From contig NZ_SDHW01000001.1 in NCBI RefSeq assembly GCF_004118265.1, positions 1,612,001 through 1,676,000 of the forward strand: a DNA stretch of 64,000 nucleotides. The letters run 5' to 3'. Below the pieces are notes generated by a model that saw only the letters and a program-made list of their open reading frames with translations, did not search any database and was not told the origin of the DNA. The translations under genes and the position numbers were made by a program. Source of the stretch: Lacibacter luteus. GTDB lineage: Bacteria > Bacteroidota > Bacteroidia > Chitinophagales > Chitinophagaceae. This document shows, in pieces, positions 1 to 64,000 of this stretch (its first letter is position 1; each line of letters begins with the position of its first letter).

Positions 1-199
1 AATAAACCATTTTTACTGAGCGCAAATAAGTTAAATCTGTTTAATATTGCCACGACCAATTCCAACAGCAACAATCTATTCTTATGAACTACGGCTTACT
101 TAAGGTTTTGTATTTACATAGCAGGCAAGCCTATCAACTCATCAACTTGCCGCAAGCACATCTATTCTTTACTGTAACCCTAAAACCCAACCTGCAGTA

Positions 200-2125
200 T
201 TGAAACCAGTAACCACTTACATAACAAACATTACCGCATCAATAGTTACAACGGTTGGCGTATTGGTATTAATAGGCTGGCAAGCCAATTTTATTGTACT
301 AAAACAAATTCTTCCCAAGCTTGTTGCCATGAACCCGGTTGCTGCTGTTGCATTTGTATTTTGCGGCATTGCACTGTTACTTCGTGATAAGAAGGGATAT
401 AAACGTGTTATTGCTATAACGCTCGCATCACTTGTAGTTATTGCCTCACTGCTGCGTATTGCTGCTGTTACCGGCATCTTTGATATTGGAATTGATCAGT
501 TGCTGTACCGGCAACGTGTACAAACAACGCTTTACATTGGTGTTCCCAACCACATGGTTCCGCATTCGGCAGTGGCCTTTCTCCTCTCCGGCACCTCTTT
601 ACTGTTACTCCTATCCGAACGCATCCGTGCTTCGCAATGGCTGGCCTTACCTGTTAACGGATTGGGCATACTTTCATTAATTGGTTACATCTACCATTTA
701 AGTTCTTATTATATCGTTGCGTCTTTTGTTCCATTATCATTACATACCGGCATTTTGTTTATCCTGTTGTCATCTGCCTTGTTAGTTGCAAAAAGCAAAC
801 AAGGCTTTATGCAGCAAATAACCAATGTGCATGCAGGCGGTAAAGCTGCACGTCTGTTATTACCTGCCATGGTTATTATACCTGTTATACTTGGCTACTA
901 TGTTATTACCGGTGTGTTAAGAGAACGTTTTTCAATAGCGGTTTGGGTATCGCTCTTTGTATGTGCAGTTATTTTCTTATCGGGATTACTGATTTGGCTT
1001 ACCGCTTACATCATTAATAAAGTTGAGAAAAAGCGACTGCAGGAAAAACAACAGGCCGATGCACAGCGCAGGTTACTGGCAGAATACAAATACCGTGAAT
1101 CGCAGGAACGTTATCACAGCCTTATTAATACCATTGATGGTATTGTATGGGAAGCCGATGCACAAACACTTGCTTTTACATTTGTAAGCAAACAGGCCGA
1201 ACGCATTCTGGGTTACCCGGTTCAACGCTGGTTGAGCGAATCATCTTTCTGGCCCGATCATATACACGAAGACGACCGTGCCTGGGCTGTTAATTATTGT
1301 GCACAGGAAACAGCAAAAGGTTTACCGCACCAATTTGAATACAGAATGCTTGCAGCTGACGGGCGCATTTTGTGGATGCGTGATATTGTTGCTGTTGCTG
1401 TTGAAAATAACAAACCTGTTCGCTTAAGCGGCATCCTGGTTGATATTACTCAGCAGAAAAAAATGGAAACGGCTTTGCACAACAAGCAGCTCTCTCAACA
1501 AAAACTGATTACAGAAATCACCATTCTTGCGCAGGAAAAAGAACGCAACGAACTGGGTCTTGAACTGCACGACAATATCAACCAGTTATTAAGTGTGGTA
1601 AAACTGTATCTCGGTCTTATTAAAACCGAAAAAACGTATAACGAGGAGATTATTGAAAAAAGCTATACACACCTGATAGAAGCAATGAACGATATACGCA
1701 AGCTGTCGCACTCGCTTGTTGCACCTTCGCTTGGCCATGATGGATTAAAAGAAGCTATTGAAGACTTGATGGAAAGTGTGCAGCAGCCACACAATCTCCA
1801 AATAAATCTTTCTATCGACGAGGATTATGATGCACTGCAGGTAGATAAAAACAAAGAGCTGATGCTTTATCGTATTATACAGGAGCAGCTGAACAATATT
1901 ATTAAATATGCACAGGCAAACTCTATCGGTATTTCATTAAAGCAACAAGGCAGCAACCTGCATCTTACCATTACCGATAACGGTATTGGTTTCGATACTG
2001 CACAATCGGTTAACGGCATCGGGTTAAAAAACATCAACAGCCGGGTAAATTTTTATTCCGGTAAAATGGATATTACCTCTGCTCCCGGTTATGGTTGTAC
2101 GCTGGAAGTTTCTATCCCCAACTGA
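200..2125 (+). CDS. Membrane PAS-domain sensor histidine kinase (HisKA_3 / NarL-partner type)
   Basis: Sensor kinase of the HisKA_3 class, which phosphorylates NarL/LuxR-type response regulators. The N-terminal ~280 residues form about eight hydrophobic segments (MASE-like membrane sensor). A PAS domain follows from about residue 300 to 420 (IVWEADAQ through LVDITQQKK). The phospho-acceptor His is about residue 457 in the motif ELGLELHDNINQ. The ATPase domain shows NNIIKYA, DNGIGF and NGIGLKNINSR and ends the protein. The best start is TTG; the next ATG (about residue 43) would remove the first membrane segment. No partner regulator lies downstream, as the next gene is an oxidoreductase; a partner could lie upstream of the window. 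The ligand is unknown. Confidence 0.85.
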   Translation: MKPVTTYITNITASIVTTVGVLVLIGWQANFIVLKQILPKLVAMNPVAAVAFVFCGIALLLRDKKGYKRVIAITLASLVVIASLLRIAAVTGIFDIGIDQLLYRQRVQTTLYIGVPNHMVPHSAVAFLLSGTSLLLLLSERIRASQWLALPVNGLGILSLIGYIYHLSSYYIVASFVPLSLHTGILFILLSSALLVAKSKQGFMQQITNVHAGGKAARLLLPAMVIIPVILGYYVITGVLRERFSIAVWVSLFVCAVIFLSGLLIWLTAYIINKVEKKRLQEKQQADAQRRLLAEYKYRESQERYHSLINTIDGIVWEADAQTLAFTFVSKQAERILGYPVQRWLSESSFWPDHIHEDDRAWAVNYCAQETAKGLPHQFEYRMLAADGRILWMRDIVAVAVENNKPVRLSGILVDITQQKKMETALHNKQLSQQKLITEITILAQEKERNELGLELHDNINQLLSVVKLYLGLIKTEKTYNEEIIEKSYTHLIEAMNDIRKLSHSLVAPSLGHDGLKEAIEDLMESVQQPHNLQINLSIDEDYDALQVDKNKELMLYRIIQEQLNNIIKYAQANSIGISLKQQGSNLHLTITDNGIGFDTAQSVNGIGLKNINSRVNFYSGKMDITSAPGYGCTLEVSIPN

Positions 2126-2169
2126 TGTGCTGTTAACAGCACATTACAATCTTGCAGTTTATCCTCTCC

Positions 2170-2177
2170 TATCTTTG
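2170..2177 (+). promoter_or_regulatory. Candidate -7 promoter element (TATCTTTG)
   Basis: Matches the Bacteroidota -7 consensus TAnnTTTG exactly and lies 19 bp before the ATG of the LLM-class oxidoreductase, with a TTG-containing -33-like element at about 2152. It implies a very short leader and separate transcription from the upstream kinase. Confidence 0.55.
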
Positions 2178-2195
2178 CACATAAATTAAGTTATT

Positions 2196-3224
2196 ATGGA
2201 GTTAGGCGTTGGTATGTTTGGCGATAATCATTATGCAAATGGTAAACCGTTACCTGTTGGCAAGCGGGTGCAGGAATTGATTGAAGAAATAAAACTGATG
2301 GATGAACTGGGGCTCGATTTCTATGGCATTGGCGAACATCACCGGCCAGATTATGCCGTATCTGTTCCTGAAATTATTTTAGCTGCAGCTGCATCGGTAA
2401 CAAAAAATATTAAGTTGGGAAGTGCTGTTACAGTCTTAAGTTCGGCCGATCCTGTGCGTGTGTACCAGCAGTTTGCAACCATCGATCAGTTAAGCAATGG
2501 GCGTGCAGAAATTACTGCAGGACGTGGAAGTTTTATTGAATCGTTTCCGGTGTATGGCTACAACCTTAACGATTACGATGCGTTGTTTGAAGAGAAGCTG
2601 GAACTGCTGCAAAAAATAAATAACGAAAACCCCATTACCTGGAAAGGAAAATTCCGTGCAGCTTTAAACAAGCAGGAAATATTACCACGTGCAGTAAACG
2701 ATCAACTGAACATTTGGGTAGCAGTTGGCGGCACTCCCGAATCGGTGGTTCGTGCAGGCAAAGCAGGCTTGCCGGTGATCTTTGCTATCATCGGCGGAAG
2801 CCCGGTACAGTTTCAACCATTGTTTCAATACTATCGTGATGTATACAAACATTTTAAACACGATGAAACAAAGTTCCAGGTGGGTGTACACATGCATTGT
2901 TTTTTTGGTGAAGACAGTAAACAGGTTGCCGACGATTACTATCCGTATTACTCCGCACAAATGGATCGTGTGGGCCGCAGCCGTGGATGGCCTGCTTACC
3001 AACGCAACCAATTTGATTTTGGAAGAAGTAAAGAAGGGGCGTTGATCATTGCTGATGCAAACGAAGCCGTTGATAAAATTCTGCAGATGCAGGAACTGTT
3101 TGGTCTCACCCGTTTTTCTGCACACATGGATGTAGGCGGCCCATCGCATGCAGCATTGATGAAGTCGATTGAAATTTACGGAACCAAGATTGCACCGAAG
3201 GTGAGGGAAGCATTGAAGAAGTAA
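2196..3224 (+). CDS. LLM-class flavin-dependent oxidoreductase (luciferase-like monooxygenase)
   Basis: A 342-residue protein of the bacterial luciferase-like fold (F420/FMN-dependent TIM barrel). Family features seen are the N-terminal ELGVGMFGDNHY strand, GLDFYGIGEHHRPDY with the His pair typical of the family, LGSAVTVLSSADPVRVYQQFATIDQLSNGRAE near residues 75-105, and VAVGGTPESVVRAGKAGLPV in the second half. It is full length with no signal peptide, so cytoplasmic. The substrate cannot be predicted; members oxidise aldehydes, alkanes, thiols or cofactors. It appears monocistronic: its own -7 element precedes it and the next gene begins 149 bp later in AT-rich sequence. Confidence 0.85.
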   Translation: MELGVGMFGDNHYANGKPLPVGKRVQELIEEIKLMDELGLDFYGIGEHHRPDYAVSVPEIILAAAASVTKNIKLGSAVTVLSSADPVRVYQQFATIDQLSNGRAEITAGRGSFIESFPVYGYNLNDYDALFEEKLELLQKINNENPITWKGKFRAALNKQEILPRAVNDQLNIWVAVGGTPESVVRAGKAGLPVIFAIIGGSPVQFQPLFQYYRDVYKHFKHDETKFQVGVHMHCFFGEDSKQVADDYYPYYSAQMDRVGRSRGWPAYQRNQFDFGRSKEGALIIADANEAVDKILQMQELFGLTRFSAHMDVGGPSHAALMKSIEIYGTKIAPKVREALKK

Positions 3225-3373
3225 AAGCAATTGTGCAACCAACAATCTAAAAAGTGCATATAGCAAGTAATGAAATTCAAATAGTTGGAAATTTCAAAAT
3301 TTGCTCAGTTGCGTATATTTATGTGTTATGTGTAATTTAATTCGACCCCTCGTCGCCATTTGACAGACATAAA

Positions 3374-4084
3374 ATGAGTGTATTTTCCTACCATCTCGTA
3401 AAATTATCCTTGACTTCTGCACTTCGGATGATGGCTTTTCCTATTAATCCGAAAAAAATACAAGGATTGATTCATGCAGAAACAATGTCTGCTATGGTTT
3501 TAGGTTCATCAATTTTCTCTAAATCAAGAATTTTCAACAGAGAAATTGTTGTTTTTGCCCAATGGGAAAATGAGGATTATCTAAATGAATTTTTGCAAAA
3601 ACATCCTTATGGAAGGCAAATAGCAAAAGGTTGGCATATAAGATTAGAATTTGTAAGACAATGGGGTAAAATTTCAGGATTTCAAATTCCGACTTTGGTA
3701 AGCGAAATAGCTAATGAAAAAGCAGTTGTAGCGGTAACAATCGCCAGAATGAAATACAGCCAAATTCCACGGTTTCTTCGTTGGGGAAGGCCAGTTGAAA
3801 AACAAGTCCGTGACCATAATGGCACAACTCTATCCTTAGCATCAATTAGATATCCAAATATTGTTTCCACGTTCTCAATTTGGAAAACACAAAAAGAAAT
3901 GACTGATATGGTTCATGGCCACAGCATGATGCCACAACCCAAAAGGCATATAAATGCAATGAAAGAACGTGAAAGAAAAGATTTTCACTTTGAATTTACA
4001 ACACTTCGATTCAGACCTTTAACAGAATACGGAGAATGGAACAACAAGCAAAATTATATACCTTATAAAACTGAGCTTCTATGA
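3374..4084 (+). CDS. CrtA-like (spheroidene monooxygenase family-like) protein
   Basis: A 236-residue cytoplasmic protein. The C-terminal half (TIARMKYSQIPRFLRWG, then STFSIWKTQKEMTDMVHG and RHINAMKERERKDFHFE) resembles the pattern of spheroidene monooxygenase CrtA-like proteins, which have a dimeric alpha/beta-barrel fold with duplicated FSIW..M...HG-type halves. The same pattern appears weakly in the first half (VVFAQWENEDYLNEFL). This is fold-level resemblance judged by eye. No carotenoid genes are nearby, so a carotenoid substrate is not supported. The next gene starts inside its stop codon (ATGA overlap), so the two are translationally coupled. The pair is more AT-rich than its surroundings. 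Confidence 0.55.
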   Translation: MSVFSYHLVKLSLTSALRMMAFPINPKKIQGLIHAETMSAMVLGSSIFSKSRIFNREIVVFAQWENEDYLNEFLQKHPYGRQIAKGWHIRLEFVRQWGKISGFQIPTLVSEIANEKAVVAVTIARMKYSQIPRFLRWGRPVEKQVRDHNGTTLSLASIRYPNIVSTFSIWKTQKEMTDMVHGHSMMPQPKRHINAMKERERKDFHFEFTTLRFRPLTEYGEWNNKQNYIPYKTELL

Positions 4085-4929
4085 GTTTGGCATACAGAAA
4101 GCAAAAGTTTCAGGATTGGTTCACTCAACAATGGGTCATTCTTTGGGGTAGAAAAATTAATCCAGCTGAATACTTTTGGCTAACCGGTCCTTTTGGAGAA
4201 TTAAATGGCATTGGCGAAAGTTTTATTTATCAATTAGCTCAAAAAGAAAACTTAACGGTAATAAGAAATTGTAGTTCAAAAGGGTTGTTACATTCTATCT
4301 CTAATCTTGATTTAACAGAGAACGAGATTAAAAATCTTTCCCGAAAAGTCATTGATTTTTACGAAAGAACAGCAGACTATAAACTACAATTAAATGTAAA
4401 ATGGAATCCACTTTTTAAGCCATTTGGTTTTTTTGTTAGCAGATTATTTAGCCAGCGAATTAACCAATTAAATATTCCAACTGAAAATATTCAAGAATCT
4501 GAAAACCTAACAAATGAAATAATTGAATTAATTTCCAATGGAAACGTGAAATACATTATCTGGCTGCGAAAATTACAATCAACAGAAAAAATTATTTACT
4601 CTGGAATTTATTCCACTTGTACTCTTCCGTCAAAAACTACCTGCATAAAAGCTATTTTCCCATTGCCCAAAGGAAACGCCACCGTCATATTAAAACCAAC
4701 TGTTGGTAACAAAAACGAACTTATATTAGAATCTTCAGGATTAAAGTTTGGTGACGCAGGATTTTACTTCCTGTTATGCGATTCTAAGGGAAACTATTGG
4801 AGTCAATACGTTAGGTCGTTTACTGATAAACTTGTTGTAAGTGAAGAGCAAGAAAATCTAAAAGCAAGACAAACGCTTAAATTGTGGAATTTAAAAGTTG
4901 CAAATTTCGACTATAGCATTATAAAGTAA
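4081..4929 (+). CDS. Hypothetical protein coupled to the CrtA-like gene
   Basis: A 282-residue protein I do not recognise. It has no signal peptide or clear membrane span. It starts with an aromatic-rich segment (QDWFTQQWVILWGRKINPAEYFWLT), then a GIGESFIYQLA stretch and a charged helical middle. The C-terminal half has alternating beta-type sequence (IIWLRKLQSTEKIIYSG, GNATVILKP, GFYFLLCDSKGNYWSQYV). It overlaps the preceding gene by 4 bp (ATGA), implying joint expression and perhaps a complex. Codon use is AT-rich compared with the core genes. It is followed directly by the attC-like inverted repeat, so the pair may be accessory DNA. Confidence 0.6.
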   Translation: MSLAYRKQKFQDWFTQQWVILWGRKINPAEYFWLTGPFGELNGIGESFIYQLAQKENLTVIRNCSSKGLLHSISNLDLTENEIKNLSRKVIDFYERTADYKLQLNVKWNPLFKPFGFFVSRLFSQRINQLNIPTENIQESENLTNEIIELISNGNVKYIIWLRKLQSTEKIIYSGIYSTCTLPSKTTCIKAIFPLPKGNATVILKPTVGNKNELILESSGLKFGDAGFYFLLCDSKGNYWSQYVRSFTDKLVVSEEQENLKARQTLKLWNLKVANFDYSIIK

Positions 4930-4934
4930 ACTAC

Positions 4935-5130
4935 ACACAACATAGGGTTTTCTGCTATGCTGTCTGACGAATAAGTACTCATCTGTATATCGCTGTTCGG
5001 CTTCAGTCCGGGCTTGACGAATAAAGCCGGCAATAGAATATATTCTCATCTTCATTAACTTTACTCAGCAACAGTTCGGGTTGATGTAACACGGAATATC
5101 AGCACAGCAGAAAGCCCTGAACGTTAGGCG
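4935..5130. other. attC-like recombination site / long imperfect inverted repeat
   Basis: Outer arms AGGGTTTTCTGCTATGCTG (4944-4962) and CAGCACAGCAGAAAGCCCT (5100-5118) are complementary at 17 of 19 positions, and both mismatches are G-T wobbles. The right arm is followed two bases later by AACGTTAGGC; its GTTAGGC (5123-5129) is a perfect match to the integron core GTTRRRY. The left arm is preceded by ACACAAC, a one-mismatch version of RYYYAAC. This is the architecture of a folded single-stranded attC site. At about 196 bp it is longer than most. The interior repeats GACGAATAA twice. No integrase gene is in the window. Confidence 0.55.
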
Positions 5131-5151
5131 GCATTTTAGTGCGACACCAAA

Positions 5152-5613
5152 GTGACAAAACAAAAGAAAATTTTAATAGTAGGTGGACTCCTTCTTTTAG
5201 GGCAGCTAATTATTTTTAGTGACTACATCTCACCTTTTCATTGGGGACATTTAAAAGTAAGTGGACTCGCTTGTACTTGCCCAGATGAAACCGTAGAGGG
5301 TGGACAGCTGTATTTAAAAAATATTACGCCTGATAGTCTTAAAAAGTACAATTTGGACTATTCTGAAATTTATGTGACAGAACGACCATCGACGAATATA
5401 GACCCAATGGGGGTTGACTTATATATTATCGAAGGACGAGTAATTGGGAAAGACAGAGTTAGTGAAGGAGATCCTTGGAATCCAAAGTTTAGAGTTGACA
5501 AATGGAGAGAAGTCGATATTCTGAAAGATTGGAGAATAAAAGGGCTATTCTTTCTACAACTTGTGATCTGGTTGATACTGTTAAGACTCGCAAAAAATAA
5601 AAACGGTGCATAA
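5152..5613 (+). CDS. Small two-span membrane protein, cassette-like
   Basis: A 153-residue protein with a GTG start 22 bp after the attC-like GTTAGGC. Residues 7-25 (ILIVGGLLLLGQLIIFSDYI) and about 130-146 (LFFLQLVIWLILLRLA) are membrane spans. Between them is an extracytoplasmic domain of about 100 residues with a CTC pair (GLACTCPDETVEGG) that could bind metal or form a disulfide. I do not recognise the family. Its stop codon TAA lies inside a second core-like sequence (GCATAAC), a typical feature of integron cassette genes. A short gene, non-ATG start, flanking core sites and no relation to its neighbours all fit a mobile gene cassette. Confidence 0.55.
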   Translation: MTKQKKILIVGGLLLLGQLIIFSDYISPFHWGHLKVSGLACTCPDETVEGGQLYLKNITPDSLKKYNLDYSEIYVTERPSTNIDPMGVDLYIIEGRVIGKDRVSEGDPWNPKFRVDKWREVDILKDWRIKGLFFLQLVIWLILLRLAKNKNGA

Positions 5614-5662
5614 CATGAACTATTTGCAATTCCCAACCCACATAAAACCCTGCCCGTTATGT
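5608..5662. other. Weak second attC-like core pair
   Basis: GCATAAC (5608-5614) and GTTATGT (5656-5662) form a 6-bp terminal stem (CATAAC/GTTATG), and AAC/GTT sit at the positions expected of attC cores. The interior shows little further pairing, so the call is weaker than the upstream site. With that site it would delimit a cassette of about 530 bp carrying one gene. Confidence 0.3.
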
Positions 5663-5714
5663 TCAATTATCCGACACAGCAACCATTTTTGAAATACCAA
5701 TTTTATAGTTAAGA

Positions 5715-6221
5715 ATGAAATACCTGGACATAATAAATAAATGTCTATTAAAAATTGAAGACGATTTTAAAGAATTTAAATCAGTTTTAAAAAAAGACGC
5801 CCAATTTTCCGGACTATATTCGCATCTTTCATCCAACTCATTTGTTAATGAATTTCAACTTGTTGAGGTAACATTATCATTTTACCATCCTGAATTTATA
5901 CATACCGAGAAAGAAGGCATAGACATTTCAATTGGCCTGTTTCAAATAAGAGAAGAAGAAAACGGAATGACTAGCTATACCTCGAACATAAGATATGACA
6001 ATAATGGCGATTTGATTTTTGACAAATTTATTTATGTAACGTCAGATATAACCACAACGACTGGGAGTTTGATCTTGAAAAATAACGACTATATACTAAA
6101 TGTTCGTGATGTTGAATCGTTAGACAGAGAATTGGCTACATCTGTTGACAGCATATTTGCCGGCTTTCATTCAAGCATAAGCTTAATAGGTTCAAAATTG
6201 ACAGACTTAAAAACCTTCTAA
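5715..6221 (+). CDS. Hypothetical protein
   Basis: A 168-residue, acidic, apparently soluble protein with no signal peptide. The N-terminal third is helical (YLDIINKCLLKIEDDFKEFKSVLKK). The rest alternates beta-type segments (VEVTLSFYHPEF, IDISIGLFQI, ILNVRDVESLD). I do not recognise a family. It is AT-rich like the preceding genes and is closed by a strong bidirectional terminator. An immunity or small accessory protein is possible but nothing in the sequence proves it. Confidence 0.55.
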   Translation: MKYLDIINKCLLKIEDDFKEFKSVLKKDAQFSGLYSHLSSNSFVNEFQLVEVTLSFYHPEFIHTEKEGIDISIGLFQIREEENGMTSYTSNIRYDNNGDLIFDKFIYVTSDITTTTGSLILKNNDYILNVRDVESLDRELATSVDSIFAGFHSSISLIGSKLTDLKTF

Positions 6222-6255
6222 AAATAACAAGCCTCCTAATGGAGGCTCGTTATTT
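6222..6255. terminator. Bidirectional intrinsic terminator
   Basis: Stem AAGCCTCC/GGAGGCT around the loop TAAT, extended outward by AAATAAC/GTTATTT with one mismatch. It begins at the stop codon of the plus-strand gene and lies 17 bp past the end of the convergent minus-strand gene, so it can serve both. Confidence 0.8.
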
Positions 6256-6271
6256 AAACTCATCAATATAT

Positions 6272-8110
6272 TTACCGCAGCAAAGTAAACGTTCCTTTTA
6301 CATCACTTGCTTCTCCTACAAGGTTCGTGTAACGGATATGGTACACATACATACCTGCATCCTGCTGCATGCCTTTAAACGTTCCATTCCATCCAACAAA
6401 CGGATTGGTATTGCTGAACAGACGTTGACCCCAGCGGTTATACACTTCCATTGAAAAAGTGCGGATGTAGGAAGCGCCCATCACACGGAAGAAATCGTTC
6501 AGCCCATCACTGTTTGGTGTAAAAGCAGTAGGAATGTAAATATTACAAACACCTAATGTTAATGTAGCCGAAACTGTAGTGCTGCCACAACCGTTGCTTA
6601 CGGTAACAGAATAGGTACCAGGCGTTGTTGCATTGTAAACAGGTGTTGTGCTTCCATCCTGCCACATATAAGTAAGATCGTATCCTGTTGCTTTCGGATC
6701 GAGTGTAATCACTTCTCCCCTGCATATTTTGTTAAATGAACTTAAGTCGGCAGCGGGTATATTGTTTACAACAATGGTTACTTGTTTTGTATATGCACAA
6801 ACTGTACCTGCAGGTGTAAACGTGTAAGTAGTAGTTGCCTGGTTATTTACCACAGGCGCCCATGTACCTGTAATACCATTGTCGGATGTTAAGGGTAACG
6901 GACTCATAATATCGCCACGGCAAATTGTATCGGGAACAGAGCTGAATACCGGATCAATAGCAGGTGCAGTAATAACATTACCTGTTGCCGGCGCACTCGA
7001 ACAGGTAGTTGTGGGGTTAGTTATTATTACGGTATATGCACCAGGAACCAGTGTTGTAAACGAAGCCACATTACCGGGATTGGTTGCACCTGCCGGAACC
7101 GTCCACGCATAATTGTACGTGCCGGGCACCGCAGGTGTTGCTCGTAATGGTGGCGGGTTTAATTCGCACACATTAATATCCTGAACAGTTACTACCGGAT
7201 TAGGGTTTGCAGTAATTGTAAAATTCACCGTTCGGTTTACACCGCAATAATCACGATAGCTACAGGAAATTGTTGCGTTGGATGTAAAGGTATAAGTAGC
7301 CGTATTGGTTGTAGAAGTTGAACCACCCGTCCATGCATAATTGCTGCCGAGTGTTGGGGCATTAAGTGTAACCGTGCTGCCCGAACAAACTGCGAAATTA
7401 TTATTGTTATTATCTACCACTCTAAACTGCTGCAGATTACTGGATGCACCGGTAGAACCTGATACCGACCAAAACACGTTGGTATTATTTGCAAAACGTT
7501 CTGCTATGTGGTTGCGTGTTGACGTAGCTCTTAATTCGCCATCAAACGTAATACTGATGCGCTGTGAAGATGCACTTAAATAATCCCACCTGATGGTTAC
7601 ATCGTGCCAGGCACCATCTTCCACATTGGCACAGCTGCTGCGTAAGCAAACTGCCTGCCCGCCTGTACCATCCATAATGTTACCGCCGGCATTCAATTGC
7701 CCATCAGCATAAATACCGGTATGATCGTTATCAAAATCGTTTGTTGTTGGCCCATTGTTATAGGTATCAAATTCTACAATAATCGAATTAGGTATACCGG
7801 ATGCTCCCAGTCCCTGCCCGGGTGCAAGAGTGGGCGAACAAACATTACTGAGAACAAACGCCAGACCATCGGCACCACCAGGATCGTTAACTCCGAGGTA
7901 TATGCGGAAATTGATGGTAAAATTTTGCGCCAGATTTACGGGATAAAGGTTTGTTATCATCCCTGTCCTCCCACCAAGACTGGGTGTAATACGGTACGTT
8001 ACGGGATCTACGAGTACAGCCTCACCTTGCGTAATAAACTGCTGGGCATAACTATTAATACTGAAAAAGATAAAGAAAAGGAAACAGTTAAGCGATAGAA
8101 ATGGTTTCAT
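6272..8110 (-). CDS. Secreted L-type lectin-like protein with T9SS type B sorting domain
   Basis: About 612 residues if translation starts at MKPFLSLNC, which gives a normal signal peptide ending ...SINSYAQQ; the in-frame upstream ATG would add 17 residues before it. The first ~210 residues (FRIYLGVNDPGGADGLAFVL, DTYNNG, DNDHTGIYADG, DGAWHDVTIRWD) match the legume/L-type lectin fold found in many Bacteroidota cell-surface proteins. Several Ig/PKD-like repeats follow (CSGSTVTLN, CRGDIMSPL, CRGEVITLD). The last ~85 residues (IYIPTAFTPNSDGLNDFFRV, MEVYNRWGQRLF, DAGMYVYHIRY) form a gliding-motility type CHU_C domain for type IX secretion. It is probably a glycan-binding surface adhesin. Confidence 0.88.
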   Translation of the reverse strand: MKPFLSLNCFLFFIFFSINSYAQQFITQGEAVLVDPVTYRITPSLGGRTGMITNLYPVNLAQNFTINFRIYLGVNDPGGADGLAFVLSNVCSPTLAPGQGLGASGIPNSIIVEFDTYNNGPTTNDFDNDHTGIYADGQLNAGGNIMDGTGGQAVCLRSSCANVEDGAWHDVTIRWDYLSASSQRISITFDGELRATSTRNHIAERFANNTNVFWSVSGSTGASSNLQQFRVVDNNNNNFAVCSGSTVTLNAPTLGSNYAWTGGSTSTTNTATYTFTSNATISCSYRDYCGVNRTVNFTITANPNPVVTVQDINVCELNPPPLRATPAVPGTYNYAWTVPAGATNPGNVASFTTLVPGAYTVIITNPTTTCSSAPATGNVITAPAIDPVFSSVPDTICRGDIMSPLPLTSDNGITGTWAPVVNNQATTTYTFTPAGTVCAYTKQVTIVVNNIPAADLSSFNKICRGEVITLDPKATGYDLTYMWQDGSTTPVYNATTPGTYSVTVSNGCGSTTVSATLTLGVCNIYIPTAFTPNSDGLNDFFRVMGASYIRTFSMEVYNRWGQRLFSNTNPFVGWNGTFKGMQQDAGMYVYHIRYTNLVGEASDVKGTFTLLR

Positions 8111-8295
8111 AAGCGTCTTGGTATGGTTCTTTAGGTTTGGGTGTGCAGGCGAATTCTGCAATTTATTCAGCCTGAACGTTCAAATCAGGTTTGTATAACG
8201 AAATACACAGGGCCGAAAGTATAAAAAAACCGGAAAAAACATTGACTGAGGGGCAAAATAAAGCCCCCGTTTGTAACGAGGGCCCCGTAACGCAT

Positions 8296-8320
8296 TAAAA
8301 AAAGCCGGCTGTCGGGCTTG
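8296..8320 (-). terminator. Probable terminator of the outer-membrane protein gene
   Basis: On the minus strand a short hairpin (AAGCC/GGCTT) is followed directly by seven T residues, just past the stop of the gene ending at 8324. The stem is only about 5 bp. Confidence 0.45.
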
Positions 8321-8323
8321 GTA

Positions 8324-9574
8324 TTACCTGTACACACCAAACTTTTTACTGCTGTACCAGATATCTTTCAACGTTACACCAATTGAAAACTGGAAGTAAT
8401 TTTCCCGTACCTGGTTTAGCGAACTGTTGCCTTTTTTTCCTGCTTCCATACTGAGATTAATGCCCATAGCCGGGGTAATATTTTTACCACCACCAAACGT
8501 AATGGCATAATCAATTAAACGGTTGTTACCTGTGGCCAGGTAGCTCTGATCGTAACGAAAGCCCAGCGCCAGGTAATACTTCTCAACCGTGTATTCGTTC
8601 ACTTTAATTTTATTGCTGTACTCCATACCTGCATTAAACCCCACCGCATCCTGTATAGAAATATTCTTGTATGCAATTTTTTGCACCGGCCATTGCTGGT
8701 AAGTTCCCTGCACATGAAACGATAAGCCATTACGGTTGGCAAGACTATAACCCAAGCTGCCCGATACCGGCATTGCAAAACTGATATCTTCTGCTTTTGT
8801 ATTACTTAACACCGTATCGGCTTCAATGTATTCGATCTGGCTGTAACCTTTCAGCTTGCTGAACAATGATACAGTTGCACCAACAGTATGTTGCCATTTC
8901 TTCTTTTCCGATGAATAATATTGCAGCCCTGCAGTTACACCTGCACTGTTGTAAAACTTTGTTTCTTTTTTATCTATTTCCAATGCATACGAATTGCTGT
9001 AAAAACTGGTGGTATTCTGTAATGAACCAAATAACCACGATGTAGTAATACCTGCCGATAACTGTTTACCTAATGTATGTGCATAGGAGAAATAGGTTTG
9101 ATAAATTCCTCCCGTGCCTTGCGTGTAACGCAGGTAATCGAGATTGGGATCGTTGAGTTCAGAACTGCTTACATACTGATAATCGACCGTGCTGTAGGGT
9201 TTTAATCCAATGGCAAAAGCCGACTTTGGAGTGATCTTGTATGCAAGGGAAACTTTCTTTACAATAAAATCGCTTGCAGGACCAATAACCGTGTCGGTGC
9301 CCGGCATTTTGTACTTACTGCTTCGTCCACGAAACGACATATCGAGATTGATATTCTTGTACGGGATCACTGTTAAAGAAGCGGGGTTTGAAAAATTATA
9401 ATAGCCCACTTCTCTTCGTGAAACAGACGCACTGCCACTTGCTGCATAACGTCCGTGATCGGTTGTTTCAATATCACCGATGCCTAATACAGAATAAGGT
9501 GAAGAAATATTCTGTGCACTGCTGCTGCCTGCAATAAACAAAGCAGCTGTTAGAAAAAAATATGTTTGATTCAT
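8324..9574 (-). CDS. Outer-membrane beta-barrel protein, FadL/PorV-like
   Basis: A 416-residue protein with signal peptide MNQTYFFLTAALFIAGSSSAQ. It then reads as a barrel: NISSPYSVLGIGDIE, SNPASLTVIPYKNINLDMSF and many amphipathic strands ending in aromatic residues (FQFSIGVTLKDIWYSSKKF). The opening ...SPYS..G.GD......R....GG/S is common in a Bacteroidota outer-membrane family usually annotated as hypothetical or OmpP1/FadL-like. It is encoded 11 bp after the DUF4270 lipoprotein and probably shares its operon, suggesting a joint envelope role. Substrate unknown. Confidence 0.7.
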   Translation of the reverse strand: MNQTYFFLTAALFIAGSSSAQNISSPYSVLGIGDIETTDHGRYAASGSASVSRREVGYYNFSNPASLTVIPYKNINLDMSFRGRSSKYKMPGTDTVIGPASDFIVKKVSLAYKITPKSAFAIGLKPYSTVDYQYVSSSELNDPNLDYLRYTQGTGGIYQTYFSYAHTLGKQLSAGITTSWLFGSLQNTTSFYSNSYALEIDKKETKFYNSAGVTAGLQYYSSEKKKWQHTVGATVSLFSKLKGYSQIEYIEADTVLSNTKAEDISFAMPVSGSLGYSLANRNGLSFHVQGTYQQWPVQKIAYKNISIQDAVGFNAGMEYSNKIKVNEYTVEKYYLALGFRYDQSYLATGNNRLIDYAITFGGGKNITPAMGINLSMEAGKKGNSSLNQVRENYFQFSIGVTLKDIWYSSKKFGVYR

Positions 9575-9585
9575 CTGTTTATTTT

Positions 9586-10899
9586 TTACAGTCCAAGTAC
9601 ATACAGCTGCAGCTGTACCGAATTTTCTCCCTGCAGAATGAGGCGGTGAAACCCATCGTTAAAACTGCCGGATGCCGGTGCAAGCAGAATAGCCGATTGC
9701 GAAAACTGTCCTTCTGCAATTTTTGTATTGATGAAAGTTGTTACATCATAACTGTAATAGGTTTCCTTCCCATACAACTTATCAATTACAAGATTGCCTG
9801 TTAACATCACGGGGTTACTTGCATCGCCATTGGTAAAAGCAGCTACAGGTAAATTGGTGTTATCCGTTGAATACAGGTAAAGCGATGAAGGCAACTGAAA
9901 AGGCAAAGCCCATGTGCTGCTGTGCGGCCTTACGATCAGTTTTGCATTAAGCACACGTATGTTTGGATTTTTTTCTTTCAACGTAAGCAAGGTTGGAAAA
10001 CCAATACGTATGTACGAACCGAAACAACTGTTTAAATAACTGTAACCACCTGTTACTTCGCTGCTGAGCAATTGCGATTTTCCGTTAACTGCTGCAGCAA
10101 GATTTGTTGTTGTTGTTCGAAACTGAATACGGTTAAACTGCCGGGAATTGGTGTACACAAAATCGAGATGCTTGTAGCTTGTGTACAATCCCTTTTCATG
10201 GTAGGTTAAACGTACCAGTGTTTCTGTTCCGCTGCTGAACGATGTAACTGCTTTTGTTGAAGTTGAATCGGCTGCAATACAAATGCCTTTAAAATATTCG
10301 TAAAAATTACTGGAGTCGGATACTTCAATTGCACTTGTAACGAATTTATCCAGCAGCTCCTGCCCCAACGCATCGCTTAACCGAACAGCGATTGTTGTTC
10401 CTGTTTTGTTCGAAAGGTTGATTGTTTGCGAACCGATCTTTTCGCTGTAATGCGGAAACGAAGACCTGTTATAAAAATTTTCATCGGTTTTATTACGGAT
10501 GTTTTGCGAAAGCCGATACACGTTAAACGTAAACGGAATTGAACTATCGCCTGAAAAACTTCCCTTTGGTATTAACAACAACTGCAACGAATCGAACACA
10601 ACACTGGCATTCGCCACCGGGTTTGCACCCGGCAGCTGCAGCTCAGCATAGGAGGCTGCCGTTGTTACCCCCATATAAGAATCGTTGTTGTAACCAATGG
10701 TAAACAGCGAACTACCCGATGTAACAAACGAATCTACTTTGTATGTTCCTGTTTCTGTTTCAAAGTTGTTATAGTAGGTTACGTTCGGATCGTTTGTATA
10801 ATCGGGTTCAGCAAAATCAATATCCACTTTCTGGCAACTCTGCAGCAGCAACAGCAATACAAACAGTGTTGCACAAGATGAAACCAGCCATTTACACAT
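9586..10899 (-). CDS. DUF4270 lipoprotein
   Basis: A 437-residue surface lipoprotein. The signal peptide ends in the lipobox LLQSC (Cys about residue 22). After it comes the DUF4270 pattern: a short linker, DSFVTSGSSLFTIGYNNDSYMG, a long beta-rich region with YRLSQNI and DALGQELLDKF, and the C-terminal ATFINTKIAEGQ ... RLILQGENSVQLQLYVLGL. The family is restricted to Bacteroidota and has no assigned biochemical function. It lies between a kelch lipoprotein and an outer-membrane protein on one strand with gaps of about 11 and 29 bp, so the three look co-transcribed. Confidence 0.8.
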   Translation of the reverse strand: MCKWLVSSCATLFVLLLLLQSCQKVDIDFAEPDYTNDPNVTYYNNFETETGTYKVDSFVTSGSSLFTIGYNNDSYMGVTTAASYAELQLPGANPVANASVVFDSLQLLLIPKGSFSGDSSIPFTFNVYRLSQNIRNKTDENFYNRSSFPHYSEKIGSQTINLSNKTGTTIAVRLSDALGQELLDKFVTSAIEVSDSSNFYEYFKGICIAADSTSTKAVTSFSSGTETLVRLTYHEKGLYTSYKHLDFVYTNSRQFNRIQFRTTTTNLAAAVNGKSQLLSSEVTGGYSYLNSCFGSYIRIGFPTLLTLKEKNPNIRVLNAKLIVRPHSSTWALPFQLPSSLYLYSTDNTNLPVAAFTNGDASNPVMLTGNLVIDKLYGKETYYSYDVTTFINTKIAEGQFSQSAILLAPASGSFNDGFHRLILQGENSVQLQLYVLGL

Positions 10900-10928
10900 G
10901 CTTAAAAATTTAGAGAAATAAAAGGAAA

Positions 10929-11954
10929 TTAATTATCGTCGTCGCTTTGCTCTGTAAATGGAAAGAACTCCCACAGATCATCAAATCTTGAACTGCTGTT
11001 ATGACCTGTTGTAATAAACCCTCTTCCGTTTACAGCGAAGCCAACAGCGCCTTCTCTTGCTGTACCTTCCATTCCGGTTTTTATTTCCCATGTATCGTTG
11101 GCAATATTATAAGCCCATGTAGAACTTGTTGCAGCGCTGATGTTTCCTGTTGAGAGATAAGCAATGTCATTCATAATAAACACTACGCCATTGTTACGTG
11201 TAATATTGCTGCCATAATCATCATCATAATCTTCATCGCTTACACTGGTGATCTTTCTTTTTTCTGTCCATGCATTTGTTGCAGGATCGTACACCCAGAA
11301 ATCGTTAAGATAACTTCCGTTATTAATTCCTGTTACTACATATCCTTTATCGCTGTGTACAAATGCAACTGCATCGGTACGTTTACTACCTGCAAGACTT
11401 GCCTTCTGCGTCCAGGTATCTGTTAACGGATCATACTGCCACAGATCTTTCAAATAGTTCCCATCGTAACCGGTACCAACATAACCTTTATCTGCAATGG
11501 TAAACGCAACCGCACCATAACGTTCAGAACCGCCAAAGTCTGCAACCTGTTTCCATGCATTTGTTGCAGGATCGTACTCCCAGAAGTCTTTTAATTTTTT
11601 TATACCGTCGTAACCTGTGCCAACATAACCTTTACCGTTTGCAGCAAAAGCTACAGCGCTGTTACGTGCAATACCGGGAAAATCGGCACGTCTGTACCAT
11701 GTTCCTGTTGATTGATCGAACTCCCAAAGATCAACAAGCCTGTCAGTACCATCGTAGCCCAAACCAACAAACACTTTGTTACCGATGGTGAATGTTACTG
11801 CTTCTGTTCGGCCTACGCCTTCAAATTCGTAACTGCGTTTCCAGTTACCTGTTACATCGTCGTCATCGTCTGTTGCTTTGCTGCAGGCGCTGAGCGATAC
11901 AACAGCTGCCAGCAAAAACAAGTACGTAACTGTACGAAAACCTCTCTTGCGCAT
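10929..11954 (-). CDS. Kelch-repeat lipoprotein
   Basis: About 341 residues from MRKRGFRTV, chosen because it directly precedes a lipoprotein signal peptide (LLAAVVSLSACSKATDDDDD); the longer reading frame adds 28 residues that do not fit. The mature protein is a beta-propeller of about six kelch repeats, each carrying variants of KGYVGTGYDG, LKDFWEYDPATNAW and AVAFANGKG. The Asp run after the lipobox resembles surface-export linkers of Bacteroidota lipoproteins. It is first gene of the putative trio kelch - DUF4270 - outer-membrane protein. Probable role is a cell-surface binding protein; ligand unknown. Confidence 0.82.
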   Translation of the reverse strand: MRKRGFRTVTYLFLLAAVVSLSACSKATDDDDDVTGNWKRSYEFEGVGRTEAVTFTIGNKVFVGLGYDGTDRLVDLWEFDQSTGTWYRRADFPGIARNSAVAFAANGKGYVGTGYDGIKKLKDFWEYDPATNAWKQVADFGGSERYGAVAFTIADKGYVGTGYDGNYLKDLWQYDPLTDTWTQKASLAGSKRTDAVAFVHSDKGYVVTGINNGSYLNDFWVYDPATNAWTEKRKITSVSDEDYDDDYGSNITRNNGVVFIMNDIAYLSTGNISAATSSTWAYNIANDTWEIKTGMEGTAREGAVGFAVNGRGFITTGHNSSSRFDDLWEFFPFTEQSDDDN

Positions 11955-12261
11955 TGCGTTAAATTTAATTGTCATTCCAAAAAAGTTTAGTGAAGATGTT
12001 TGCTGCCTGCAACGGCACAGCAGCCTGTTTTGATGCACAAATATTTTTTAAAGCAGCACGAAAGAAAATGTTAAAGGGACTGAAATGGACAAAAGCGGAA
12101 GTAAAGTGTACATGAAAACAGTTGAAGAGAAACGTTCATTTATGAAGCAAAAAAAGCGAACAACAAATCTTAAAACCGTTAACAGTAAAGATTGTTAAAC
12201 CCCGTTTGCTGCGTTGAAAAAACAAGCTGCACACCGCACCTTTGCCCGATCAGCACTGTGT
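11955..12261. other. Divergent intergenic region between kelch trio and LytS/LytTR pair
   Basis: Holds the upstream regions of two divergent units. I see no clear TAnnTTTG element, terminator or RNA gene. Both flanking reading frames extend into it (with ATG or TTG starts), but these extensions precede good start codons and look non-coding. Confidence 0.5.
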
Positions 12262-13434
12262 ATGAATGAAATTTTAAAAAACAAAAAGCTACGTAACAAG
12301 CTTTTTCTTACGATACTTATTACTACTCCTTTATTTGGTTTAATAGCAGGTATACCGTTTGTTCGTTTTGAACTTAACAAGTTCTCCTTTTTTATTCCCG
12401 GCATTGCCTTTATTACAGGTATCACTTTTTTATTCTGGCTTATTAACATTACGCTGCTGATTCTTGAACAGCGCATTCCTTTCCTGCAAAAAATTGTTAT
12501 CCGCTCAGCTATCAGTATCTGTCTCTCATTTGTTATAGCAATGGGCCTGTCGGATATTATGCGTAGTTATTTTCCTCCGCCACAAATTAAACTAAGCGAA
12601 AAAAGAAACGTCGTACCCGGCGGCATGGAAATAAATCCCGGCATGAACATCGCAAACGGTCAAATAAATTTAGCGCCGCAATTAGCACTTGGCAGCAATG
12701 ATGTACTACGCATACCTAACGACCGGCGCAGGCATCGTGGATTTTTCTTTCCGCAGTTTATTCATGCGCTTACCATTAACATGATCATACTGATTGTTTG
12801 TGAACTTTTTTTGCTTACACTACGCAAACAAAAAATAGAACTCGAAAACCAGGCGTTGCGGCAGAGCAATCTTGAAGCAAGAAACAACCAGTTGAAAATG
12901 CAGCTGCATCCACATTTCCTGTTCAACTCACTTAATACATTGCGGTTACTGATGAAAAAAGATCAGCAAAAAGCCGAGCAGTATTTATTGCAGCTGGCAG
13001 ATGTACTGCGTTTTTCTACCAGCACTGCACACGACTCGTTGGTAAGCCTGAAAGATGAACTGCAGTTTTGTTTGACCTATCTCGATATGCAGAAAACAAG
13101 ATTTCAATCGATGCTGACATATACTGTTGCAAATACAGACCTGTACAATGTTGAGGGGAAGCTGCCGGTATATGCTTTGCTTACATTGGTTGAAAATGCG
13201 ATCAAACATAATACGCTTTCCAATGAAGCACCACTGCATATTGCCATCGATTATCAAAAAGAAACAAATACGATCAGCATAAAAAATACAAGACAACCAA
13301 AAGCGTATGCAGAAGAATCAACAGGCATCGGTCTGCAAAACCTTGCCGAACGTTACCGTTTACTGGCAAACGAAACAATTGTAGTAAAAACAACGAACAA
13401 CGAATTTGCCGTAACCATCAAAATATTATCCTGA
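12262..13434 (+). CDS. LytS/YehU-family membrane sensor histidine kinase
   Basis: About 390 residues from MNEILKNKKLRNK; an upstream in-frame TTG would add 16 residues of poor quality. Four hydrophobic segments in the first ~215 residues (FLTILITTPLFGLIAG, FIPGIAFITGITFLFWLINIT, SAISICLSFVIAMGL, TINMIILIVCELFLLT) anchor it. The His_kinase motif LQLHPHFLFNSLNTLRLLM follows, carrying the phospho-acceptor His, then VENAIKHNTLSNEAP and GIGLQNLAERYRLL of the ATPase. A Pro/Met/Asn-rich loop lies between spans 3 and 4. It forms a two-component system with the LytTR regulator 31 bp downstream. Confidence 0.88.
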   Translation: MNEILKNKKLRNKLFLTILITTPLFGLIAGIPFVRFELNKFSFFIPGIAFITGITFLFWLINITLLILEQRIPFLQKIVIRSAISICLSFVIAMGLSDIMRSYFPPPQIKLSEKRNVVPGGMEINPGMNIANGQINLAPQLALGSNDVLRIPNDRRRHRGFFFPQFIHALTINMIILIVCELFLLTLRKQKIELENQALRQSNLEARNNQLKMQLHPHFLFNSLNTLRLLMKKDQQKAEQYLLQLADVLRFSTSTAHDSLVSLKDELQFCLTYLDMQKTRFQSMLTYTVANTDLYNVEGKLPVYALLTLVENAIKHNTLSNEAPLHIAIDYQKETNTISIKNTRQPKAYAEESTGIGLQNLAERYRLLANETIVVKTTNNEFAVTIKILS

Positions 13435-13465
13435 TAACAACTGCATTACTAAAACTGATACGCAC

Positions 13466-14224
13466 ATGCATATTGTTTTAATTGAAGACGAACAACTGGT
13501 TTCGGATGAGCTTTGCGAACTGCTCACACAAATTGATCCATCGATTACGATCGATGCAGTGCTCAGCTCGGTAAAAGAAGCCATTACTTATTTTAACGAA
13601 CCTCATAAAACACAACTGATCTTCAGTGATATTCAACTGGGCGATGGCTACAGTTTTGAAATTTTTAAAGCTGTACAGCCAACCATTCCGGTTATTTACT
13701 GCACAGCTTACCACGATCATGCATTGCAGGCATTCGATCATAACGGTATTGCTTATGTATTGAAACCATACTCCGGAACAAGTATTGAAAATGCACTGAG
13801 CAAATACAAGATGCTGCTGCAGAATAACAGCAAACTGCCTTCTGTTAATTACGAAGCATTGCTTGCAAACATTACCGGAAAGCAAACTAAGCCACAGGTA
13901 TTGCTCATCAATAATGGCAATAAAATCATTCCTGTTAAAACAACAGAAGTGGCCTGCTTTAAAGTGGAACATAAATTTACTTCGCTTACAACTATACTTA
14001 ACCAACGTTACCAGGTAAACAGTTCGCTTGATGAACTGGAAGATCTTTGCGGCACTTCTTTCTTTCGTGCCAACCGGCAATTTCTTGTGAACAAAGAAAG
14101 TATTAAGGAAGTGGAACATTACAGTTTAAGGAAGCTCTTCATTAAACTACATGTAAAAACAGAAGAAGAGATTATCATCAACAAAACAAAAGCATCGGCA
14201 TTTCTTAACTGGCTGAAAAGTTAA
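13466..14224 (+). CDS. LytTR-family response regulator
   Basis: A 252-residue cytoplasmic transcription regulator. REC domain: acidic pair in VLIEDEQLV, phospho-acceptor Asp in IFSDIQLGDG (about residue 55), and the conserved Lys in AYVLKPYSG. The C-terminal LytTR DNA-binding domain runs from about residue 145 to the end (FKVEHKFTSLTT, YQVNSSLDELEDL, FFRANRQFLVNKESI). It is partner of the preceding LytS-type kinase. The targets are unknown; the divergent kelch/DUF4270/outer-membrane trio is the nearest candidate. Confidence 0.9.
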   Translation: MHIVLIEDEQLVSDELCELLTQIDPSITIDAVLSSVKEAITYFNEPHKTQLIFSDIQLGDGYSFEIFKAVQPTIPVIYCTAYHDHALQAFDHNGIAYVLKPYSGTSIENALSKYKMLLQNNSKLPSVNYEALLANITGKQTKPQVLLINNGNKIIPVKTTEVACFKVEHKFTSLTTILNQRYQVNSSLDELEDLCGTSFFRANRQFLVNKESIKEVEHYSLRKLFIKLHVKTEEEIIINKTKASAFLNWLKS

Positions 14225-14331
14225 AATTCAACTTTATTCCTCTCCTTTTCACATTGCTTTAATAAACGACAGTAATCCTCTGCAGTCAGTGGTACGTTAA
14301 TTGAACATACTACAAAAACAAAGGAGGCATT

Positions 14332-14919
14332 ATGAAAAATCATTTGAGCAGATGGCTATTTTTACCCGTCGTTTTACTACTACTCATCGGTTGCGGACCT
14401 GCCGCACATATTGAAAAAGACAAAGCGTTTAATTTTTCCAATTACAAAACCTTTGCATGGATCGACCAGGATGGCCAGGGAAGAAACGATCGCAACAACA
14501 GCAATGATCTTACAGAAAAAAATATTCGTGAAGCAGTAAGTAAAGAGTTAACAAAAGCCGGATGGAATGAAACAAAACGCCGGCCCGATATTTTGTTGAG
14601 TTATGATCTGTTGGTTGAACGTTCAACAGTAGAACGGAACGATCCTGTTTACACCCAGCCGTTCTACAGAACATTTTACAGCCCGGCTTACAGAAGATAT
14701 TTTATTGTAAACTATCCTTCGCAGTTTGTTGGCTACGACCGTAGTGAACGTACCATTAAAGAAGGAACCATTACAATTAATATGATTGATGCCGGAAGTG
14801 GTAAAACTGTTTGGCAGGGCTGGGCTACCGATGAGGTTAGTAACCGTAATCTTACATCAAGGGAAATTGATGCAGCGGTACGATCTATCTTTAAAAAAGC
14901 CGACCTGGCAAAACGATAA
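14332..14919 (+). CDS. DUF4136 lipoprotein
   Basis: A 195-residue lipoprotein with signal peptide ending LLLLIGCGPAAH (lipobox Cys about residue 22). The mature part matches DUF4136: FSNYKTFAWID at the start, IREAVSKELTKAGW, PDILLSYDL, GTITINMIDAGSGKTVWQGWATDEV and a C-terminal AVRSIFKKADL. These are small periplasmic or outer-membrane proteins of unknown role, often stress induced. A strong AAAGGAGG Shine-Dalgarno 5 bp before the ATG is unusual in Bacteroidota and fixes the start. It has its own terminator. Confidence 0.85.
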   Translation: MKNHLSRWLFLPVVLLLLIGCGPAAHIEKDKAFNFSNYKTFAWIDQDGQGRNDRNNSNDLTEKNIREAVSKELTKAGWNETKRRPDILLSYDLLVERSTVERNDPVYTQPFYRTFYSPAYRRYFIVNYPSQFVGYDRSERTIKEGTITINMIDAGSGKTVWQGWATDEVSNRNLTSREIDAAVRSIFKKADLAKR

Positions 14920-14925
14920 AACAAC

Positions 14926-14957
14926 AAACCCTTTCGATTACGAAAGGGTTTTGTTTT
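14926..14957 (+). terminator. Intrinsic terminator after DUF4136 gene
   Basis: Perfect 11-bp stem AAACCCTTTCG/CGAAAGGGTTT with loop ATTA, followed by TTGTTTT. Confidence 0.85.
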
Positions 14958-14976
14958 ATTCAGAATCAATAGTTGG

Positions 14977-17208
14977 CTATTTCTTTAATTCAAACTTTAC
15001 ATGTTTTGCATCACGGCTGTTACCGCCGATGAATAAATGAAATTCACCCGGCTCGTACATGTATTGCAGCTTATCGTTGTAAAAACGCAGATCGTTTGCA
15101 GTAAGCATAAATTGTACTTGCTTATGCTCCCCTTTCTTCAGTTTAATTTTTTGAAATGCTTTTAATTCTTTTACGGGCCGTACTACCGAACCTGTAATAT
15201 CTCTTATGTAGAGCTGTACTACTTCTTCGCCATCGAAATTACCGTTATTGGTAACCGTAACTGTAGCAGTTAATGTTTCGCCCGGTTTAAGCGAAAACTT
15301 ATTCAGTTGAATTTCGCTGTACTGAAAATTGGTGTAACTCAATCCAAAACCAAATGGATACTGCGGACTGTTTACTAAATCGGTGTAAGCCGAAACATAG
15401 TTTACATCGGTTTCACTTTTTGCAGGACGGCCGGTATTGTAATGATTGTAATAGATGGGAATCTGTCCTTCACTTCTTGGAAAAGTCATTGGCAGTTTAC
15501 CCGAAGGATTATAATCGCCAAACAACACATCGGCAATTGCATCGGCACCTTTTGTACCCAACCACCAGGTGTATAAAATGGCAGGAACATTTTCTGCAGT
15601 CCAGTTAAACACCAACGGTCTGCCTGCTGCAATTAATACAACAACGGGCTTACCTGTTGCTGCAACGGCTTTGATCAACTCTTCCTGCACACCGGGTATA
15701 TGAATATTGCTACGGCTTTTTGCCTCACCACTCATGTTTCTTGTTTCACCAACATAGATCACCACCACATCTGCATTCGATGCTGTAGTAACTGCCTCTG
15801 CAAAACCTTCACGGCTTGTATCTGTCAGTTCACAACCTTTTGCATAAAGCAATTGTGTGTTGCTGCCCACTTTGTTCTGAACAGCTTGATATAAACTCGG
15901 CACACGAACAGAATCATCATCCCAATCGTAACTCCAGAAACCCAGATGTTCTTTTACTGCTTTTACCAGCGGACCAACTAATGCGATCTTTTTTGTTTGT
16001 TTTGAAATTGGCAACAGCTGCTTTTCGTTCTTCAGCAACACAATACTCTTTGCAGCTATTTCTTTTGCAGCCGCAAGATGTTGCGGATTATTCCATTGTT
16101 GTTTTTCCCGTTCTACATTGCTGAATTTGTACGGATCGGCGAACAAACCCAATTCGTATTTCTTACGCAGAATACGACGCACCGCATCATCAATTACACT
16201 CATCTTTACTTTACCTTCTTTCACCAACCGTGCAAGATGCTGAATGTATGCACGGCTTTCCATATCCATATCGCTGCCGGCATTTGCTGCCAGCATTGCG
16301 GCTTCGTAATTATCTTTTGCATAACCATGATTCACCATTTCGCCCACACTGCCCCAATCGCTCACAACAAAACCGGTGAACTTCCACTGGCCTTTTAAAA
16401 TATCCCGTTGCAAAAAGCGGTTACCCGTTGCCGGTACACCGTTGAGATCGTTGAACGAATTCATAAACGTTGCAGCACCTGCATCGACAGCGGCTTTAAA
16501 TGGCGGCAGATACGTTTCATACAACATGCGGTTGCTCATGTCAACCGAATTATAATCACGACCGCCAATTGCTGCACCATAGGCAGCAAAATGTTTTACA
16601 CATGCAAGCACCGCATCGGTATAACCAAACCCATTTCCCTGGAAACCTTTTACTCTTGCTTTTGCAATAAACGAACCAAGCAAGGGATCTTCGCCTGCGC
16701 CTTCCATTACACGACCCCAGCGAGGATCACGACTAATGTCAACCATTGGTGCAAATGTCCAGTGTATACCTGCTGCACTTGCTTCAATAGCTGCAATGCG
16801 TGCACTCAGTTCAATGGCTTCCATATCCCAACTGGCAGCTTCGGCTAATGGCAAAGGAAAAATAGTACGGTAACCATGTATTACATCCTGTCCGAACAAT
16901 AATGGAATTTTCAAACGGCTCTGCATCGCAATTTCCTGTAAAGAACGTGTACGTTCTGCACCGGTTACATTCAGGTAAGAACCGATCATTCCCTTACGCA
17001 CCTGCGTTTGTTTATCACCATCTTTTGTAATAGGCCCGGTTGCAGCAAAGTCGCTGCTGTATTGGTTCATCTGCCCGATCTTTTCTTCCAGCGTCATCAA
17101 ACGTATCAACGAATCGAGAAAACGATTCATCTTCGATACATTGGTTGTTTGCGCAGAAATAAGAACAGTACTTAAAGAAAAAAAGAGTAAGAGTGCAACA
17201 CGCTTCAT
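14977..17208 (-). CDS. bglX: Glycoside hydrolase family 3 beta-glucosidase (BglX-like)
   Basis: A 743-residue exported GH3 enzyme with signal peptide MKRVALLLFFSLSTVLISAQ. N-terminal TIM-barrel: LFGQDVIHGYRTIFPLPLAEAASWD, FAPMVDISRDPRWGRVMEGAGEDP, CVKHFAAYGA. The nucleophile Asp is in GFVVSDWGSV. The second alpha/beta domain carries ALVGPLVKA and GEAKSRSNI, and a C-terminal fibronectin-III-like domain closes the protein (QLYIRDITGSVVRPVKELKAF). It probably cleaves oligosaccharides to glucose in the periplasm. It is the last gene of the glucan locus; with two GH16 genes upstream it supports beta-1,3-glucan (laminarin-like) use. Confidence 0.9.
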   Translation of the reverse strand: MKRVALLLFFSLSTVLISAQTTNVSKMNRFLDSLIRLMTLEEKIGQMNQYSSDFAATGPITKDGDKQTQVRKGMIGSYLNVTGAERTRSLQEIAMQSRLKIPLLFGQDVIHGYRTIFPLPLAEAASWDMEAIELSARIAAIEASAAGIHWTFAPMVDISRDPRWGRVMEGAGEDPLLGSFIAKARVKGFQGNGFGYTDAVLACVKHFAAYGAAIGGRDYNSVDMSNRMLYETYLPPFKAAVDAGAATFMNSFNDLNGVPATGNRFLQRDILKGQWKFTGFVVSDWGSVGEMVNHGYAKDNYEAAMLAANAGSDMDMESRAYIQHLARLVKEGKVKMSVIDDAVRRILRKKYELGLFADPYKFSNVEREKQQWNNPQHLAAAKEIAAKSIVLLKNEKQLLPISKQTKKIALVGPLVKAVKEHLGFWSYDWDDDSVRVPSLYQAVQNKVGSNTQLLYAKGCELTDTSREGFAEAVTTASNADVVVIYVGETRNMSGEAKSRSNIHIPGVQEELIKAVAATGKPVVVLIAAGRPLVFNWTAENVPAILYTWWLGTKGADAIADVLFGDYNPSGKLPMTFPRSEGQIPIYYNHYNTGRPAKSETDVNYVSAYTDLVNSPQYPFGFGLSYTNFQYSEIQLNKFSLKPGETLTATVTVTNNGNFDGEEVVQLYIRDITGSVVRPVKELKAFQKIKLKKGEHKQVQFMLTANDLRFYNDKLQYMYEPGEFHLFIGGNSRDAKHVKFELKK

Positions 17209-17238
17209 AGTTGTGTTGATTTAGTATTAAAACAATCG

Positions 17239-18048
17239 TTATTGATATACACGAACATAATCAATTTCCATACGCTGCGAAAAAATGGCATCATCCACAC
17301 CAAACTTGCCGCCCCAGTTACCACCTACTGCAACATTTAATAACAGGTGAAACTGTTTATCAAAAGGCCATGCTTCACTACCTGATTTATTATTCACGAA
17401 ACGATGATATTCTTTCCCGTCAAGTAAAAAAATAATTTTGTCGGCCGACCAATCAATGGCATACACATGAAATGCCGTGGACAGATCTTTTACCAAAATA
17501 CTGCTGCCAACCTGTGTACCCTTTACATGATTAAATGCGCCGGTGTGTACTGTTGCAAACAACGAATCGGGCAGGTAGCCAACATATTCCATAATGTCAA
17601 TTTCGCCACTGTGCGGCCATCCGCCATATTCCCATTTGGTCGGCAACATCCAGATGGCAGGCCATATACCTTTCCCTGCCGGAAGTTTGGCTTTTATTTC
17701 AATGCGACCATATTTCCAATCGCCTTTGTTTTTCGAAACCAAACGTGCAGATGAATAATTTGCATCTTCCATTTTTTCTTTATGTGCTTCGATGATGAGT
17801 TTGCCGTTTTCAACCCTTGCGTTTTCTTTCCGTTCTTTGGTATAATACTGCAATTCATTATTTCCCCAACCACAATTATTGGGACAGCCACGGCCAATAT
17901 CGTAACTCCATTTTGTACTGTCGGGCAAACCATTGGTTGTAAACTCATCGCTCCAAACCAGTTTTCGTTTTTTCTGAACCTGTGCATTGGCTGTTACGCC
18001 AACACCTAACAACAGCAACAGTAAAACTTGTAGTGTACTTGTTTTCAT
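17239..18048 (-). CDS. Glycoside hydrolase family 16 endo-beta-glucanase (laminarinase-like)
   Basis: A 269-residue secreted single-domain GH16. Signal peptide MKTSTLQVLLLLLLGVGVTANAQ, then LVWSDEFTTNGLPDSTKWSY, PAIWMLPTKWEYGGWP and the catalytic signature GEIDIMEYVG (E-x-D-x-x-E, nucleophile and acid/base Glu). The core ends with WSADKIIFLLDGK and MEIDYVRVYQ. The GEIDIME form with an extra Met is characteristic of laminarinase/beta-1,3-glucanase subfamilies. The 30-bp gap to the GH3 gene suggests co-transcription; the 229-bp gap upstream may carry its own promoter. Confidence 0.9.
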   Translation of the reverse strand: MKTSTLQVLLLLLLGVGVTANAQVQKKRKLVWSDEFTTNGLPDSTKWSYDIGRGCPNNCGWGNNELQYYTKERKENARVENGKLIIEAHKEKMEDANYSSARLVSKNKGDWKYGRIEIKAKLPAGKGIWPAIWMLPTKWEYGGWPHSGEIDIMEYVGYLPDSLFATVHTGAFNHVKGTQVGSSILVKDLSTAFHVYAIDWSADKIIFLLDGKEYHRFVNNKSGSEAWPFDKQFHLLLNVAVGGNWGGKFGVDDAIFSQRMEIDYVRVYQ

Positions 18049-18277
18049 GTGTTAATTTTTTATTTGATTTTGGCCACATGTTATTCGCCACAATAAAATC
18101 TTCATTTCGGTTGGTAATAAAATGAATATTTTATGATGGCTCATTTCATAAAAAAGATATTAAAGCTGTAAGCGAGCAAAAAAGCAAAGCAGAAGATACT
18201 TAATTCGAGAAAAAAACACGATCCGCTTTTGCTATTGATTATGGGAATGCCCTTAACATTCCTGCTATATGACTCAA

Positions 18278-19309
18278 TTATTGATAAACACGTATATAAT
18301 CCACTTCCATTGCAGCTTCTGTAACATTTGCATCTACAGCGCCGCCGAATGTTCCGCCCATTGCAACATTCATTATAAGAAAGAAGTTGTTGTTAAACGG
18401 TAACGAAGTTGTATTGGCCACTGTATGAAACAATACATCGTCCACATAAATTTTTATTGCAGCAGCCGTCCACTCCAGTTTGTAAATATGAAACTCGGTG
18501 GATGCATTGCTGATGATGCGTGAACTGCCATCGGCACTTCCGCCCGAACGACCAGGGTAATGCAGTGTACCGAAAATGCGGTTAAGATCATTTCCCTTGT
18601 GTTCCATAATATCAATTTCGCCACATGAAGGCCAACCTACAGCATTGATGTTTGCACCAAGCGACCAGATAGCAGGCCATGTGCCACCACCTGAAGGAAG
18701 CTTTGCTCTTGCTTCTACAATACCATACTTGAACGAAAACTTATTTGCCGTAAGCAAACGTGCAGAGGTATAATTAAATCCACTGTAATTTTCTTTCTTG
18801 AGCATAATGCGCAATACACCATTCTGTACAATTACATTATCGGAGCGGTTGGTATAATACTGTTTCTCCTGGTTGCCCCAGCCATCGGTACCATTGCCAA
18901 GATCGTAACCCCATTTGCTGCCATCGGGTGCACCGTTGGTATTAAACTCATCGCTGAAGATGAGCGATAAACCAACTGCAACAGTTACCTGTATGGATTT
19001 TGAAATGGTTTTGCCCGATGCACTTTTGGCAACAACAGTTACGGTGTATGTTCCTGTTGCAGGATACTTGTACGTTACCTTACCCGAAGGTACCAATGCA
19101 AACACACCATTACCATAACCAAACTCGTAAGTAGTTGCGTTGGTAGCTGCAGCAGTAAACTCAACGTTGCCGCTGTTATCTGTACTTACAACTGCATTGA
19201 GTGTAAGATTTGTTGGAGCAACATCTGTATTACCGGTATTGCCGCCCTTTTTGCAGGAAAGGGACGACAACACGGTAACGATTGCTATGAAAGCTATGTT
19301 TCGTAACAT
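18278..19309 (-). CDS. PKD-GH16 surface endo-beta-glucanase lipoprotein
   Basis: A 343-residue lipoprotein: MLRNIAFIAIVTVLSSLSCKK gives a lipobox Cys at about residue 19. A PKD/Ig domain (about 30-110; YEFGYGNG, YPATGTYTVTVVAKSASG) is followed by a GH16 catalytic domain with LIFSDEFNTNGAPDGSKWGY, PAIWSLGAN, and the active-site motif GEIDIMEHKG. It is probably displayed on the cell surface and makes the first cuts in the glucan, before import by SusCD. It starts 3 bp after the stop of the preceding PKD lipoprotein gene, so the two are tightly coupled. Confidence 0.9.
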   Translation of the reverse strand: MLRNIAFIAIVTVLSSLSCKKGGNTGNTDVAPTNLTLNAVVSTDNSGNVEFTAAATNATTYEFGYGNGVFALVPSGKVTYKYPATGTYTVTVVAKSASGKTISKSIQVTVAVGLSLIFSDEFNTNGAPDGSKWGYDLGNGTDGWGNQEKQYYTNRSDNVIVQNGVLRIMLKKENYSGFNYTSARLLTANKFSFKYGIVEARAKLPSGGGTWPAIWSLGANINAVGWPSCGEIDIMEHKGNDLNRIFGTLHYPGRSGGSADGSSRIISNASTEFHIYKLEWTAAAIKIYVDDVLFHTVANTTSLPFNNNFFLIMNVAMGGTFGGAVDANVTEAAMEVDYIRVYQ

Positions 19310-19312
19310 GAA

Positions 19313-20212
19313 TTACGGTTTCAGTTTTAATTTTTGATACCATGCATTGCCATCAATACCGATATTACGCAAATGAATGGTTGTTGCTGTAATGGATAAG
19401 ATCTCGTACGTATTACCTCCTGTACCAAAATTAATAATACCATTACCCGGCACTTCGAACTGAATGCGGGTTGATACAGCAGAAGTGGATGCAGATGTTG
19501 CATTCATGAATGCCAGCTTTTTACTGCCGGCTGCATTAAGACCCAAGCAGGCATCGGCACCGCTGAAACCATAAAACGCAGTTGCGCCACCAATAGAAAA
19601 TGATAGGCCTTTGTTATCGATGCTCATGTAAATATTATTGCTCGCATCTTTTGAGAAAGTGATCTCATCATCGTACAAACAGGCATCACGCTGGTTAGGT
19701 GTTGCTGCATACCAGATAGGAGAAAACTCGTTGTTAGGACCAACACCCACATGACCCGGAGCTTCTTTATCTGTTACCCAGATCTTTGAAGTACCACCTG
19801 TAAGGTTCTGCACAATATCAGCAGGTATTTCAAACGCTACAAACACTTTTACTTTTTTGCTGATGGTAGATGTTACACCGGCTGTACCAATTGCATTAAC
19901 AGTAATCACATATTCAAATGTGCCGGGATTATTGTATTTGTAGTTGATGGTACCCGATGGAACGATCTGCGATTTACCATCACCAAAATCAATTTTATAA
20001 GTGATGGCGTTGGCAGCAGTTGTTGTGATGCTTACATTACCTGTACCATTTCCATCGGGGTTGCCTGCATTTACACCGGCAACTGTTGCTGTTAGTGTAA
20101 GGTCGGCGGGTGTTTTAATTGTACCAAGCGTGTATTCTTTTTTCTCACATCCTGCTGCAATAAACGCTGCAAACAAAGCTATGAGTGAATAGGATTTTAT
20201 TGACAGTTTCAT
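19313..20212 (-). CDS. PKD-domain lipoprotein of the glucan locus
   Basis: A 299-residue lipoprotein (signal ending FAAFIAAGCEKK). Residues ~30-125 form a PKD domain (ITYKIDFGDGKSQIVPSG, YNNPGTFEYVITVNAIG). The C-terminal ~170 residues are a beta-rich domain (GGTSKIWVTDKEAPGHVGVGP, NQRDACLYDDEITF, YEILSITATTIHLRN) often seen beside GH16 enzymes in Bacteroidota glycan loci. The role is probably surface glycan binding; no catalytic motif is seen. It lies between the surface glycan-binding protein and the GH16 lipoprotein, in one operon. Confidence 0.75.
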   Translation of the reverse strand: MKLSIKSYSLIALFAAFIAAGCEKKEYTLGTIKTPADLTLTATVAGVNAGNPDGNGTGNVSITTTAANAITYKIDFGDGKSQIVPSGTINYKYNNPGTFEYVITVNAIGTAGVTSTISKKVKVFVAFEIPADIVQNLTGGTSKIWVTDKEAPGHVGVGPNNEFSPIWYAATPNQRDACLYDDEITFSKDASNNIYMSIDNKGLSFSIGGATAFYGFSGADACLGLNAAGSKKLAFMNATSASTSAVSTRIQFEVPGNGIINFGTGGNTYEILSITATTIHLRNIGIDGNAWYQKLKLKP

Positions 20213-20230
20213 ATACTTCAGTTTAGAATG

Positions 20231-22303
20231 TTATTGAAGACGGATATCGTCGATTAAGAAAGTAAAGTTTGCTGTACCGTCACCTGCAGTTCCTAAATCG
20301 AAAATGAGTACCACTTTCTGATAAGTATTTGCTGTATTGATGGCATTATAATCGAACGTAAGTTCTTCCCATCCGTTAGCAACGGTTGTCGTTACTTCTT
20401 TTTCGAAACTGATACCGCCATTGGTAAGGTTCTCCACTTTCAGTAACACTTTTGCACCTGCACGTGGCGAATACACTTTCATTTTAAATGTTTTGCCTGC
20501 ACCAAAATCGATCGGACTGTCGAGTGTAATAAAGCTGCCGCCCCAAGGCTGTCCTGCATTCTTGATCATGCGTGCAACTTTTGCACTGGTATTGATGCCA
20601 CCAGATTGCGGATTGTTGATGATGCTTAAATTACCACCGTCGAAATCGGTAATGGTATAAGGTGAGCTTGATTCAAAATCCAACGGAATAACAATACCTG
20701 CTGCACTTGCTGCAACCATTTTCACATCATCCCAACGGAAAACCTTTGCCGTACCCGCTGCACCAAAATCGAAAAACACCGATGCTTTGTGGTAATTGTT
20801 TGCAAGGTTTAATGCAGGTGTACCGCTTACGTTATTGGTAAAATCGAACGTGAGTGTTTCCCATGCATTCGCAACCGTTGTGTTCACTTGTGTTTCAACC
20901 GATTTTGTTCCATCTGCTCTGTCTTCAACTTTTAAACGTACCGGAATGCCGCTTGCAGGCGAATAAACACGGATGCTCATTTTTGTTGCGTTTGCGGCAA
21001 ACGGAATTTTCGTTGCAAAACCAGTAGCTGTACCAATTGTTGTACCTGCCCATGTTTCTGCGCCGTTTGTTTTGGTTGTTACTTTGATCTTGTTGGCATT
21101 ATTATCCGGATCAACACCGTCTACTGTTGCGTTACCACCAAAATCGGTTACCGTATAATTTGTTCCTGCTGCATCGAATGTTACAGGAAGATCGATTTGT
21201 GCAGATGGAATGGTATTGGTTAAACGGATATCATCGAAATAGAAAGTAAAGTTTGCAGAGCCATCGCCTACAGTACCCAGTTCGAAAATGAGTACTATTT
21301 TTTGATAACTGTTACTTGTATTAATTGTACTGTAGTCAAACACCAGGTCTTCCCATCCGTTAGCTACAGTTGTACTCACTTCTTTTTCGAAATTGATGCC
21401 GCCATTTGTTGCGTTCTCTACTTTCAACAACACCTTTGCGCCCACACGTGGTGAGTACACTTTCATGCGGAAAATTTTATTCGCAGAAAAATCGATCGGT
21501 GCACCCAATGTAATTACACTGCCACCCCAAACTTCAGGTGCATTCTTCACCATACGTCCAACTTTGTTTGTTGTGTTAATGCCTGTTTTATGCAGGTTAT
21601 CAATTACCGTTACAACACCACCGCCAAAATTGGTAAAGCTGTATTGCAGGGTTGATGATTCAAATGTTAACGGCAACAACACCGGATCAACAATCGTAAT
21701 GGTTTTGGTAAACTGTGTTGTTGCAGCGCCACCGCTTAATGCAACAACTTTTACAGTATAAGTTCCAACAGCAGCATAAGTATGACTCACTGTTTCACCT
21801 TCCATAAACGAAACAGGAACTTCGTTCGGCACATCACCAAAATACACACGGAACATGGTTTCGTATTTGGCTTTTGCACTTACGTTTACTTTAAAATTAT
21901 TGGCAACATCCACATCGGCTGTTACTTCTAAATTTTCCGGTGCACGGAACGATACTGTTAACTGTTGTGTTGCTTCGGTTGTTTTACCGGTAATATTGTA
22001 ACCAACAATCTTTACAGAATAAACACCTTCTGCATATTTATGCGTTGTGTTTTTTCCTGCCTGTACTTTAGCAAGAGCTGCAGTACCATCGCCATAATAA
22101 ATGTCGTACGATACAGCACCTTCACCATTAGGTGTAATGGTAACATTACCTGTGTTATCCTGTGTAATTTCAAACAAAGCCGAAAGCTTTGCCGAGTTGG
22201 TTATCGTTGTAAGAAACGAGAGATCATCGTGCAGTTCCGGTTTACAACCCGTTACAACGAGCAGCAAAACCGCAAACTGAAATATATTTTTAATTATACG
22301 CAT
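20231..22303 (-). CDS. Multidomain surface glycan-binding lipoprotein with triplicated module
   Basis: A 690-residue lipoprotein (FAVLLLVVTGCKPE). Two PKD-like domains (about residues 35-120 and 120-205) precede three modules of about 150 residues. Modules 1 and 3 are close copies: both contain PIDF, KVYSPR(V/A)GAKVLLKVEN, GWE(D/E)L and NFTF. Module 2 is diverged (RVYSPASGIPVRLKVED). The modules look like jelly-roll carbohydrate-binding domains. Position directly after susD matches the SusE/SGBP slot of such loci. It likely captures glucan at the cell surface. Confidence 0.8.
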   Translation of the reverse strand: MRIIKNIFQFAVLLLVVTGCKPELHDDLSFLTTITNSAKLSALFEITQDNTGNVTITPNGEGAVSYDIYYGDGTAALAKVQAGKNTTHKYAEGVYSVKIVGYNITGKTTEATQQLTVSFRAPENLEVTADVDVANNFKVNVSAKAKYETMFRVYFGDVPNEVPVSFMEGETVSHTYAAVGTYTVKVVALSGGAATTQFTKTITIVDPVLLPLTFESSTLQYSFTNFGGGVVTVIDNLHKTGINTTNKVGRMVKNAPEVWGGSVITLGAPIDFSANKIFRMKVYSPRVGAKVLLKVENATNGGINFEKEVSTTVANGWEDLVFDYSTINTSNSYQKIVLIFELGTVGDGSANFTFYFDDIRLTNTIPSAQIDLPVTFDAAGTNYTVTDFGGNATVDGVDPDNNANKIKVTTKTNGAETWAGTTIGTATGFATKIPFAANATKMSIRVYSPASGIPVRLKVEDRADGTKSVETQVNTTVANAWETLTFDFTNNVSGTPALNLANNYHKASVFFDFGAAGTAKVFRWDDVKMVAASAAGIVIPLDFESSSPYTITDFDGGNLSIINNPQSGGINTSAKVARMIKNAGQPWGGSFITLDSPIDFGAGKTFKMKVYSPRAGAKVLLKVENLTNGGISFEKEVTTTVANGWEELTFDYNAINTANTYQKVVLIFDLGTAGDGTANFTFLIDDIRLQ

Positions 22304-22330
22304 GATGCTTCAATTTTTAATTAAGGAAGA

Positions 22331-23836
22331 TTAATAACCGTTGTTTTGTGTTAAACCGGAAATTTCCACTTCACGTTGCGGAATAGGGAACACTTCGTGT
22401 TTCCCTGCAACAAAGCCGGTGATCTTTGCCGATGCCTGTGCTGTACGAACAAGATCAAAAAAGCGATCGCCTTCCATACCTAATTCCAAACGGCGTTCGT
22501 CCCAGATCGCCTGGCGTAATGCTGTACCTGTTGCAGCAACATCGTGCAGGTTATCGCCAAATGCACGGCGACGAACAAGATTGAGATACGTTTGTGCTTT
22601 TGCATCATTTGCAGTTGTTGAACGGTTAAATGCTTCTGCTGCCATCAGCAATACTTCTGCATAACGGATAATGCGGAAGTTGTTGGTATAGTTGAGCTCA
22701 AGCTGTCCGCTTGTTTCGCCTTTGCGTGGCAGATACTTCTGGTTGTATAAACCTGTATTCTTATAAGGTGCTACCTGGTACGTAATACCAAACGATGGAT
22801 TTGCTGTTTTGTAGGCTTCAATATCAAGCACTGTTACTGCTTTACGCTGATCGCCTGCTGCATACGCATTCGCAAGGTTTTGTGTTGGAAGGTTCGTGCT
22901 CCATCCTGCTGAATAGGGCATTGATGCAGAACCATTCAATCCACGTATACCGCATTGCTGTACGGCATAGTTACCCTGGCCTCTTGTAGCACCACCCCAG
23001 TTGTAATAAGGTGAGTTGTTTGAGTACTGAATTTCAAAAACAGATTCAGGACCGTTTTCTCCACTTGACAAATACATCGAAGCAAAATTTGTTACCAGTG
23101 AAAATGCATTGGCTGTAACCACACTTTCGAGTACAGTTGCTGCAGCATCGAATTTGTTTTGATACAGTAATACTTTACCCAACAATGCCTGCGCTGCATA
23201 TTTTGTAATGCGACCTTTCTGTTGCTGCACAGCAGGTAATACGGCAATAGCTGCGTTGAGATCGGCTTCGATCTGTTTGTACACATCTGCTTTGGGCGAA
23301 CGGCCTATCGATTTACTATCGCTGAGGCTTAAACGCTTGTCAACAAACAAAGGCACATCGCCAAACATTTTTACCAGCGTGAAATAATAATAAGCACGGA
23401 TAAAATATACTTCGCCATACAATGCTTCTTTACCTGCAAAATCAACAGCGTTGCCTGCAAGGTTTTTGTCTTTGTACTGCGTCATATAATTGGCACGGTT
23501 TACACCTTCGTAAGCCGATTGCCAGATTTCTGTAAGCTGGGAGTTTACAGGAGTATGTGTGTAATCATCGATCTGTTGCAGCGATAATACATCCGATGCA
23601 TTTTCGCCACCACTAACGGCATTGTCAGATGCAATATCACCTATCGGCACTACCTGGTTGATCCATTGCAGCGGTGTGTACACACTCACCACCATTGTGC
23701 GGTAATCCGATTCTGATTGCAGATAATCGAGTTCAGTAATTCTGAAATCTTCACGTGGATTATAGTCCACCCATTTTTTACAGGAAGCAAGCGTAAGCAT
23801 TAGCAAGCCTGCGATATAGAATAACGTCTTCTTCAT
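22331..23836 (-). CDS. susD: SusD-family glycan-binding lipoprotein
   Basis: A 501-residue SusD/RagB protein with lipobox LMLTLASCKKW (Cys about residue 19). Conserved features are NYMTQYKD, GEVYFIRAYYYFTLVKMFGDVPL in the TPR-like helical core, TKYAAQALLGKVLLYQ, and the C-terminal NFRIIRYAEVLLMAAEAFN with IWDERRLELGMEGDRFFDLVR. It acts as the lid of the SusC transporter on the outer membrane. It lies 24 bp downstream of susC, in the usual order. Confidence 0.95.
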   Translation of the reverse strand: MKKTLFYIAGLLMLTLASCKKWVDYNPREDFRITELDYLQSESDYRTMVVSVYTPLQWINQVVPIGDIASDNAVSGGENASDVLSLQQIDDYTHTPVNSQLTEIWQSAYEGVNRANYMTQYKDKNLAGNAVDFAGKEALYGEVYFIRAYYYFTLVKMFGDVPLFVDKRLSLSDSKSIGRSPKADVYKQIEADLNAAIAVLPAVQQQKGRITKYAAQALLGKVLLYQNKFDAAATVLESVVTANAFSLVTNFASMYLSSGENGPESVFEIQYSNNSPYYNWGGATRGQGNYAVQQCGIRGLNGSASMPYSAGWSTNLPTQNLANAYAAGDQRKAVTVLDIEAYKTANPSFGITYQVAPYKNTGLYNQKYLPRKGETSGQLELNYTNNFRIIRYAEVLLMAAEAFNRSTTANDAKAQTYLNLVRRRAFGDNLHDVAATGTALRQAIWDERRLELGMEGDRFFDLVRTAQASAKITGFVAGKHEVFPIPQREVEISGLTQNNGY

Positions 23837-23860
23837 TGTACTTTATTTTTAATGGAAGAA

Positions 23861-26800
23861 TTATAATTTGATATCGAGACCAAGTGAATAAGTTCTGGCC
23901 TGAGGATACGCACCACGATCTACACCTGTATCGAGAATGCCTCCTGAAATTTCAGGATCGAAACCGGTGTATTTTGTAAAGGTGAATGCGTTACGTACCT
24001 GTGCATAAAGGCGTACACGGCTGAAAACTTTCTTCGTCATATTTTCAGGGAAGGTGTAACCAACCTGCAGGTTCTTGATCTTTACAAACGAACCATCTTC
24101 CACATATCTGTCCGATACACGGATGTTGCTGTTTGCATCTGTAAACGAATAACGTGGAGTGCGTGCATCGTTTGTTGAACCGGTGCCTGTCCAGCGGCCT
24201 AATATTTCTCTTGGCTTGTTGCTGAAGTTTGCATTACGGTCGAATGCTTTGTACACATCGTTACCAATAGAAGCATAGGTAAACATGTTAAAGTCAAAAC
24301 CTTTGTATTCGAGTGTAAGATTCCAACCCATAGTGAAATCGGGGAATGGATCGCCGATCTTGGTTTGATCGCTGGCATTAATTACACCATCATTATTTAC
24401 ATCAACAAAACGGATATCGCCGGGCTGTGCACCTGTTTGTGTGGGTGCTTTTGTAATGTCATCAAAACTCTGGAACAAACCATTTGTTTTATAACCGTAG
24501 AAATAACCGGGTGTTTGTCCTTTTTCAAATACAGTTACAGTTTGCGATTGACCATTGAAATAACCACCGCCTAGAATTTTTGCAGTACCATCGCTATTGG
24601 TTGCAGTTACTTCGTTCTTTGCTGTTGTAAACGTAAGTGAAGTTGAGAGGCGGAATTCTTTACCGATGGTTTCGTTATAACCCAACGTCATATCAATACC
24701 TCTGCTCGATGTTGAACCGATGTTGGCAGTAGGAATAGGAACTGTACCGAGGTATAACGAAGCAGAAGGTGTAAACAATAAACCATCCACATTCTTCTGG
24801 AAATAATCGGCAGTTAAGTTGAATTTCTTTTTAAAGAACGTAATGTCGAAACCTGCGTTGATCTGCAATTGTTTTTCCCAACGCAATGCATTGTTTGCTG
24901 CAGAACCTACAGTTGAACCGGGATAGAATACATCGCCAAATGTATAACCATTACTGTTTGCTGTTGAACCATAACTTGGTCCGCCGGTGATGATGCCCAC
25001 AAACTGCGGACTAACATTTTCGTTACCGATTGAACCATAGCTACCACGGATCTTTAAATAGTCTACAAAGCCGGGTTGAAAGAAATCTTCGTTCGATACT
25101 ACCCAACCGAGTGAACCGGAGAAGAAGTTGGCAAATTTATTATCGATACCAAATGCATACGAACCATCACGACGTGCAGTAAACGATGCAAGGTATTTGT
25201 TATCGTAATCGTAGTTAATACGGCTGAAGTAAGAAAGGTTGCGACGGAAGTATTGATAATAATAACCTGTTACCGCATTGGTATTGGTTGCAGTGTTTGC
25301 ACCTGTTGCAGCTGTAAAATCTGCAAACTCCCAGCTGTTAAACGGTACATCCTGACGACTTGCGCCTGCTGCATTACCGGTTGTTTTTGCCAATGAAAAA
25401 CCAAGCACTGTTTCAAAATTGTTTTTTGTACCAATGTTGAAATTGTAGTTACCAAAGGTTTCCCATGTATAATTGAAGTTGCTGGTTTTATCGTGTGATA
25501 CACTGTTGAAGCGACCAACAACCTGCGAACCATCGGCATTCATTGAGTTCTCAACATTCAGCGGACCATAAAACACCAACGGTGTAAAACTTTTTGAATT
25601 ACCATCGTATTTGGTGTAGCCAAAACGTGTAGTTAATACCAGGTCTTTAATTACCGTGTACTGAAATTCGAACTTACCATAGAGTTTATTACCTACGTTT
25701 TTATTATACGTATTATCGAGTTTGGTAAGCGGGTTAAAAATTTCGGATAGTAAAAGATTGCTGAAACCGTACTTACCCACTGTGTTGGGTACATTATTAT
25801 ATACAGCAACTGTCGGGTCGAAATTCAAGGCACTGCCCAGCACACTGTTGAAGGAGTTTTCCTGTACACCCTTTGAATCGAGCAGTACAGCTGTAGTATT
25901 AATGATGAACTTTAATTTATTGGTAAGATTAAAGTTGAGGTTGGCAGTAAGGTTACCACGGTTGAAACGTGATTTATCATTACCACCAACAATACCACCC
26001 TGGTTTAAAAAACCTGCAGAAAGGAAGTACGACATTTTATCGCTGCCACCTCTTGCAGAAATATTGTGTGTTTGAAACGTAGCATTTTTAAACACTTCGT
26101 TTTGCCAGTTGGTACCAACACCCAGTGTGCTGATGTTCGGGAAAACAAGATTACCGCCTGCGGTAACACTGCCTTCGTTGATCATGGCTGCATACTCAGT
26201 TGCATTTAACACACCAATCGTGTTCATTACTTGTTGCACACCATAATTGGCGCTGAACATAATGTCGGTCTTTTGATTTTTGCGACCGCTTTTGGTTGTA
26301 ACAACAATTACACCGTTACCACCTTTTACACCGTAGATGGCTGTTGTTGCAGCATCTTTTAATACGCTGATGGATTCGATGTCGGCAGCATTAATCGAAT
26401 TGAAATCGGTTAAGGTTTGCGGCACACCATCAATAATTACCACGGGATCGGTACCGGAGAAAGAGGGAATACCACGGATGAGTACGGTAGGTTTCGAACC
26501 GGGTGAACCACTCTGGATTACGTTAACACCCGAAGCACGGCCCTGCAATGCTTCTTCGGTACGTACCGGTTTCAATTTTTCAATGTCGGCAGCTTTAATG
26601 GTGGCAATGGCACCAGAAACCTTGGTTACCTTTTGTGTACCATAACCTACTACTATTACTTCACCGAGATTAGAGGCAGCACTTTCTTCGAGCAAAATGG
26701 CAATATTGCCGGAACCGGTTACGGTATGCCGGTGAGTGGTCATACCCGTGTAGGAAATAAGCAATACCGAACCTTGCGATGCAGAGATGCTGAACAAACC

Positions 26801-26980
26801 CTGCGCATCGGTAAGGGTTGAGGCAGAACTACCTTCTACCTGAACGGTTGCCCCGGTGAGGGCTTCGCCTGTTGCTTTGTTTTTTACGCTTCCGCTTACA
26901 GTTAAACTCTGTGCGAAAGACTGCTGCAGAAAAGTGCCAAGGAAAAGAACAAGACACAAAATTGTGTACTTACATTTCAT
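23861..26980 (-). CDS. susC: SusC-family TonB-dependent outer-membrane transporter
   Basis: A 1039-residue SusC/RagA protein: signal peptide ending FLQQSFAQ, N-terminal carboxypeptidase-regulatory-like domain (SGSVKNKATGEALTGATV), a TonB-box-type segment before VIVVGYGTQ, and a plug domain with RGIPSFSGTDPVVIIDGVP and SVLKDAATTAIYGVKGGNGVIVVTTK. A 22-strand barrel follows and ends in YSLGLDIKL. It imports glucan oligosaccharides with energy from TonB-ExbBD. It is the first gene of a seven-gene minus-strand locus, expressed from the region it shares with the divergent propeller-HTH regulator. Confidence 0.95.
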   Translation of the reverse strand: MKCKYTILCLVLFLGTFLQQSFAQSLTVSGSVKNKATGEALTGATVQVEGSSASTLTDAQGLFSISASQGSVLLISYTGMTTHRHTVTGSGNIAILLEESAASNLGEVIVVGYGTQKVTKVSGAIATIKAADIEKLKPVRTEEALQGRASGVNVIQSGSPGSKPTVLIRGIPSFSGTDPVVIIDGVPQTLTDFNSINAADIESISVLKDAATTAIYGVKGGNGVIVVTTKSGRKNQKTDIMFSANYGVQQVMNTIGVLNATEYAAMINEGSVTAGGNLVFPNISTLGVGTNWQNEVFKNATFQTHNISARGGSDKMSYFLSAGFLNQGGIVGGNDKSRFNRGNLTANLNFNLTNKLKFIINTTAVLLDSKGVQENSFNSVLGSALNFDPTVAVYNNVPNTVGKYGFSNLLLSEIFNPLTKLDNTYNKNVGNKLYGKFEFQYTVIKDLVLTTRFGYTKYDGNSKSFTPLVFYGPLNVENSMNADGSQVVGRFNSVSHDKTSNFNYTWETFGNYNFNIGTKNNFETVLGFSLAKTTGNAAGASRQDVPFNSWEFADFTAATGANTATNTNAVTGYYYQYFRRNLSYFSRINYDYDNKYLASFTARRDGSYAFGIDNKFANFFSGSLGWVVSNEDFFQPGFVDYLKIRGSYGSIGNENVSPQFVGIITGGPSYGSTANSNGYTFGDVFYPGSTVGSAANNALRWEKQLQINAGFDITFFKKKFNLTADYFQKNVDGLLFTPSASLYLGTVPIPTANIGSTSSRGIDMTLGYNETIGKEFRLSTSLTFTTAKNEVTATNSDGTAKILGGGYFNGQSQTVTVFEKGQTPGYFYGYKTNGLFQSFDDITKAPTQTGAQPGDIRFVDVNNDGVINASDQTKIGDPFPDFTMGWNLTLEYKGFDFNMFTYASIGNDVYKAFDRNANFSNKPREILGRWTGTGSTNDARTPRYSFTDANSNIRVSDRYVEDGSFVKIKNLQVGYTFPENMTKKVFSRVRLYAQVRNAFTFTKYTGFDPEISGGILDTGVDRGAYPQARTYSLGLDIKL

Positions 26981-27026
26981 AAAGCAATCGTTTTAGTTAA
27001 TAAATAATCAATGGGGATTGAAGGCC

Positions 27027-27139
27027 TAAAATTAGCAGCAGCCTCTACAGATGAGAAAAAAAGCCATTCATCATTACTACATCATTAAAACCAAATCATT
27101 GATTTTCAATAACTATCTACTACATCATTACTACATCAT
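27027..27139. promoter_or_regulatory. Divergent PUL control region with three TACTACATCAT repeats
   Basis: The 11-mer TACTACATCAT occurs three times on the plus strand: 27075-27085, 27118-27128 and 27129-27139. The last two abut (one helical turn) and the first is 43 bp away (about four turns), so all face one side of the helix. On the minus strand TAATTTTA (27034-27027) is a plausible -7 element for susC. The repeats are candidate operators for the adjacent regulator. Confidence 0.55.
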
Positions 27140-27178
27140 CTTTATTTTATACTTTCATCACTCGTATACTTACCTTCC

Positions 27179-30070
27179 ATGAAAAAGTTAGTCCTCTTTT
27201 TATTGCTGCCGCTTGCTTTGGGTGCCCAAAACACCATTGGATTGCCCGATGTGATCAATTATTCCAAACAATCGTACAGTGCCGGGTTGCAGAATTGGGA
27301 CATTAAGCAGGATAAAAACGGCATTATCTACTTCGCCAATAACGAAGGCCTTTTAAGTTTTGATGGCCGCTACTGGAACCTGTACCCATTACCCAACCGC
27401 ACCATTGTACGCTCGGTAGAAATTGGCAGCGACAACAGAATTTATGTTGGTGGGCAGGATGAGTTGGGTTATTTCGCACCCGGTACAAACGGGCGGCTGG
27501 TCTATCATGCGCTTAATCAATTGTTAGCTGCAAAGGATAAATCGTTTGGTGATGTGTGGGATATTGTTGCCTTTAAAAAAGATATTTTCTTCCGCACCAA
27601 TAACCGCATTTTCAAGTTCAGTAACGAGGCGATAGCTACATTTAAAGCCGTATCGGAATGGTCGTTTCTTGGTATTTGCAACAACAGGATCTATGCGCAT
27701 GATTTTACCGGTGGGTTAATGCAATTTGAAAATAATGTAATGATGCCGCTTGTACTTACCGGCAGTTTTCCAAAAACGGATCCCGTTACAGCCTTACTAC
27801 CTGCCGCAAGCGGCAGCATCCTGGTTACCACATTGAAAAACGGCATCTATACAATTACCGGAAACAGCATCAACAAATTTTCATCGCCCAACAACAGCCT
27901 TTTTGAAAACGAACGCATTTATGCAGCCACTCGTATTAATAAAGACTGGATCGCTCTTGCAACCAACAACAGTGGCGTATATATCATTGATGCAGCCGGC
28001 AACATCATCCAGAGTTTTGCAAAAACAGAAGGCTTACAGAACAACAATGTGCTGAGTATTTTTCTCGACAACCAAAGCAATCTCTGGCTGGGGCTTGATA
28101 ATGGGATTGATTTTATTGCTTACAACAGTGCAGTAAAACACATTACTCCGCTGGGGCAGGATGGATCGGGCTATACTGCATATATTTATAACAACCGGCT
28201 TTTCACCGGCACATCAAACGGTATGTTCAGTGTTAACCTGCAGCAAATGCAGGATCTTAGTTTCAGCAAGGGAAATTTTGCGCCTGTAAACAATACCAAA
28301 GGACAAACCTGGAATCTTACAGAAATCAACAATCAGCTTTTACTTGGTCATCACGAAGGTGCTTTTATTATTAAAGACAATACAGCTGTTCCTTTTTCAA
28401 ACACAGCAGGCTTCTGGAATTTTATTCCGCTGTCAACCACCTTTCCCACACAAAAAATTGTAGCCGGCACCTACCGTAACCTGCAGTTCTTCGATTATAA
28501 AAACGGGCAATTCATTGAAGCGGGTGCAGTGAATGATCTCATCGAATCGTGCCGTTTTGTTACCATTGATGAAGAAGATCATATCTGGGTATCGCATCCA
28601 TACCATGGCGTGTACGAAATTATTCCTGCTGCAAATGGTTTTACCAACCGCATTTACACCGATAAAAATGGCTTGCCTTCAATTCTCAACAACCATGTTT
28701 ACCAGGTAAAGAATGAAGTGGTTGTTGCTACAGAAAAAGGTGTGTACAGTTTCAACCATACAAAAAAACAATTTGAACCGTCGGCATTCTATAAAAAAAT
28801 ACTGGGCGATCAGAGCATACGCTATTTAAAAGAAGACGCTGCAGGCAACATCTGGTTCATGCACGAAAAAACATTGGGTGTAATCGATCTGTCGGGCAAA
28901 CAACCGGCCATTATTTATTTGCCGGAGTTGAATAATAAAATGTTGAGTGGATTTGAATTTATCTACCCCGTTAATGAGTACAATATTTTCATGGGTGGAG
29001 AAAAAGGATTCTATCACATCAATTACGAAAAATACAAACAGCATGCATCTAACCTGCGTGTGCAGGTGCGTACGGTACGCATCATCAGCAAGCAGGACAG
29101 TCTTTTGTTTGGTGGTTACTTTAATAACGTAAACGAAAAACAGGAACAAAACACTGAAGCAGTACCAAGTGTTGCCAATCGCTGGAAAACAATACGCATT
29201 GAGTTTGCTTCCCCCCTGTTTGGTTTGCAACCAAACCTTGAATACAGTTACCGTTTAAAAGGTTTTGATAACAACTGGAGCGAGTGGAGTAAACGAACAG
29301 AAAAAGAATACACCAATCTGCCATCGGGCAATTACAGTTTTGAAGTAAAAGTGCGGAACAACCTTGGTAATGAAAGTGCCGTTGCTGTGTATGCATTTAA
29401 AATGTTGCCACCCTGGTACGAAACTACATGGGCTTACCTTTTATATATTCTGCTTTTTGCAGCAGGCATCTACACTGTTTACAAATGGCAGATAAAGAAA
29501 TTTAAAGAACAACAGGTCAAACACGAAGAAGAACAAAAACGTTTGCAATACATTCATGAGCTTGAACGAAGCAAAACCGAAACAGAACTGGTTACGCTTC
29601 GTAATGAAAAACTGGAAGTGGAGATCAACTTTAAAAACTCAGAGCTTGCATCATCTGCCATGCATCTTGTAAAAAAAGGTGAGCTGCTTACAAAAATAAA
29701 ATCGGAGCTGGAGCATGTAATGAAGGGGATTGATAATACACAAGCTACACAAGAGCTCAAAAAGATGATCAAGACATTGAGTGAAGATGACCAGATGGAT
29801 CAGGAGTGGGAAAACTTTACCAAACACTTCGATAAAGTACACAGCGATTTTGTAGTGAGTCTGAAAGAAAAACATCCCTCCATCACCGGCAATGAAATTA
29901 AACTCTGTGCTTACCTGCGTATGAATTTATCTACCAAAGAAATTGCACAGCTGATGAATATTTCGGTAAGAGGTGTGGAGATCAGTCGTTACCGTTTGCG
30001 TAAAAAACTCGGCATTGCATCGGAAGTAAGTTTGTTCGATTACCTGATAAACCTGCATAGCGAAAGCTGA
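27179..30070 (+). CDS. Membrane-anchored beta-propeller/HTH regulator of the glucan locus
   Basis: A 963-residue protein. Signal peptide MKKLVLFLLLPLALGAQ, then about 640 residues of two-component-regulator propeller repeats (WDIKQDKNGIIYFANNEGLLSFDG, LSIFLDNQSNLWLGLDNGID, DAAGNIWFMH). A Y_Y_Y domain ends in LPSGNYSFEVKVRNNLGNES. One membrane span (TWAYLLYILLFAAGIYTVYKW) leads to a cytoplasmic coiled coil (about 775-850) and a LuxR-like HTH (GNEIKLCAYLRMNLSTKEIAQLMNIS, ISRYRLRKKLGI). It lacks kinase and receiver domains, unlike classic hybrid HTCS regulators. It probably senses glucan oligosaccharide in the periplasm and acts on DNA directly at the membrane. Divergent from susC. Confidence 0.85.
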   Translation: MKKLVLFLLLPLALGAQNTIGLPDVINYSKQSYSAGLQNWDIKQDKNGIIYFANNEGLLSFDGRYWNLYPLPNRTIVRSVEIGSDNRIYVGGQDELGYFAPGTNGRLVYHALNQLLAAKDKSFGDVWDIVAFKKDIFFRTNNRIFKFSNEAIATFKAVSEWSFLGICNNRIYAHDFTGGLMQFENNVMMPLVLTGSFPKTDPVTALLPAASGSILVTTLKNGIYTITGNSINKFSSPNNSLFENERIYAATRINKDWIALATNNSGVYIIDAAGNIIQSFAKTEGLQNNNVLSIFLDNQSNLWLGLDNGIDFIAYNSAVKHITPLGQDGSGYTAYIYNNRLFTGTSNGMFSVNLQQMQDLSFSKGNFAPVNNTKGQTWNLTEINNQLLLGHHEGAFIIKDNTAVPFSNTAGFWNFIPLSTTFPTQKIVAGTYRNLQFFDYKNGQFIEAGAVNDLIESCRFVTIDEEDHIWVSHPYHGVYEIIPAANGFTNRIYTDKNGLPSILNNHVYQVKNEVVVATEKGVYSFNHTKKQFEPSAFYKKILGDQSIRYLKEDAAGNIWFMHEKTLGVIDLSGKQPAIIYLPELNNKMLSGFEFIYPVNEYNIFMGGEKGFYHINYEKYKQHASNLRVQVRTVRIISKQDSLLFGGYFNNVNEKQEQNTEAVPSVANRWKTIRIEFASPLFGLQPNLEYSYRLKGFDNNWSEWSKRTEKEYTNLPSGNYSFEVKVRNNLGNESAVAVYAFKMLPPWYETTWAYLLYILLFAAGIYTVYKWQIKKFKEQQVKHEEEQKRLQYIHELERSKTETELVTLRNEKLEVEINFKNSELASSAMHLVKKGELLTKIKSELEHVMKGIDNTQATQELKKMIKTLSEDDQMDQEWENFTKHFDKVHSDFVVSLKEKHPSITGNEIKLCAYLRMNLSTKEIAQLMNISVRGVEISRYRLRKKLGIASEVSLFDYLINLHSES

Positions 30071-30083
30071 AGTGTAGAAAATT

Positions 30084-30470
30084 CTATACAGCCCACTTCC
30101 CCTTCAGTTGCCAGGTAAGCAACAAGATCATTACTGCAACAAAAAGATACAGCAACTGCAGCCAATGAAAGGCATCAATGAGCAGCAACTGCACCAATAT
30201 CCAGCCACCTAAAACTACAGCAGATGCAAGAGACCAGTTGTAACGCAACGGATGTACCAGCAAATTAAAAACGGCCGCCACAAGATTTGTTCCGCCCACT
30301 ACAACCGCAAGTATAATACCCGGCACCAGAAAAGAACGGAAGGCAGTATCGCTCAGCAATACTGTTGACATTTGCATGACCGAACCATCGGGAAAACTCA
30401 CCAGCAACAAACCCGAAATGCTGGCCGTAAGTGCTGTAAAAGCAAGCAGCAGAAAAAGTAGCCATCGCAT
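30084..30470 (-). CDS. Small four-span membrane protein
   Basis: About 129 residues from MRWLLFLLLAF (an upstream in-frame ATG would add 13 implausible residues). Four hydrophobic segments: LLFLLLAFTALTASISGLLLV, FLVPGIILAVVVGGTNLVAAV, LASAVVLGGWILVQLLLI and LLYLFVAVMILLLTWQL. I do not recognise a family. It ends 13 bp from the convergent regulator and is divergent from the DUF892 stress operon. Confidence 0.65.
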   Translation of the reverse strand: MRWLLFLLLAFTALTASISGLLLVSFPDGSVMQMSTVLLSDTAFRSFLVPGIILAVVVGGTNLVAAVFNLLVHPLRYNWSLASAVVLGGWILVQLLLIDAFHWLQLLYLFVAVMILLLTWQLKGKWAV

Positions 30471-30536
30471 AACTGAACAGTTTAAATGAACAACACAAGA
30501 ATCATACAAAACAACCTACAGTACCGTGCAATTTTC

Positions 30537-30603
30537 ATGAGATGATGTGTTGCGTTGGCTGACACTCATCATAGGAATTTACATGTGCCATAGTTTAACT
30601 TAC
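30537..30603 (+). promoter_or_regulatory. FNR/FixK-like box promoter of the DUF892 operon
   Basis: Box CTGAC-ACTC-ATCAT at 30559-30572 (TGA-N6-TCA). A left half-site ATGAG at 30537-30541 sits exactly where a second box 22 bp upstream would be. A -7-like TAACTTAC starts at 30596, 30.5 bp after the box centre. TAACTTA also serves as -7 before the YtxH gene. Confidence 0.6.
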
Positions 30604-30623
30604 GGTAGCTAAAACCATAAGTT

Positions 30624-31145
30624 ATGCTACAGGAAAATCAAACAATAAGCACACTGCATCATTTACTCGATGCTGAAGCAGGAAAATTCATAAGTGCGGA
30701 ACATCAGCTCGGTCGTGAACTGCAGCAATGGATCAACATCGCCTGTTCGGCAAAGCTGAAAACTGTATTGCAACGCTACCGGCACGATATTGAAAACCAC
30801 CTGCAACAGATGGATGAATTTATTAAACAGGAAAACCTGCAGAGTGTAAGCCTCAACAGCCGTATTATGAAAGCCTACATCGACGATACCAACGAAACAC
30901 TGTTAAACTGCAGCGATGCCGAAGTAAAAGACGCCTGCCTGCTGGCAAGCGTTCAGCTCATCAATCATTACAAAATAAGTGCCTATGGTACAGCCGCTGC
31001 TTTTGCCAATGTATTGGAAATGGAAAAAGCCGCACAGTTTTTTCATCAGGCAGAAGTAAACGAAAAACAGATCGACGACAGGTTATCGCAACTCGCTCTT
31101 TATGAAATTAACAGCAGAGCGAAAGCACCCATTACATTACCCTAA
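30624..31145 (+). CDS. DUF892 (YciE/YciF-like) ferritin-fold stress protein
   Basis: A 173-residue all-helical protein of the DUF892 family: TLHHLLDAEAGKFISAEHQL at the start, ENHLQQMDEFIKQEN in helix 2, ACLLASVQLINHYKISAYGTAAAFANVL in helix 3 and the C-terminal NEKQIDDRLSQLA. The family has a rubrerythrin/ferritin-like fold and is induced by general and osmotic stress. The acidic and His positions of a di-metal site are only partly evident (E and H of the KISAYGT region). First gene of a stress operon with a dienelactone-hydrolase-like enzyme, a phosphoribosyltransferase and Hsp20, behind an FNR-like box. Confidence 0.82.
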   Translation: MLQENQTISTLHHLLDAEAGKFISAEHQLGRELQQWINIACSAKLKTVLQRYRHDIENHLQQMDEFIKQENLQSVSLNSRIMKAYIDDTNETLLNCSDAEVKDACLLASVQLINHYKISAYGTAAAFANVLEMEKAAQFFHQAEVNEKQIDDRLSQLALYEINSRAKAPITLP

Positions 31146-31155
31146 AACAAATTAT

Positions 31156-31827
31156 ATGAATTTCAGATTTAACAACGAAGTAGCTATTCCACTTGGAGAT
31201 ATAGTATTAAAAGGCGAACTCAGCATTCCCCTTTCAGCAGAAGCGATCGTAATTTTTTCGCACACAAGCGGCAACGGCAGAAACAGTGCACGTAACAAAA
31301 TGGTAGCAACTTATCTCCATCAGCATCATATCGGAACTCTTCTTTTCGATTTGCTTACAACAGAAGAAGAGTTGCAGTATCAAACACGTTTTGATGTTGC
31401 TATGCTTACGCAACGCCTGTACGGCACCACAAGATGGCTGCAAAAACAACCAACAGCAAAAAGCTGTTCACTCGGATTTTTTGCTGCAAGTACCGGTGCT
31501 GCTTCGGCATTAAAAGCATCGTTGCGCTTACCCGAAATTGAAGCGGTGGTTTGCAGAGGTGGCCGCCCCGATCTTGCAATGCAGGATCTGCCAAAGGTGA
31601 AAGCTCCGGTGTTACTGATTGTTGGAAGTTATGATACTGATGTGCTGGCACTGAACCGTAATGCATACAATATGCTTACCTGCAGAAGACGATTGGATAT
31701 TGTTGAAAACGCAACGCACTTGTTTGAAGAAGACGGTAAAATGGAAATAGTGGAGAAACTGGCCTGTAAGTGGTTTGAACAGCATTTGCTCATGGCCGAT
31801 CATCATGTTCATAAATCTTCATTATGA
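31156..31827 (+). CDS. Alpha/beta hydrolase, dienelactone-hydrolase-like
   Basis: About 223 residues from MNFRFNNEVAIPLGD; a longer frame overlapping the DUF892 gene adds 18 residues and is rejected. Alpha/beta-hydrolase landmarks are VIFSHTSGNGRNSARN (oxyanion region), LGFFAASTGAASAL (nucleophile elbow, Ser in A-A-S-T-G rather than G-x-S-x-G), VGSYDTDVL (Asp) and ENATHLFEE (His). Overlap of 4 bp with the phosphoribosyltransferase gene (ATGA) couples the two. In several bacteria similar hydrolase and phosphoribosyltransferase domains are fused, so they likely act together. Substrate unknown. Confidence 0.8.
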   Translation: MNFRFNNEVAIPLGDIVLKGELSIPLSAEAIVIFSHTSGNGRNSARNKMVATYLHQHHIGTLLFDLLTTEEELQYQTRFDVAMLTQRLYGTTRWLQKQPTAKSCSLGFFAASTGAASALKASLRLPEIEAVVCRGGRPDLAMQDLPKVKAPVLLIVGSYDTDVLALNRNAYNMLTCRRRLDIVENATHLFEEDGKMEIVEKLACKWFEQHLLMADHHVHKSSL

Positions 31828-32477
31828 AATATGCCAACAGAAAAGATGCCGGACTAAAACTGGCATTCCAATTGCGCAAATTTACAATGGACGATTGTGT
31901 GGTTTGTGCAATACCCCATGGCGCAGTAGCCGTTGCTTTTGAAGTAGCAGCTTCTCTGAATTTTCCATTGCAACCGGTACTTACTAAAAAGATTGGTCAC
32001 CCGGTTAATAAAGAATACGCCATTGGTGCAGCCAGTTTAACCGGTTATTTTGTTTGGGCCGATGATGCTATAAGTGATGATTATGTAAAAACAGAAGTAG
32101 AACGTATACAGGCACAACTGCAGGATATGCACAACAAGTTTATTACCGGCAGAAGAACGTTTACGCTGAAAGATAAAATACTGATTATAATCGATGATGG
32201 AATTGCTACCGGTAATACCATGCTGGCTGCCATTCAGCTGTTGCGAAAGGAAGAGCCATTAAAAATTGTGGTTGCAATACCGGTAGCTTCTTCGCAAGCT
32301 TATAAGTTTCTGCAACGGGATGCTGATGAAGTTGTGTGTTTACATCTTGCAGAAAATTTTACCGGTGTTGGTTCGTTTTATGAAGACTTTTCACAGGTAA
32401 ATGATGCAGACGTCATTGCATACCTGGACGAAATGGAAAAAATTTACAAACATTCCGCACAAACCAACAGCTTATGA
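31824..32477 (+). CDS. Phosphoribosyltransferase-family protein
   Basis: A 217-residue type I phosphoribosyltransferase fold. The PRPP-binding loop is ILIIIDDGIATGNTM (about residues 114-128). The N-terminal part has CAIPHGAVAVAFEVAASL and the Lys pair LTKKIGHPVNKEYAIGA typical of the stress-linked family that includes the mycobacterial DosR-regulon member Rv0571c. There is a short C-terminal tail after ADVIAYLDEM. The substrate is unknown; nucleobase salvage is not implied. It starts in the stop of the hydrolase gene and is followed 60 bp later by Hsp20. Confidence 0.85.
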   Translation: MKYANRKDAGLKLAFQLRKFTMDDCVVCAIPHGAVAVAFEVAASLNFPLQPVLTKKIGHPVNKEYAIGAASLTGYFVWADDAISDDYVKTEVERIQAQLQDMHNKFITGRRTFTLKDKILIIIDDGIATGNTMLAAIQLLRKEEPLKIVVAIPVASSQAYKFLQRDADEVVCLHLAENFTGVGSFYEDFSQVNDADVIAYLDEMEKIYKHSAQTNSL

Positions 32478-32537
32478 ACCGATCCGTCCGTTGAAAAAGA
32501 AGACAGGTTTGCTATTGCTCATCATTAAAACAACGGT

Positions 32538-32987
32538 ATGGAAAATCATAGCACAAAAATCGATGTACATTATTGCTACCCCGGCGAATACAGATTACTT
32601 CCTGAGTTGGAAATGCTTACGAGTGAATTACAGAAGCGCAGAGAAGGAATAGTATTACAACCCCTCATTAATGTAAAAGAAAATAATGAAGCACTGGTAA
32701 TAGATGCAGCTGTACCCGGTGCCCGGCGGGAGCATTTTCTTATTGAAACAGAAAACCATGTATTATCCATTGCGTTGCTGATGCAATGCAGTGCAGATGA
32801 AGAAAAGGAAAACTGTTTTCAACTGCATGAGTTTAACTATGCCTGTTTTAACCGGCAAATTTCATTGCCCAAAAACGTTAATTCTGTGCTGGCTGTGGCA
32901 AGCTATAAAGAAGGCATGCTACATATTTATTTTCCGAAAGAAAAAGAAGCAACTTCTAAAGAAAAACAGCGCATTGTATTGTATTAA
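32538..32987 (+). CDS. Hsp20-like small heat-shock protein (divergent)
   Basis: A 149-residue alpha-crystallin-domain protein. Domain features: PLINVKENNEALVIDAAVPGA (strands 2-3), HFLIETENHVLSIAL, a middle with FNYACFNRQISLPKNV and the end GMLHIYFPKEKE. The usual C-terminal I-x-I anchor appears as IVL. It is more diverged than the Hsp20 at 38.6 kb and has several Cys. As last gene of the DUF892 operon it would act as a holdase under the same stress. The stretch after it up to the UspA gene holds only that gene's promoter. Confidence 0.75.
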   Translation: MENHSTKIDVHYCYPGEYRLLPELEMLTSELQKRREGIVLQPLINVKENNEALVIDAAVPGARREHFLIETENHVLSIALLMQCSADEEKENCFQLHEFNYACFNRQISLPKNVNSVLAVASYKEGMLHIYFPKEKEATSKEKQRIVLY

Positions 32988-33119
32988 CACGGGAAGCCGA
33001 ATAATTGTTGGTTGAAAAAATAACCCGTACCAAAGCCGTAATAACAACATACGGGCGCTGTTGAAATTGAAAGTACATAAAACAAAAACCAATGGAAACA
33101 TATTAAATAAAAATCACTA

Positions 33120-33162
33120 GTGACTGAAATCAGTCAATCCGCTGTTACGGGTCATAATCTGT
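33120..33162 (+). promoter_or_regulatory. FNR/FixK-like box upstream of the UspA gene
   Basis: GTGAC-TGAA-ATCAG at 33120-33133 fits TGA-N6-TCA; a second overlapping register CTGAA-ATCA-GTCAA is at 33124-33137, so the whole is a 16-bp palindrome. A weak -7-like TAATCTGT begins at 33155, 28.5 bp after the first box centre. No clear second box 22 bp away. Confidence 0.5.
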
Positions 33163-33204
33163 AGCGGCAAACAACCCCATCTTTATCAAACAAAATCATT
33201 CGTT

Positions 33205-34026
33205 ATGAAAAAGATTTTGCTGGCATTCGACGGCACTCATTTTTCAAACGGAGCATTTGAATTTGCCCGCTGGTTAAATGAGACAGAGCCTGTTTTAGTT
33301 ACCGGCGCCTTTCTGCCACAGGCACAGGCAGCAAATATGTGGAGTTATGCCGATGGCATGAGTGGTCCTATGTTTGTTCCGCTGGTGGAAGAAAGAGACA
33401 CGGAGGTTATGAAGGCGAATATTTCAAAATTCGAAACCCTTTGTCGAAAACACAACATCGAATACCGTGTGCACGAAGACACGTTTGATTTTGCCTTACC
33501 CGAGCTGAAAGCCGAAACCAGGTTTGCCGATGTGTTGATTATAGGCAGTGAAGTGTTTTACGAAAACCTGGGCGGTAAGCTCAACGATTATCTGCACGAT
33601 GTTTTGCACAAAGCTGAGTGCCCGGTAATTGTGGTTCCGGAAAACTATGCGTTTCCAAAAACCAATGTTCTTTGTTACGATGGCAGCGATTCAAGTGTTT
33701 ACGCCATTAAGCAGTTTGCGTACATCTTCCCCGAACTGGCGAAGCAACCAACAATGCTGGTGTACATACACAAGGATGGTACAAACAATCTTCCTCAACA
33801 GGTTAACATCGAAGAGCTCACTGCACGACACTTCAGTGATCTTACATTGATGAAACTGGATATGAGTGCTGATAAACACTTCGGCACATGGATGAACAAC
33901 CGTGAAGCAGCAATGCTGGTTGCAGGAAGTTTTGGCCGCTCTGCATTATCGGAACTTGTAAGGAAGAGCCTGGTAAAAGATGTAATTACCGAGCATAAAC
34001 TTCCGGTATTTATAGCACACAGATAA
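33205..34026 (+). CDS. Tandem universal stress protein (UspA family)
   Basis: A 273-residue protein with two Usp domains. The first begins MKKILLAFDGTHFSNGAFEFARWL and contains ADVLIIGSEVFYENLGG and AECPVIVVPE; the second begins TNVLCYDGSDSSVYAIKQFAY and ends LVAGSFGRSALSELVRKSL with HKLPVFIAHR. The ATP-binding glycine signature G-2x-G-9x-G is only partial in the first domain. Such tandem proteins are typical hypoxia/stationary-phase members. Own promoter with an FNR-like box and a strong terminator, so monocistronic. Confidence 0.9.
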   Translation: MKKILLAFDGTHFSNGAFEFARWLNETEPVLVTGAFLPQAQAANMWSYADGMSGPMFVPLVEERDTEVMKANISKFETLCRKHNIEYRVHEDTFDFALPELKAETRFADVLIIGSEVFYENLGGKLNDYLHDVLHKAECPVIVVPENYAFPKTNVLCYDGSDSSVYAIKQFAYIFPELAKQPTMLVYIHKDGTNNLPQQVNIEELTARHFSDLTLMKLDMSADKHFGTWMNNREAAMLVAGSFGRSALSELVRKSLVKDVITEHKLPVFIAHR

Positions 34027-34060
34027 CACAGATAGATAGCAATTTGGTTGGTGATTGTTC

Positions 34061-34092
34061 GGGGCCGATGTCAATCGGCCCCTCTTTTTTTT
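34061..34092 (+). terminator. Intrinsic terminator after UspA gene
   Basis: Perfect 9-bp GC-rich stem GGGGCCGAT/ATCGGCCCC with loop GTCA and the tail TCTTTTTTTT. Confidence 0.92.
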
Positions 34093-34158
34093 ATGTTTAA
34101 CGTCAGCTTGTACTGCAACCAACATCATCGGTTAAACATATCTGCAACCGTAAGTTTA
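34093..34158 (+). promoter_or_regulatory. Degenerate tandem FNR-like boxes upstream of DUF2892 gene
   Basis: ATGTT-TAAC-GTCAG (34093-34106) and GCAAC-CAAC-ATCAT (34115-34128) each keep one good half-site. Their centres are 22 bp apart and the second is 29.5 bp before the first T of TAAGTTTA (34151-34158), the same geometry as the strong sites further on. Confidence 0.4.
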
Positions 34159-34197
34159 TACTGCTTAACAAACAGCCATATAAAAACAAAATCAATC

Positions 34198-34401
34198 ATG
34201 AAAAAGAATCTTGGCAATATCGACAGAGTTATCCGCCTTGTTACAGCAGGTGTTTTGGCAATGCTTTGGTTTCAAAACGTTATAACCGGCACATGGGCTA
34301 TTGTGGCACTTGTAATTGCAGTGGTATTTGCATTAACAGGTTTTATAAGCTGGTGCCCCATTTATGCAATGCTTGGTATTAAAAGCAATGCGGTAAAATA
34401 G
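34198..34401 (+). CDS. DUF2892 small membrane protein
   Basis: A 67-residue protein from MKKNLGNIDRVIRLVTAGVL, the typical DUF2892 opening. Two membrane segments: RLVTAGVLAMLWFQNVI and AIVALVIAVVFALTGFISW, ending with CPIYAMLGI. The family is also found as the membrane tail of rhodanese YgaP. Longer reading frames start upstream of the predicted promoter and are rejected. Function unknown; it belongs to the set of genes with FNR-like geometry. Confidence 0.82.
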   Translation: MKKNLGNIDRVIRLVTAGVLAMLWFQNVITGTWAIVALVIAVVFALTGFISWCPIYAMLGIKSNAVK

Positions 34402-34472
34402 AAGCAGCTTCCATCTTAGATTATAAATTATGTGAACATTGTTTCCTGTAATTTCACAGGGTAAACAATTCT

Positions 34473-35483
34473 ATGGATTCAATTACGCACATTGCACTGG
34501 GTGCCTGTATCGGCGAAGCTTTTTTTGAAAAAGGTTTTAGCAAAAAAGCAATGCTATGGGGTGCATTGGCACAAAGTATTCCTGATATTGATTTTGTGGC
34601 TTCGTTCTGGATGAATACAGCTGATGATCTTTTAGCGCATCGTGGCTTTACACATTCACTTTTGTTTGCATTGCTGATTGTGCCTGCTATGGCAATGACT
34701 GCTGAGAAAATTCACCGGCCGCATGATATATCTTTTAAAAAATGGACCCTGTTTTTTACTGCAGAAGTATTGATGCACCTGTTCCTCGACGGGTTTAATA
34801 ACTATGGTATTGGCTGGCTGGTTCCTTTCAGCGATGTACGTTTTTCATTTAACATATTGTATGTGGCCGATCCTTTGTTTTCGATATGGCCGGGCATTGC
34901 ATTTATTATGTTGTTTCTTGTACATAGCCATCACCGTTTGCGTCCGTTACTGTGGAAGATCGGTTTGTTTGTTCCATTCCTGTACCTGGCTTACTGTGTA
35001 ACCAATAAATTAACTATTGATAAAGAAGTGCGCCAGCAGTTTGCAGAACAGAACATTCCACATCAACGTTACTTTACCACACCATCGCCGCTCAACAACT
35101 GGTTATGGTATGTTGTAAGTGGTGATGATAAAGGTTACTATATTGGTTTTCGATCGGTGTTCGACAGTAAACCAAAAATTGATTTCACGTTCTTTCCAAG
35201 AAACGACAGCTTATTGAAGCCCGTCGCCGACCACGAGGATTTGCAGCAGCTTATTCGTTTTTCACAGCAGTTTTATACAGTAGAAAAATGGAACGACACA
35301 CTTGTGTTCAACGATCTTCGTTTCGGACAAATACTCGGCTGGCGCAACCCGAAAGAGAAATTTGTATTCCACTATTTTTTACAACAGCCCGACAATAACA
35401 AATTGATTGTACAACGTGGTCGCTTCACCGGGTGGAACAAAGAAGAAATACTGTATTTGTTGAAGAGGATAAGGGGCAATTGA
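34473..35483 (+). CDS. YdjM/DUF457-family membrane-bound metal-dependent hydrolase
   Basis: A 336-residue protein. The N-terminal region carries the family motif MDSITHIALGACIGEAFFEK and PDIDFVASFW, then HRGFTHSLLFALLIVPAMA, giving the His/Asp residues of the putative metal site. Four to five membrane spans cover residues ~65-185 (LFFTAEVLMHLFLDG, WPGIAFIMLFLVHSH, IGLFVPFLYLAYCV). A soluble C-terminal domain of about 145 residues (NIPHQRYFTTPSPLNNWLWY) follows. The catalytic role is not established for the family. No FNR-like box precedes it. Confidence 0.85.
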   Translation: MDSITHIALGACIGEAFFEKGFSKKAMLWGALAQSIPDIDFVASFWMNTADDLLAHRGFTHSLLFALLIVPAMAMTAEKIHRPHDISFKKWTLFFTAEVLMHLFLDGFNNYGIGWLVPFSDVRFSFNILYVADPLFSIWPGIAFIMLFLVHSHHRLRPLLWKIGLFVPFLYLAYCVTNKLTIDKEVRQQFAEQNIPHQRYFTTPSPLNNWLWYVVSGDDKGYYIGFRSVFDSKPKIDFTFFPRNDSLLKPVADHEDLQQLIRFSQQFYTVEKWNDTLVFNDLRFGQILGWRNPKEKFVFHYFLQQPDNNKLIVQRGRFTGWNKEEILYLLKRIRGN

Positions 35484-35578
35484 GTTTCTGGTTTATCGTT
35501 TTTTGTTGCTGATTGCCTGTTACAGGTTATGGGTTACGGGTAATGGACACTTTTCACTTTTCTTCCGTCGTCTTCTCA

Positions 35579-36760
35579 TCAGCTTCTCTGCCGGAAATAA
35601 AATGTAAACAGGAAAAAAATCAACCGTATCATTTCATAACAGATGCGTTGCCAGATGCGTTTGATGAGTGTATTGTGTTTTTCAAATTCTTTTTCAGTTA
35701 TCTGTACACAATCTTTAGTAATAATTTCTTCCAATGCCTGTTCGGCCTGTTGCGCAAATGCAGCATGCTGTACATCAAGATTCAGTTCAATACTTGCATA
35801 TGCACTGATGTTATTAATATTGTACGAACCAATGGTTACAAACCTGGTATCGTAGGTGCTGAGTTTGCCATGCAATACATTGGGCTGGTATTCGTACAGC
35901 TGAATATTATTGCGGAACATCCAGCGATACAGATAACGTTCGGCATGTTTGGCCATCGATATATCGCTTGTACCTGCAGTAATCACTTTTATAACAACAC
36001 CACGTTTGGCAGCATGCGCCAGGTTTCTGCGAAAAGCAGCACCGGGTAAAAAATAACTCGACATCATGGTGATATGCGATGTTGCTTTCCTGAACATTTC
36101 AAGGTAGCTGCGGCTTATCTGGTTTTTGCGCCTTACCCAATCGTTGCGGCGAACACGCACCAAACATTCTTTACCACGCAGGTGCAGTTGAGCTTCGCTT
36201 TGCAATTGATGTTTACGTTTTTTACCCCAGCCTGCTTTATTCCAAACTTCCACACAAAGATTAAACAGCTCTGCACTCACTTCTCCTTTGGCATGCACAG
36301 CCCAATCGAGCCATGCCTTTTGGCCAGGCATATCATTATAGCGATTGGAAATATTTACACCGGCTACCATGCTGTGTACTGCATCAACAACCAGCAGTTT
36401 ATGGTGTAATCTTCTGCCAACATAAAATCTTCTGCTGCGGAAAACAGGTTCAAACCAACGAAAGAAAATTCCTGATTGTTTTAATTGCAGAATAAAAGGT
36501 TCGGGTAAATGTTGCGATGCATAACCATCGAGCAATAAATAAACCTGTACACCACGCCTGGCAGCATCCATCAATGCGTTTGCCACCATTGTACCGGTTT
36601 CATCTGCATCAAAAATATAGGTTTGTAAATGTACCGAGTACTGTGCATTGTTTACCAGTTCGAGCAGCGTTTCAAAATAATCTGCACCACCACGTATTAA
36701 CTGCACCTCGTTATGGGTACTGTATGCTGAAGAAACAGGAAATGGTTTACCTCCCGACAT
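35579..36760 (-). CDS. Phospholipase D / cardiolipin synthase-like protein
   Basis: A 393-residue protein with two HKD motifs: HHKLLVVDAVHSMVAGVNIS (about residues 122-141) and HGKLSTYDTRFVTIGSYNI (about 305-323). N-terminal RGGADYFETLLELVNNAQ and VHLQTYIF match cardiolipin synthase family cores. The usual N-terminal membrane spans of ClsA are absent, so it resembles ClsB-type enzymes. It would join two phosphatidylglycerols or phosphatidylethanolamine with phosphatidylglycerol; hydrolase activity is an alternative. It is convergent with the YdjM-like gene and has no FNR-like box. Confidence 0.88.
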   Translation of the reverse strand: MSGGKPFPVSSAYSTHNEVQLIRGGADYFETLLELVNNAQYSVHLQTYIFDADETGTMVANALMDAARRGVQVYLLLDGYASQHLPEPFILQLKQSGIFFRWFEPVFRSRRFYVGRRLHHKLLVVDAVHSMVAGVNISNRYNDMPGQKAWLDWAVHAKGEVSAELFNLCVEVWNKAGWGKKRKHQLQSEAQLHLRGKECLVRVRRNDWVRRKNQISRSYLEMFRKATSHITMMSSYFLPGAAFRRNLAHAAKRGVVIKVITAGTSDISMAKHAERYLYRWMFRNNIQLYEYQPNVLHGKLSTYDTRFVTIGSYNINNISAYASIELNLDVQHAAFAQQAEQALEEIITKDCVQITEKEFEKHNTLIKRIWQRICYEMIRLIFFLFTFYFRQRS

Positions 36761-36884
36761 GCAGCCAAATTACAGATTATCTTTTTTCAAACCTTTCCGT
36801 TTTTTCTTCACTAACTATTTTATACATGAACATACTGCTGCATGTTGATGACTCCTGCATGCATTTAAATGAAATCTTTGGAAA

Positions 36885-36950
36885 TTGAGTTTTATCAAAA
36901 CGGGTAATGACAACCATCATTTGGTAATATGAATTGATAAAATATCTTTA
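36885..36950 (+). promoter_or_regulatory. Tandem FNR/FixK-like boxes and -7 element of the PNPOx-like gene
   Basis: TTGAG-TTTT-ATCAA (36885-36898) and ATGAC-AACC-ATCAT (36907-36920); centres exactly 22 bp apart. The -7 element TATCTTTA (36943-36950) starts 29.5 bp after the second centre. Predicted transcription starts near 36956, so the usable start codon is ATG 36973. Confidence 0.75.
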
Positions 36951-36972
36951 TCCATCCGTTAATGATTTTGCC

Positions 36973-37422
36973 ATGCTGGGTATACTATCTAAAGGAGAGA
37001 TCGAGGAGCTGCTGTATGGCAGCAACCTCGGTCGTATTGGTTGCAGTTACAATGGAAAAACCTACGTAGTGCCTGTAAACTATATTTACGATGGCCGTTG
37101 TGTACTTGCACATTCTGTTGAAGGCATGAAAATTCAGATCATGCGCAAAAATCCTTCTGTTTGTTTTGAAGTAGACGAGATCAGCAACAACAAAAACTGG
37201 AAGAGTGTAATTGCACAAGGTACCTATACAGAACTTACCGGCGAGCGTGAACGGTACGATGCCATGAAACTGTTTGTAGACCGGATGCTGAAACTAAAGA
37301 TCAGCAGCACGACACACCCGCCCGAACCGGAACCCGAACGTTTACACAACAGCAGTTCGGCTAAACCGGTTATCTACCGCATTCTTCTTACCGAAAAAAC
37401 GGGGCGTTACGAAAAAGAATAG
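36973..37422 (+). CDS. Pyridoxamine 5'-phosphate oxidase-family (FMN-binding split-barrel) protein
   Basis: About 149 residues from MLGILSKGEIEELL; an in-frame TTG upstream lies before the predicted transcript start. The split-barrel is seen as LGRIGCSYNGKTYVVPVNYIYD, AHSVEGMKIQIMRKNPSVCFEVDEI and WKSVIAQGTYTELTGERERYDAM. This subfamily (nitroimidazole-resistance/Rv3129-like) binds FMN, F420 or haem and is common in hypoxia regulons. Specific substrate unknown. It is preceded by one of the clearest tandem box promoters in the window. Confidence 0.85.
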   Translation: MLGILSKGEIEELLYGSNLGRIGCSYNGKTYVVPVNYIYDGRCVLAHSVEGMKIQIMRKNPSVCFEVDEISNNKNWKSVIAQGTYTELTGERERYDAMKLFVDRMLKLKISSTTHPPEPEPERLHNSSSAKPVIYRILLTEKTGRYEKE

Positions 37423-37441
37423 TTCAACTTCATTAGCCTGC

Positions 37442-37485
37442 ATGATGCTCATCATTGTAAACGGCTTTTGTAAAGAGTAACTTAG
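37442..37485 (+). promoter_or_regulatory. FNR/FixK-like box promoter of the YtxH operon
   Basis: Perfect palindrome ATGAT-GCTC-ATCAT (37442-37455) with TAACTTAG (37478-37485) beginning 29.5 bp after its centre. A right half-site TTCAT at 37429-37433 is where the 22-bp-upstream box would end. Confidence 0.7.
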
Positions 37486-37523
37486 AACCGATATAACAGT
37501 TTATTCACCTGTAAATATTTTTT

Positions 37524-37748
37524 ATGAACACAATTGGTAAAATTGCCATCGCTGCTGCAGCAGGTGTTGTTGCAGGTGCAGTTGCAGGAATTTTGTTTGC
37601 ACCCGATAAAGGTGAAAACACACGTAAAAAAATTATGGACAGCGGTAAAAAATTAACCGACACTGTTAAAGGCAAACTTGATGGCCTGAAGGTGAACGTT
37701 CGTGGCAAAGCCGAATCTGTAAAAGAAGAAATGGGCGAACTCGTATAA
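37524..37748 (+). CDS. YtxH-domain protein
   Basis: A 74-residue protein. One glycine/alanine-rich membrane segment (IAIAAAAGVVAGAVAGILFAP) with the YtxH motif GILFAPDKGENTRKKI, then an amphipathic Lys-rich tail (KLTDTVKGKLDGLKVNV). YtxH proteins are small general-stress envelope proteins of unclear mechanism. First of three overlapping or closely spaced genes. Confidence 0.88.
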   Translation: MNTIGKIAIAAAAGVVAGAVAGILFAPDKGENTRKKIMDSGKKLTDTVKGKLDGLKVNVRGKAESVKEEMGELV

Positions 37749-37760
37749 CCCAAACTGTTG

Positions 37761-38132
37761 ATGATGCAGGAAACATTTGCCAAAGCAGAAGAACTGGCCG
37801 GACATGTAAGGGAATACATCCATAACCGTTTGGATGTAGCAAAGCTCGATACTGCTGAAAAAACATCGAAAGTGGCAGCATTCATTATTGCAGTGGTAAC
37901 CGTTGCAGTATTTATTTTCAGTTTTATATTTTTTGCCAGTGTGGCTTTGGCATTTGTTTTTTCAAGAACTACAGGTTCGCTTGCAGGAGGCTTTTTAATT
38001 GTAGCCGGTATTTATTTGTTGATCGGGATCATTATCTGGCTGTTGAAAGACCGTATTATTCAACTGCCCATTATGAATGCTTTGCTGAAACAATTGTTCC
38101 GGGAAGAGGAAGACGACGATGAAGAAAATTAA
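37761..38132 (+). CDS. Holin-like (phage holin superfamily III / DUF1469-type) membrane protein
   Basis: About 123 residues. An N-terminal amphipathic helix (EELAGHVREYIHNRLDVAKLD) precedes two membrane spans (AFIIAVVTVAVFIFSFIFFASVALAFVF and GGFLIVAGIYLLIGIIIWLL), then an acidic tail EEEDDDEEN. This is the DUF1469 arrangement, usually found beside YtxH proteins and not a phage function. Two consecutive ATG codons make the exact start ambiguous by one residue; the preceding TTG is rejected. Its end overlaps the next gene by 14 bp. Confidence 0.82.
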   Translation: MMQETFAKAEELAGHVREYIHNRLDVAKLDTAEKTSKVAAFIIAVVTVAVFIFSFIFFASVALAFVFSRTTGSLAGGFLIVAGIYLLIGIIIWLLKDRIIQLPIMNALLKQLFREEEDDDEEN

Positions 38133-38406
38133 AACAATAAAACAATTAAAACTCCGGCGCAAACAACTGGAGCAACGAAAAGCCGAACTTGAAAAAGCCA
38201 TCCATTACGATTGGCTGGATGTTAAAGAAAGCATCCACCCTAAAAATGTAGCAGGGCAGGTATTTGCAAGTATGTTCGAAAAAGAAAAAGCAAACGGCGA
38301 ATCGTCGCTGGCCGAAACCTTATCGCAACTGGCAGCTGTTCTTACAAAGATCGGTGTTGAAAAAGCCGAAGAGAAAGTAGCCGAATGGCTGAATAAAAAG
38401 AAATGA
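38119..38406 (+). CDS. Small coiled-coil protein of the YtxH operon
   Basis: A 95-residue, Lys/Glu-rich helical protein: KTIKQLKLRRKQLEQRKAELEKAI followed by HYDWLDVKESIHPKN and a C-terminal helix EKAEEKVAEWLNKK. No membrane segment. It overlaps the holin-like gene by 14 bp, which suggests translational coupling and a shared function at the envelope. This triplet (YtxH, DUF1469, small coiled-coil) is common in Bacteroidota; the biochemical role is unknown. Confidence 0.8.
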   Translation: MKKIKTIKQLKLRRKQLEQRKAELEKAIHYDWLDVKESIHPKNVAGQVFASMFEKEKANGESSLAETLSQLAAVLTKIGVEKAEEKVAEWLNKKK

Positions 38407-38431
38407 TGCTTACTGGCCCTGCAATCGCAAG

Positions 38432-38462
38432 TAGCCGCCCCCAACCGGGTGGCTATTTGATT
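38432..38462 (+). terminator. Probable terminator of the YtxH operon
   Basis: Hairpin TAGCCGCCC/CGGGTGGCTA with loop CCAAC followed by TTTGATTTAT; the T-run is interrupted. Confidence 0.55.
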
Positions 38463-38515
38463 TATGAGCTGTTTGTAGCAATTGTTAAAAGCATTTCTTT
38501 CAACATCGCTTTTCT

Positions 38516-38582
38516 CTGATGTGAATCACAGCCTTCATTGATGTTCATTCTTGAAAAAAACCTTACTGCAACCGTATCTTCA
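38516..38582 (+). promoter_or_regulatory. Tandem FNR/FixK-like sites and -7 element of hsp20
   Basis: CTGAT-GTGA-ATCAC (38516-38529) plus TTGAT-GTTC-ATTCT (38538-38551), whose left half is consensus; centres 22 bp apart. -7-like TATCTTCA (38575-38582) starts 30.5 bp after the second centre. Confidence 0.6.
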
Positions 38583-38625
38583 AACTGTTCAAATAATTAA
38601 TCACACATAAACAAAGGAGGTGTAT

Positions 38626-39072
38626 ATGTCAACAAGAGCGCTAACAAAACCTGGCATGTTACCAACAGTGTTCGATGATTTCTTTAAACCCTGGAACGAA
38701 TGGTTCGATAATGGCAATTCGTTTCTCGGCCGTACGATGACAATGCCTGCAGTTAACATTGTTGAGAACAAAGAAGACTACATGGTATCTCTTGCTGTAC
38801 CCGGAATGAACAAAGAAGATTTCAATATTGATGTTGAAGGCAACATGCTCACCATCAGCAGCGAAAAAGAAGAAAAGAAAGAAGAAAAAGAAGATAAGTA
38901 CACCCGTAAGGAATACAACTATTCTTCTTTCAGCCGCAGCTTTACTTTACCGGATGAAGTAAACAAAGAAAAAATTGAAGCGAAATACGAAGATGGTGTG
39001 TTGAAACTGATGCTTCCTAAAAGAGAGGAAGCGAAGAAGCTCGCAGCGGGCAAACATATCGCTGTAAAATAA
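38626..39072 (+). CDS. hsp20: Hsp20 / alpha-crystallin small heat-shock protein
   Basis: A 148-residue canonical Hsp20. Alpha-crystallin domain runs from PAVNIVENKEDYMVSLAVPGM through FNIDVEGNMLTISSEKEEKK to YNYSSFSRSFTLPDEVNKEKIEAKYEDGVLKLMLPK. ATP-independent holdase that keeps unfolding proteins soluble. The start is ATG 38626, 6 bp after a perfect AAAGGAGG Shine-Dalgarno; an in-frame GTG two codons earlier overlaps that element. Such a strong element is rare in this phylum and suggests high expression. Acidic/Lys-rich loop EEKKEEKEDKY is typical of bacterial members. Monocistronic. Confidence 0.95.
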   Translation: MSTRALTKPGMLPTVFDDFFKPWNEWFDNGNSFLGRTMTMPAVNIVENKEDYMVSLAVPGMNKEDFNIDVEGNMLTISSEKEEKKEEKEDKYTRKEYNYSSFSRSFTLPDEVNKEKIEAKYEDGVLKLMLPKREEAKKLAAGKHIAVK

Positions 39073-39100
39073 TCCCGCCGATGGCGTGATTGTAACCCGG

Positions 39101-39135
39101 GCCCTGCCGCAATAGATTTGTGGTGGGGCTTTTTT
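39101..39135 (+). terminator. Intrinsic terminator after hsp20
   Basis: Stem GCCCTGCCGCA/TGTGGTGGGGC with small mismatches and a TTTTTTG tail. It ends 5 bp before the first regulatory box of the next gene. Confidence 0.75.
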
Positions 39136-39139
39136 GTTT

Positions 39140-39204
39140 ATGAGCATCATCAGTTTATTTTCTGATAATGGTCAGAAAGCAGCAAACAGACCGGTTCTAA
39201 TTTG
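39140..39204 (+). promoter_or_regulatory. Tandem FNR/FixK-like boxes and -7 element of ccoI
   Basis: ATGAG-CATC-ATCAG (39140-39153) and CTGAT-AATG-GTCAG (39162-39175), centres exactly 22 bp apart. TAATTTG (39198-39204) begins 29.5 bp after the second centre. The start codon is only 9 bp past it, so the leader would be nearly absent. Confidence 0.72.
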
Positions 39205-39213
39205 CAGCCTGTT

Positions 39214-41616
39214 ATGAGTACGAGTGTAAAATCAACCATTCAATGTTATCACTGTGGAGAGGAATGTGTTACTGAAACCATTCAACTGGCCGATAAAACC
39301 TTCTGCTGCCAGGGTTGTAAAACCGTTTACCAGGTGTTGAACCAGAGTGATCTGTGCAATTACTACGAGCTCAACAAAAATCCCGGCACTACACAACGCA
39401 TTACTGTTCGCAAAGACAAATTCTCTTTTCTCGACGATGAAAAAATTCAGCAACAGCTGGTCTCGTTCCGTAACAGCGAACAAACCCATGTAACGTTTTA
39501 CCTGCCGCAGATCCATTGCAGCTCCTGTTTATGGCTGCTGGAAAATCTGCATCGGCTGAACAGCGATGTTGTATCATCAAGAGTAAACTTTACACGTAAA
39601 GAAGTAGCGATCATCTTCAACCATAACCGCAGTTCGTTACGCACCGTTGCCGAATTGTTGACAAGTATCGGTTACGAACCGTACATCAGCTTACAAAATC
39701 TGCAACAGGCAAAGCCACGCATTCAACGCAGTTTAATTTACCAGTTAGGTGTGGCCGGTTTTTGTTTTGCCAACATTATGCTCATGAGCTTTCCCGAATA
39801 TCTCGGACTGGAGGAAGCAGAAAAAAGCATGCAATATCTTTTCCGTTATTTCAATCTTATACTATCACTCCCTGTACTGTTATACAGTTCGCTGCCGTTT
39901 TACCAAAGTGCATGGGGCAGTTTAAAACATAAGTATCTCAATATTGATGCACCAATCGCTCTGGCCATCATCATGACCTTTGGCCGCAGCCTCTACGAAG
40001 TACTCAGCAATACAGGCAGCGGTTATTTCGATTCCATGAGTGGTATTGTGTTTTTTATGCTGGTGGGCCGTGTACTGCAGGAAAAAACCTATCAACAATT
40101 ATCGTTCGAACGTGATTATACATCTTACTTCCCTATTGCAGTAACAGTAATCAAAGACAAAAAAGAAATTCCTACTGCATTACCCGATATTAAAGTGGGC
40201 GACACCATTCTCATCCACAACGAAGAATTAATTCCGGTTGATGGTTTATTGACCAAAGGCAAAGCATTGATCGATTATAGTTTTGTTACCGGCGAATCAT
40301 TACCTGTATTGAAGGAAATGGGTGAACTGTTGTATGCCGGCGGCAAACAAACCGGCAGCAATATTGAATTACTGGTAATGAAAGAAGTGGCACAGAGTTA
40401 TTTAACACGCCTCTGGAACAACGATGATAAACAGAAAGCTGCCAAGGTTTCTTTTGTTGATTCATTAAGCCGCTACTTTACCTGGATCGTTTTTGCGTTG
40501 GCAGCAGCTGGTGCTTTGTACTGGAGTTTTTATGATGGCGGCAAAGCATGGAATGTGGTAACTACTATTCTGATTGTTGCCTGCCCCTGTGCTTTATTGC
40601 TCAGCAACAGTTTTACCAATGGCAATGTATTGCGCATACTCGGCAACAACAAACTGTATTTGCGTAATGCACAAACTATTGAAGAAATTGCCGAAGTCAA
40701 TCATATTGTATTCGATAAAACAGGCACACTTACAACAACCGAAGCACAGGATATATTTTTTTCAGGCGAACCATTTACCGATGAAATTGCAGGCTGCATT
40801 GCTGCACTGGCAGCACAAAGCACACACCCGTTGAGTAAACTGCTGGCGAAAGAATTTAAACAAGATGGAGCGTTTACAGTAAAACAGTTTCGTGAATCAA
40901 CAGGCAAAGGTATCAGTGGTATTGTTAACCAACGTATCATCAGTTTAGGATCGGCAGAGTTTATAACCGGTTATGCCTCGCAGAAATTTGAAGGCAGCAC
41001 CGTATATGTTTCTGTTGATGGTTCGTTGCCGGGCTACTTCAGCATACGCAATCATTACCGTACACATATCTTCGAACAGATAAAACAATTACGGAAGCAA
41101 TACCGCATTTCCATTTTGAGTGGCGATAATGAAAGTGAACGTTTGAATTTACAGAGAGAGTTGGGCATGGATGTAAAATTGTTTTTCAATCAACAGCCGC
41201 ACGACAAACTCTGCTACATTCAACAATTACAACAAGGCGGACAAAAAGTAATGATGATCGGCGATGGTTTGAACGATGCAGGTGCATTGAAACAAGCAGA
41301 TGCAGGTATTGCAGTAACCGAAAGCACCAACAACTTTACACCTGCCAGCGATGGTATACTGGAAGCCAATCAGCTCAACCGCCTTTCAGCTTATCTACAA
41401 TTTACAAAAGCAAACAAACGTGTGGTGCTTGCAAGCTTTGTGCTTTCCATTCTCTACAACATCATTGGTTTAAGCTTTGCACTTAAAGGCGTTTTATCGC
41501 CCATGATTGCTGCTATATTGATGCCATCCAGTTCGCTCAGCATTATTCTGCTCACATTCGGCGCATCATCGTTGTATGCACGTTTGCTAGGCTTACGGAA
41601 GAAACAGCAATTGTGA
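39214..41616 (+). CDS. ccoI: CcoI/FixI-type copper-translocating P-type ATPase
   Basis: About 800 residues from MSTSVKSTIQCYHCGEE; an in-frame TTG four codons earlier falls inside the -7 element. N-terminal Cys-rich metal-binding domain (CYHCGEEC, CCQGCKTVY), then an HMA domain with CSSCLW. Eight membrane spans; metal-binding C457-P-C459 in VACPCALLLS; actuator TGES; phosphorylated Asp501 in DKTGTLT; and GDGLNDAGAL in the hinge. It exports copper for insertion into the cbb3 oxidase. It lies upstream of ccoS and the oxidase, in the usual cluster, with its own box-bearing promoter. Confidence 0.93.
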   Translation: MSTSVKSTIQCYHCGEECVTETIQLADKTFCCQGCKTVYQVLNQSDLCNYYELNKNPGTTQRITVRKDKFSFLDDEKIQQQLVSFRNSEQTHVTFYLPQIHCSSCLWLLENLHRLNSDVVSSRVNFTRKEVAIIFNHNRSSLRTVAELLTSIGYEPYISLQNLQQAKPRIQRSLIYQLGVAGFCFANIMLMSFPEYLGLEEAEKSMQYLFRYFNLILSLPVLLYSSLPFYQSAWGSLKHKYLNIDAPIALAIIMTFGRSLYEVLSNTGSGYFDSMSGIVFFMLVGRVLQEKTYQQLSFERDYTSYFPIAVTVIKDKKEIPTALPDIKVGDTILIHNEELIPVDGLLTKGKALIDYSFVTGESLPVLKEMGELLYAGGKQTGSNIELLVMKEVAQSYLTRLWNNDDKQKAAKVSFVDSLSRYFTWIVFALAAAGALYWSFYDGGKAWNVVTTILIVACPCALLLSNSFTNGNVLRILGNNKLYLRNAQTIEEIAEVNHIVFDKTGTLTTTEAQDIFFSGEPFTDEIAGCIAALAAQSTHPLSKLLAKEFKQDGAFTVKQFRESTGKGISGIVNQRIISLGSAEFITGYASQKFEGSTVYVSVDGSLPGYFSIRNHYRTHIFEQIKQLRKQYRISILSGDNESERLNLQRELGMDVKLFFNQQPHDKLCYIQQLQQGGQKVMMIGDGLNDAGALKQADAGIAVTESTNNFTPASDGILEANQLNRLSAYLQFTKANKRVVLASFVLSILYNIIGLSFALKGVLSPMIAAILMPSSSLSIILLTFGASSLYARLLGLRKKQQL

Positions 41617-41752
41617 ACAAAGAACAAGTGGAGAGTAATAAGTAACCAGTAGTATAAGACAGCATCTTTCAGACTTCCCGTCTTTCTGTTTTCCGGACTT
41701 CTCAACTTTGGCCTTTCGATTTTCAAAAAAACCTGACCATGATCACCGGAGT

Positions 41753-41818
41753 TTGACAAGAGTCAAGTTTTTGTCTGATTTGCGTCATCTGCCAGCACAA
41801 CCCCTCCCGATAGTTTTA
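41753..41818 (+). promoter_or_regulatory. Tandem FNR/FixK-like boxes and -7 element of the cbb3 oxidase operon
   Basis: TTGAC-AAGA-GTCAA (41753-41766), a perfect palindrome close to the classic anaerobox, and CTGAT-TTGC-GTCAT (41775-41788); centres exactly 22 bp apart. TAGTTTTA (41811-41818) starts 29.5 bp after the second centre and 30 bp before the ccoS ATG. Confidence 0.8.
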
Positions 41819-41840
41819 CAGCCGAAATAATCCAACAATT

Positions 41841-42029
41841 ATGAGTGTCATCTTCCTTTTGCTTATCGCAAGTGTATCAGTTGCGGCCCTTTTCCTGGGA
41901 GCATTTTTGTGGAGTGTGAAAAGTGGTCAGTACGACGATGAAACCTCACCTCCTATCCGTATGCTGTTCGATCAGAAGCCGGCATCTTCTTCCGGCAATT
42001 CAAGCGAAACCAATTCAACCCAACAATAA
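41841..42029 (+). CDS. ccoS: cbb3 oxidase assembly protein CcoS
   Basis: A 62-residue protein with one N-terminal membrane span (VIFLLLIASVSVAALFLGAFLW) and the CcoS signature AFLWSVKSGQYDDETSPPIRMLF. The Ser/Asn-rich tail is poorly conserved. CcoS is needed for cofactor insertion into cbb3 oxidase. It leads the ccoSNOQPGH operon. Confidence 0.95.
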   Translation: MSVIFLLLIASVSVAALFLGAFLWSVKSGQYDDETSPPIRMLFDQKPASSSGNSSETNSTQQ

Positions 42030-42052
42030 TAACAACAGAACAAACTGAAATT

Positions 42053-44185
42053 ATGCAAACCGAAAAGTTTTATTACGACAACAAGATTGTAAAATACTTT
42101 GCCAATGCCACAGCGCTTTGGGGAGTAGTAGGTATGATCGCAGGTTTGTGGGTTGCCATCCAGTTTTATTTTCCGGCTGCATCGCTCGATTATGCCGGCA
42201 CAACGTTTGGCCGCCTTCGTCCCATTCATACCAACGCCGTCATCTTTGCCTTTGTAGGTAACTGTATGTTTACCGGTGTGTATTATTCGTTGCAACGTCT
42301 TTGTAAAGCAAGAATGTTCAGCGATACCTTAAGCTGGATTCATTTCTGGGGCTGGCAATTTATTATTGTAGCTGCCGCAGCTACGCTGTTCTTCGGTTTT
42401 ACAACAGGTAAAGAATACGCAGAACTGGAATGGCCTATCGACATTATGATTACACTCATCTGGGTTGTATTTGGTGTAAACATGTTTGGCACTATTTTCA
42501 AAAGAAGAGAAAGTCATTTATATGTAGCCATCTGGTTCTATATCGCAACATGGATTACTGTTGCCATGCTGCACATTGTAAACTCCTTCGAAATGCCGGT
42601 ATCGCTGTTTAAGAGTTACAGCTGGTATGCAGGTGTGCAGGATGCGTTGGTACAATGGTGGTACGGCCATAATGCGGTTGCATTCTTTTTAACTACGCCT
42701 ATTCTCGGTTTAATGTATTACTTCCTGCCAAAAGCAGCGAACCGTCCTGTTTATTCGTATCGTTTATCCATCATCCACTTCTGGGCCCTCATTTTTATTT
42801 ACATCTGGGCAGGCCCACACCATTTATTATATACCGCCCTGCCCGATTGGGCACAATCGCTCGGTGTTGTGTTTAGCGTAATGCTGATTGCACCAAGCTG
42901 GGGCGGTATGTTAAATGGTTTGTTTACGCTCCGTGGCGCATGGGATAAAGTGCGTGAAGAACCGGTGTTGAAATTCTTTGTGGTTGCTGTTACCTGTTAT
43001 GGTATGAGTACGTTCGAAGGACCGATGCTGAGTTTGAAAAGTGTAAATGCTATTGCTCACTTTACCGATTGGATCATCGGGCACGTGCATATTGGTGGTT
43101 TAGGCTGGAATGGTTTTATGGCGTTTGGTATGCTCTATTGGTTAGTACCAAAAATGTGGGGCACTACTCTGTACTCAAAGAAACTTGCAACAAACCATTT
43201 CTGGTTAGGTACAATCGGTATTGTTATTTATGCTATTCCATTATACTGGGCAGGTTTTGCACAGGCAGAAATGTGGAAGACATTTACGGAATCCGGTCAA
43301 TTGAAATTCCAGTTCTTAGAAACTGTTACCAACATCATTCCCATGTACATTACACGTAGTGTTGGTGGCACATTGTATCTCATTGGTGCAATAATGATGG
43401 TGTACAACTTATACAAAACAGCAAAGAAAGGTTCGTTTATTGCAAACGAAGAAGCAGAAGCAGCACCGTTGGCAAAACATGCATCGCATGGTAAAGAATA
43501 CTGGCATCGGTGGATCGAAAAAAGACCTGCAACATTATTAGTGTTCAGTTTAATTGTTGTGGCTATTGGTGGTATTCTTGAAATTGTTCCCACCTTCCTC
43601 GTTAAATCGAATGTACCAACCATTACAAGTGTAAAACCATACACTGCACTGGAATTACAGGGTCGTGATATTTATATCCGTGAAGGTTGTTATACCTGTC
43701 ACTCACAAATGATCCGTCCGTTCCGTGATGAAGTTGCACGTTATGGCGAATATTCAAAAGCAGGTGAGTTTGTGTACGATCATCCCTTCCAGTGGGGCAG
43801 TAAACGTACAGGTCCGGATCTTGCACGCCTCGGTGGTAAATACCCCGACAGCTGGCATTACAACCACATGCTCGATCCACGCAGTATGTCGCCGGGTTCT
43901 ATTATGCCCAACTATCCCTGGTTGTTAGATAACGATCTGGATACTGCTTCTACCCCGGCTAAAATAAGAGCCATGCAAACACTGGGTGTTCCTTACGCTG
44001 AAGGATATGATGCGAAAGCAAACAAAGATCTGATGACGCAGGCCAATGGCATCCGCATCAGTTTAAAGATGGATAAAATTGAAACGCCTGCTAACAAAGA
44101 AATTGTGGCGCTCATCGCTTACCTGCAGCGTTTAGGTAAGGATATTAAAGCAGAAAAGAAAACTGAAACTGCTGCCGCTAATTAA
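42053..44185 (+). CDS. ccoNO: Fused cbb3-type cytochrome c oxidase subunits I and II (CcoNO)
   Basis: A 710-residue fusion typical of Bacteroidota. Residues 1-480 are CcoN: twelve-span haem-copper oxidase catalytic subunit with GRLRPIHTNAVIFAFVGN, WWYGHNAVAFFLTTP, WAGPHHLLYTALPDW and GHVHIGGLGWNGFMAFGM, which supply the His ligands of haem b, b3 and CuB. Residues ~500-700 are CcoO: a membrane anchor (LLVFSLIVVAIGGILEIV) and one haem c site REGCYTCHSQMIRPF with the axial Met in MSPGSIMPNYPW. It reduces O2 with high affinity and pumps protons. Confidence 0.97.
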   Translation: MQTEKFYYDNKIVKYFANATALWGVVGMIAGLWVAIQFYFPAASLDYAGTTFGRLRPIHTNAVIFAFVGNCMFTGVYYSLQRLCKARMFSDTLSWIHFWGWQFIIVAAAATLFFGFTTGKEYAELEWPIDIMITLIWVVFGVNMFGTIFKRRESHLYVAIWFYIATWITVAMLHIVNSFEMPVSLFKSYSWYAGVQDALVQWWYGHNAVAFFLTTPILGLMYYFLPKAANRPVYSYRLSIIHFWALIFIYIWAGPHHLLYTALPDWAQSLGVVFSVMLIAPSWGGMLNGLFTLRGAWDKVREEPVLKFFVVAVTCYGMSTFEGPMLSLKSVNAIAHFTDWIIGHVHIGGLGWNGFMAFGMLYWLVPKMWGTTLYSKKLATNHFWLGTIGIVIYAIPLYWAGFAQAEMWKTFTESGQLKFQFLETVTNIIPMYITRSVGGTLYLIGAIMMVYNLYKTAKKGSFIANEEAEAAPLAKHASHGKEYWHRWIEKRPATLLVFSLIVVAIGGILEIVPTFLVKSNVPTITSVKPYTALELQGRDIYIREGCYTCHSQMIRPFRDEVARYGEYSKAGEFVYDHPFQWGSKRTGPDLARLGGKYPDSWHYNHMLDPRSMSPGSIMPNYPWLLDNDLDTASTPAKIRAMQTLGVPYAEGYDAKANKDLMTQANGIRISLKMDKIETPANKEIVALIAYLQRLGKDIKAEKKTETAAAN

Positions 44186-44230
44186 TAACCCGAAGCGGAA
44201 CCGGGGTTCCGCTTCTTTAAAATATCTGCA

Positions 44231-44389
44231 ATGAAATTTATTCACTATCTCGAAAAGATCAGCAACGTAAGCATCTATGGTCTCAGTTCGTTTCTCATCT
44301 TCTTCATCTTTTTCTGCGCTGTATTTATTTATGTAATCCGTGCACGCAAGAGCGATATGAATGAGCAAAGCCGCATTCCATTGGATTAA
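44231..44389 (+). CDS. ccoQ: CcoQ-like small cbb3 subunit
   Basis: A 52-residue protein read directly from the sequence between ccoNO and ccoP. It starts MKFIHYLEKISNVSIYG, has one membrane span (LSSFLIFFIFFCAVFIYVI) and ends in a short charged tail (RARKSDMNEQSRIPLD). Size, single span and position match CcoQ, which stabilises the oxidase core. It lies 45 bp after ccoNO and 19 bp before ccoP. Confidence 0.85.
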   Translation: MKFIHYLEKISNVSIYGLSSFLIFFIFFCAVFIYVIRARKSDMNEQSRIPLD

Positions 44390-44408
44390 ACTCTTAAAAC
44401 ATCGAATC

Positions 44409-45590
44409 ATGTTCACATACAAACTTCATTTTATTAAACCATTCTTACGCAAACTGTTTGTTGCAGCTCCGTTGTTGCTACTGGGCAGTGTTGCTGCTGC
44501 ACAACAAACAGGCAGTGCACCTGCGCCATCAATATGGGATAATGCACTGGCATTAACCATGCTCCTCATCAGCCTGGTGTTATTGCTGGTTATTGCATTG
44601 CTCGCCAATGTGGTGCTTGGTACAGCTAAACTTCATTTCGATAAACAAAAGAAGAGCGGTACTGCTGCAAAAATTGTTTCCATTCTTTTATTGTTCTTAG
44701 CGCCATCGATACTGCATGCACAGAATGCAGCGGCTGAAGCAGTAGCACCTGCAGGACCATCATCAATTGGCGGATTAACACCGCTTACCTTTTGGGTATT
44801 GGCAGGGGTAATTGCAGTTGAGTTACTTGTAATTATTGTAATGGGCCTGTTTGTACAACGTTTCCTTGCAAAAGAAAAAATTGCAGTTGCTGCAGAAGAA
44901 GGTATTGCTGTGAAAACAAAACCATCGGGCTTTAAAGTTTGGTGGGATAAACTCAACAGCTTTAAACCAATGGAACAGGAAGCCAATATTGTACTTGATC
45001 ACAATTACGATGGCATCCGTGAACTCGACAACCGCCTTCCACCCTGGTGGCTCTATGGTTTTTATGTAACCATTATTATCGGTGGAATTTATTTGTGGCG
45101 TTACCATGTTTCTGAAACTGCTCCTTTAAGCAAACAGGAGTTTGAAATTGCCATGAAGAAGGCTGATGAAGAGAAGGCTGCTTATCTCGCAAAGGCTGCA
45201 AACAATGTAGATGAGAATACAGTAACGCTTATGAAAGAAGTAACTGCATTGGATGCAGGTAAAGCAGCGTTTGTTCAAATGTGTGCAGCATGCCATGGCA
45301 AAGCCGGAGAAGGAAGTGTTGGTCCTAACCTTACTGATGATTACTGGTTACATGGTGGCAGTATTAATGATGTTTTCAAAACCATTAAATATGGCTGGCC
45401 CGAAAAAGGCATGAAAGCGTGGCAGGATGATTTTTCGCCGGTACAGATTGCACAGATAGCCAGCTACATCAAATCGCTGAACGGCACAAACCCTCCAAAC
45501 GGAAAAGAAAAGCAAGGCGATTTGTATAAAGAAAATGGAGCAGCACCTGCAACAGACAGCACTGCAAAAAAAGAAGTAGTGATCAAGTGA
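44409..45590 (+). CDS. ccoP: cbb3 oxidase c-type cytochrome subunit III (CcoP)
   Basis: About 393 residues from MFTYKLHFIKPFL; an in-frame ATG inside ccoQ is rejected. It has extra N-terminal membrane segments (LALTMLLISLVLLLVIALLANVV; ILLLFLAPSILHAQ; VLAGVIAVELLVIIVMGLFV), then the CcoP_N motif LPPWWLYGFYVTIIIGGIYLW. Only one haem c site is present (CAACHGKAGEGSVGPNL), with WPEKGMKAW nearby for the axial Met. Proteobacterial CcoP usually has two haems; the single-haem, extended form is normal for Bacteroidota. It delivers electrons to CcoO. Confidence 0.95.
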   Translation: MFTYKLHFIKPFLRKLFVAAPLLLLGSVAAAQQTGSAPAPSIWDNALALTMLLISLVLLLVIALLANVVLGTAKLHFDKQKKSGTAAKIVSILLLFLAPSILHAQNAAAEAVAPAGPSSIGGLTPLTFWVLAGVIAVELLVIIVMGLFVQRFLAKEKIAVAAEEGIAVKTKPSGFKVWWDKLNSFKPMEQEANIVLDHNYDGIRELDNRLPPWWLYGFYVTIIIGGIYLWRYHVSETAPLSKQEFEIAMKKADEEKAAYLAKAANNVDENTVTLMKEVTALDAGKAAFVQMCAACHGKAGEGSVGPNLTDDYWLHGGSINDVFKTIKYGWPEKGMKAWQDDFSPVQIAQIASYIKSLNGTNPPNGKEKQGDLYKENGAAPATDSTAKKEVVIK

Positions 45591-45608
45591 TGATGAATAT
45601 CTAAAGCA

Positions 45609-47027
45609 ATGAATTTCGAAGAAAACATAGAACAGGTACAAAAACAGGATTCTTTCCGTGACAGGATTGCAACGGTTGATGCGCAGGGAAAACGTAAGTG
45701 GGTATTTGCGCAAAAACCAAAGGGTAAGTTTTACAATATCCGCACTTATGTAAGCTTTATCTTCTTCCTCATTTTTGTGGCACTTCCGTTTATACATGTA
45801 AACGGAAGACCCCTGTTTATGTTTAACATACCGCAGGCTAAATTTATCATTTTCGGCAAAGTATTCTGGCCGCAGGATTTTTTCATCTTCGGTATTATTA
45901 TGATCACATTCGTTGTGTTCATTGTATTGTTTACTTCAGCTTTTGGCCGTTTATTTTGCGGATGGGTTTGTCCGCAAACCATTTTTATGGAAATGCTGTT
46001 TCGCAAACTGGAGTATGTAATTGAAGGCGACGCAGCAAAGCAAAAACTGTTGGCTGCAGCACCCTGGAGCAGCGAAAAAATTGCACGCAAAGCAACCAAG
46101 CATATTGTGTTTTACCTGCTGGCATTCATAATTGCCAACATTTTCCTTGCCTATATTATTGGTGCAAAAGACCTGTGGGCTATGATGCAGCACCCGGCAC
46201 AGAATGTTGGCACCATTGCATCGCTCATGGTTTTTTCTGCTGTATTCTATGCGGTGTATGCATTCTTTCGTGAACAGGCTTGCACAGTTGTTTGTCCGTA
46301 TGGCCGTTTGCAAGGTGTACTGCTCGATAAAAATTCTATGGTAGTTGCGTACGATTACAAACGTGGAGAAGAACGTAAAAAGTTTAATAAGAAAGAAGAA
46401 CGCACTGCAGGCGATTGTATCGATTGCCATCAGTGTGTAAAGGTTTGCCCTACAGGTATCGATATCCGTAACGGTACACAAATGGAATGTGTGGGTTGCA
46501 CAGCCTGCATCGATGCATGCGATCATATGATGGAAAGTGTAGGCTTTAAAAAAGGGTTGATCCGTTATGCAAGCGAAAACGGTATTGCCAATCACGAAAA
46601 ACTGCACTACACCCGCCGTATGAAAATGTACACCGGGTTATTAATTGTATTAACAGGTTTGCTTACAACACTCTTGCTTTCGCAGAAAGAAATAAAAGCA
46701 ACTGTAATGCGTACACCGGGGCTGCTCTACCAGGAAAAAGGGCAAGACAGTATTTCGAACCTGTACAATATTAAGATCGTTAACAAAACCATGAACGATA
46801 TTCCGTTAACCGTTAAACTCGAAGGCGAAAACGGAACGGTACAGCAAGTGGGCAATGCTATCCATGTAAAAAAAGAAGGACAAGGTGCCGGATCGTTCTT
46901 CATCATTCTTCCTAAACAGGTCATCAAACAACGCAAAACAGTTTTGCATATAAGCCTGTACGAAGGCGATAAAAAAATCACCACCGTGAAAACAAATTTT
47001 CTCGGCCCTATTTCATCAACCAATTAA
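45609..47027 (+). CDS. ccoG: CcoG/RdxA-type polyferredoxin
   Basis: A 472-residue membrane iron-sulfur protein. Membrane spans include YVSFIFFLIFVALPFI and IIMITFVVFIVLFTSAFG. Cys motifs are CGWVCPQTIFME, ACTVVCPYGRLQ, and two 4Fe-4S ferredoxin motifs CIDCHQCVKVCP and CVGCTACIDACD. The C-terminal Ig-like domain (IVNKTMNDIPLTVKLEGE) is normal for the family. CcoG reduces copper for the CcoN CuB site. It lies 18 bp after ccoP. Confidence 0.95.
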   Translation: MNFEENIEQVQKQDSFRDRIATVDAQGKRKWVFAQKPKGKFYNIRTYVSFIFFLIFVALPFIHVNGRPLFMFNIPQAKFIIFGKVFWPQDFFIFGIIMITFVVFIVLFTSAFGRLFCGWVCPQTIFMEMLFRKLEYVIEGDAAKQKLLAAAPWSSEKIARKATKHIVFYLLAFIIANIFLAYIIGAKDLWAMMQHPAQNVGTIASLMVFSAVFYAVYAFFREQACTVVCPYGRLQGVLLDKNSMVVAYDYKRGEERKKFNKKEERTAGDCIDCHQCVKVCPTGIDIRNGTQMECVGCTACIDACDHMMESVGFKKGLIRYASENGIANHEKLHYTRRMKMYTGLLIVLTGLLTTLLLSQKEIKATVMRTPGLLYQEKGQDSISNLYNIKIVNKTMNDIPLTVKLEGENGTVQQVGNAIHVKKEGQGAGSFFIILPKQVIKQRKTVLHISLYEGDKKITTVKTNFLGPISSTN

Positions 47028-47038
47028 AACAATGCACA

Positions 47039-47482
47039 ATGACACTTAACTGGGGACATAAAGTAACACTTGGCTTTAGTGCTTTTGTAATCTTCATGTT
47101 TTTTATGGTGTACAAAAGCATGCATACCGATTTTCAACTGGTATCGAAAGAATATTACAAAGATGAACTTGCTTACCAGCAGGTAATTGATGGCACAAAG
47201 CGTGCAAATGAATTAAGCACAACAGTAAGTGTTGCACAAAGCAACGAGACCGTTACCATTCAACTGCCGGAAGAATTGAAAGGAAAAAAGATCAGCGGAA
47301 ATATTTGGCTTTACTGCCCTACCGATGACAAGAAAGATCAACGCTTAACATTAACAGCTGATGCTGATGCACGTTTACAACTGGAACGGAAAACAATTGC
47401 TGCAGGCAACTATGTACTTAAAATTAACTGGACAGCAGATGGTACTGCATTTTACAACGAACAACCACTTACAGTAAAATGA
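47039..47482 (+). CDS. ccoH: FixH/CcoH-family cbb3 assembly protein
   Basis: A 147-residue protein. One N-terminal span (VTLGFSAFVIFMFFMVYKSM) with the family motif NWGHKVTLGF and the conserved LVSKEYYKDELAYQQVIDGTKRA, then a beta-rich periplasmic domain (VTIQLPEELKG, GNYVLKINWTADG). It supports assembly of the oxidase with CcoI. Its stop overlaps the start of the next gene (ATGATG), so both are coupled. Confidence 0.9.
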   Translation: MTLNWGHKVTLGFSAFVIFMFFMVYKSMHTDFQLVSKEYYKDELAYQQVIDGTKRANELSTTVSVAQSNETVTIQLPEELKGKKISGNIWLYCPTDDKKDQRLTLTADADARLQLERKTIAAGNYVLKINWTADGTAFYNEQPLTVK

Positions 47483-48186
47483 TGTTGCAGGCAATAACCG
47501 GAGGATTGGTGCTCGGTGCATTCAGCAGTTTGCATTGCGTTGGCATGTGCGGGCCGCTTGCACTTGCATTGCCTGTACAACATTTACCTGTTTGGCAACA
47601 ACGCCTGGCTGCGTTTATGCACAGCTTGGGACGCATTGCTACATATGCGTTGTTTGGTTTGCTGTTTGGTTTTGCAGGCCGCAGTTTGCAACTGGCCGGC
47701 TTTCAGCAATGGTTATCCATCATCAGCGGTGCTGTTATTTTATTTTTCCTTGTTAACTACTACCTCTTACACAAAAGCTGGCAACCTGCTATTACAGTAA
47801 AACTCAACCAGGCTGTACAGCAATTAATGATCCGTTTGCTGAATAAGAAAACAACCAAAACCTATTTTCTTTTTGGTATGGTAAACGGCTTATTGCCATG
47901 TGGCATGGTGTATGTAGCACTTGCAGCAGCACTCAACTTTCGTGAAGTGGAAAACAGCATAGCTTTTATGAGCAGCTTCGGAGCAGGCACTGCACCGTTA
48001 CTATTGCTGCTTACTGTACTGGGTCACAGCATATCGTTTTCACTTCGCACTAAAATAAGAAAAGCCGTTCCGTATATCATGACAGTTATGGCAGTACTGT
48101 TGATTTTGCGTGGTTTAAATCTCGGCATTCCGTTTATAAGCCCTGTATTGGCCGGCTCAACTGCCGATCCGGTACAATGCCATTAA
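47479..48186 (+). CDS. SafE/TauE-like (UreH/HupE-type) membrane protein of the cbb3 cluster
   Basis: A 235-residue protein with six membrane spans. The first bears LVLGAFSSLHCVGMCGPLALALP; the fourth carries FGMVNGLLPCGMVYVALAAAL. The paired Cys motifs HCVGMCGP and LPCG resemble the DsbD/CcdA-like and copper-handling members of this family that follow fixH in many cbb3 operons. A role in copper delivery or redox during oxidase maturation is likely but not shown. It overlaps ccoH by 4 bp and ends the operon. Confidence 0.82.
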   Translation: MMLQAITGGLVLGAFSSLHCVGMCGPLALALPVQHLPVWQQRLAAFMHSLGRIATYALFGLLFGFAGRSLQLAGFQQWLSIISGAVILFFLVNYYLLHKSWQPAITVKLNQAVQQLMIRLLNKKTTKTYFLFGMVNGLLPCGMVYVALAAALNFREVENSIAFMSSFGAGTAPLLLLLTVLGHSISFSLRTKIRKAVPYIMTVMAVLLILRGLNLGIPFISPVLAGSTADPVQCH

Positions 48187-48195
48187 AAGCCACAA

Positions 48196-48261
48196 GTGAT
48201 GAGGATCATTAACGCTATTGACAACTGTTATAGAGAACCGCTTCGGCAAAATGTAGATTTG
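48196..48261 (+). promoter_or_regulatory. Tandem FNR/FixK-like boxes with a perfect -7 element
   Basis: GTGAT-GAGG-ATCAT (48196-48209) and TTGAC-AACT-GTTAT (48218-48231, one mismatch in the right half), centres exactly 22 bp apart. TAGATTTG (48254-48261) matches TAnnTTTG and begins 29.5 bp after the second centre. It drives the coiled-coil gene that follows. Confidence 0.72.
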
Positions 48262-48298
48262 CTTAATTGTGGAACTCAATTGTTCACACAAAAAAACA

Positions 48299-48694
48299 AT
48301 GATCACTATTGTTATGGGTAATAATAAAAAACTTTTTCAATACCGTCACGAAAGTGATACGTGGAAGCGGTACCTGCAGTTTATACAGCAGGAGAATAAC
48401 CACTTGAAAACACGTCTTTCGCAGGTATTGCAACACGATACAGATGATGAATTCCTGGAACGTGCAGAATACTTCCAAAGCAAGTTTATTGCTGAAGATG
48501 ACACTGTAAACATGTTACGGCAGGATGTTCATGAAATAGATCAAATGCTCGCTAAAGACAAAGTAGAAGAATCTTCGCTCATTAAAGAATTGCAGAAGAA
48601 GCTGAAGAAGATGAACAAGGATATGGAAATTGTAGAACGTCAGTTCAACAAACTGAAAACCGATTTCAATACATATTTAGCAGACAGCTTATAA
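48299..48694 (+). CDS. Unknown coiled-coil protein of the low-oxygen cluster
   Basis: About 131 residues from MITIVMGNNKKLFQY; a GTG ten codons upstream is in frame but less likely, and ATG five codons later is possible. It is soluble and highly helical: HESDTWKRYLQFIQQENNHLK, then a long Lys/Glu coiled coil (LIKELQKKLKKMNKDMEIVERQF). I do not recognise a family. It has its own tandem-box promoter, so it is probably part of the low-oxygen response, and lies between the oxidase operon and the regulator genes. Confidence 0.7.
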   Translation: MITIVMGNNKKLFQYRHESDTWKRYLQFIQQENNHLKTRLSQVLQHDTDDEFLERAEYFQSKFIAEDDTVNMLRQDVHEIDQMLAKDKVEESSLIKELQKKLKKMNKDMEIVERQFNKLKTDFNTYLADSL

Positions 48695-48770
48695 TAGTTT
48701 TACAGGAAATACAAACAGCATCTGATGCATTGAGGGGCATACAGGTGCTGTTCCTTTTTAAACCTTTTGT

Positions 48771-48806
48771 AAAACAAAAAAGCAACCTGCTTTACGCAGA
48801 TTGCTT
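48771..48806 (-). terminator. Terminator of the REC-CRP regulator gene
   Basis: On the minus strand the hairpin AGCAATCTGC/GCAGGTTGCT (loop GTAAA) is followed by TTTTTTGTTTT. Confidence 0.8.
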
Positions 48807-48836
48807 CGTGAACCAATGAACAACTTTCGGTTGTTA

Positions 48837-49892
48837 TCAGTTAATAAGGTTTTCGAGTTTCTTCTCGTTGATGATTACAATGTTGCCTTCTTTAATCTCG
48901 ATGAGTTTTTCCGAACGGAAATCGCCCAACGTACGTATTAACGATTCGGTAGCTGTACCTGCAATGCTCGCAAGGTTTTCACGACTGATGTTGATGGAGA
49001 ATTGCCCTTCGCCTACCTGGTATTTGCGCTGCAGGCTTATCAAGGCATCAGCAACTTTTTTACGTAAAGAGTTGTATGCAAGCCCCAGCAAATGCTCTTC
49101 CTTTTCGGCTACATTTTTTGCAAGCAGCTGAATAAATTTTTGTGCAACCATGCTGTTGCTGTTCATCAGTTCGTCAAAATCAGCTTTGGGAATAATAGCA
49201 AGTTCACTGTCTTCCATTGCTTCTGCTGTTTCTTTGTACGATCCGCCTTCGAGCAACGCAACATAACCAAGAAAATCGCCTTCAGTATATAAACCAACTA
49301 CCAGCTCTTTACCATCGTCGTTGGTTTTAAATGTTTTTACTTTTCCTTTTACAATATAAAACAAACGTGCAGCACGGTTGCCTTCGTTATAAACAGTTTG
49401 CTTTTTCTTGTATTTGTTTACATCACGATCGGCAGTAAGCGATTCCAATGCATCTTTCGAACCGGTTGCAGCAAGTAATTTATTAACTCCTTCAAGCCCC
49501 GAACTATATTCTTCCTTTAACAGATCTGCTTTTTTAATGCGGCCTTCAATTGCGTTTAAAAGTTCGGTACCGCTGAAAGGTTTGGTAATATAATCGTCGG
49601 CACCAAGTTCCATGCCCCTGCGTAAATCGCTGCGTTCTGTTTTTGCAGTAAGAAAAATAAAAGGGATGTTTTTTACCGCTTCATTTTTATGTAATGCGTG
49701 TAACACACCATAACCATCCAGCACCGGCATCATAATATCGCATACAATTAAATCGGGCTGTTCTGCCAAAGCTGTTTCAATACCAATTTTTCCATTTGGT
49801 GCAGTTACAACTTTGTAGTTGGCCAGTTCCAGTATCTCGGCTGTATTCTCCCTGATGTCGTCGTTATCTTCAATAAGCAGAATCTTTTTCAT
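48837..49892 (-). CDS. REC-CRP/FNR fusion response regulator (FixJ-FixK-like hybrid)
   Basis: A 351-residue transcription regulator joining a receiver to a CRP/FNR module. REC (1-120): acidic pocket LLIEDNDD, phospho-acceptor Asp52 in VCDIMMP, Thr82, Lys104 in YITKPFSG. Cyclic-nucleotide-binding-type barrel (about 155-255): YNEGNRAARLFYIVKGKVK, LYTEGDFLGYVALLEGG. HTH (about 300-335): ISRENLASIAGTATESLIRTL; Glu316 and Arg320 occupy the positions by which FNR/CRP proteins read TGA half-sites. The only Cys is in REC, so no FNR-type Fe-S cluster; activation should come by phosphorylation. It is 14 bp downstream of the PAS kinase gene and faces the cbb3 cluster. Confidence 0.9.
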   Translation of the reverse strand: MKKILLIEDNDDIRENTAEILELANYKVVTAPNGKIGIETALAEQPDLIVCDIMMPVLDGYGVLHALHKNEAVKNIPFIFLTAKTERSDLRRGMELGADDYITKPFSGTELLNAIEGRIKKADLLKEEYSSGLEGVNKLLAATGSKDALESLTADRDVNKYKKKQTVYNEGNRAARLFYIVKGKVKTFKTNDDGKELVVGLYTEGDFLGYVALLEGGSYKETAEAMEDSELAIIPKADFDELMNSNSMVAQKFIQLLAKNVAEKEEHLLGLAYNSLRKKVADALISLQRKYQVGEGQFSINISRENLASIAGTATESLIRTLGDFRSEKLIEIKEGNIVIINEKKLENLIN

Positions 49893-49906
49893 TCTTCCTG
49901 ATTTTT

Positions 49907-51133
49907 TTATTGTGCAGAACGTTTCTGAAAAGTAATAATAAATTCGGTGCCTTTATCGGCTTCGCTGTTGCAAACGATTTTTCCATTCATCAGATCGGCA
50001 TATTTCGATACAATGTGCAAACCTAAACCGGTGCCTTGTATGTTAATGGCATTCGCCGCACGGAAAAAGCGCTCGAACAAATGTTCCTGATCTTCCTGCG
50101 AAATACCAATACCGCTATCCTTTATACGCATTTCAATTGTACTGCCGGTTACAGTTGTTGCAAGAACAATTTCACTGTTCTCCGGTGAAAATTTGATTGC
50201 GTTTGAAAGCAGGTTGAGGCTGATGTGCTTAAACATGCCGGGATCAAGTTCAACCTGCTTATTGCCGGTATGTATATAAGAAATGCGCTGGCCTACTTTA
50301 CACATCGACTGCATTTCGGAAATGGTGTCGGATAAATTTTTCTCCAGGTCGAACTGGCTGAAACGTGCCTGAATTTTTCCTTCTTCAATTTTTCCTACGT
50401 TGAGAAAATCGTTCAGGATATCTGTCAGCAGGTTTACCGAGGAAATGATCCGCTGAATATGTTTTTCCCTCTTAGGCTGATCTTCGCTGCTGGTATATTT
50501 CTGTAACAGGTAAACCGATGAAAGAACAGTGCTCAAGGGTGTGCGAAATTCATGCGAAGCCACCGAAACAAATCTCGACTTCAGTTCGCCCAGCTCCCGT
50601 TCTTTGCTTAAAGCGGCACGCAGGTCTTTATCTTTTTCTTCAATTTCTTCGATCTTCTCGTTTAGTATATGCACCGTTTCCTGCAGCGATATTGTACGGG
50701 CCTCTACTTTTTGTTCCAACTCCTCATTCAATTGTAATAACGCATGCTCAGCTTTTTTGCGGGCTGTAATATCGTTTACAAATGCAACTACAAAAAACTC
50801 ATTTTCTACTTCGTAATTACCCAGGCTCACTTCTACCGGAAATTCGCTGCCATCTTTTTTTATGGCAAACAGATCGAGCCCGATACCCATTGGCCTGCTT
50901 TTGGGCTCGTGCATATAATGCTCACGTTGGCGTACATGGCGGTGGTGGAAACGTGCCGGAATAAGTAACTCTATTTTTTGACCAAGAATTTCGTCTTTCG
51001 ATCCGTATCCAAACTGTGCAACACCGAATTGATTAACCGATATAATTGTGGCTTCGGCGTTTACAAGAATAATTCCAATGCTGGCATGATCGAACAGTGT
51101 TTGAAAAAGTTTTGCTTCGGCAATAGACTGCAT
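49907..51133 (-). CDS. Soluble PAS histidine kinase, FixL-like
   Basis: A 408-residue cytoplasmic kinase with no membrane span. PAS domain (about 5-125) with SIGIILVNAEATIISVNQFGV, IPARFHHRHVRQREHY, RPMGIGLDL and KKDGSEFPVEVSLG; a coiled coil (130-185); HisKA with His194 in VASHEFRTPLSTVL; ATPase boxes NLLSNAIKFSPEN, DSGIGIS and GTGLGLHI. By eye the PAS resembles haem-PAS FixL: His66 aligns with the proximal haem ligand, but the distal Arg position is Leu86. Haem binding is therefore possible, not proven; this PAS pattern also occurs in non-haem proteins. It forms a pair with the REC-CRP regulator. Confidence 0.88.
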   Translation of the reverse strand: MQSIAEAKLFQTLFDHASIGIILVNAEATIISVNQFGVAQFGYGSKDEILGQKIELLIPARFHHRHVRQREHYMHEPKSRPMGIGLDLFAIKKDGSEFPVEVSLGNYEVENEFFVVAFVNDITARKKAEHALLQLNEELEQKVEARTISLQETVHILNEKIEEIEEKDKDLRAALSKERELGELKSRFVSVASHEFRTPLSTVLSSVYLLQKYTSSEDQPKREKHIQRIISSVNLLTDILNDFLNVGKIEEGKIQARFSQFDLEKNLSDTISEMQSMCKVGQRISYIHTGNKQVELDPGMFKHISLNLLSNAIKFSPENSEIVLATTVTGSTIEMRIKDSGIGISQEDQEHLFERFFRAANAINIQGTGLGLHIVSKYADLMNGKIVCNSEADKGTEFIITFQKRSAQ

Positions 51134-51408
51134 ACGATATGTTCTGTCTGTACTTAGTGTTTAAAAATATCCGGGTGAGGCACTTTTCTTAATCCTGTAA
51201 AGGTACTGATTACGAAGGGAGTTTTTGTTTTTACTGCTGCTTTCTTTACTGATTTATTTAATTAATTTGTCCGGGATTTCGGATGGCATCACTCTTTTTC
51301 AGCAGCACAGATGGCGGGCTTTATCAGCACTGTCACTTGCTTGCCGCTACCAGCAAACAGGACGCACATCCGGATGCCTGTTTTTATTTACATTTTGAAC
51401 CATAATAT

Positions 51409-52605
51409 ATGTCAACCGAAATAAAATGTCCTAACTGTGGCCATGAGTTTGAGCCAACCGACAGCATTCGTGAAGAAGTGCAGAAAGAACTGCGTACAAA
51501 AATGACCGAATGGCAAAAACAACAACAGCAAAAATTTGATGCACAGTTACTGGAAGAAAAAAAGAAAACACAAAAAGAAACCGAAGAATATATCCGTAAA
51601 AACATTGCTTCCGATTTTGAAAACAAACTTCGCCTGCTGGAACAAAGTAACAAAGACAATGAAGAAAAACTGAAAGAAGCAAGGCAGCAACAGGTTGAAA
51701 TATTAAAACGTGAACAGGAGCTGAAAAATAAAGAAGCTGAGCTGGAACTGTCGGTTCAAAAAAAAATACAGGAAGAACGGGAGAAACTCAGCGGCGAAAT
51801 TCGCAAGCTGGAAGAACAACGCATTGCTGCCAAAGAAACCGAATACCAGTTGCGGTTGAAAGAAATGGAAAAGCAACTGGAAGACCAGAAAAAACTGGCA
51901 GAAGAAATGAAACGCAAAGCCGAACAGGGATCAATGCAGTTGCAGGGTGAGGTGCAGGAGTTGTTGCTGGAAGATCTGCTTCGTCAATCGTTTCCGTACG
52001 ATTCTATTGAAGAAGTTGGTAAAGGAGTAAAGGGTGCAGACTGTTTACTAGTTGTTCGCAATAAGTTTGGACAGGAATGTGGCAAGATCATTTTTGAAAG
52101 CAAACGCACCAAAGATTTTTCGGAACAATGGATTGAAAAACTGAAAGCCGATATGCGTAGCCAGGCAGCCGATATTGCGGTGATTGTTACGCAGGCAATG
52201 CCAAAAGGTTTCGACCGCTTTGGTGAAAAAGATGGTGTATGGATCTGCAGCTTTGCCGAAGTAAAAGCATTAACGCATGTTTTGCGTGATGGGATTGTAC
52301 GTATTGCACAGGCAACCAAAGGCCAGGAAAACAAAGGCGAAAAAATGCAGATGCTCTACGATTACTTAACCGGTAATGAATTTGCGGAGCAATGGAAAGC
52401 CATTCGTGAAGGATTTATGAGTATGAAAATTTCCATTCAGAAAGAGCGTGATGCAATGGAAAAACTCTGGAAGCAACGGGAAAAACAATTGGAAAAAGTA
52501 TTACTCAACGCAGCACATATACGTGGCTCGGTTGAAGGTATTGCAGGCAGCGATGTAAACATTAATCTGCTGGAAGATTCAAGCGATCTGTTAACCGACG
52601 ATTAA
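51409..52605 (+). CDS. DUF2130 domain protein
   Basis: A 398-residue soluble protein. It opens with a zinc-ribbon-like CPNCGHEFEP, then a long coiled coil (about 20-185, Lys/Glu/Gln-rich). The DUF2130 domain (about 190-350) contains LLEDLLRQSFPYDSIEEV, GADCLLVV, CGKIIFESKRTKDFSEQWIEKLKADM and ADIAVIVTQAMP; the E-x-K pattern with preceding Asp resembles a restriction-endonuclease-like fold. Function is unknown; a nucleic-acid role is plausible. It is 2 bp upstream of the peptidase gene, suggesting one transcript. Confidence 0.85.
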   Translation: MSTEIKCPNCGHEFEPTDSIREEVQKELRTKMTEWQKQQQQKFDAQLLEEKKKTQKETEEYIRKNIASDFENKLRLLEQSNKDNEEKLKEARQQQVEILKREQELKNKEAELELSVQKKIQEEREKLSGEIRKLEEQRIAAKETEYQLRLKEMEKQLEDQKKLAEEMKRKAEQGSMQLQGEVQELLLEDLLRQSFPYDSIEEVGKGVKGADCLLVVRNKFGQECGKIIFESKRTKDFSEQWIEKLKADMRSQAADIAVIVTQAMPKGFDRFGEKDGVWICSFAEVKALTHVLRDGIVRIAQATKGQENKGEKMQMLYDYLTGNEFAEQWKAIREGFMSMKISIQKERDAMEKLWKQREKQLEKVLLNAAHIRGSVEGIAGSDVNINLLEDSSDLLTDD

Positions 52606-52606
52606 A

Positions 52607-53614
52607 ATGCCGCAAGACCCTACCCCCATTGTTCTCACCTTTAAAGATTCGTCGTACACGATCTATTCTCTTGAAGAATACGATCTGTTACCCGATTCTG
52701 TAAAAGGCGGCCCGGAAGAACGGAGACTGATAGAATCATCTTTTAAATCATCAACCGAAACAGGAGAAAATGGTTTTTCATTTGCTTTCTTCTGGTTTAT
52801 TGGCGTTATGATTCTTATTATTTACCGTGTTGTAAAAGATCTTAAAAAAGAACAATACAGAGATTCTACTCCCTTGGCTTACGATGCAGACTATACCGAC
52901 AATTCTTCATCTACCTCCTGCTATGTGTACAAGGGAAAAGAGTTGCATTTTTCCACCGATGAACTGCATAAAGTTTGCGATAAATACAACCCTTATTACA
53001 ATAAGCTTTCAGCAAACAATCAACAGTTGTTTATTGAACGTTTGAAAAAATTTATCCGCAGTAAAGATTTTTACATTTATGCTCCGGTTGCGTATAAGGA
53101 AATGCCCATTCTTATTTCAGCATCTGCTGTGCAGATAACTTTTGGGTTAGACGATTACCTGTTACCGCATTTTTCTACTGTGGTCATTCATCCCGAAGAA
53201 TATTTTGCTTACGAACCGTTGCGGGTTTTAGTTGGTAACGTACAGGATAATATCATTACACTATCGTGGAAACATTTTCTGCAGGATTACCAAAACCCAA
53301 GCGACGGAAAAAATGTTGGCCTGCACGAAATGGCACATGCATTACAAGTGCAATATCTTTTTCGAAAGCCCAACCGCATGAACGACTTTAAAGAAGATTA
53401 TGAACATTACGACCGGCTTGATGATGAAGTGCAACAGAGCGAACGTTTAAAAAGCAATCGCCTGTTCGATGATAATGCACTGAAGAATAAAAATGAATTC
53501 TGGGCAACTTCGGTTGAGTTGTTTTTTGAAAGACCGGTTTTACTTAAACTGCAGTATCCAAAATTATACGATGCTATTTGTGTGGTTCTTAACCAGGATC
53601 CTTTAGCTGCATAA
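52607..53614 (+). CDS. MtfA-like zinc-dependent peptidase with membrane anchor
   Basis: A 335-residue protein. One membrane span near residues 55-75 (FAFFWFIGVMILIIYRVV). The C-terminal ~220 residues match the MtfA/glucose-regulated metallopeptidase family: PYYNKLSANNQQLFIERLKKFI, VQITFGLDDYLLPHF, the catalytic GLHEMAHALQ (HEMAH with zinc His residues and Glu) and downstream KNEFWATSVELFFERP, which supplies the third ligand or the conserved Glu. Family members bind the Mlc repressor in enterobacteria; that role is not expected here. It is co-transcribed with the DUF2130 gene. Confidence 0.85.
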   Translation: MPQDPTPIVLTFKDSSYTIYSLEEYDLLPDSVKGGPEERRLIESSFKSSTETGENGFSFAFFWFIGVMILIIYRVVKDLKKEQYRDSTPLAYDADYTDNSSSTSCYVYKGKELHFSTDELHKVCDKYNPYYNKLSANNQQLFIERLKKFIRSKDFYIYAPVAYKEMPILISASAVQITFGLDDYLLPHFSTVVIHPEEYFAYEPLRVLVGNVQDNIITLSWKHFLQDYQNPSDGKNVGLHEMAHALQVQYLFRKPNRMNDFKEDYEHYDRLDDEVQQSERLKSNRLFDDNALKNKNEFWATSVELFFERPVLLKLQYPKLYDAICVVLNQDPLAA

Positions 53615-53678
53615 CAGTTGCTTTATTACGTCAGTATTTCTATTGATCATAAAATTTTAAACAGCATAATTACCTGCT

Positions 53679-53710
53679 AAAAAACGGAATGCAAATGCAT
53701 TCCGTTTTTG
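53679..53710. terminator. Bidirectional terminator between convergent genes
   Basis: Near-perfect palindrome AAAAACGGAATGCA/TGCATTCCGTTTTT with a 2-bp loop, flanked by A and T runs; serves the MtfA-like and the AAA genes. Confidence 0.9.
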
Positions 53711-53728
53711 CTTTATAGTGATCGTTGA

Positions 53729-55255
53729 TTAATTGAAATCCTCATCGCTGTAATCTTCTGCATCATCATCATCGTGTGCAGTTGGGCCAAGATTGATCAT
53801 GCTGCCAACAAGATCGTTAAACTCAATACGGCCTTCCACTACTTTTTTACTGATGAGCGAATAAGCTGAAAGTCCATGCAACACAAACTCCATCAGCAAC
53901 GCCGATTGTTGTTCGTTGGCGCCTTTAAAATATTTTTTCACCAACGGATACAAACCATCCACACTATACAGCTGCTGAATTTTCTCTTCGTCTTTTGTAT
54001 TCATCAGCAATGTGAGCTTGTTTCCTTTATCGAACCAATTAGTGATAGACTTGTACGGATTATCGGTTGCAGTATCGCCTCTGCGTTGTTTCTTCACCTG
54101 TTCGGGATTGGGAAAGTATTGCAGAAACTGTGCACGAATGGCTTTATCCAACAAATGAAAAGCAACCTGGTACGGACCTTCCTGTTCACCTTCGTACACC
54201 AGTTCAATTTTACCGGTAATAGAAGGAATAACACCTATGAGATCACTCATCCACACCTGTGTTTTCTTTTCTTTGTTTTGAAGGGCACGCAGCTCGGCCG
54301 TGCTTACAAGGTTTTCATACGCCGAAATCGTAAGCCTTGCACTAACACCACTTTTCTTATCTACATACTCACTGCTGCGTGCTTCAAATGCAACCTGCTC
54401 AACAATCCGTTTCAGTAAATCGCTGATGTCTACAATTTTTTCCTGTTCGGGATGAATAACCGCTTCCTGTTCGGTAATGGCCAATCCTGTTTCAATTGTT
54501 TTTGGATAGTGCGTTAATATCTGGCTTTCAATACGATCCTTGAGCGGTGTTACAATGGAACCACGATTGGTATAATCTTCGGGGTTAGCTGTAAACACAA
54601 ATAAAATATCGAGCGGTAAACGCAGTTTAAATCCACGTATCTGCACATCACCTTCTTCCAGAATATTGAACAGTGAAACCTGTATGCGTGCCTGCAGATC
54701 GGGTATTTCGTTAATTACAAATACACAACGGTTGCTGCGTGGAATAATGCCGTAGTGGATCACACGTTCATCGGCAAAACTCAGTTTCATATTTGCTGCT
54801 TTAATGGGGTCGATATCGCCGATCAAATCCGCCACACTTACATCGGGTGTTGCCAGTTTTTCGCCATAACGTTGCGAACGGTGTACCCAGCTGATCGGTG
54901 TATCATCACCTTTTTCATTGATCAATTCTTTTGCGTAATGCGATACAGGATGAAAAGGATCATCGTGTACTTCGCTGCCTGCAACAATGGGAATATAATC
55001 ATCGAGCAGCTCCGTCATTAAACGGGCCATTCTTGTTTTTGCCTGTCCACGTAAACCCAAAAACAAAATATTGTGTCGTGATAACAAGGCACGCTCCACA
55101 TCCGGAATTACCGAATCCTCATAACCCAAGATGCCATGAAAAACATTTTCGTTCTGTTTCAGTTTTGCAATTAAGTTTTGCCTTACTTCTTCTTTAATGC
55201 TTTTTGATTGATAGTCGCTTTTCTTTAACTCGCCTAATGTTTTTATATTGTTCAT
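53729..55255 (-). CDS. MoxR/magnesium-chelatase-like AAA ATPase
   Basis: About 508 residues from MNNIKTLGELKKSDY; an upstream ATG adds 16 residues of low quality. AAA core: modified Walker A GLRGQAKTRMARLM, Walker B CVFVINEIPDL, sensor region VFTANPEDYTNRGSIVTPLKDR. The lid and C-terminal domain include VSARLTISAYENLVSTAELRA. Such ATPases pair with VWA proteins as chaperone or metal-insertion systems. Its partner VWA gene is in the same operon, separated by a GxxExxY gene. The acidic tail (DDDDAEDYSDEDFN) may be a docking site. Confidence 0.88.
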   Translation of the reverse strand: MNNIKTLGELKKSDYQSKSIKEEVRQNLIAKLKQNENVFHGILGYEDSVIPDVERALLSRHNILFLGLRGQAKTRMARLMTELLDDYIPIVAGSEVHDDPFHPVSHYAKELINEKGDDTPISWVHRSQRYGEKLATPDVSVADLIGDIDPIKAANMKLSFADERVIHYGIIPRSNRCVFVINEIPDLQARIQVSLFNILEEGDVQIRGFKLRLPLDILFVFTANPEDYTNRGSIVTPLKDRIESQILTHYPKTIETGLAITEQEAVIHPEQEKIVDISDLLKRIVEQVAFEARSSEYVDKKSGVSARLTISAYENLVSTAELRALQNKEKKTQVWMSDLIGVIPSITGKIELVYEGEQEGPYQVAFHLLDKAIRAQFLQYFPNPEQVKKQRRGDTATDNPYKSITNWFDKGNKLTLLMNTKDEEKIQQLYSVDGLYPLVKKYFKGANEQQSALLMEFVLHGLSAYSLISKKVVEGRIEFNDLVGSMINLGPTAHDDDDAEDYSDEDFN

Positions 55256-55290
55256 TTGCCTGTAAGGCGGGAAGACGGAAAGCTCCCGCA

Positions 55291-55680
55291 TTATTCTACA
55301 CAATAGCGCCTGATTCCGTCTTTTATCAGTGCTGTATTAAAGTTTATTAAAAACCCTACGTTTAAAGTAGTTAGTTTCAAGTGACTGATGATTTGAGCTT
55401 CCCAAACTTTGTTTACAATATCAATTGCTTTCATTTCGCAAATGATTGTTTCATCAACCAATACATCCATCCGCAGCCCTTCATCAAATCTTATCCCATC
55501 ATAAAAAAACGGGAGTTGAACCTGTCGTTGATAAGGAATATTCTTTTTCTCCAACTCATAGCAAAAGCATGCTTCATAAATTTTTTCAAGCAATCCCGGA
55601 CCTAACTGTTTATGTACTTTATAAGCACAATCAACAATTTCTCCGCAGAGGTAATTTTCATGATCAGTCAAAATATACAT
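55291..55680 (-). CDS. GxxExxY family protein
   Basis: A 129-residue protein of the GxxExxY family (PD-(D/E)XK-like fold): GPGLLEKIYEACFCYEL gives the name motif (G-L-L-E-K-I-Y). DVLVDETIICEMKAID carries the D...E-x-K acidic site and TTLNVGFLINFN follows. Family members are common in environmental Bacteroidota; nuclease activity is suspected from the fold only. Oddly, it sits between the VWA and AAA genes, otherwise partner genes, and its flanks are C/T-rich, which suggests insertion into the pair. Confidence 0.88.
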   Translation of the reverse strand: MYILTDHENYLCGEIVDCAYKVHKQLGPGLLEKIYEACFCYELEKKNIPYQRQVQLPFFYDGIRFDEGLRMDVLVDETIICEMKAIDIVNKVWEAQIISHLKLTTLNVGFLINFNTALIKDGIRRYCVE

Positions 55681-55738
55681 AGTAGCAATTTTACTTTCCG
55701 TCTTCCCTCCTTCCCGGCACCTGACAACCTACAAGGCG

Positions 55739-56836
55739 TTAAAATACCGTCTTCCTTTTTCCGCTTTCAAAATCTTTAAAAATAAATGCGCCTAGTTTAT
55801 CAAGTGATGCAAAGAATGCTTTCCCGTTATTCATTTCGGTAAACTCCTGTACAAATTTTTGCAGGTAAGGATCGGTAGCAATCATAAAAGTGGTAATGGG
55901 TATCTTAAGCTTTTTACATTGTGCAGCAAGATTAATACAACGGTTCACCACTTTTCTGTCCAAACCAAAACTGTTCTTGTAATATTTCTTACCGATCTTT
56001 AAACAAGTAGGTTTTCCATCGGTGATCATAAAAATCTGTTTGTTGGGATTTCTTCTTCTGCGAAGAATATCCATTGCCAGTTCTAAACCCGCAACTGTGT
56101 TGGTATGATAAGGCCCAACCTGCAGATAAGGCAGATCTTTTACTTCAATAGGCCATGCATCGTTACCAAACACCACAATATCCAATGTGTCTTTCGGATA
56201 TTTTGTTTGAATCAATTCGCTCAACGCCATCGCTACTTTTTTAGCCGGAGTAATTCTGTCTTCGCCATACAAAATCATCGAATGCGAAATATCGATCATC
56301 AACACCGTTGATGTTTGTGTTTTAAAATCCGTTTCACGAATTTCCAGATCATCCTCCCGCATCATAAAACTATCAATGCCATGATTGATCTGTGCATTTC
56401 GGATGGAGTTGGTAAAATCAATCTGCTCCAAAGTATCGCCAAACTGGAAAGGCCTCGTCTCCGGATTTAGTTCATCGCCTTGTCCCGGCTTAAAGGTTTG
56501 ATGATTGCCTTGTTTTGTTTTCTTGAGCTTGCCGAAAATTTCTTCCAGCGATTGTTTGCGGATGGTCTGTTCAGTTTTTGCAGTGATCTTAAATTCTCCG
56601 GTTGCAGCATTTTCATCGAGATAGCCCTGCTGCTTCAGATCTTCAATAAAATCACCGATGCCATACTCATCGTTGGTGAGTTGAAATTTACGATCGAGCT
56701 GGTTGAGCCAATCCAATGCTTCGGCAACATCGCCACTGGTATATGTAAGTAGTTGTGTAAACAGATCGAGCAACTGTTCAAACTTCGACTTTCCATTCTC
56801 CGCAGGATCGTATTTTGAAAAAAAGTGTCCAATCAT
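55739..56836 (-). CDS. VWA-domain protein, partner of the AAA ATPase
   Basis: About 365 residues from MIGHFFSKYDPAENGK; a longer frame adds 23 residues. The N-terminal helical region (FEQLLDLFTQLLTYTSGDVAEAL) precedes a VWA domain with a complete MIDAS: DISHSMILYG (D-x-S-x-S), the Thr in RITPAKKVAMALSEL, and MITDGKPTCLK. This is the CoxE/YeaD-type partner of MoxR-like ATPases, which remodel or load cofactors on target proteins. Target unknown. Two genes upstream of the ATPase on the same strand. Confidence 0.85.
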   Translation of the reverse strand: MIGHFFSKYDPAENGKSKFEQLLDLFTQLLTYTSGDVAEALDWLNQLDRKFQLTNDEYGIGDFIEDLKQQGYLDENAATGEFKITAKTEQTIRKQSLEEIFGKLKKTKQGNHQTFKPGQGDELNPETRPFQFGDTLEQIDFTNSIRNAQINHGIDSFMMREDDLEIRETDFKTQTSTVLMIDISHSMILYGEDRITPAKKVAMALSELIQTKYPKDTLDIVVFGNDAWPIEVKDLPYLQVGPYHTNTVAGLELAMDILRRRRNPNKQIFMITDGKPTCLKIGKKYYKNSFGLDRKVVNRCINLAAQCKKLKIPITTFMIATDPYLQKFVQEFTEMNNGKAFFASLDKLGAFIFKDFESGKRKTVF

Positions 56837-56978
56837 AACTATACAATTTACTTCAAAAACACGAATTGCTTTTCCGGGTTTCGAAGCATGACGGAGAAAT
56901 AACAAAAACCGAACCCGAAAAGTTCTTGCCGTTTTTACAGGCGTTTGTTTATTTTACGAACAGAAAAAACACAAGTTC

Positions 56979-57572
56979 ATGCACCGCACCGTTCATTTTG
57001 TCATTAGCCTGCTTTGCTTTGCCTTTGTAATTACATCGTGCAGTCAGCCAAAATTACTGTTGAAGCCAAAAGCAACTATTGATACATTGCATTTGCAGCT
57101 CGATCTTAAATTGGTGCAGCAATACGAATACCGACAAGCACTACTAAAAAAAATGACCAAGTTTGTGGAAGTGTACAACAGCGAAGAACATCCGTTTAAG
57201 CTTTCGCTAAACAGTGGTTCTGCAACTACAAGCTGCAATCTTAAAATAGTGCGTGTAAAATTCATCGGTAAGAAGGAAAACATTATCGGTACCGCAATCA
57301 GTGTTGCAGGTATTGGTACTGCTGCCACATTAATTGCAACAGGTTTTGCTGTGCCTTTTGGCTGGGTATATATTCCGGCAGCACGCACAAGTTTACAGCC
57401 AACTTTAAGTGATGACATTGGAGAAGCAGTGCAGTTTCAACGGGTGGGTATTTCATCAACCGGTATGTATCGTTCGCTCGATAAACAGATCGATAAACAA
57501 AGCACGAAGTTTGTAAGGTATGTGGTATCGATGGTGCAGGGGCTGGAAGCTGAATATGTGAAAGTAAGATGA
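56979..57572 (+). CDS. Hypothetical lipoprotein
   Basis: A 197-residue lipoprotein: MHRTVHFVISLLCFAFVITSC gives a lipobox Cys near residue 21. The mature region has ATIDTLHLQLDLKLVQQYEYRQALLKKM and a Gly/Ala-rich hydrophobic stretch (IIGTAISVAGIGTAATLIATGFAVPFGWVYIPA), which may insert in a membrane. No recognised family. It stands alone between the VWA operon and a convergent GT117-like gene. Confidence 0.65.
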   Translation: MHRTVHFVISLLCFAFVITSCSQPKLLLKPKATIDTLHLQLDLKLVQQYEYRQALLKKMTKFVEVYNSEEHPFKLSLNSGSATTSCNLKIVRVKFIGKKENIIGTAISVAGIGTAATLIATGFAVPFGWVYIPAARTSLQPTLSDDIGEAVQFQRVGISSTGMYRSLDKQIDKQSTKFVRYVVSMVQGLEAEYVKVR

Positions 57573-57699
57573 GGCGAGTAGTGAGTGCCCGGCTGCAAAT
57601 ATTACTGGAGCTTTGAATTATTGTTATTCAACTTTTGCTTTGATGCCAATTAAACTTTGAGTTTGCAGTACATAAGAAAATCAACTCCTACTAATACAT

Positions 57700-57733
57700 A
57701 AAAAGAAACCCCGGATTTACCGGGGTTTCTTTT
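57700..57733. terminator. Bidirectional terminator before the DUF2723 gene end
   Basis: Perfect 14-bp stem AAAAGAAACCCCGG/CCGGGGTTTCTTTT with loop ATTTA, flanked by A and T runs. It begins directly next to the stop codon of the minus-strand gene. Confidence 0.92.
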
Positions 57734-60700
57734 TTATTTCTTCTGCGTATCTGCTGTATTCTTTATTGTTTGTGGCACTTCTTTGCTTTGCAACGTATCT
57801 GCTTGCGGTGGTTTAACACCTTGTACATATTGTTGTATAGCCTGATCGATGCCTGCAATCAATTGTTTTGCTACCTGGTATTCGTATTCCGATGGTGTGG
57901 TACCATCGCCATCAACATAACTTTCGTAGAAGGTTACCTGCTGCTGCAGATCTTTCTTCACTTTTTCCATAATACGTTTACCTAATTCAACATCGCCTGC
58001 CTGAAACGCAGTTAGTGCAAAGTAGAAACTCTTCTCATTATGATCGTTACCATAACGTGATGCCAATGCATATGGTACGTTCTGATCCTTGATCATCTGG
58101 TCTGCACGTTGCAATACCTTCTTCGCATCTTCTTTGCGGCCTGCAGCAAGCAAATTCATTGCAAGAATGGTATGTGCATTGCGGATGTTCACCATGTGCC
58201 TGCGGTTCTCTTCGTCAAAATAAACATTCTCCTTTTGTGCACCACCATACTTAAAGGTCTTCATCACTTTATCAAACATCCATTCGGTATTGGCAGATGC
58301 TCTTGCATTTGCAACAGGTACCAGGCGGAAGGTTAAACCATCCTGGCGCAGATAATCATCGAAACCAAGTTGATAAGGTTGCGTAAAGTAGATCGGACGT
58401 TTCCAGTTATTTGCTGCAATGATGTTTAAGATCGCTGCATCGTTTTTAAAGAGGTATTGTTTGCCAACTTGGAAACGCAATTCTTTTACTACGCTGTCTC
58501 CAGCATTCACTGTTTTGTTTTCACGAACAAATGCTTCGTTTACCGGTACAGAAAAACGCTGACTGAAGAAGTAGTTCAGCAACTCGCCGCCTTGTGGTGA
58601 ACGATACATTTTTGTTTCTGCATCACTACCCACCTGGTCTTTCATCATTTTATACAGATCGTGGTAGCTGCTGTCTGTTTGCGATACCTGAATATAATAG
58701 CTCACGTTACGTTTATCACCTGCAATCTGTTCTTCGCTCCAGATTACATCAATGGGGGCACTTTCATTCACTTTATAACGAAGCTGATTAATATACCAGT
58801 CGGTACCTAATAAACTGGTGTTGATCACACGCACATCGGGACGGATGCCTTTTACTTCCTGCGCATACCATAAAGGATAGGTATCGTTATCACCAACTGT
58901 AAACAGGATGGCATTAGGTGCACAGCTTTCCAGATAGTTTGTTGCAAGATCAGGAGCAATTGTTTTCTTGCTACGGTCATGATCGTCCCAGTTTTGTTGT
59001 GCCATTAAGAAAGGCACAGCAAGGAAACAAAGTGCAGCTGCAAGGTATGTACCTGCAGCGCCCTTCACTACTTTTTCAAACCATTCTTTTACCTGTATAA
59101 ATCCAAGACCAATCCAAACAGCAAAAGCATAGAAGCTTCCTACATACGCATAATCACGCTCACGTGGTTGCGGACCTGCCTGATTGAGATATAATACAAT
59201 TGCAAAGCCTGTAAAGAAGAATAACAAACCAACAATCAATGTGTCTTTCTTATGTTTTGAATACTGGTAAAGAATACCAATAATACCGAGTATGAAAGGC
59301 AGCAGGTAATACTTGTTGTTTGCTTTGTTATCGTTAAGGCTGTCGGGCATTAATTTCTGGTTACCCAAACGTGCATTATCTAAAAATGAAATACCACTGA
59401 TCCAGTTACCATTGCGGCGTTCTCCCAAGCCCTGTACATCGTTTTGCTTTCCGGCAAAATTCCACATAAAGTAACGGAAGTACATAATGTTTACCTGGTA
59501 ACCAAAGAAGAACTTAAAGTTATCAGCCATATTCGGATCACGCTCGTAGCTGATACGGCCTTGCTGATCACGCATTTTACCAATGCTTAAAAATTGTGCA
59601 TAGTAATCTGCGTGTCCCTGATCGTTGCTTGCATCCCATACACGGGGGAATACCATTGTTTGATCGGCAGGATAAACAGGTTTGCGTTTTTTTCCTGTTG
59701 CTTCATATTTATCACCAACACGTTGATAGCTGTCACCTTCTTCGGCATATTCCTCAACTTCCGAAGTAAATTTTTGTCCTTTTAATAAAGGCACATCACC
59801 ATATTGCTCACGGCTGAGATAACTCACCAAAGCAATAGGATTGTTTACATCGTTCATATCAATACCGGGATCGGCGTTTGCACGAATCATTGTTGTGATG
59901 TATGCTGAATAGCCGATAAGCATAAATGCAAACGACCATAAACCTAAACGTAAGAAACGGTAATGATTTTCTTTTGCCCAACGCAAACCGAACCAGATCA
60001 ACACAGCGAGTAACGCAAAGAAGAAAATAAAACCGGAGAAGAATGGTAACCCAAAGCTGTTAACAAAAATGCGGTCGAACAAACCTGCACCACTGATGCT
60101 CCACTGAATAACTGCTTTTTGTACAAGACCTGTAATAACACAACCAATGAGGAAGGCAATTGTTCCGCCAGTCCATGTAGGTTTGTAACGGCGGAAATAA
60201 TACACCATTACAATTGCAGGTAAGGTTAAGAGGTTTAACAAGTGTACACCAATACTTAAACCCATCATAAAGAAGATCAAAACAATCCAGCGTTCTGCCG
60301 AAGTGCGTTTTACATCATCATCACCTGCAAGTGTATCTTCATGTTCCCATTTCAAAATCATCCAGAACACAACTGCTGTAAAGAAAGAAGATAATGCATA
60401 TACTTCACCTTCTACTGCACTAAACCAAAACGAATCGCTGAAGGTATACGCCAAACCACCAATTGCACCTGCAGCCATAATGGTAAACAATTGCACACCC
60501 TGTATTTCTTCGTTTCCTTTTTGTACCAATCTGCGACCGAAATGTGTAATGGTCCAGAACAGGAACATAATCGTGAAGCCACTCGACAAAGCAGAAAGCA
60601 GGTTTACACCAATAGCTGCATCGCCGGGAGTAAACAATGTAAACAAACGACCGAGCAAAATAAACAACGGAGCACCCGGAGGATGCGGAATGCCTAATTT

Positions 60701-60829
60701 GTAAGCACAGGAAATAAACTCACCCGTATCCCACAAACTGCCGGTGGGTTCCATTGTTAACACGTACACTGCACAGGAAATAAGACCAATGATCCAGCCT
60801 GTAATGTTGTTGACCTTTTGAAAATTCAT
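57734..60829 (-). CDS. DUF2723 / GT117-family membrane protein O-glycosyltransferase-like
   Basis: A 1031-residue protein. The N-terminal half is a GT-C membrane domain with about ten spans; it opens with NNITGWIIGLISCAVYVLTMEPTGSLWDTGEFISCAYKLGIPHPPGAPLF, where the Asp-Thr-Gly-Glu and His-Pro-Pro-Gly motifs typical of DUF2723 lie at residues ~33-55. The periplasmic C-terminal half includes LLSREQYGDVPLLKGQKF, AILFTVGDNDTYPLWYAQEV and a TPR-like end (LLAAGRKEDAKKVLQRAD). Family members are related to eukaryotic TMEM260; in Bacteroidota they are thought to start O-glycosylation of envelope proteins. Confidence 0.88.
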   Translation of the reverse strand: MNFQKVNNITGWIIGLISCAVYVLTMEPTGSLWDTGEFISCAYKLGIPHPPGAPLFILLGRLFTLFTPGDAAIGVNLLSALSSGFTIMFLFWTITHFGRRLVQKGNEEIQGVQLFTIMAAGAIGGLAYTFSDSFWFSAVEGEVYALSSFFTAVVFWMILKWEHEDTLAGDDDVKRTSAERWIVLIFFMMGLSIGVHLLNLLTLPAIVMVYYFRRYKPTWTGGTIAFLIGCVITGLVQKAVIQWSISGAGLFDRIFVNSFGLPFFSGFIFFFALLAVLIWFGLRWAKENHYRFLRLGLWSFAFMLIGYSAYITTMIRANADPGIDMNDVNNPIALVSYLSREQYGDVPLLKGQKFTSEVEEYAEEGDSYQRVGDKYEATGKKRKPVYPADQTMVFPRVWDASNDQGHADYYAQFLSIGKMRDQQGRISYERDPNMADNFKFFFGYQVNIMYFRYFMWNFAGKQNDVQGLGERRNGNWISGISFLDNARLGNQKLMPDSLNDNKANNKYYLLPFILGIIGILYQYSKHKKDTLIVGLLFFFTGFAIVLYLNQAGPQPRERDYAYVGSFYAFAVWIGLGFIQVKEWFEKVVKGAAGTYLAAALCFLAVPFLMAQQNWDDHDRSKKTIAPDLATNYLESCAPNAILFTVGDNDTYPLWYAQEVKGIRPDVRVINTSLLGTDWYINQLRYKVNESAPIDVIWSEEQIAGDKRNVSYYIQVSQTDSSYHDLYKMMKDQVGSDAETKMYRSPQGGELLNYFFSQRFSVPVNEAFVRENKTVNAGDSVVKELRFQVGKQYLFKNDAAILNIIAANNWKRPIYFTQPYQLGFDDYLRQDGLTFRLVPVANARASANTEWMFDKVMKTFKYGGAQKENVYFDEENRRHMVNIRNAHTILAMNLLAAGRKEDAKKVLQRADQMIKDQNVPYALASRYGNDHNEKSFYFALTAFQAGDVELGKRIMEKVKKDLQQQVTFYESYVDGDGTTPSEYEYQVAKQLIAGIDQAIQQYVQGVKPPQADTLQSKEVPQTIKNTADTQKK

Positions 60830-61026
60830 ATGAAGCTTAGGTTTAGTATTGGCCCGCTTTGGCGGGAAGCAGGCAAAAATAAGGAGATGAGTGTATAAAC
60901 CACTATTTCAACGTTCTTTTAACAGCAGATACTGACCAATTGATTTTTTAGCTGATGAGCGTACCGAGCAATGCGCATCTTCGTTGTGTCACTCACTTGT
61001 ACAGAATACCGAAAATGAGCAAAAGC

Positions 61027-61848
61027 TTATTCAAAATAAACCCGTACTGTTTGATACAACAACCGGCTTTGCGTATACTGGCTGGTACTTTTTTCTGAGA
61101 AGCCCTGCAAACCCAGTAACCCTGCTGCATTGCCTTTGTTAATCGCAACTTCCAGGTAACCGGCTGCATTAAACAGGGCCAGCTTTTCCCCTTCAGGCAC
61201 ATCTGCATACGTTTCGCTGATGCGGTCGATCACCTCATCCCGTTTAAATACAATTTTAAAACGCCGGCCTTTGCGTTGCGCTTCAAACTCTTCCTGTGTA
61301 ATGTTGACAATGACGTTTTCAAAATGATCGATAGAGATGATTTGCCCCTCAATGTACTGGCTGTTGGTAATGGGTCTTACAGGGTTGCGCACCTGTATCG
61401 ATACTGATGCATCGCCAACCTCTTGCAGACTTTTACCTGCTAAGAGTTGCAGCACTGCTTTACCAAACACTTCAGCACAGGCAAGCGTGTTGCGTGCTTT
61501 TGTTTTATCGAGCGGTAAAGCAACAACCTGCTCTGGTGTTTCTTCCAGTATCATGGTGATAAGGCCGTTATCGGCCAAAAGATAATGCTGGTTGTTATGT
61601 TTCACCAACAGCAAATGATCGGGTTGGTACTGAAAGAGATTTACAAGTATAAGATGAAAGCTGTTTTGCGGAAACAGCCTCGTGGCATTGCGGATGATGT
61701 AAGCAGCCTGAGGATCGTTAAACGGCGAAAGCTGGTGTGTGATATCGATGAGCTGAAACGACGGATCCTGTTGCAACAACACTGCTTTTACGGCCCCGGC
61801 AAGATAATCCTGCTCTCCGATGTCTGATGTGAGGGTTAGTAAAGCCAT
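61027..61848 (-). CDS. SAM hydrolase / SAM-dependent chlorinase-fluorinase family protein
   Basis: A 273-residue DUF62 protein: MALLTLTSDIGEQDYLAGAVKAVLL at the start (Asp and the DYLAG loop bind SAM), DITHQLSPFNDPQAAYII in the N-terminal domain, YLLADNGLI and the C-terminal barrel with IDHFENVIVNIT and RNPVRP. Most bacterial members use water (hydroxide) to give adenosine and methionine, not halide; no halogenase-specific insert is visible. No functional neighbours; the upstream 97 bp hold nothing notable. Confidence 0.9.
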   Translation of the reverse strand: MALLTLTSDIGEQDYLAGAVKAVLLQQDPSFQLIDITHQLSPFNDPQAAYIIRNATRLFPQNSFHLILVNLFQYQPDHLLLVKHNNQHYLLADNGLITMILEETPEQVVALPLDKTKARNTLACAEVFGKAVLQLLAGKSLQEVGDASVSIQVRNPVRPITNSQYIEGQIISIDHFENVIVNITQEEFEAQRKGRRFKIVFKRDEVIDRISETYADVPEGEKLALFNAAGYLEVAINKGNAAGLLGLQGFSEKSTSQYTQSRLLYQTVRVYFE

Positions 61849-61944
61849 TGATGCGTAAACGTGTTGAAACGAAAGATAAACAATAATCGGTTGCAGAAAG
61901 CAGCATTCATTTTATCTGCAACGGCACAAACCTACTGGAGAATT

Positions 61945-62748
61945 TTATTTAATCAGCTTTCCTTCCTTAAAGAAAAACTTGTGAATGTATTTATCGGCAA
62001 GTGTTGGTAAAAACTTACTCATCCACACAGTTGCTTTGCCTGTTAACGTAAGTACTACAGCACGTTTACGTTTAGCAATGGCGTTGTAAATATGCAAAGC
62101 ACAGTCTTCTGCACTCATCAGTTTCGATTCATCCATTGGTGTTTCGCCAATTGGTTTGCCTTCGCCGTTTAATGCAGTAGTGCGGATTTTGGTTGCAATA
62201 AAGCCCGGCGATACCCACAATACATTTACATCATGATCTTTCATTTCAACCCGCAATGCTTCTAACCATCCCTGCATCGCAAACTTAGATGCGGAATAAG
62301 CACTACGGCCGGGTATACCCCTGTTGCCTACAATGGATGAAATGCCTGCAACTGTTCCTTTGCGTTGAATGATGTATGGCAATGCAGCTTTGGTTGTATA
62401 AACAGTACCCCAGAAGTTTACATCCATCAAACGTTTATATGCCGATGTTTCGGAGTCGATGATTAATGCACGCATTGAAAGTCCTGCGTTGTTGATGAGG
62501 ATATCAATACCGCCAAATGCTTTCACTGCAGTTGCAATAAAATGATTGCAATCCTGTTCGTTGCTAACATCTGCAACAAACGTATGCAAAGGCCTGCCAA
62601 CAAATTCCTGTTGTAAAGCATAAAGCTTATCGTTGTTTCTGCCACAGGTAGCCACTTTTGCACCCTTGCTTAAAAACAATTCCACCAGCGCTTTACCAAT
62701 ACCATCGCTGCCACCTGTAATTACTACAACCTTATCCTTAAAATCCAT
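61945..62748 (-). CDS. Short-chain dehydrogenase/reductase (SDR)
   Basis: About 267 residues from MDFKDKVVVITGG; the longer frame begins inside the tRNA gene and is rejected. Classical SDR: cofactor loop TGGSDGIG, NNAG in ILINNAGLSM, catalytic Ser in AGISSIVGNRG, and YSASKFA (Tyr and Lys). A hydrophobic, Lys-rich C-terminus (WMSKFLPTLADKYIHKFFFKEGKLIK) suggests membrane association, as in 3-ketosphinganine/DHRS-like reductases. Substrate not certain; a lipid ketone is plausible. Confidence 0.88.
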   Translation of the reverse strand: MDFKDKVVVITGGSDGIGKALVELFLSKGAKVATCGRNNDKLYALQQEFVGRPLHTFVADVSNEQDCNHFIATAVKAFGGIDILINNAGLSMRALIIDSETSAYKRLMDVNFWGTVYTTKAALPYIIQRKGTVAGISSIVGNRGIPGRSAYSASKFAMQGWLEALRVEMKDHDVNVLWVSPGFIATKIRTTALNGEGKPIGETPMDESKLMSAEDCALHIYNAIAKRKRAVVLTLTGKATVWMSKFLPTLADKYIHKFFFKEGKLIK

Positions 62749-62782
62749 GCTTATTCGTTTAGTGCAAAAGTAGTACAAACAG

Positions 62783-62806
62783 AAAAGCCTCCGTGTGGAG
62801 GCTTTT
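62783..62806. terminator. Terminator between tRNA-Lys and SDR
   Basis: Perfect 10-bp stem AAAAGCCTCC/GGAGGCTTTT, loop GTGT. On the minus strand it ends the tRNA transcript. Confidence 0.8.
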
Positions 62807-62813
62807 GTTTCTG

Positions 62814-62886
62814 TGATCCCGCTGGGACTCGAACCCAGGACCCCAACATTAAAAGTGTCGTGCTCTACCAACTGAGCTACGGAATC
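62814..62886 (-). tRNA. tRNA-Lys (anticodon TTT)
   Basis: A 73-nt cloverleaf read on the minus strand: acceptor GATTCCG pairs with CGGGATC (one T-G wobble), D-arm GCTCAGTTGGTAGAGC, anticodon stem CGACA/TGTTG enclosing CTTTTAA with anticodon TTT, variable GGGTC, and T-arm CTGGG-TTCGAGT-CCCAG. Discriminator base A; CCA is not encoded. Confidence 0.95.
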
Positions 62887-63022
62887 TCAAAACGTTTCCG
62901 TTTTTTTGGGAGTGCAAAAATAGGGTAATTACAGTTGCCTCCAAATTTTTTAAACTAAAATGTTTTTACTTTTTTCTTTACGATACGTTTCAATCTTCTG
63001 AAACCCAACAGCACCGTGCATT

Positions 63023-63970
63023 TTACTCTGTTTCCTCGCTCACAAATTTTTCTTTCATTTTTTCCAACAGCTTTGTTTCAATCATCTTAGTTGCAAGATG
63101 AATCATATTCACAAATGCTTTTGATGTGGAAATACCGTGCCCAACAATCACCGGTTTATCAATTCCTAAAATTGGTGTGCCGCCATAAGTTTCAAAATTG
63201 AAACGTTTAAAATAATCATCTTCATCCAGGTTGCGAGACTTTGAAATATCAAAGATCGATTCGCCCAGTTTTAAAATAACATTACCGGTAAATCCATCAC
63301 ACACCATTACATCAGCTTTGCCGGTTAATATTTCACGACCTTCAATGTTGCCGATAAAATTAATGAGCTTACTTTCTCTTAACAATGGATAAGCAGCCTG
63401 TGCCAATAAATTGCCCTTGCCTTCCTCTTCACCAATATTGATCAATCCAACTGCAGGGTTTTCTATTTCAAGAATATTTTGAGCATAGATACTTCCGAGA
63501 ATAGCGTTTTGCAATAAATTCTCCGGCTTACAATCGGCCTGCATACCCACATCGAGAATCAATCCATAACCACCTTCTACTTTGGGAATAACAGTTGAAA
63601 TTGTAGGACGCTGTACACCTTCAATGGCACGAATAGTATAAAACACACCCACCATCATTGCACCTGTGTTACCGGCACTGATAAATGCATCAATTTTTCC
63701 TTCGGCCAGCAACTGCAGACCCTTGTTCATGGAGGAGTTGGGCTTATCCCGTAATGCTTTGGTAGGCGACTCCTGCATATCCACCACTTCGGTAGTATGC
63801 AAAAAAGATACAGCTGCCGGTACAGAAACAAAATGCCTGCGCATAATGGTTTCGTCACCAATCAGCAGCAATTTAATACCAGGGGTAGCTTCGGCTAAAA
63901 ACAAATCTACGCCCAACAGCGGCTGCTGAGGGGCGTAGTCGCCACCCATCATGTCAATACCTATGACCAT
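63023..63970 (-). CDS. plsX: Phosphate acyltransferase PlsX
   Basis: A 315-residue PlsX: MVIGIDMMGGDYAPQQPLLGV at the start, KALRDKPNSSMNKGLQLL, AFISAGNTGAMMVG, NIGEEEGKGN and MVCDGFTGNVILKLGES are all family motifs. It converts acyl-ACP to acyl-phosphate, the donor for glycerol-phosphate acylation by PlsY, so starts phospholipid synthesis. It is complete, with the start 30 bp from the window end; rpmF commonly precedes it but lies beyond the window. Confidence 0.95.
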   Translation of the reverse strand: MVIGIDMMGGDYAPQQPLLGVDLFLAEATPGIKLLLIGDETIMRRHFVSVPAAVSFLHTTEVVDMQESPTKALRDKPNSSMNKGLQLLAEGKIDAFISAGNTGAMMVGVFYTIRAIEGVQRPTISTVIPKVEGGYGLILDVGMQADCKPENLLQNAILGSIYAQNILEIENPAVGLINIGEEEGKGNLLAQAAYPLLRESKLINFIGNIEGREILTGKADVMVCDGFTGNVILKLGESIFDISKSRNLDEDDYFKRFNFETYGGTPILGIDKPVIVGHGISTSKAFVNMIHLATKMIETKLLEKMKEKFVSEETE

Positions 63971-64000
63971 GCAGGTAAGTTAATTATAAAAGCTTATGCT

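Follow-up and report, generated by a model that had tools for sequence, protein, structure and literature searches.

A tandem CRP/FNR-type operator with fixed spacing at the Lacibacter cbb3 oxidase locus, and its proposed regulator

Genes and operator layout at the locus

The window is the whole stretch of Lacibacter luteus DNA that was analysed, 64,000 nucleotides long. Pfam searches identified a P-type ATPase at 39214..41616 (+), named CcoI from its gene context, followed by ccoS, a fused ccoNO, a ccoQ-like gene, ccoP, ccoG, ccoH and a DsbD_2 gene (41841..48186, +). The latter genes comprise the cbb3 oxidase and its maturation functions, with the ccoQ-like gene scoring below the Pfam cut-off. 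The ORF at 48269-48694 had no Pfam match. Pfam also identified a Crp-type cNMP/HTH protein with a fused receiver domain (REC-CRP; 48837..49892, -) and, 14 bp upstream of it, a PAS-HisKA-HATPase histidine kinase (49907..51133, -).

Nine promoters of the window carry palindromic TGAN6TCA boxes. A pattern scan of the window located exact tandems (TGAN6TCA-N10-TGAN6TCA) at 36886, 39141 and 41754; two further tandems, at 48197 and 33121, have one mismatch. The first exact tandem (boxes 36886-36897 and 36908-36919) lies in the promoter of a pyridoxamine oxidase-like (PNPox) gene (36886..36950, +), with the -7 element TATCTTTA at 36943-36950 (+). The second (39141-39152 and 39163-39174) lies in the ccoI promoter (39141..39205, +), where the -7-like element is TAATTTGC (39198-39205, +). 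The third (41754-41765 and 41776-41787) belongs to the ccoS-ccoNO-ccoQP-ccoGH promoter (41754..41818, +; -7 element TAGTTTTA, 41811-41818, +), and an extra exact box is present 20 bp upstream of this tandem (41734..41745, +). The promoter of the 48269-48694 ORF (48197..48261, +) has boxes at 48197-48208 (6/6 key bases) and 48219-48230 (5/6) and the -7 element TAGATTTG (48254-48261, +). The UspA promoter (33121..33185, +) has boxes at 33121-33132 (6/6) and 33143-33154 (5/6), followed by the weak -7 element CATCTTTA (33178-33185, +).

The remaining promoters were more degenerate. The boxes of the YgaP-like transmembrane protein promoter (34094..34158, +) scored 5/6 (34094-34105) and 4/6 (34116-34127), with the -7 element TAAGTTTA at 34151-34158 (+). 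Those of the HSP20 promoter (38517..38582, +) scored 6/6 (38517-38528) and 4/6 (38539-38550), with TATCTTCA at 38575-38582 (+). The YtxH-like gene promoter (37421..37485, +) combines a 6/6 box (37443-37454) with a degenerate distal box (37421-37432, 4/6) and the -7 element TAACTTAG (37478-37485, +). The DUF892 gene promoter (30538..30603, +) has one exact box (30560-30571), a half-site at 30538-30549 (3/6) and the -7-like element TAACTTAC (30596-30603, +).

When all nine promoters were rescored, the boxes and spacings reported in the initial annotation held, including its partly degenerate and half-site cases. Its distances from the proximal box centre to the first T of the -7-like element also held, namely 29.5 bp at six promoters (YgaP, PNPox, YtxH, CcoI, CcoS and the 48269 ORF) and 30.5 bp at two (DUF892 and HSP20). 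At the CcoI promoter an octamer at 28.5 bp tied with that at 29.5 bp (4/6 each). The distance of 28.5 bp given for UspA failed; the best octamer there was at 29.5 bp, though weak (4/6). The claim that the YdjM-like and cardiolipin synthase (Cls) genes lack boxes held with one qualification. The pattern scan found no exact box in the intergenic region ahead of the YdjM-like gene. The PNPox tandem (36886), however, is separated by 126 bp from the start of the divergent Cls gene (36760), and its assignment to PNPox alone rests on the PNPox -7 element.

Both boxes follow a single consensus, although each box of a pair can degenerate independently of the other. The FNR half-site is TTGAT. In the proximal box, the position immediately 5' of TGA showed no base preference, and the designation FNR/FixK-like was thus only partly upheld, while membership of the CRP/FNR superfamily fits. 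A mild A-rich stretch upstream of the distal box leaves room for the alpha subunit.

Recurrence and conservation of the 22-bp spacing

Within the window alone the excess of tandems was modest: nine places with at most two mismatches were found against 3.5 in shuffles, and 2 of 100 shuffles reached nine. The whole Lacibacter genome (5.07 Mb) contains four exact tandems, all inside 51 kb. Among its 16 exact box pairs with gaps of 2-32, with spacings taken from the listed match lengths, four were at 22 bp and no other spacing had more than two. Most one-mismatch tandems elsewhere in this genome resembled the estimated background. In 30 genomes of the family not chosen by gene, 38 of 75 listed exact pairs (out of 114) were at 22 bp, with no other spacing above four. 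In the 80 REC-CRP loci, 22 bp was the spacing of 65 pairs and 21 bp that of 7, while the remaining spacings between 12 and 60 had no more than 6 each; Markov-resampled copies gave an expectation of 0-0.5 for each spacing. A tandem at 21 or 22 bp was present in 52 of these loci.

We then searched for a composite in which two exact boxes at the 22-bp spacing are followed by TAnnTTTG in the correct position. Of 294 family genomes, 179 contain it, whereas five decoy spacings combined gave 6 of 294. A reversed-pattern control gave 0/294, but its words are unmatched in trinucleotide frequency, which probably makes it too lenient, and we relied on the decoy spacings instead. The strict composite misses true sites, since the window's own genome scores 0.

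Most of the nine promoters retained boxes at 22 bp in five congeners. The PNPox, ccoI and ccoS promoters each kept an exact tandem in 5/5. The promoter of the 48269-48694 ORF kept 10-11 of 12 key bases in 5/5, as did that of HSP20, whose proximal box lacks the final A in all five; the ending TTC is common to four. The YtxH promoter scored 10-12 of 12 in the 4/4 congeners with a match (full tandem in one), and the UspA tandem 10-11 of 12 in the 2/2 with an orthologue found, three giving no match. Conservation was weaker at the YgaP-like promoter, with 10 of 12 in three of five congeners, 9 in the other two and a varying distance to the start; control genes also reached 9 of 12. DUF892 had no match in the congener stretches fetched and hence no congener comparison. 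The regions upstream of YdjM and Cls in the five congeners scored just 7-9 of 12.

Beyond the genus, at least 11 of 12 key bases were found before CcoI in 15/25 and before CcoS in 16/23 cases from the 80 REC-CRP loci, compared with none upstream of the operon-internal genes CcoG (0/24), CcoH (0/23) and DsbD_2 (0/23). In 30 family loci, the ORFs following tandems included Rrf2, cytochromes c, COX1, CcoI-like, PNPox-like, Usp, PAS kinase and Crp proteins. The REC-CRP gene itself rarely has a tandem upstream (2 of 87 regions), and its partner kinase has one in 13 of 67. Both tests that the initial annotation had named as able to refute it were run, and neither did so: the spaced motif was far above decoy spacings across genomes, and the boxes are conserved before orthologues within the genus and beyond. 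Its interpretation is supported overall, and the observation extends well past the window.

REC-CRP, its partner kinase and FNR-like proteins

The REC-CRP protein matched cNMP_binding (E 4.7e-23) and HTH_Crp (E 1.3e-14) in Pfam, and its output domain is HTH_Crp_2, not the FixJ-like LuxR type. Its receiver is complete (Response_reg, 111/111 positions), with DIMMP, LTAK and TKPF motifs that we take to hold the phospho-acceptor Asp, the Thr and the Lys. Alignment pairs the recognition helix residues T-E-S-L-I-R with R-E-T-V-G-R of E. coli CRP and shows conservation of the Glu and Arg, residues with known roles in the CRP recognition helix. There are no cysteines in the CRP part and one in the receiver, so the ligand criterion for a [4Fe-4S] FNR is unmet. 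We also considered a cAMP-binding CRP. The GEL and ERS stretches of CRP contact cAMP; they are not conserved in the alignment, which speaks against this possibility.

The kinase immediately precedes REC-CRP in 73 of 75 loci. Its PAS domain aligns with FixL and DosP, with His66 opposite the His of FixL 1d06 and DosP, which we take to be the heme ligands. This His is kept in 58 of 73 partner kinases; the other 15 have E (8), N (1), a gap (4) or no alignment (2). The distal arginine of FixL has a known role, and the Lacibacter kinase has Leu at that position. The PAS domain is likely to bind heme and to signal a fall in oxygen; both points are inferred.

REC-CRP was the strongest genomic predictor of the operator. 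The composite was present in 29 of 35 genomes with both REC-CRP and an FNR-like protein (13/15 with one genome per genus), in 123 of 176 with REC-CRP but no FNR-like protein (41/58), in 20 of 41 holding the FNR-like protein alone (6/12) and in 7 of 42 with neither (2/16). Six of these last seven are 60-92% complete and one 98%. The frequency was 82/117 for REC-CRP without the FNR-like or a third Crp type, and 4/37 with none of the three. The strict composite was absent from 59 of 211 REC-CRP genomes.

FNR-like family proteins have four N-terminal cysteines (C-x2-C...C...C) and an FNR-type fold, judged by sequence only; the Fe-S cluster is inferred. Their recognition helix resembles that of REC-CRP: GTATE[ST]xIR occurs in 21/21 Cys4 rows (19 genes) and in 49/84 REC-CRP rows, with 35/84 outside the pattern. 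In two genomes where the FNR-like protein is present and REC-CRP was not found (G031 and G125), a tandem lies directly before ccoS and another before the ORF immediately preceding ccoI; in a genome of another class (G555), one lies 62 bp before the ccoI match. The operator is thus not specific to REC-CRP. No FNR-like match (E <= 1e-45) was found in 6/6 Lacibacter genomes, and it is likely, though without binding data only an inference, that REC-CRP binds these sites in Lacibacter.

Proposed mechanism and alternatives

The sites, spacing, conservation, co-occurrence and domain content are shown above. There are no binding, expression or start-site data, and it is by inference that the activator binds, that it is phosphorylated, that the kinase carries heme, that the start sites lie where proposed, that the effect is activation and not repression, and that the genes respond to oxygen. 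The likely interpretation, itself inferred, is a class II site with a second dimer, forming a micro-oxic regulon driven by REC-CRP in Lacibacter, with the sensory protein exchanged between lineages. The operators would be sites for activators of the CRP/FNR superfamily arranged as a fixed pair. One dimer would occupy TGAY-N4-RTCA centred about 29.5 bp before the Bacteroidota -7 element. If the first T is at -12, its centre would be near -41.5, the class II position, in contact with RNA polymerase beside the promoter. The distance observed is the 29.5 bp to the -7 element; the position of -41.5 relative to the unmapped start site follows only by inference. The second dimer would sit 22 bp further upstream on the same helix face, near -63.5, where it presumably binds cooperatively, in contact with the alpha subunit or with the first dimer. 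In Lacibacter, REC-CRP is the most likely activator; the neighbouring PAS kinase would phosphorylate it, and the heme-PAS of this kinase would signal falling oxygen. In other lineages the same kind of operator would be driven by an FNR-like protein with the N-terminal four-cysteine motif. The predicted regulon comprises the cbb3 oxidase, copper and maturation genes, and stress and maintenance genes (Usp, HSP20, PNPox-like), which probably help these soil and water bacteria to respire at low oxygen.

A bolder reading could as easily prove wrong as right. In this promoter architecture of Bacteroidota, a polymerase using the TAnnTTTG element would be activated only by a pair of CRP/FNR-type dimers at the fixed 22-bp spacing, in some cases joined by a third. 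The operator would stay conserved while the sensor is exchanged, some lineages having a Cys4 FNR-like protein and others a heme-PAS kinase with a receiver-CRP fusion.

Several Crp paralogues occur per genome, including others in Lacibacter, and one of them (L169, helix GLRVETVIR, or L168) might bind the tandem, with REC-CRP merely adjoining the cbb3 genes. The L169 recognition helix compares as FNR-like, a one-mismatch tandem with a -7-like element lies upstream of its gene, and genes of its type follow tandems in other genomes (L036 and L128, type confirmed). This seems unlikely, since a place downstream of tandems suits a target better than an activator, and with REC-CRP and the FNR-like protein taken into account the L169 type contributes little more (the composite is present in 82/117 genomes with REC-CRP only); L168 was outside these counts. 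Two different Crp-type proteins might instead read the two boxes, for example REC-CRP the proximal and a paralogue the distal, so that the promoter integrates two signals. The separate degeneration of the boxes and the abundance of paralogues favor this, as does the presence of both main regulators in 35 of 294 genomes, 29 of them with the composite. The single consensus, and the occurrence of the operator where just one main regulator is found, make it improbable.

We also doubt that these are repressor or dual sites in which the distal dimer down-tunes a proximal class II activator. Upstream FNR down-tunes some E. coli promoters, and with the present spacing the distal dimer would occupy the usual place of the alpha C-terminal domain at class II promoters. 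Against this, the proximal centre is at the activating position of E. coli FNR (PMC3688515) and the A-rich stretch leaves room for alpha, but neither point excludes it. Chance, or a coding or composition effect of TGA and TCA words, could draw on the modest count in the window and the background-like tandems elsewhere, but is all but ruled out by the decoy spacings built from the same words and by the negative-control genes.

The Bacteroidota sigma factor and promoter elements differ from those of E. coli, and activation mechanisms in this phylum are little studied. We found no description of a fixed tandem operator in the open-access literature searched, which was surveyed in part, with most subscription literature outside it. 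A fixed double operator recognisable from its sequence provides a map of probable low-oxygen genes throughout the family. It also offers a testable example of regulators being exchanged while the operator is conserved, in which one promoter design would be fed by two chemistries of sensing, one presumed to be iron-sulfur and the other presumed to be heme with phosphorylation.

The arrangement resembles known systems only in part. Like class II FNR/CRP promoters of E. coli, it would have a palindromic box near -41.5, a position inferred here from the -7 element, and CRP/FNR-type recognition. Of 23 E. coli promoters that FNR activates and whose start is known, 19 have the site at -41.5 +/- 4; one activated promoter has a site at -60.5, and most direct-regulon peaks (89%) contain one site (PMC3688515), whereas the second box 22 bp upstream recurs regulon-wide in the present system. 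The FixL-FixJ-FixK cascade of rhizobia likewise places a heme-PAS kinase (heme inferred here) above a CRP/FNR-type activator of cbb3 genes. However, FixJ, whose output is LuxR-type, is a separate response regulator that turns on fixK (PMC4999443), while in the present system receiver and CRP-type output form one fused protein, and the operator consists of a fixed pair of boxes. Regulons of [4Fe-4S] FNR share the C-x2-C...C...C motif with the Cys4 proteins, whose genomes can carry the tandem at cbb3 genes, but Lacibacter has no Cys4 match and the CRP part of REC-CRP is cysteine-free. Tandem CRP sites of E. coli (class III) also place two dimers at each promoter. Their spacings are usually wider and vary between promoters, in contrast to the constant 22 (or 21) bp here.

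Tandem operators in the window and the genes they serve

The initial annotation had located TGAN6TCA palindromes (boxes) at the promoters of this region, and all were present in the sequence at the places it named. Exact tandems, with two box centres 22 bp apart (TGAN6TCA-N10-TGAN6TCA), begin at window positions 36886, 39141 and 41754, and one-mismatch tandems at 48197 and 33121. All nine window promoters were scored in one table for boxes and a TAnnTTTG-like -7 element. The distance from the proximal box centre to the first T of this element had been put at 29.5 bp for six promoters and 30.5 bp for two, and both counts held, with CcoI tied with 28.5 bp. The 28.5 bp claimed for UspA did not hold; its best element lies at 29.5 bp and is weak (4/6). 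The YdjM-like gene had been described as lacking a box, which also held, the gap upstream containing no exact box. The tandem of the PNPox-like gene and the start of the divergent Cls gene are separated by 126 bp. Upstream of uspA, at window 33121-33136, two TGAN6TCA palindromes overlap with a 4-bp offset (TGACTGAAATCAGTCA).

The window genes served by the operator encode the cbb3 oxidase with its CcoI-like ATPase and maturation genes, as well as UspA, HSP20, PNPox-like, YgaP-like, YtxH-like and DUF892 proteins and an ORF without a Pfam match. We also inspected 32 ORFs downstream of the operator in 30 Chitinophagaceae loci selected by the strict composite (two exact boxes 22 bp apart and a correctly placed TAnnTTTG), a set that contains near-copies (L016/L018, L023/L024). 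These included Rrf2 regulators (5), cytochromes c, COX1 (2), PNPox-like proteins (2), Usp, an E1-E2 ATPase, a PAS kinase, a Crp protein, an aspartase/fumarase-type lyase and a BON-domain protein. The gene set is of the kind expected for a micro-oxic regulon, a reading made without expression data. At window 42053-44185, ccoN and ccoO are fused in one ORF, encoding a 710-aa protein with COX1 and FixO domains. Elsewhere in the window's genome, locus L012 (G000:C21:283327-283360) carries a one-mismatch tandem with a perfect TAGCTTTG exactly 29.5 bp away. It lies upstream of genes for a glycine cleavage H-like protein and a methyltransferase, and is divergent from another Crp gene.

Spacing and conservation of the operator

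Chance does not account for the tandems at genome scale, though in the window alone the excess was modest, with 9 places at up to two mismatches versus 3.5 expected. Exact 22-bp tandems number four in the window's genome (5.07 Mb), all inside one 51-kb stretch, three in the window and one 8.8 kb before it. This genome contains 16 exact pairs with gaps of 2-32 bases; the 22-bp spacing accounts for four of these, every other spacing for two at most. In 30 Chitinophagaceae genomes sampled irrespective of gene content, 114 pairs were found; of the 75 examined for spacing, 38 were at 22 bp, with at most four at any other. The coordinates behind this tally were transcribed manually. Of the exact pairs in a further set of 80 loci carrying REC-CRP, a Crp-type protein with a fused receiver domain, 65 were spaced 22 bp and seven 21 bp; no other spacing between 12 and 60 had more than six, whereas 0-0.5 would be expected at each. 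These loci are mutually related and were selected by REC-CRP presence. In 13 of their 130 strand-oriented pairs, TAnnTTTG lay 29.5 bp past the proximal centre. The distances from single boxes to TAnnTTTG showed two sharp peaks, at 29.5 bp (27) and 51.5 bp (37), which are themselves 22 bp apart.

The initial annotation had argued that random sites would not keep this spacing, and a genome scan for the spaced motif bore this out: the strict composite occurred in 179/294 Chitinophagaceae genomes, far more than the 6/294 for five decoy spacings combined. The decoys were used in place of a reversed-pattern control (0/294), which we judged too lenient. The strict composite misses the window's own genome, and absences are therefore weak evidence. 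The 20 one-mismatch tandems found genome-wide were dropped as a regulon list, being near a rough analytic background of about 18; such tandems were accepted only where a -7 element or promoter position supported them.

A lack of conservation upstream of orthologues would have counted against the operator, and the boxes were kept before most orthologues compared. In five other Lacibacter genomes (nearest named record, L. cauensis), the 22-bp tandem retained all 12 key bases, six per box, before CcoI, CcoS and the PNPox-like gene (5/5 each). The HSP20 promoter kept 10-11 of 12 in 5/5, and the defect of its proximal box is itself conserved, with the final A absent in 5/5 and TTC common to four. 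YtxH kept 10-12 in the 4/4 found and UspA 10-11 in the 2/2 found. YgaP was weaker, with 10 key bases in three genomes and 9 in two, and its distance to the start varied. The DUF892 promoter was absent from this comparison. The control genes YdjM, Cls, CcoP, CcoG, CcoH and DsbD_2 scored no more than 9 of 12 in these congeners, and one of five CcoNO upstream regions scored 10, at 21 bp. In the 80 REC-CRP loci, a tandem with 11 or 12 of the 12 key bases stood before CcoI in 15/25 and before CcoS in 16/23, with decoy spacings upstream of these two genes giving no more than two. The corresponding counts were 2/22 for CcoNO, 0/24 for CcoG, 0/23 each for CcoH and DsbD_2, and 0/6 for CcoP. A tandem preceded the kinase gene in 13/67 and REC-CRP itself in 2/87. 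Loci L126-L140, picked for motif presence, were excluded from these upstream-region counts. The ORF at window 48269-48694, which has no Pfam match, has relatives in REC-CRP loci (15 upstream regions), and the same operator stands before it in 5/5 congeners with 10-11 of 12 key bases.

The proposed regulator and its rivals

The REC-CRP gene adjoins the operators, and the gene for a PAS histidine kinase lies 14 bp upstream of it. FixL (1.9e-15) and DosP were among the best solved relatives of the kinase PAS domain, and the heme histidine aligned. Upstream sequence was sufficient in 75 of the relatives' loci; a kinase directly precedes REC-CRP in 73 of them, and 58 of these 73 kinases keep the heme histidine. 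On inspection, the CRP part of REC-CRP contained no cysteines, and in the alignment REC-CRP did not retain the cAMP contact residues. Its recognition helix reads GTATESLIR.

Operator geometry, conservation, domain content and the association with REC-CRP or an FNR-like protein are shown; binding and activation are inferred. We propose that one dimer would sit at each box, binding cooperatively on one helix face, and that activation would be from a class II position. REC-CRP would be phosphorylated, and the system may sense oxygen through heme. E. coli FNR uses single sites for activation, mostly at -41.5 (PMC3688515). The nearest functional parallel is the rhizobial FixL-FixJ-FixK system, for which fixed operator pairs are not described in the sections of PMC4999443 consulted. 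FixJ has a LuxR-type output, unlike REC-CRP. Searches covering part of the open-access literature turned up nothing on the tandem architecture, or on fusions of a receiver to CRP alongside cbb3 genes, in Bacteroidota. The main text of a CRP/FNR meta-regulon study (PMC8510549) contains no Bacteroidet-, Chitinophag-, tandem, receiver or palindrom-. The main weak points of the mechanism are the lack of experiment, the strictness of the composite and the other Crp paralogues in the window's genome.

The operator is associated with REC-CRP or with an FNR-like Cys4 protein, a Crp/FNR relative with four N-terminal cysteines. Among the 294 genomes, the strict composite occurred in 29/35 with both (one per genus, 13/15), 123/176 with REC-CRP only (41/58), 20/41 with the Cys4 protein only (6/12) and 7/42 with neither (2/16). 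Presence was called at E <= 1e-60 for REC-CRP and E <= 1e-45 for the Cys4 protein, and the genome lists were transcribed manually. The two proteins co-occur less often than expected (35/176/41/42, Fisher p 4e-8; p 0.04 with a single genome taken from each genus). The helix pattern GTATE[ST]xIR was found in 21/21 Cys4 rows (19 genes, two of which each sit in two loci) and 49/84 REC-CRP rows. In a quick tree, which took in 82 of 124 domain rows and was rooted only at the midpoint, REC-CRP formed one group (support 81), with the Cys4 and other Crp proteins in a neighbouring group. In two genomes that have the FNR-like protein and in which no REC-CRP was found (loci L126 and L129 of G031 and G125), a tandem lies directly before ccoS and a second before an ORF of about 170 codons immediately preceding ccoI. 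The regulator may have been exchanged on a conserved operator. A third Crp type, L169-type, has a tandem upstream of its own gene in Lacibacter; tested by co-occurrence as the binder, it received little support and added little. The composite was present in 82/117 genomes with REC-CRP but neither other Crp type, and in 4/37 with none of the three.

Across the phylum, the composite occurred in 30/395 genomes: 9/14 in Chitinophagaceae, 4/5 in the rest of the order, 14/79 in the rest of the class and 3/297 elsewhere. Two of these last three, G555 and G588, belong to one genus of another class and carry six and nine strict composites, more than any other genome outside the family. A Cys4 FNR-like gene is present in each, in G555 next to the cbb3 cluster, but neither has a REC-CRP match at E <= 1e-25. 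In G555 (locus L132), with the Cys4 gene nearby, a tandem lies 62 bp before the ccoI match.

The L169 locus itself (G000:C27:161913-161946) is in the window's genome. It has a one-mismatch tandem and TAACTTGC just upstream of the start of a Crp-family gene with the helix GLRVETVIR. Relatives come after tandems in two other genomes (L036, L128), which suggests a regulatory cascade.

Operator anatomy

In an alignment of 51 sites the two boxes shared the consensus TGAY-N4-RTCA, which was strongest in the 3' half of the proximal box (RTCAT). Positions -75 to -72 were mildly A-rich, taking the first T of the -7 element as -12. No preference was seen in this alignment for the base immediately 5' of TGA in the proximal box. 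The sites were preselected for an exact -7 element and one exact box, and information therefore comes from the partner box alone. When the distal box was exact, a partner 22 bp away with at least 4/6 key bases was present in 35/37; when the proximal box was exact, such a partner was present in 16/27, the remainder including 21-bp pairs.

A third box a further 22 bp on, with at least 5/6 key bases, accompanied 10/65 tandems, with no more than three at other spacings. It is real in some promoters but not general. An example lies 8.8 kb before the window (G000:C11:1603182-1603237, positions 1501-1556 of locus L001), where three boxes at 22-bp steps, the third with one mismatch, precede a YceI-domain gene and then a second ORF, which has no Pfam match. 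Genome G016 has three box pairs 36-37 bp apart with similar flanking letters (contigs C10, C27 and C152), which could represent another arrangement or a repeat.
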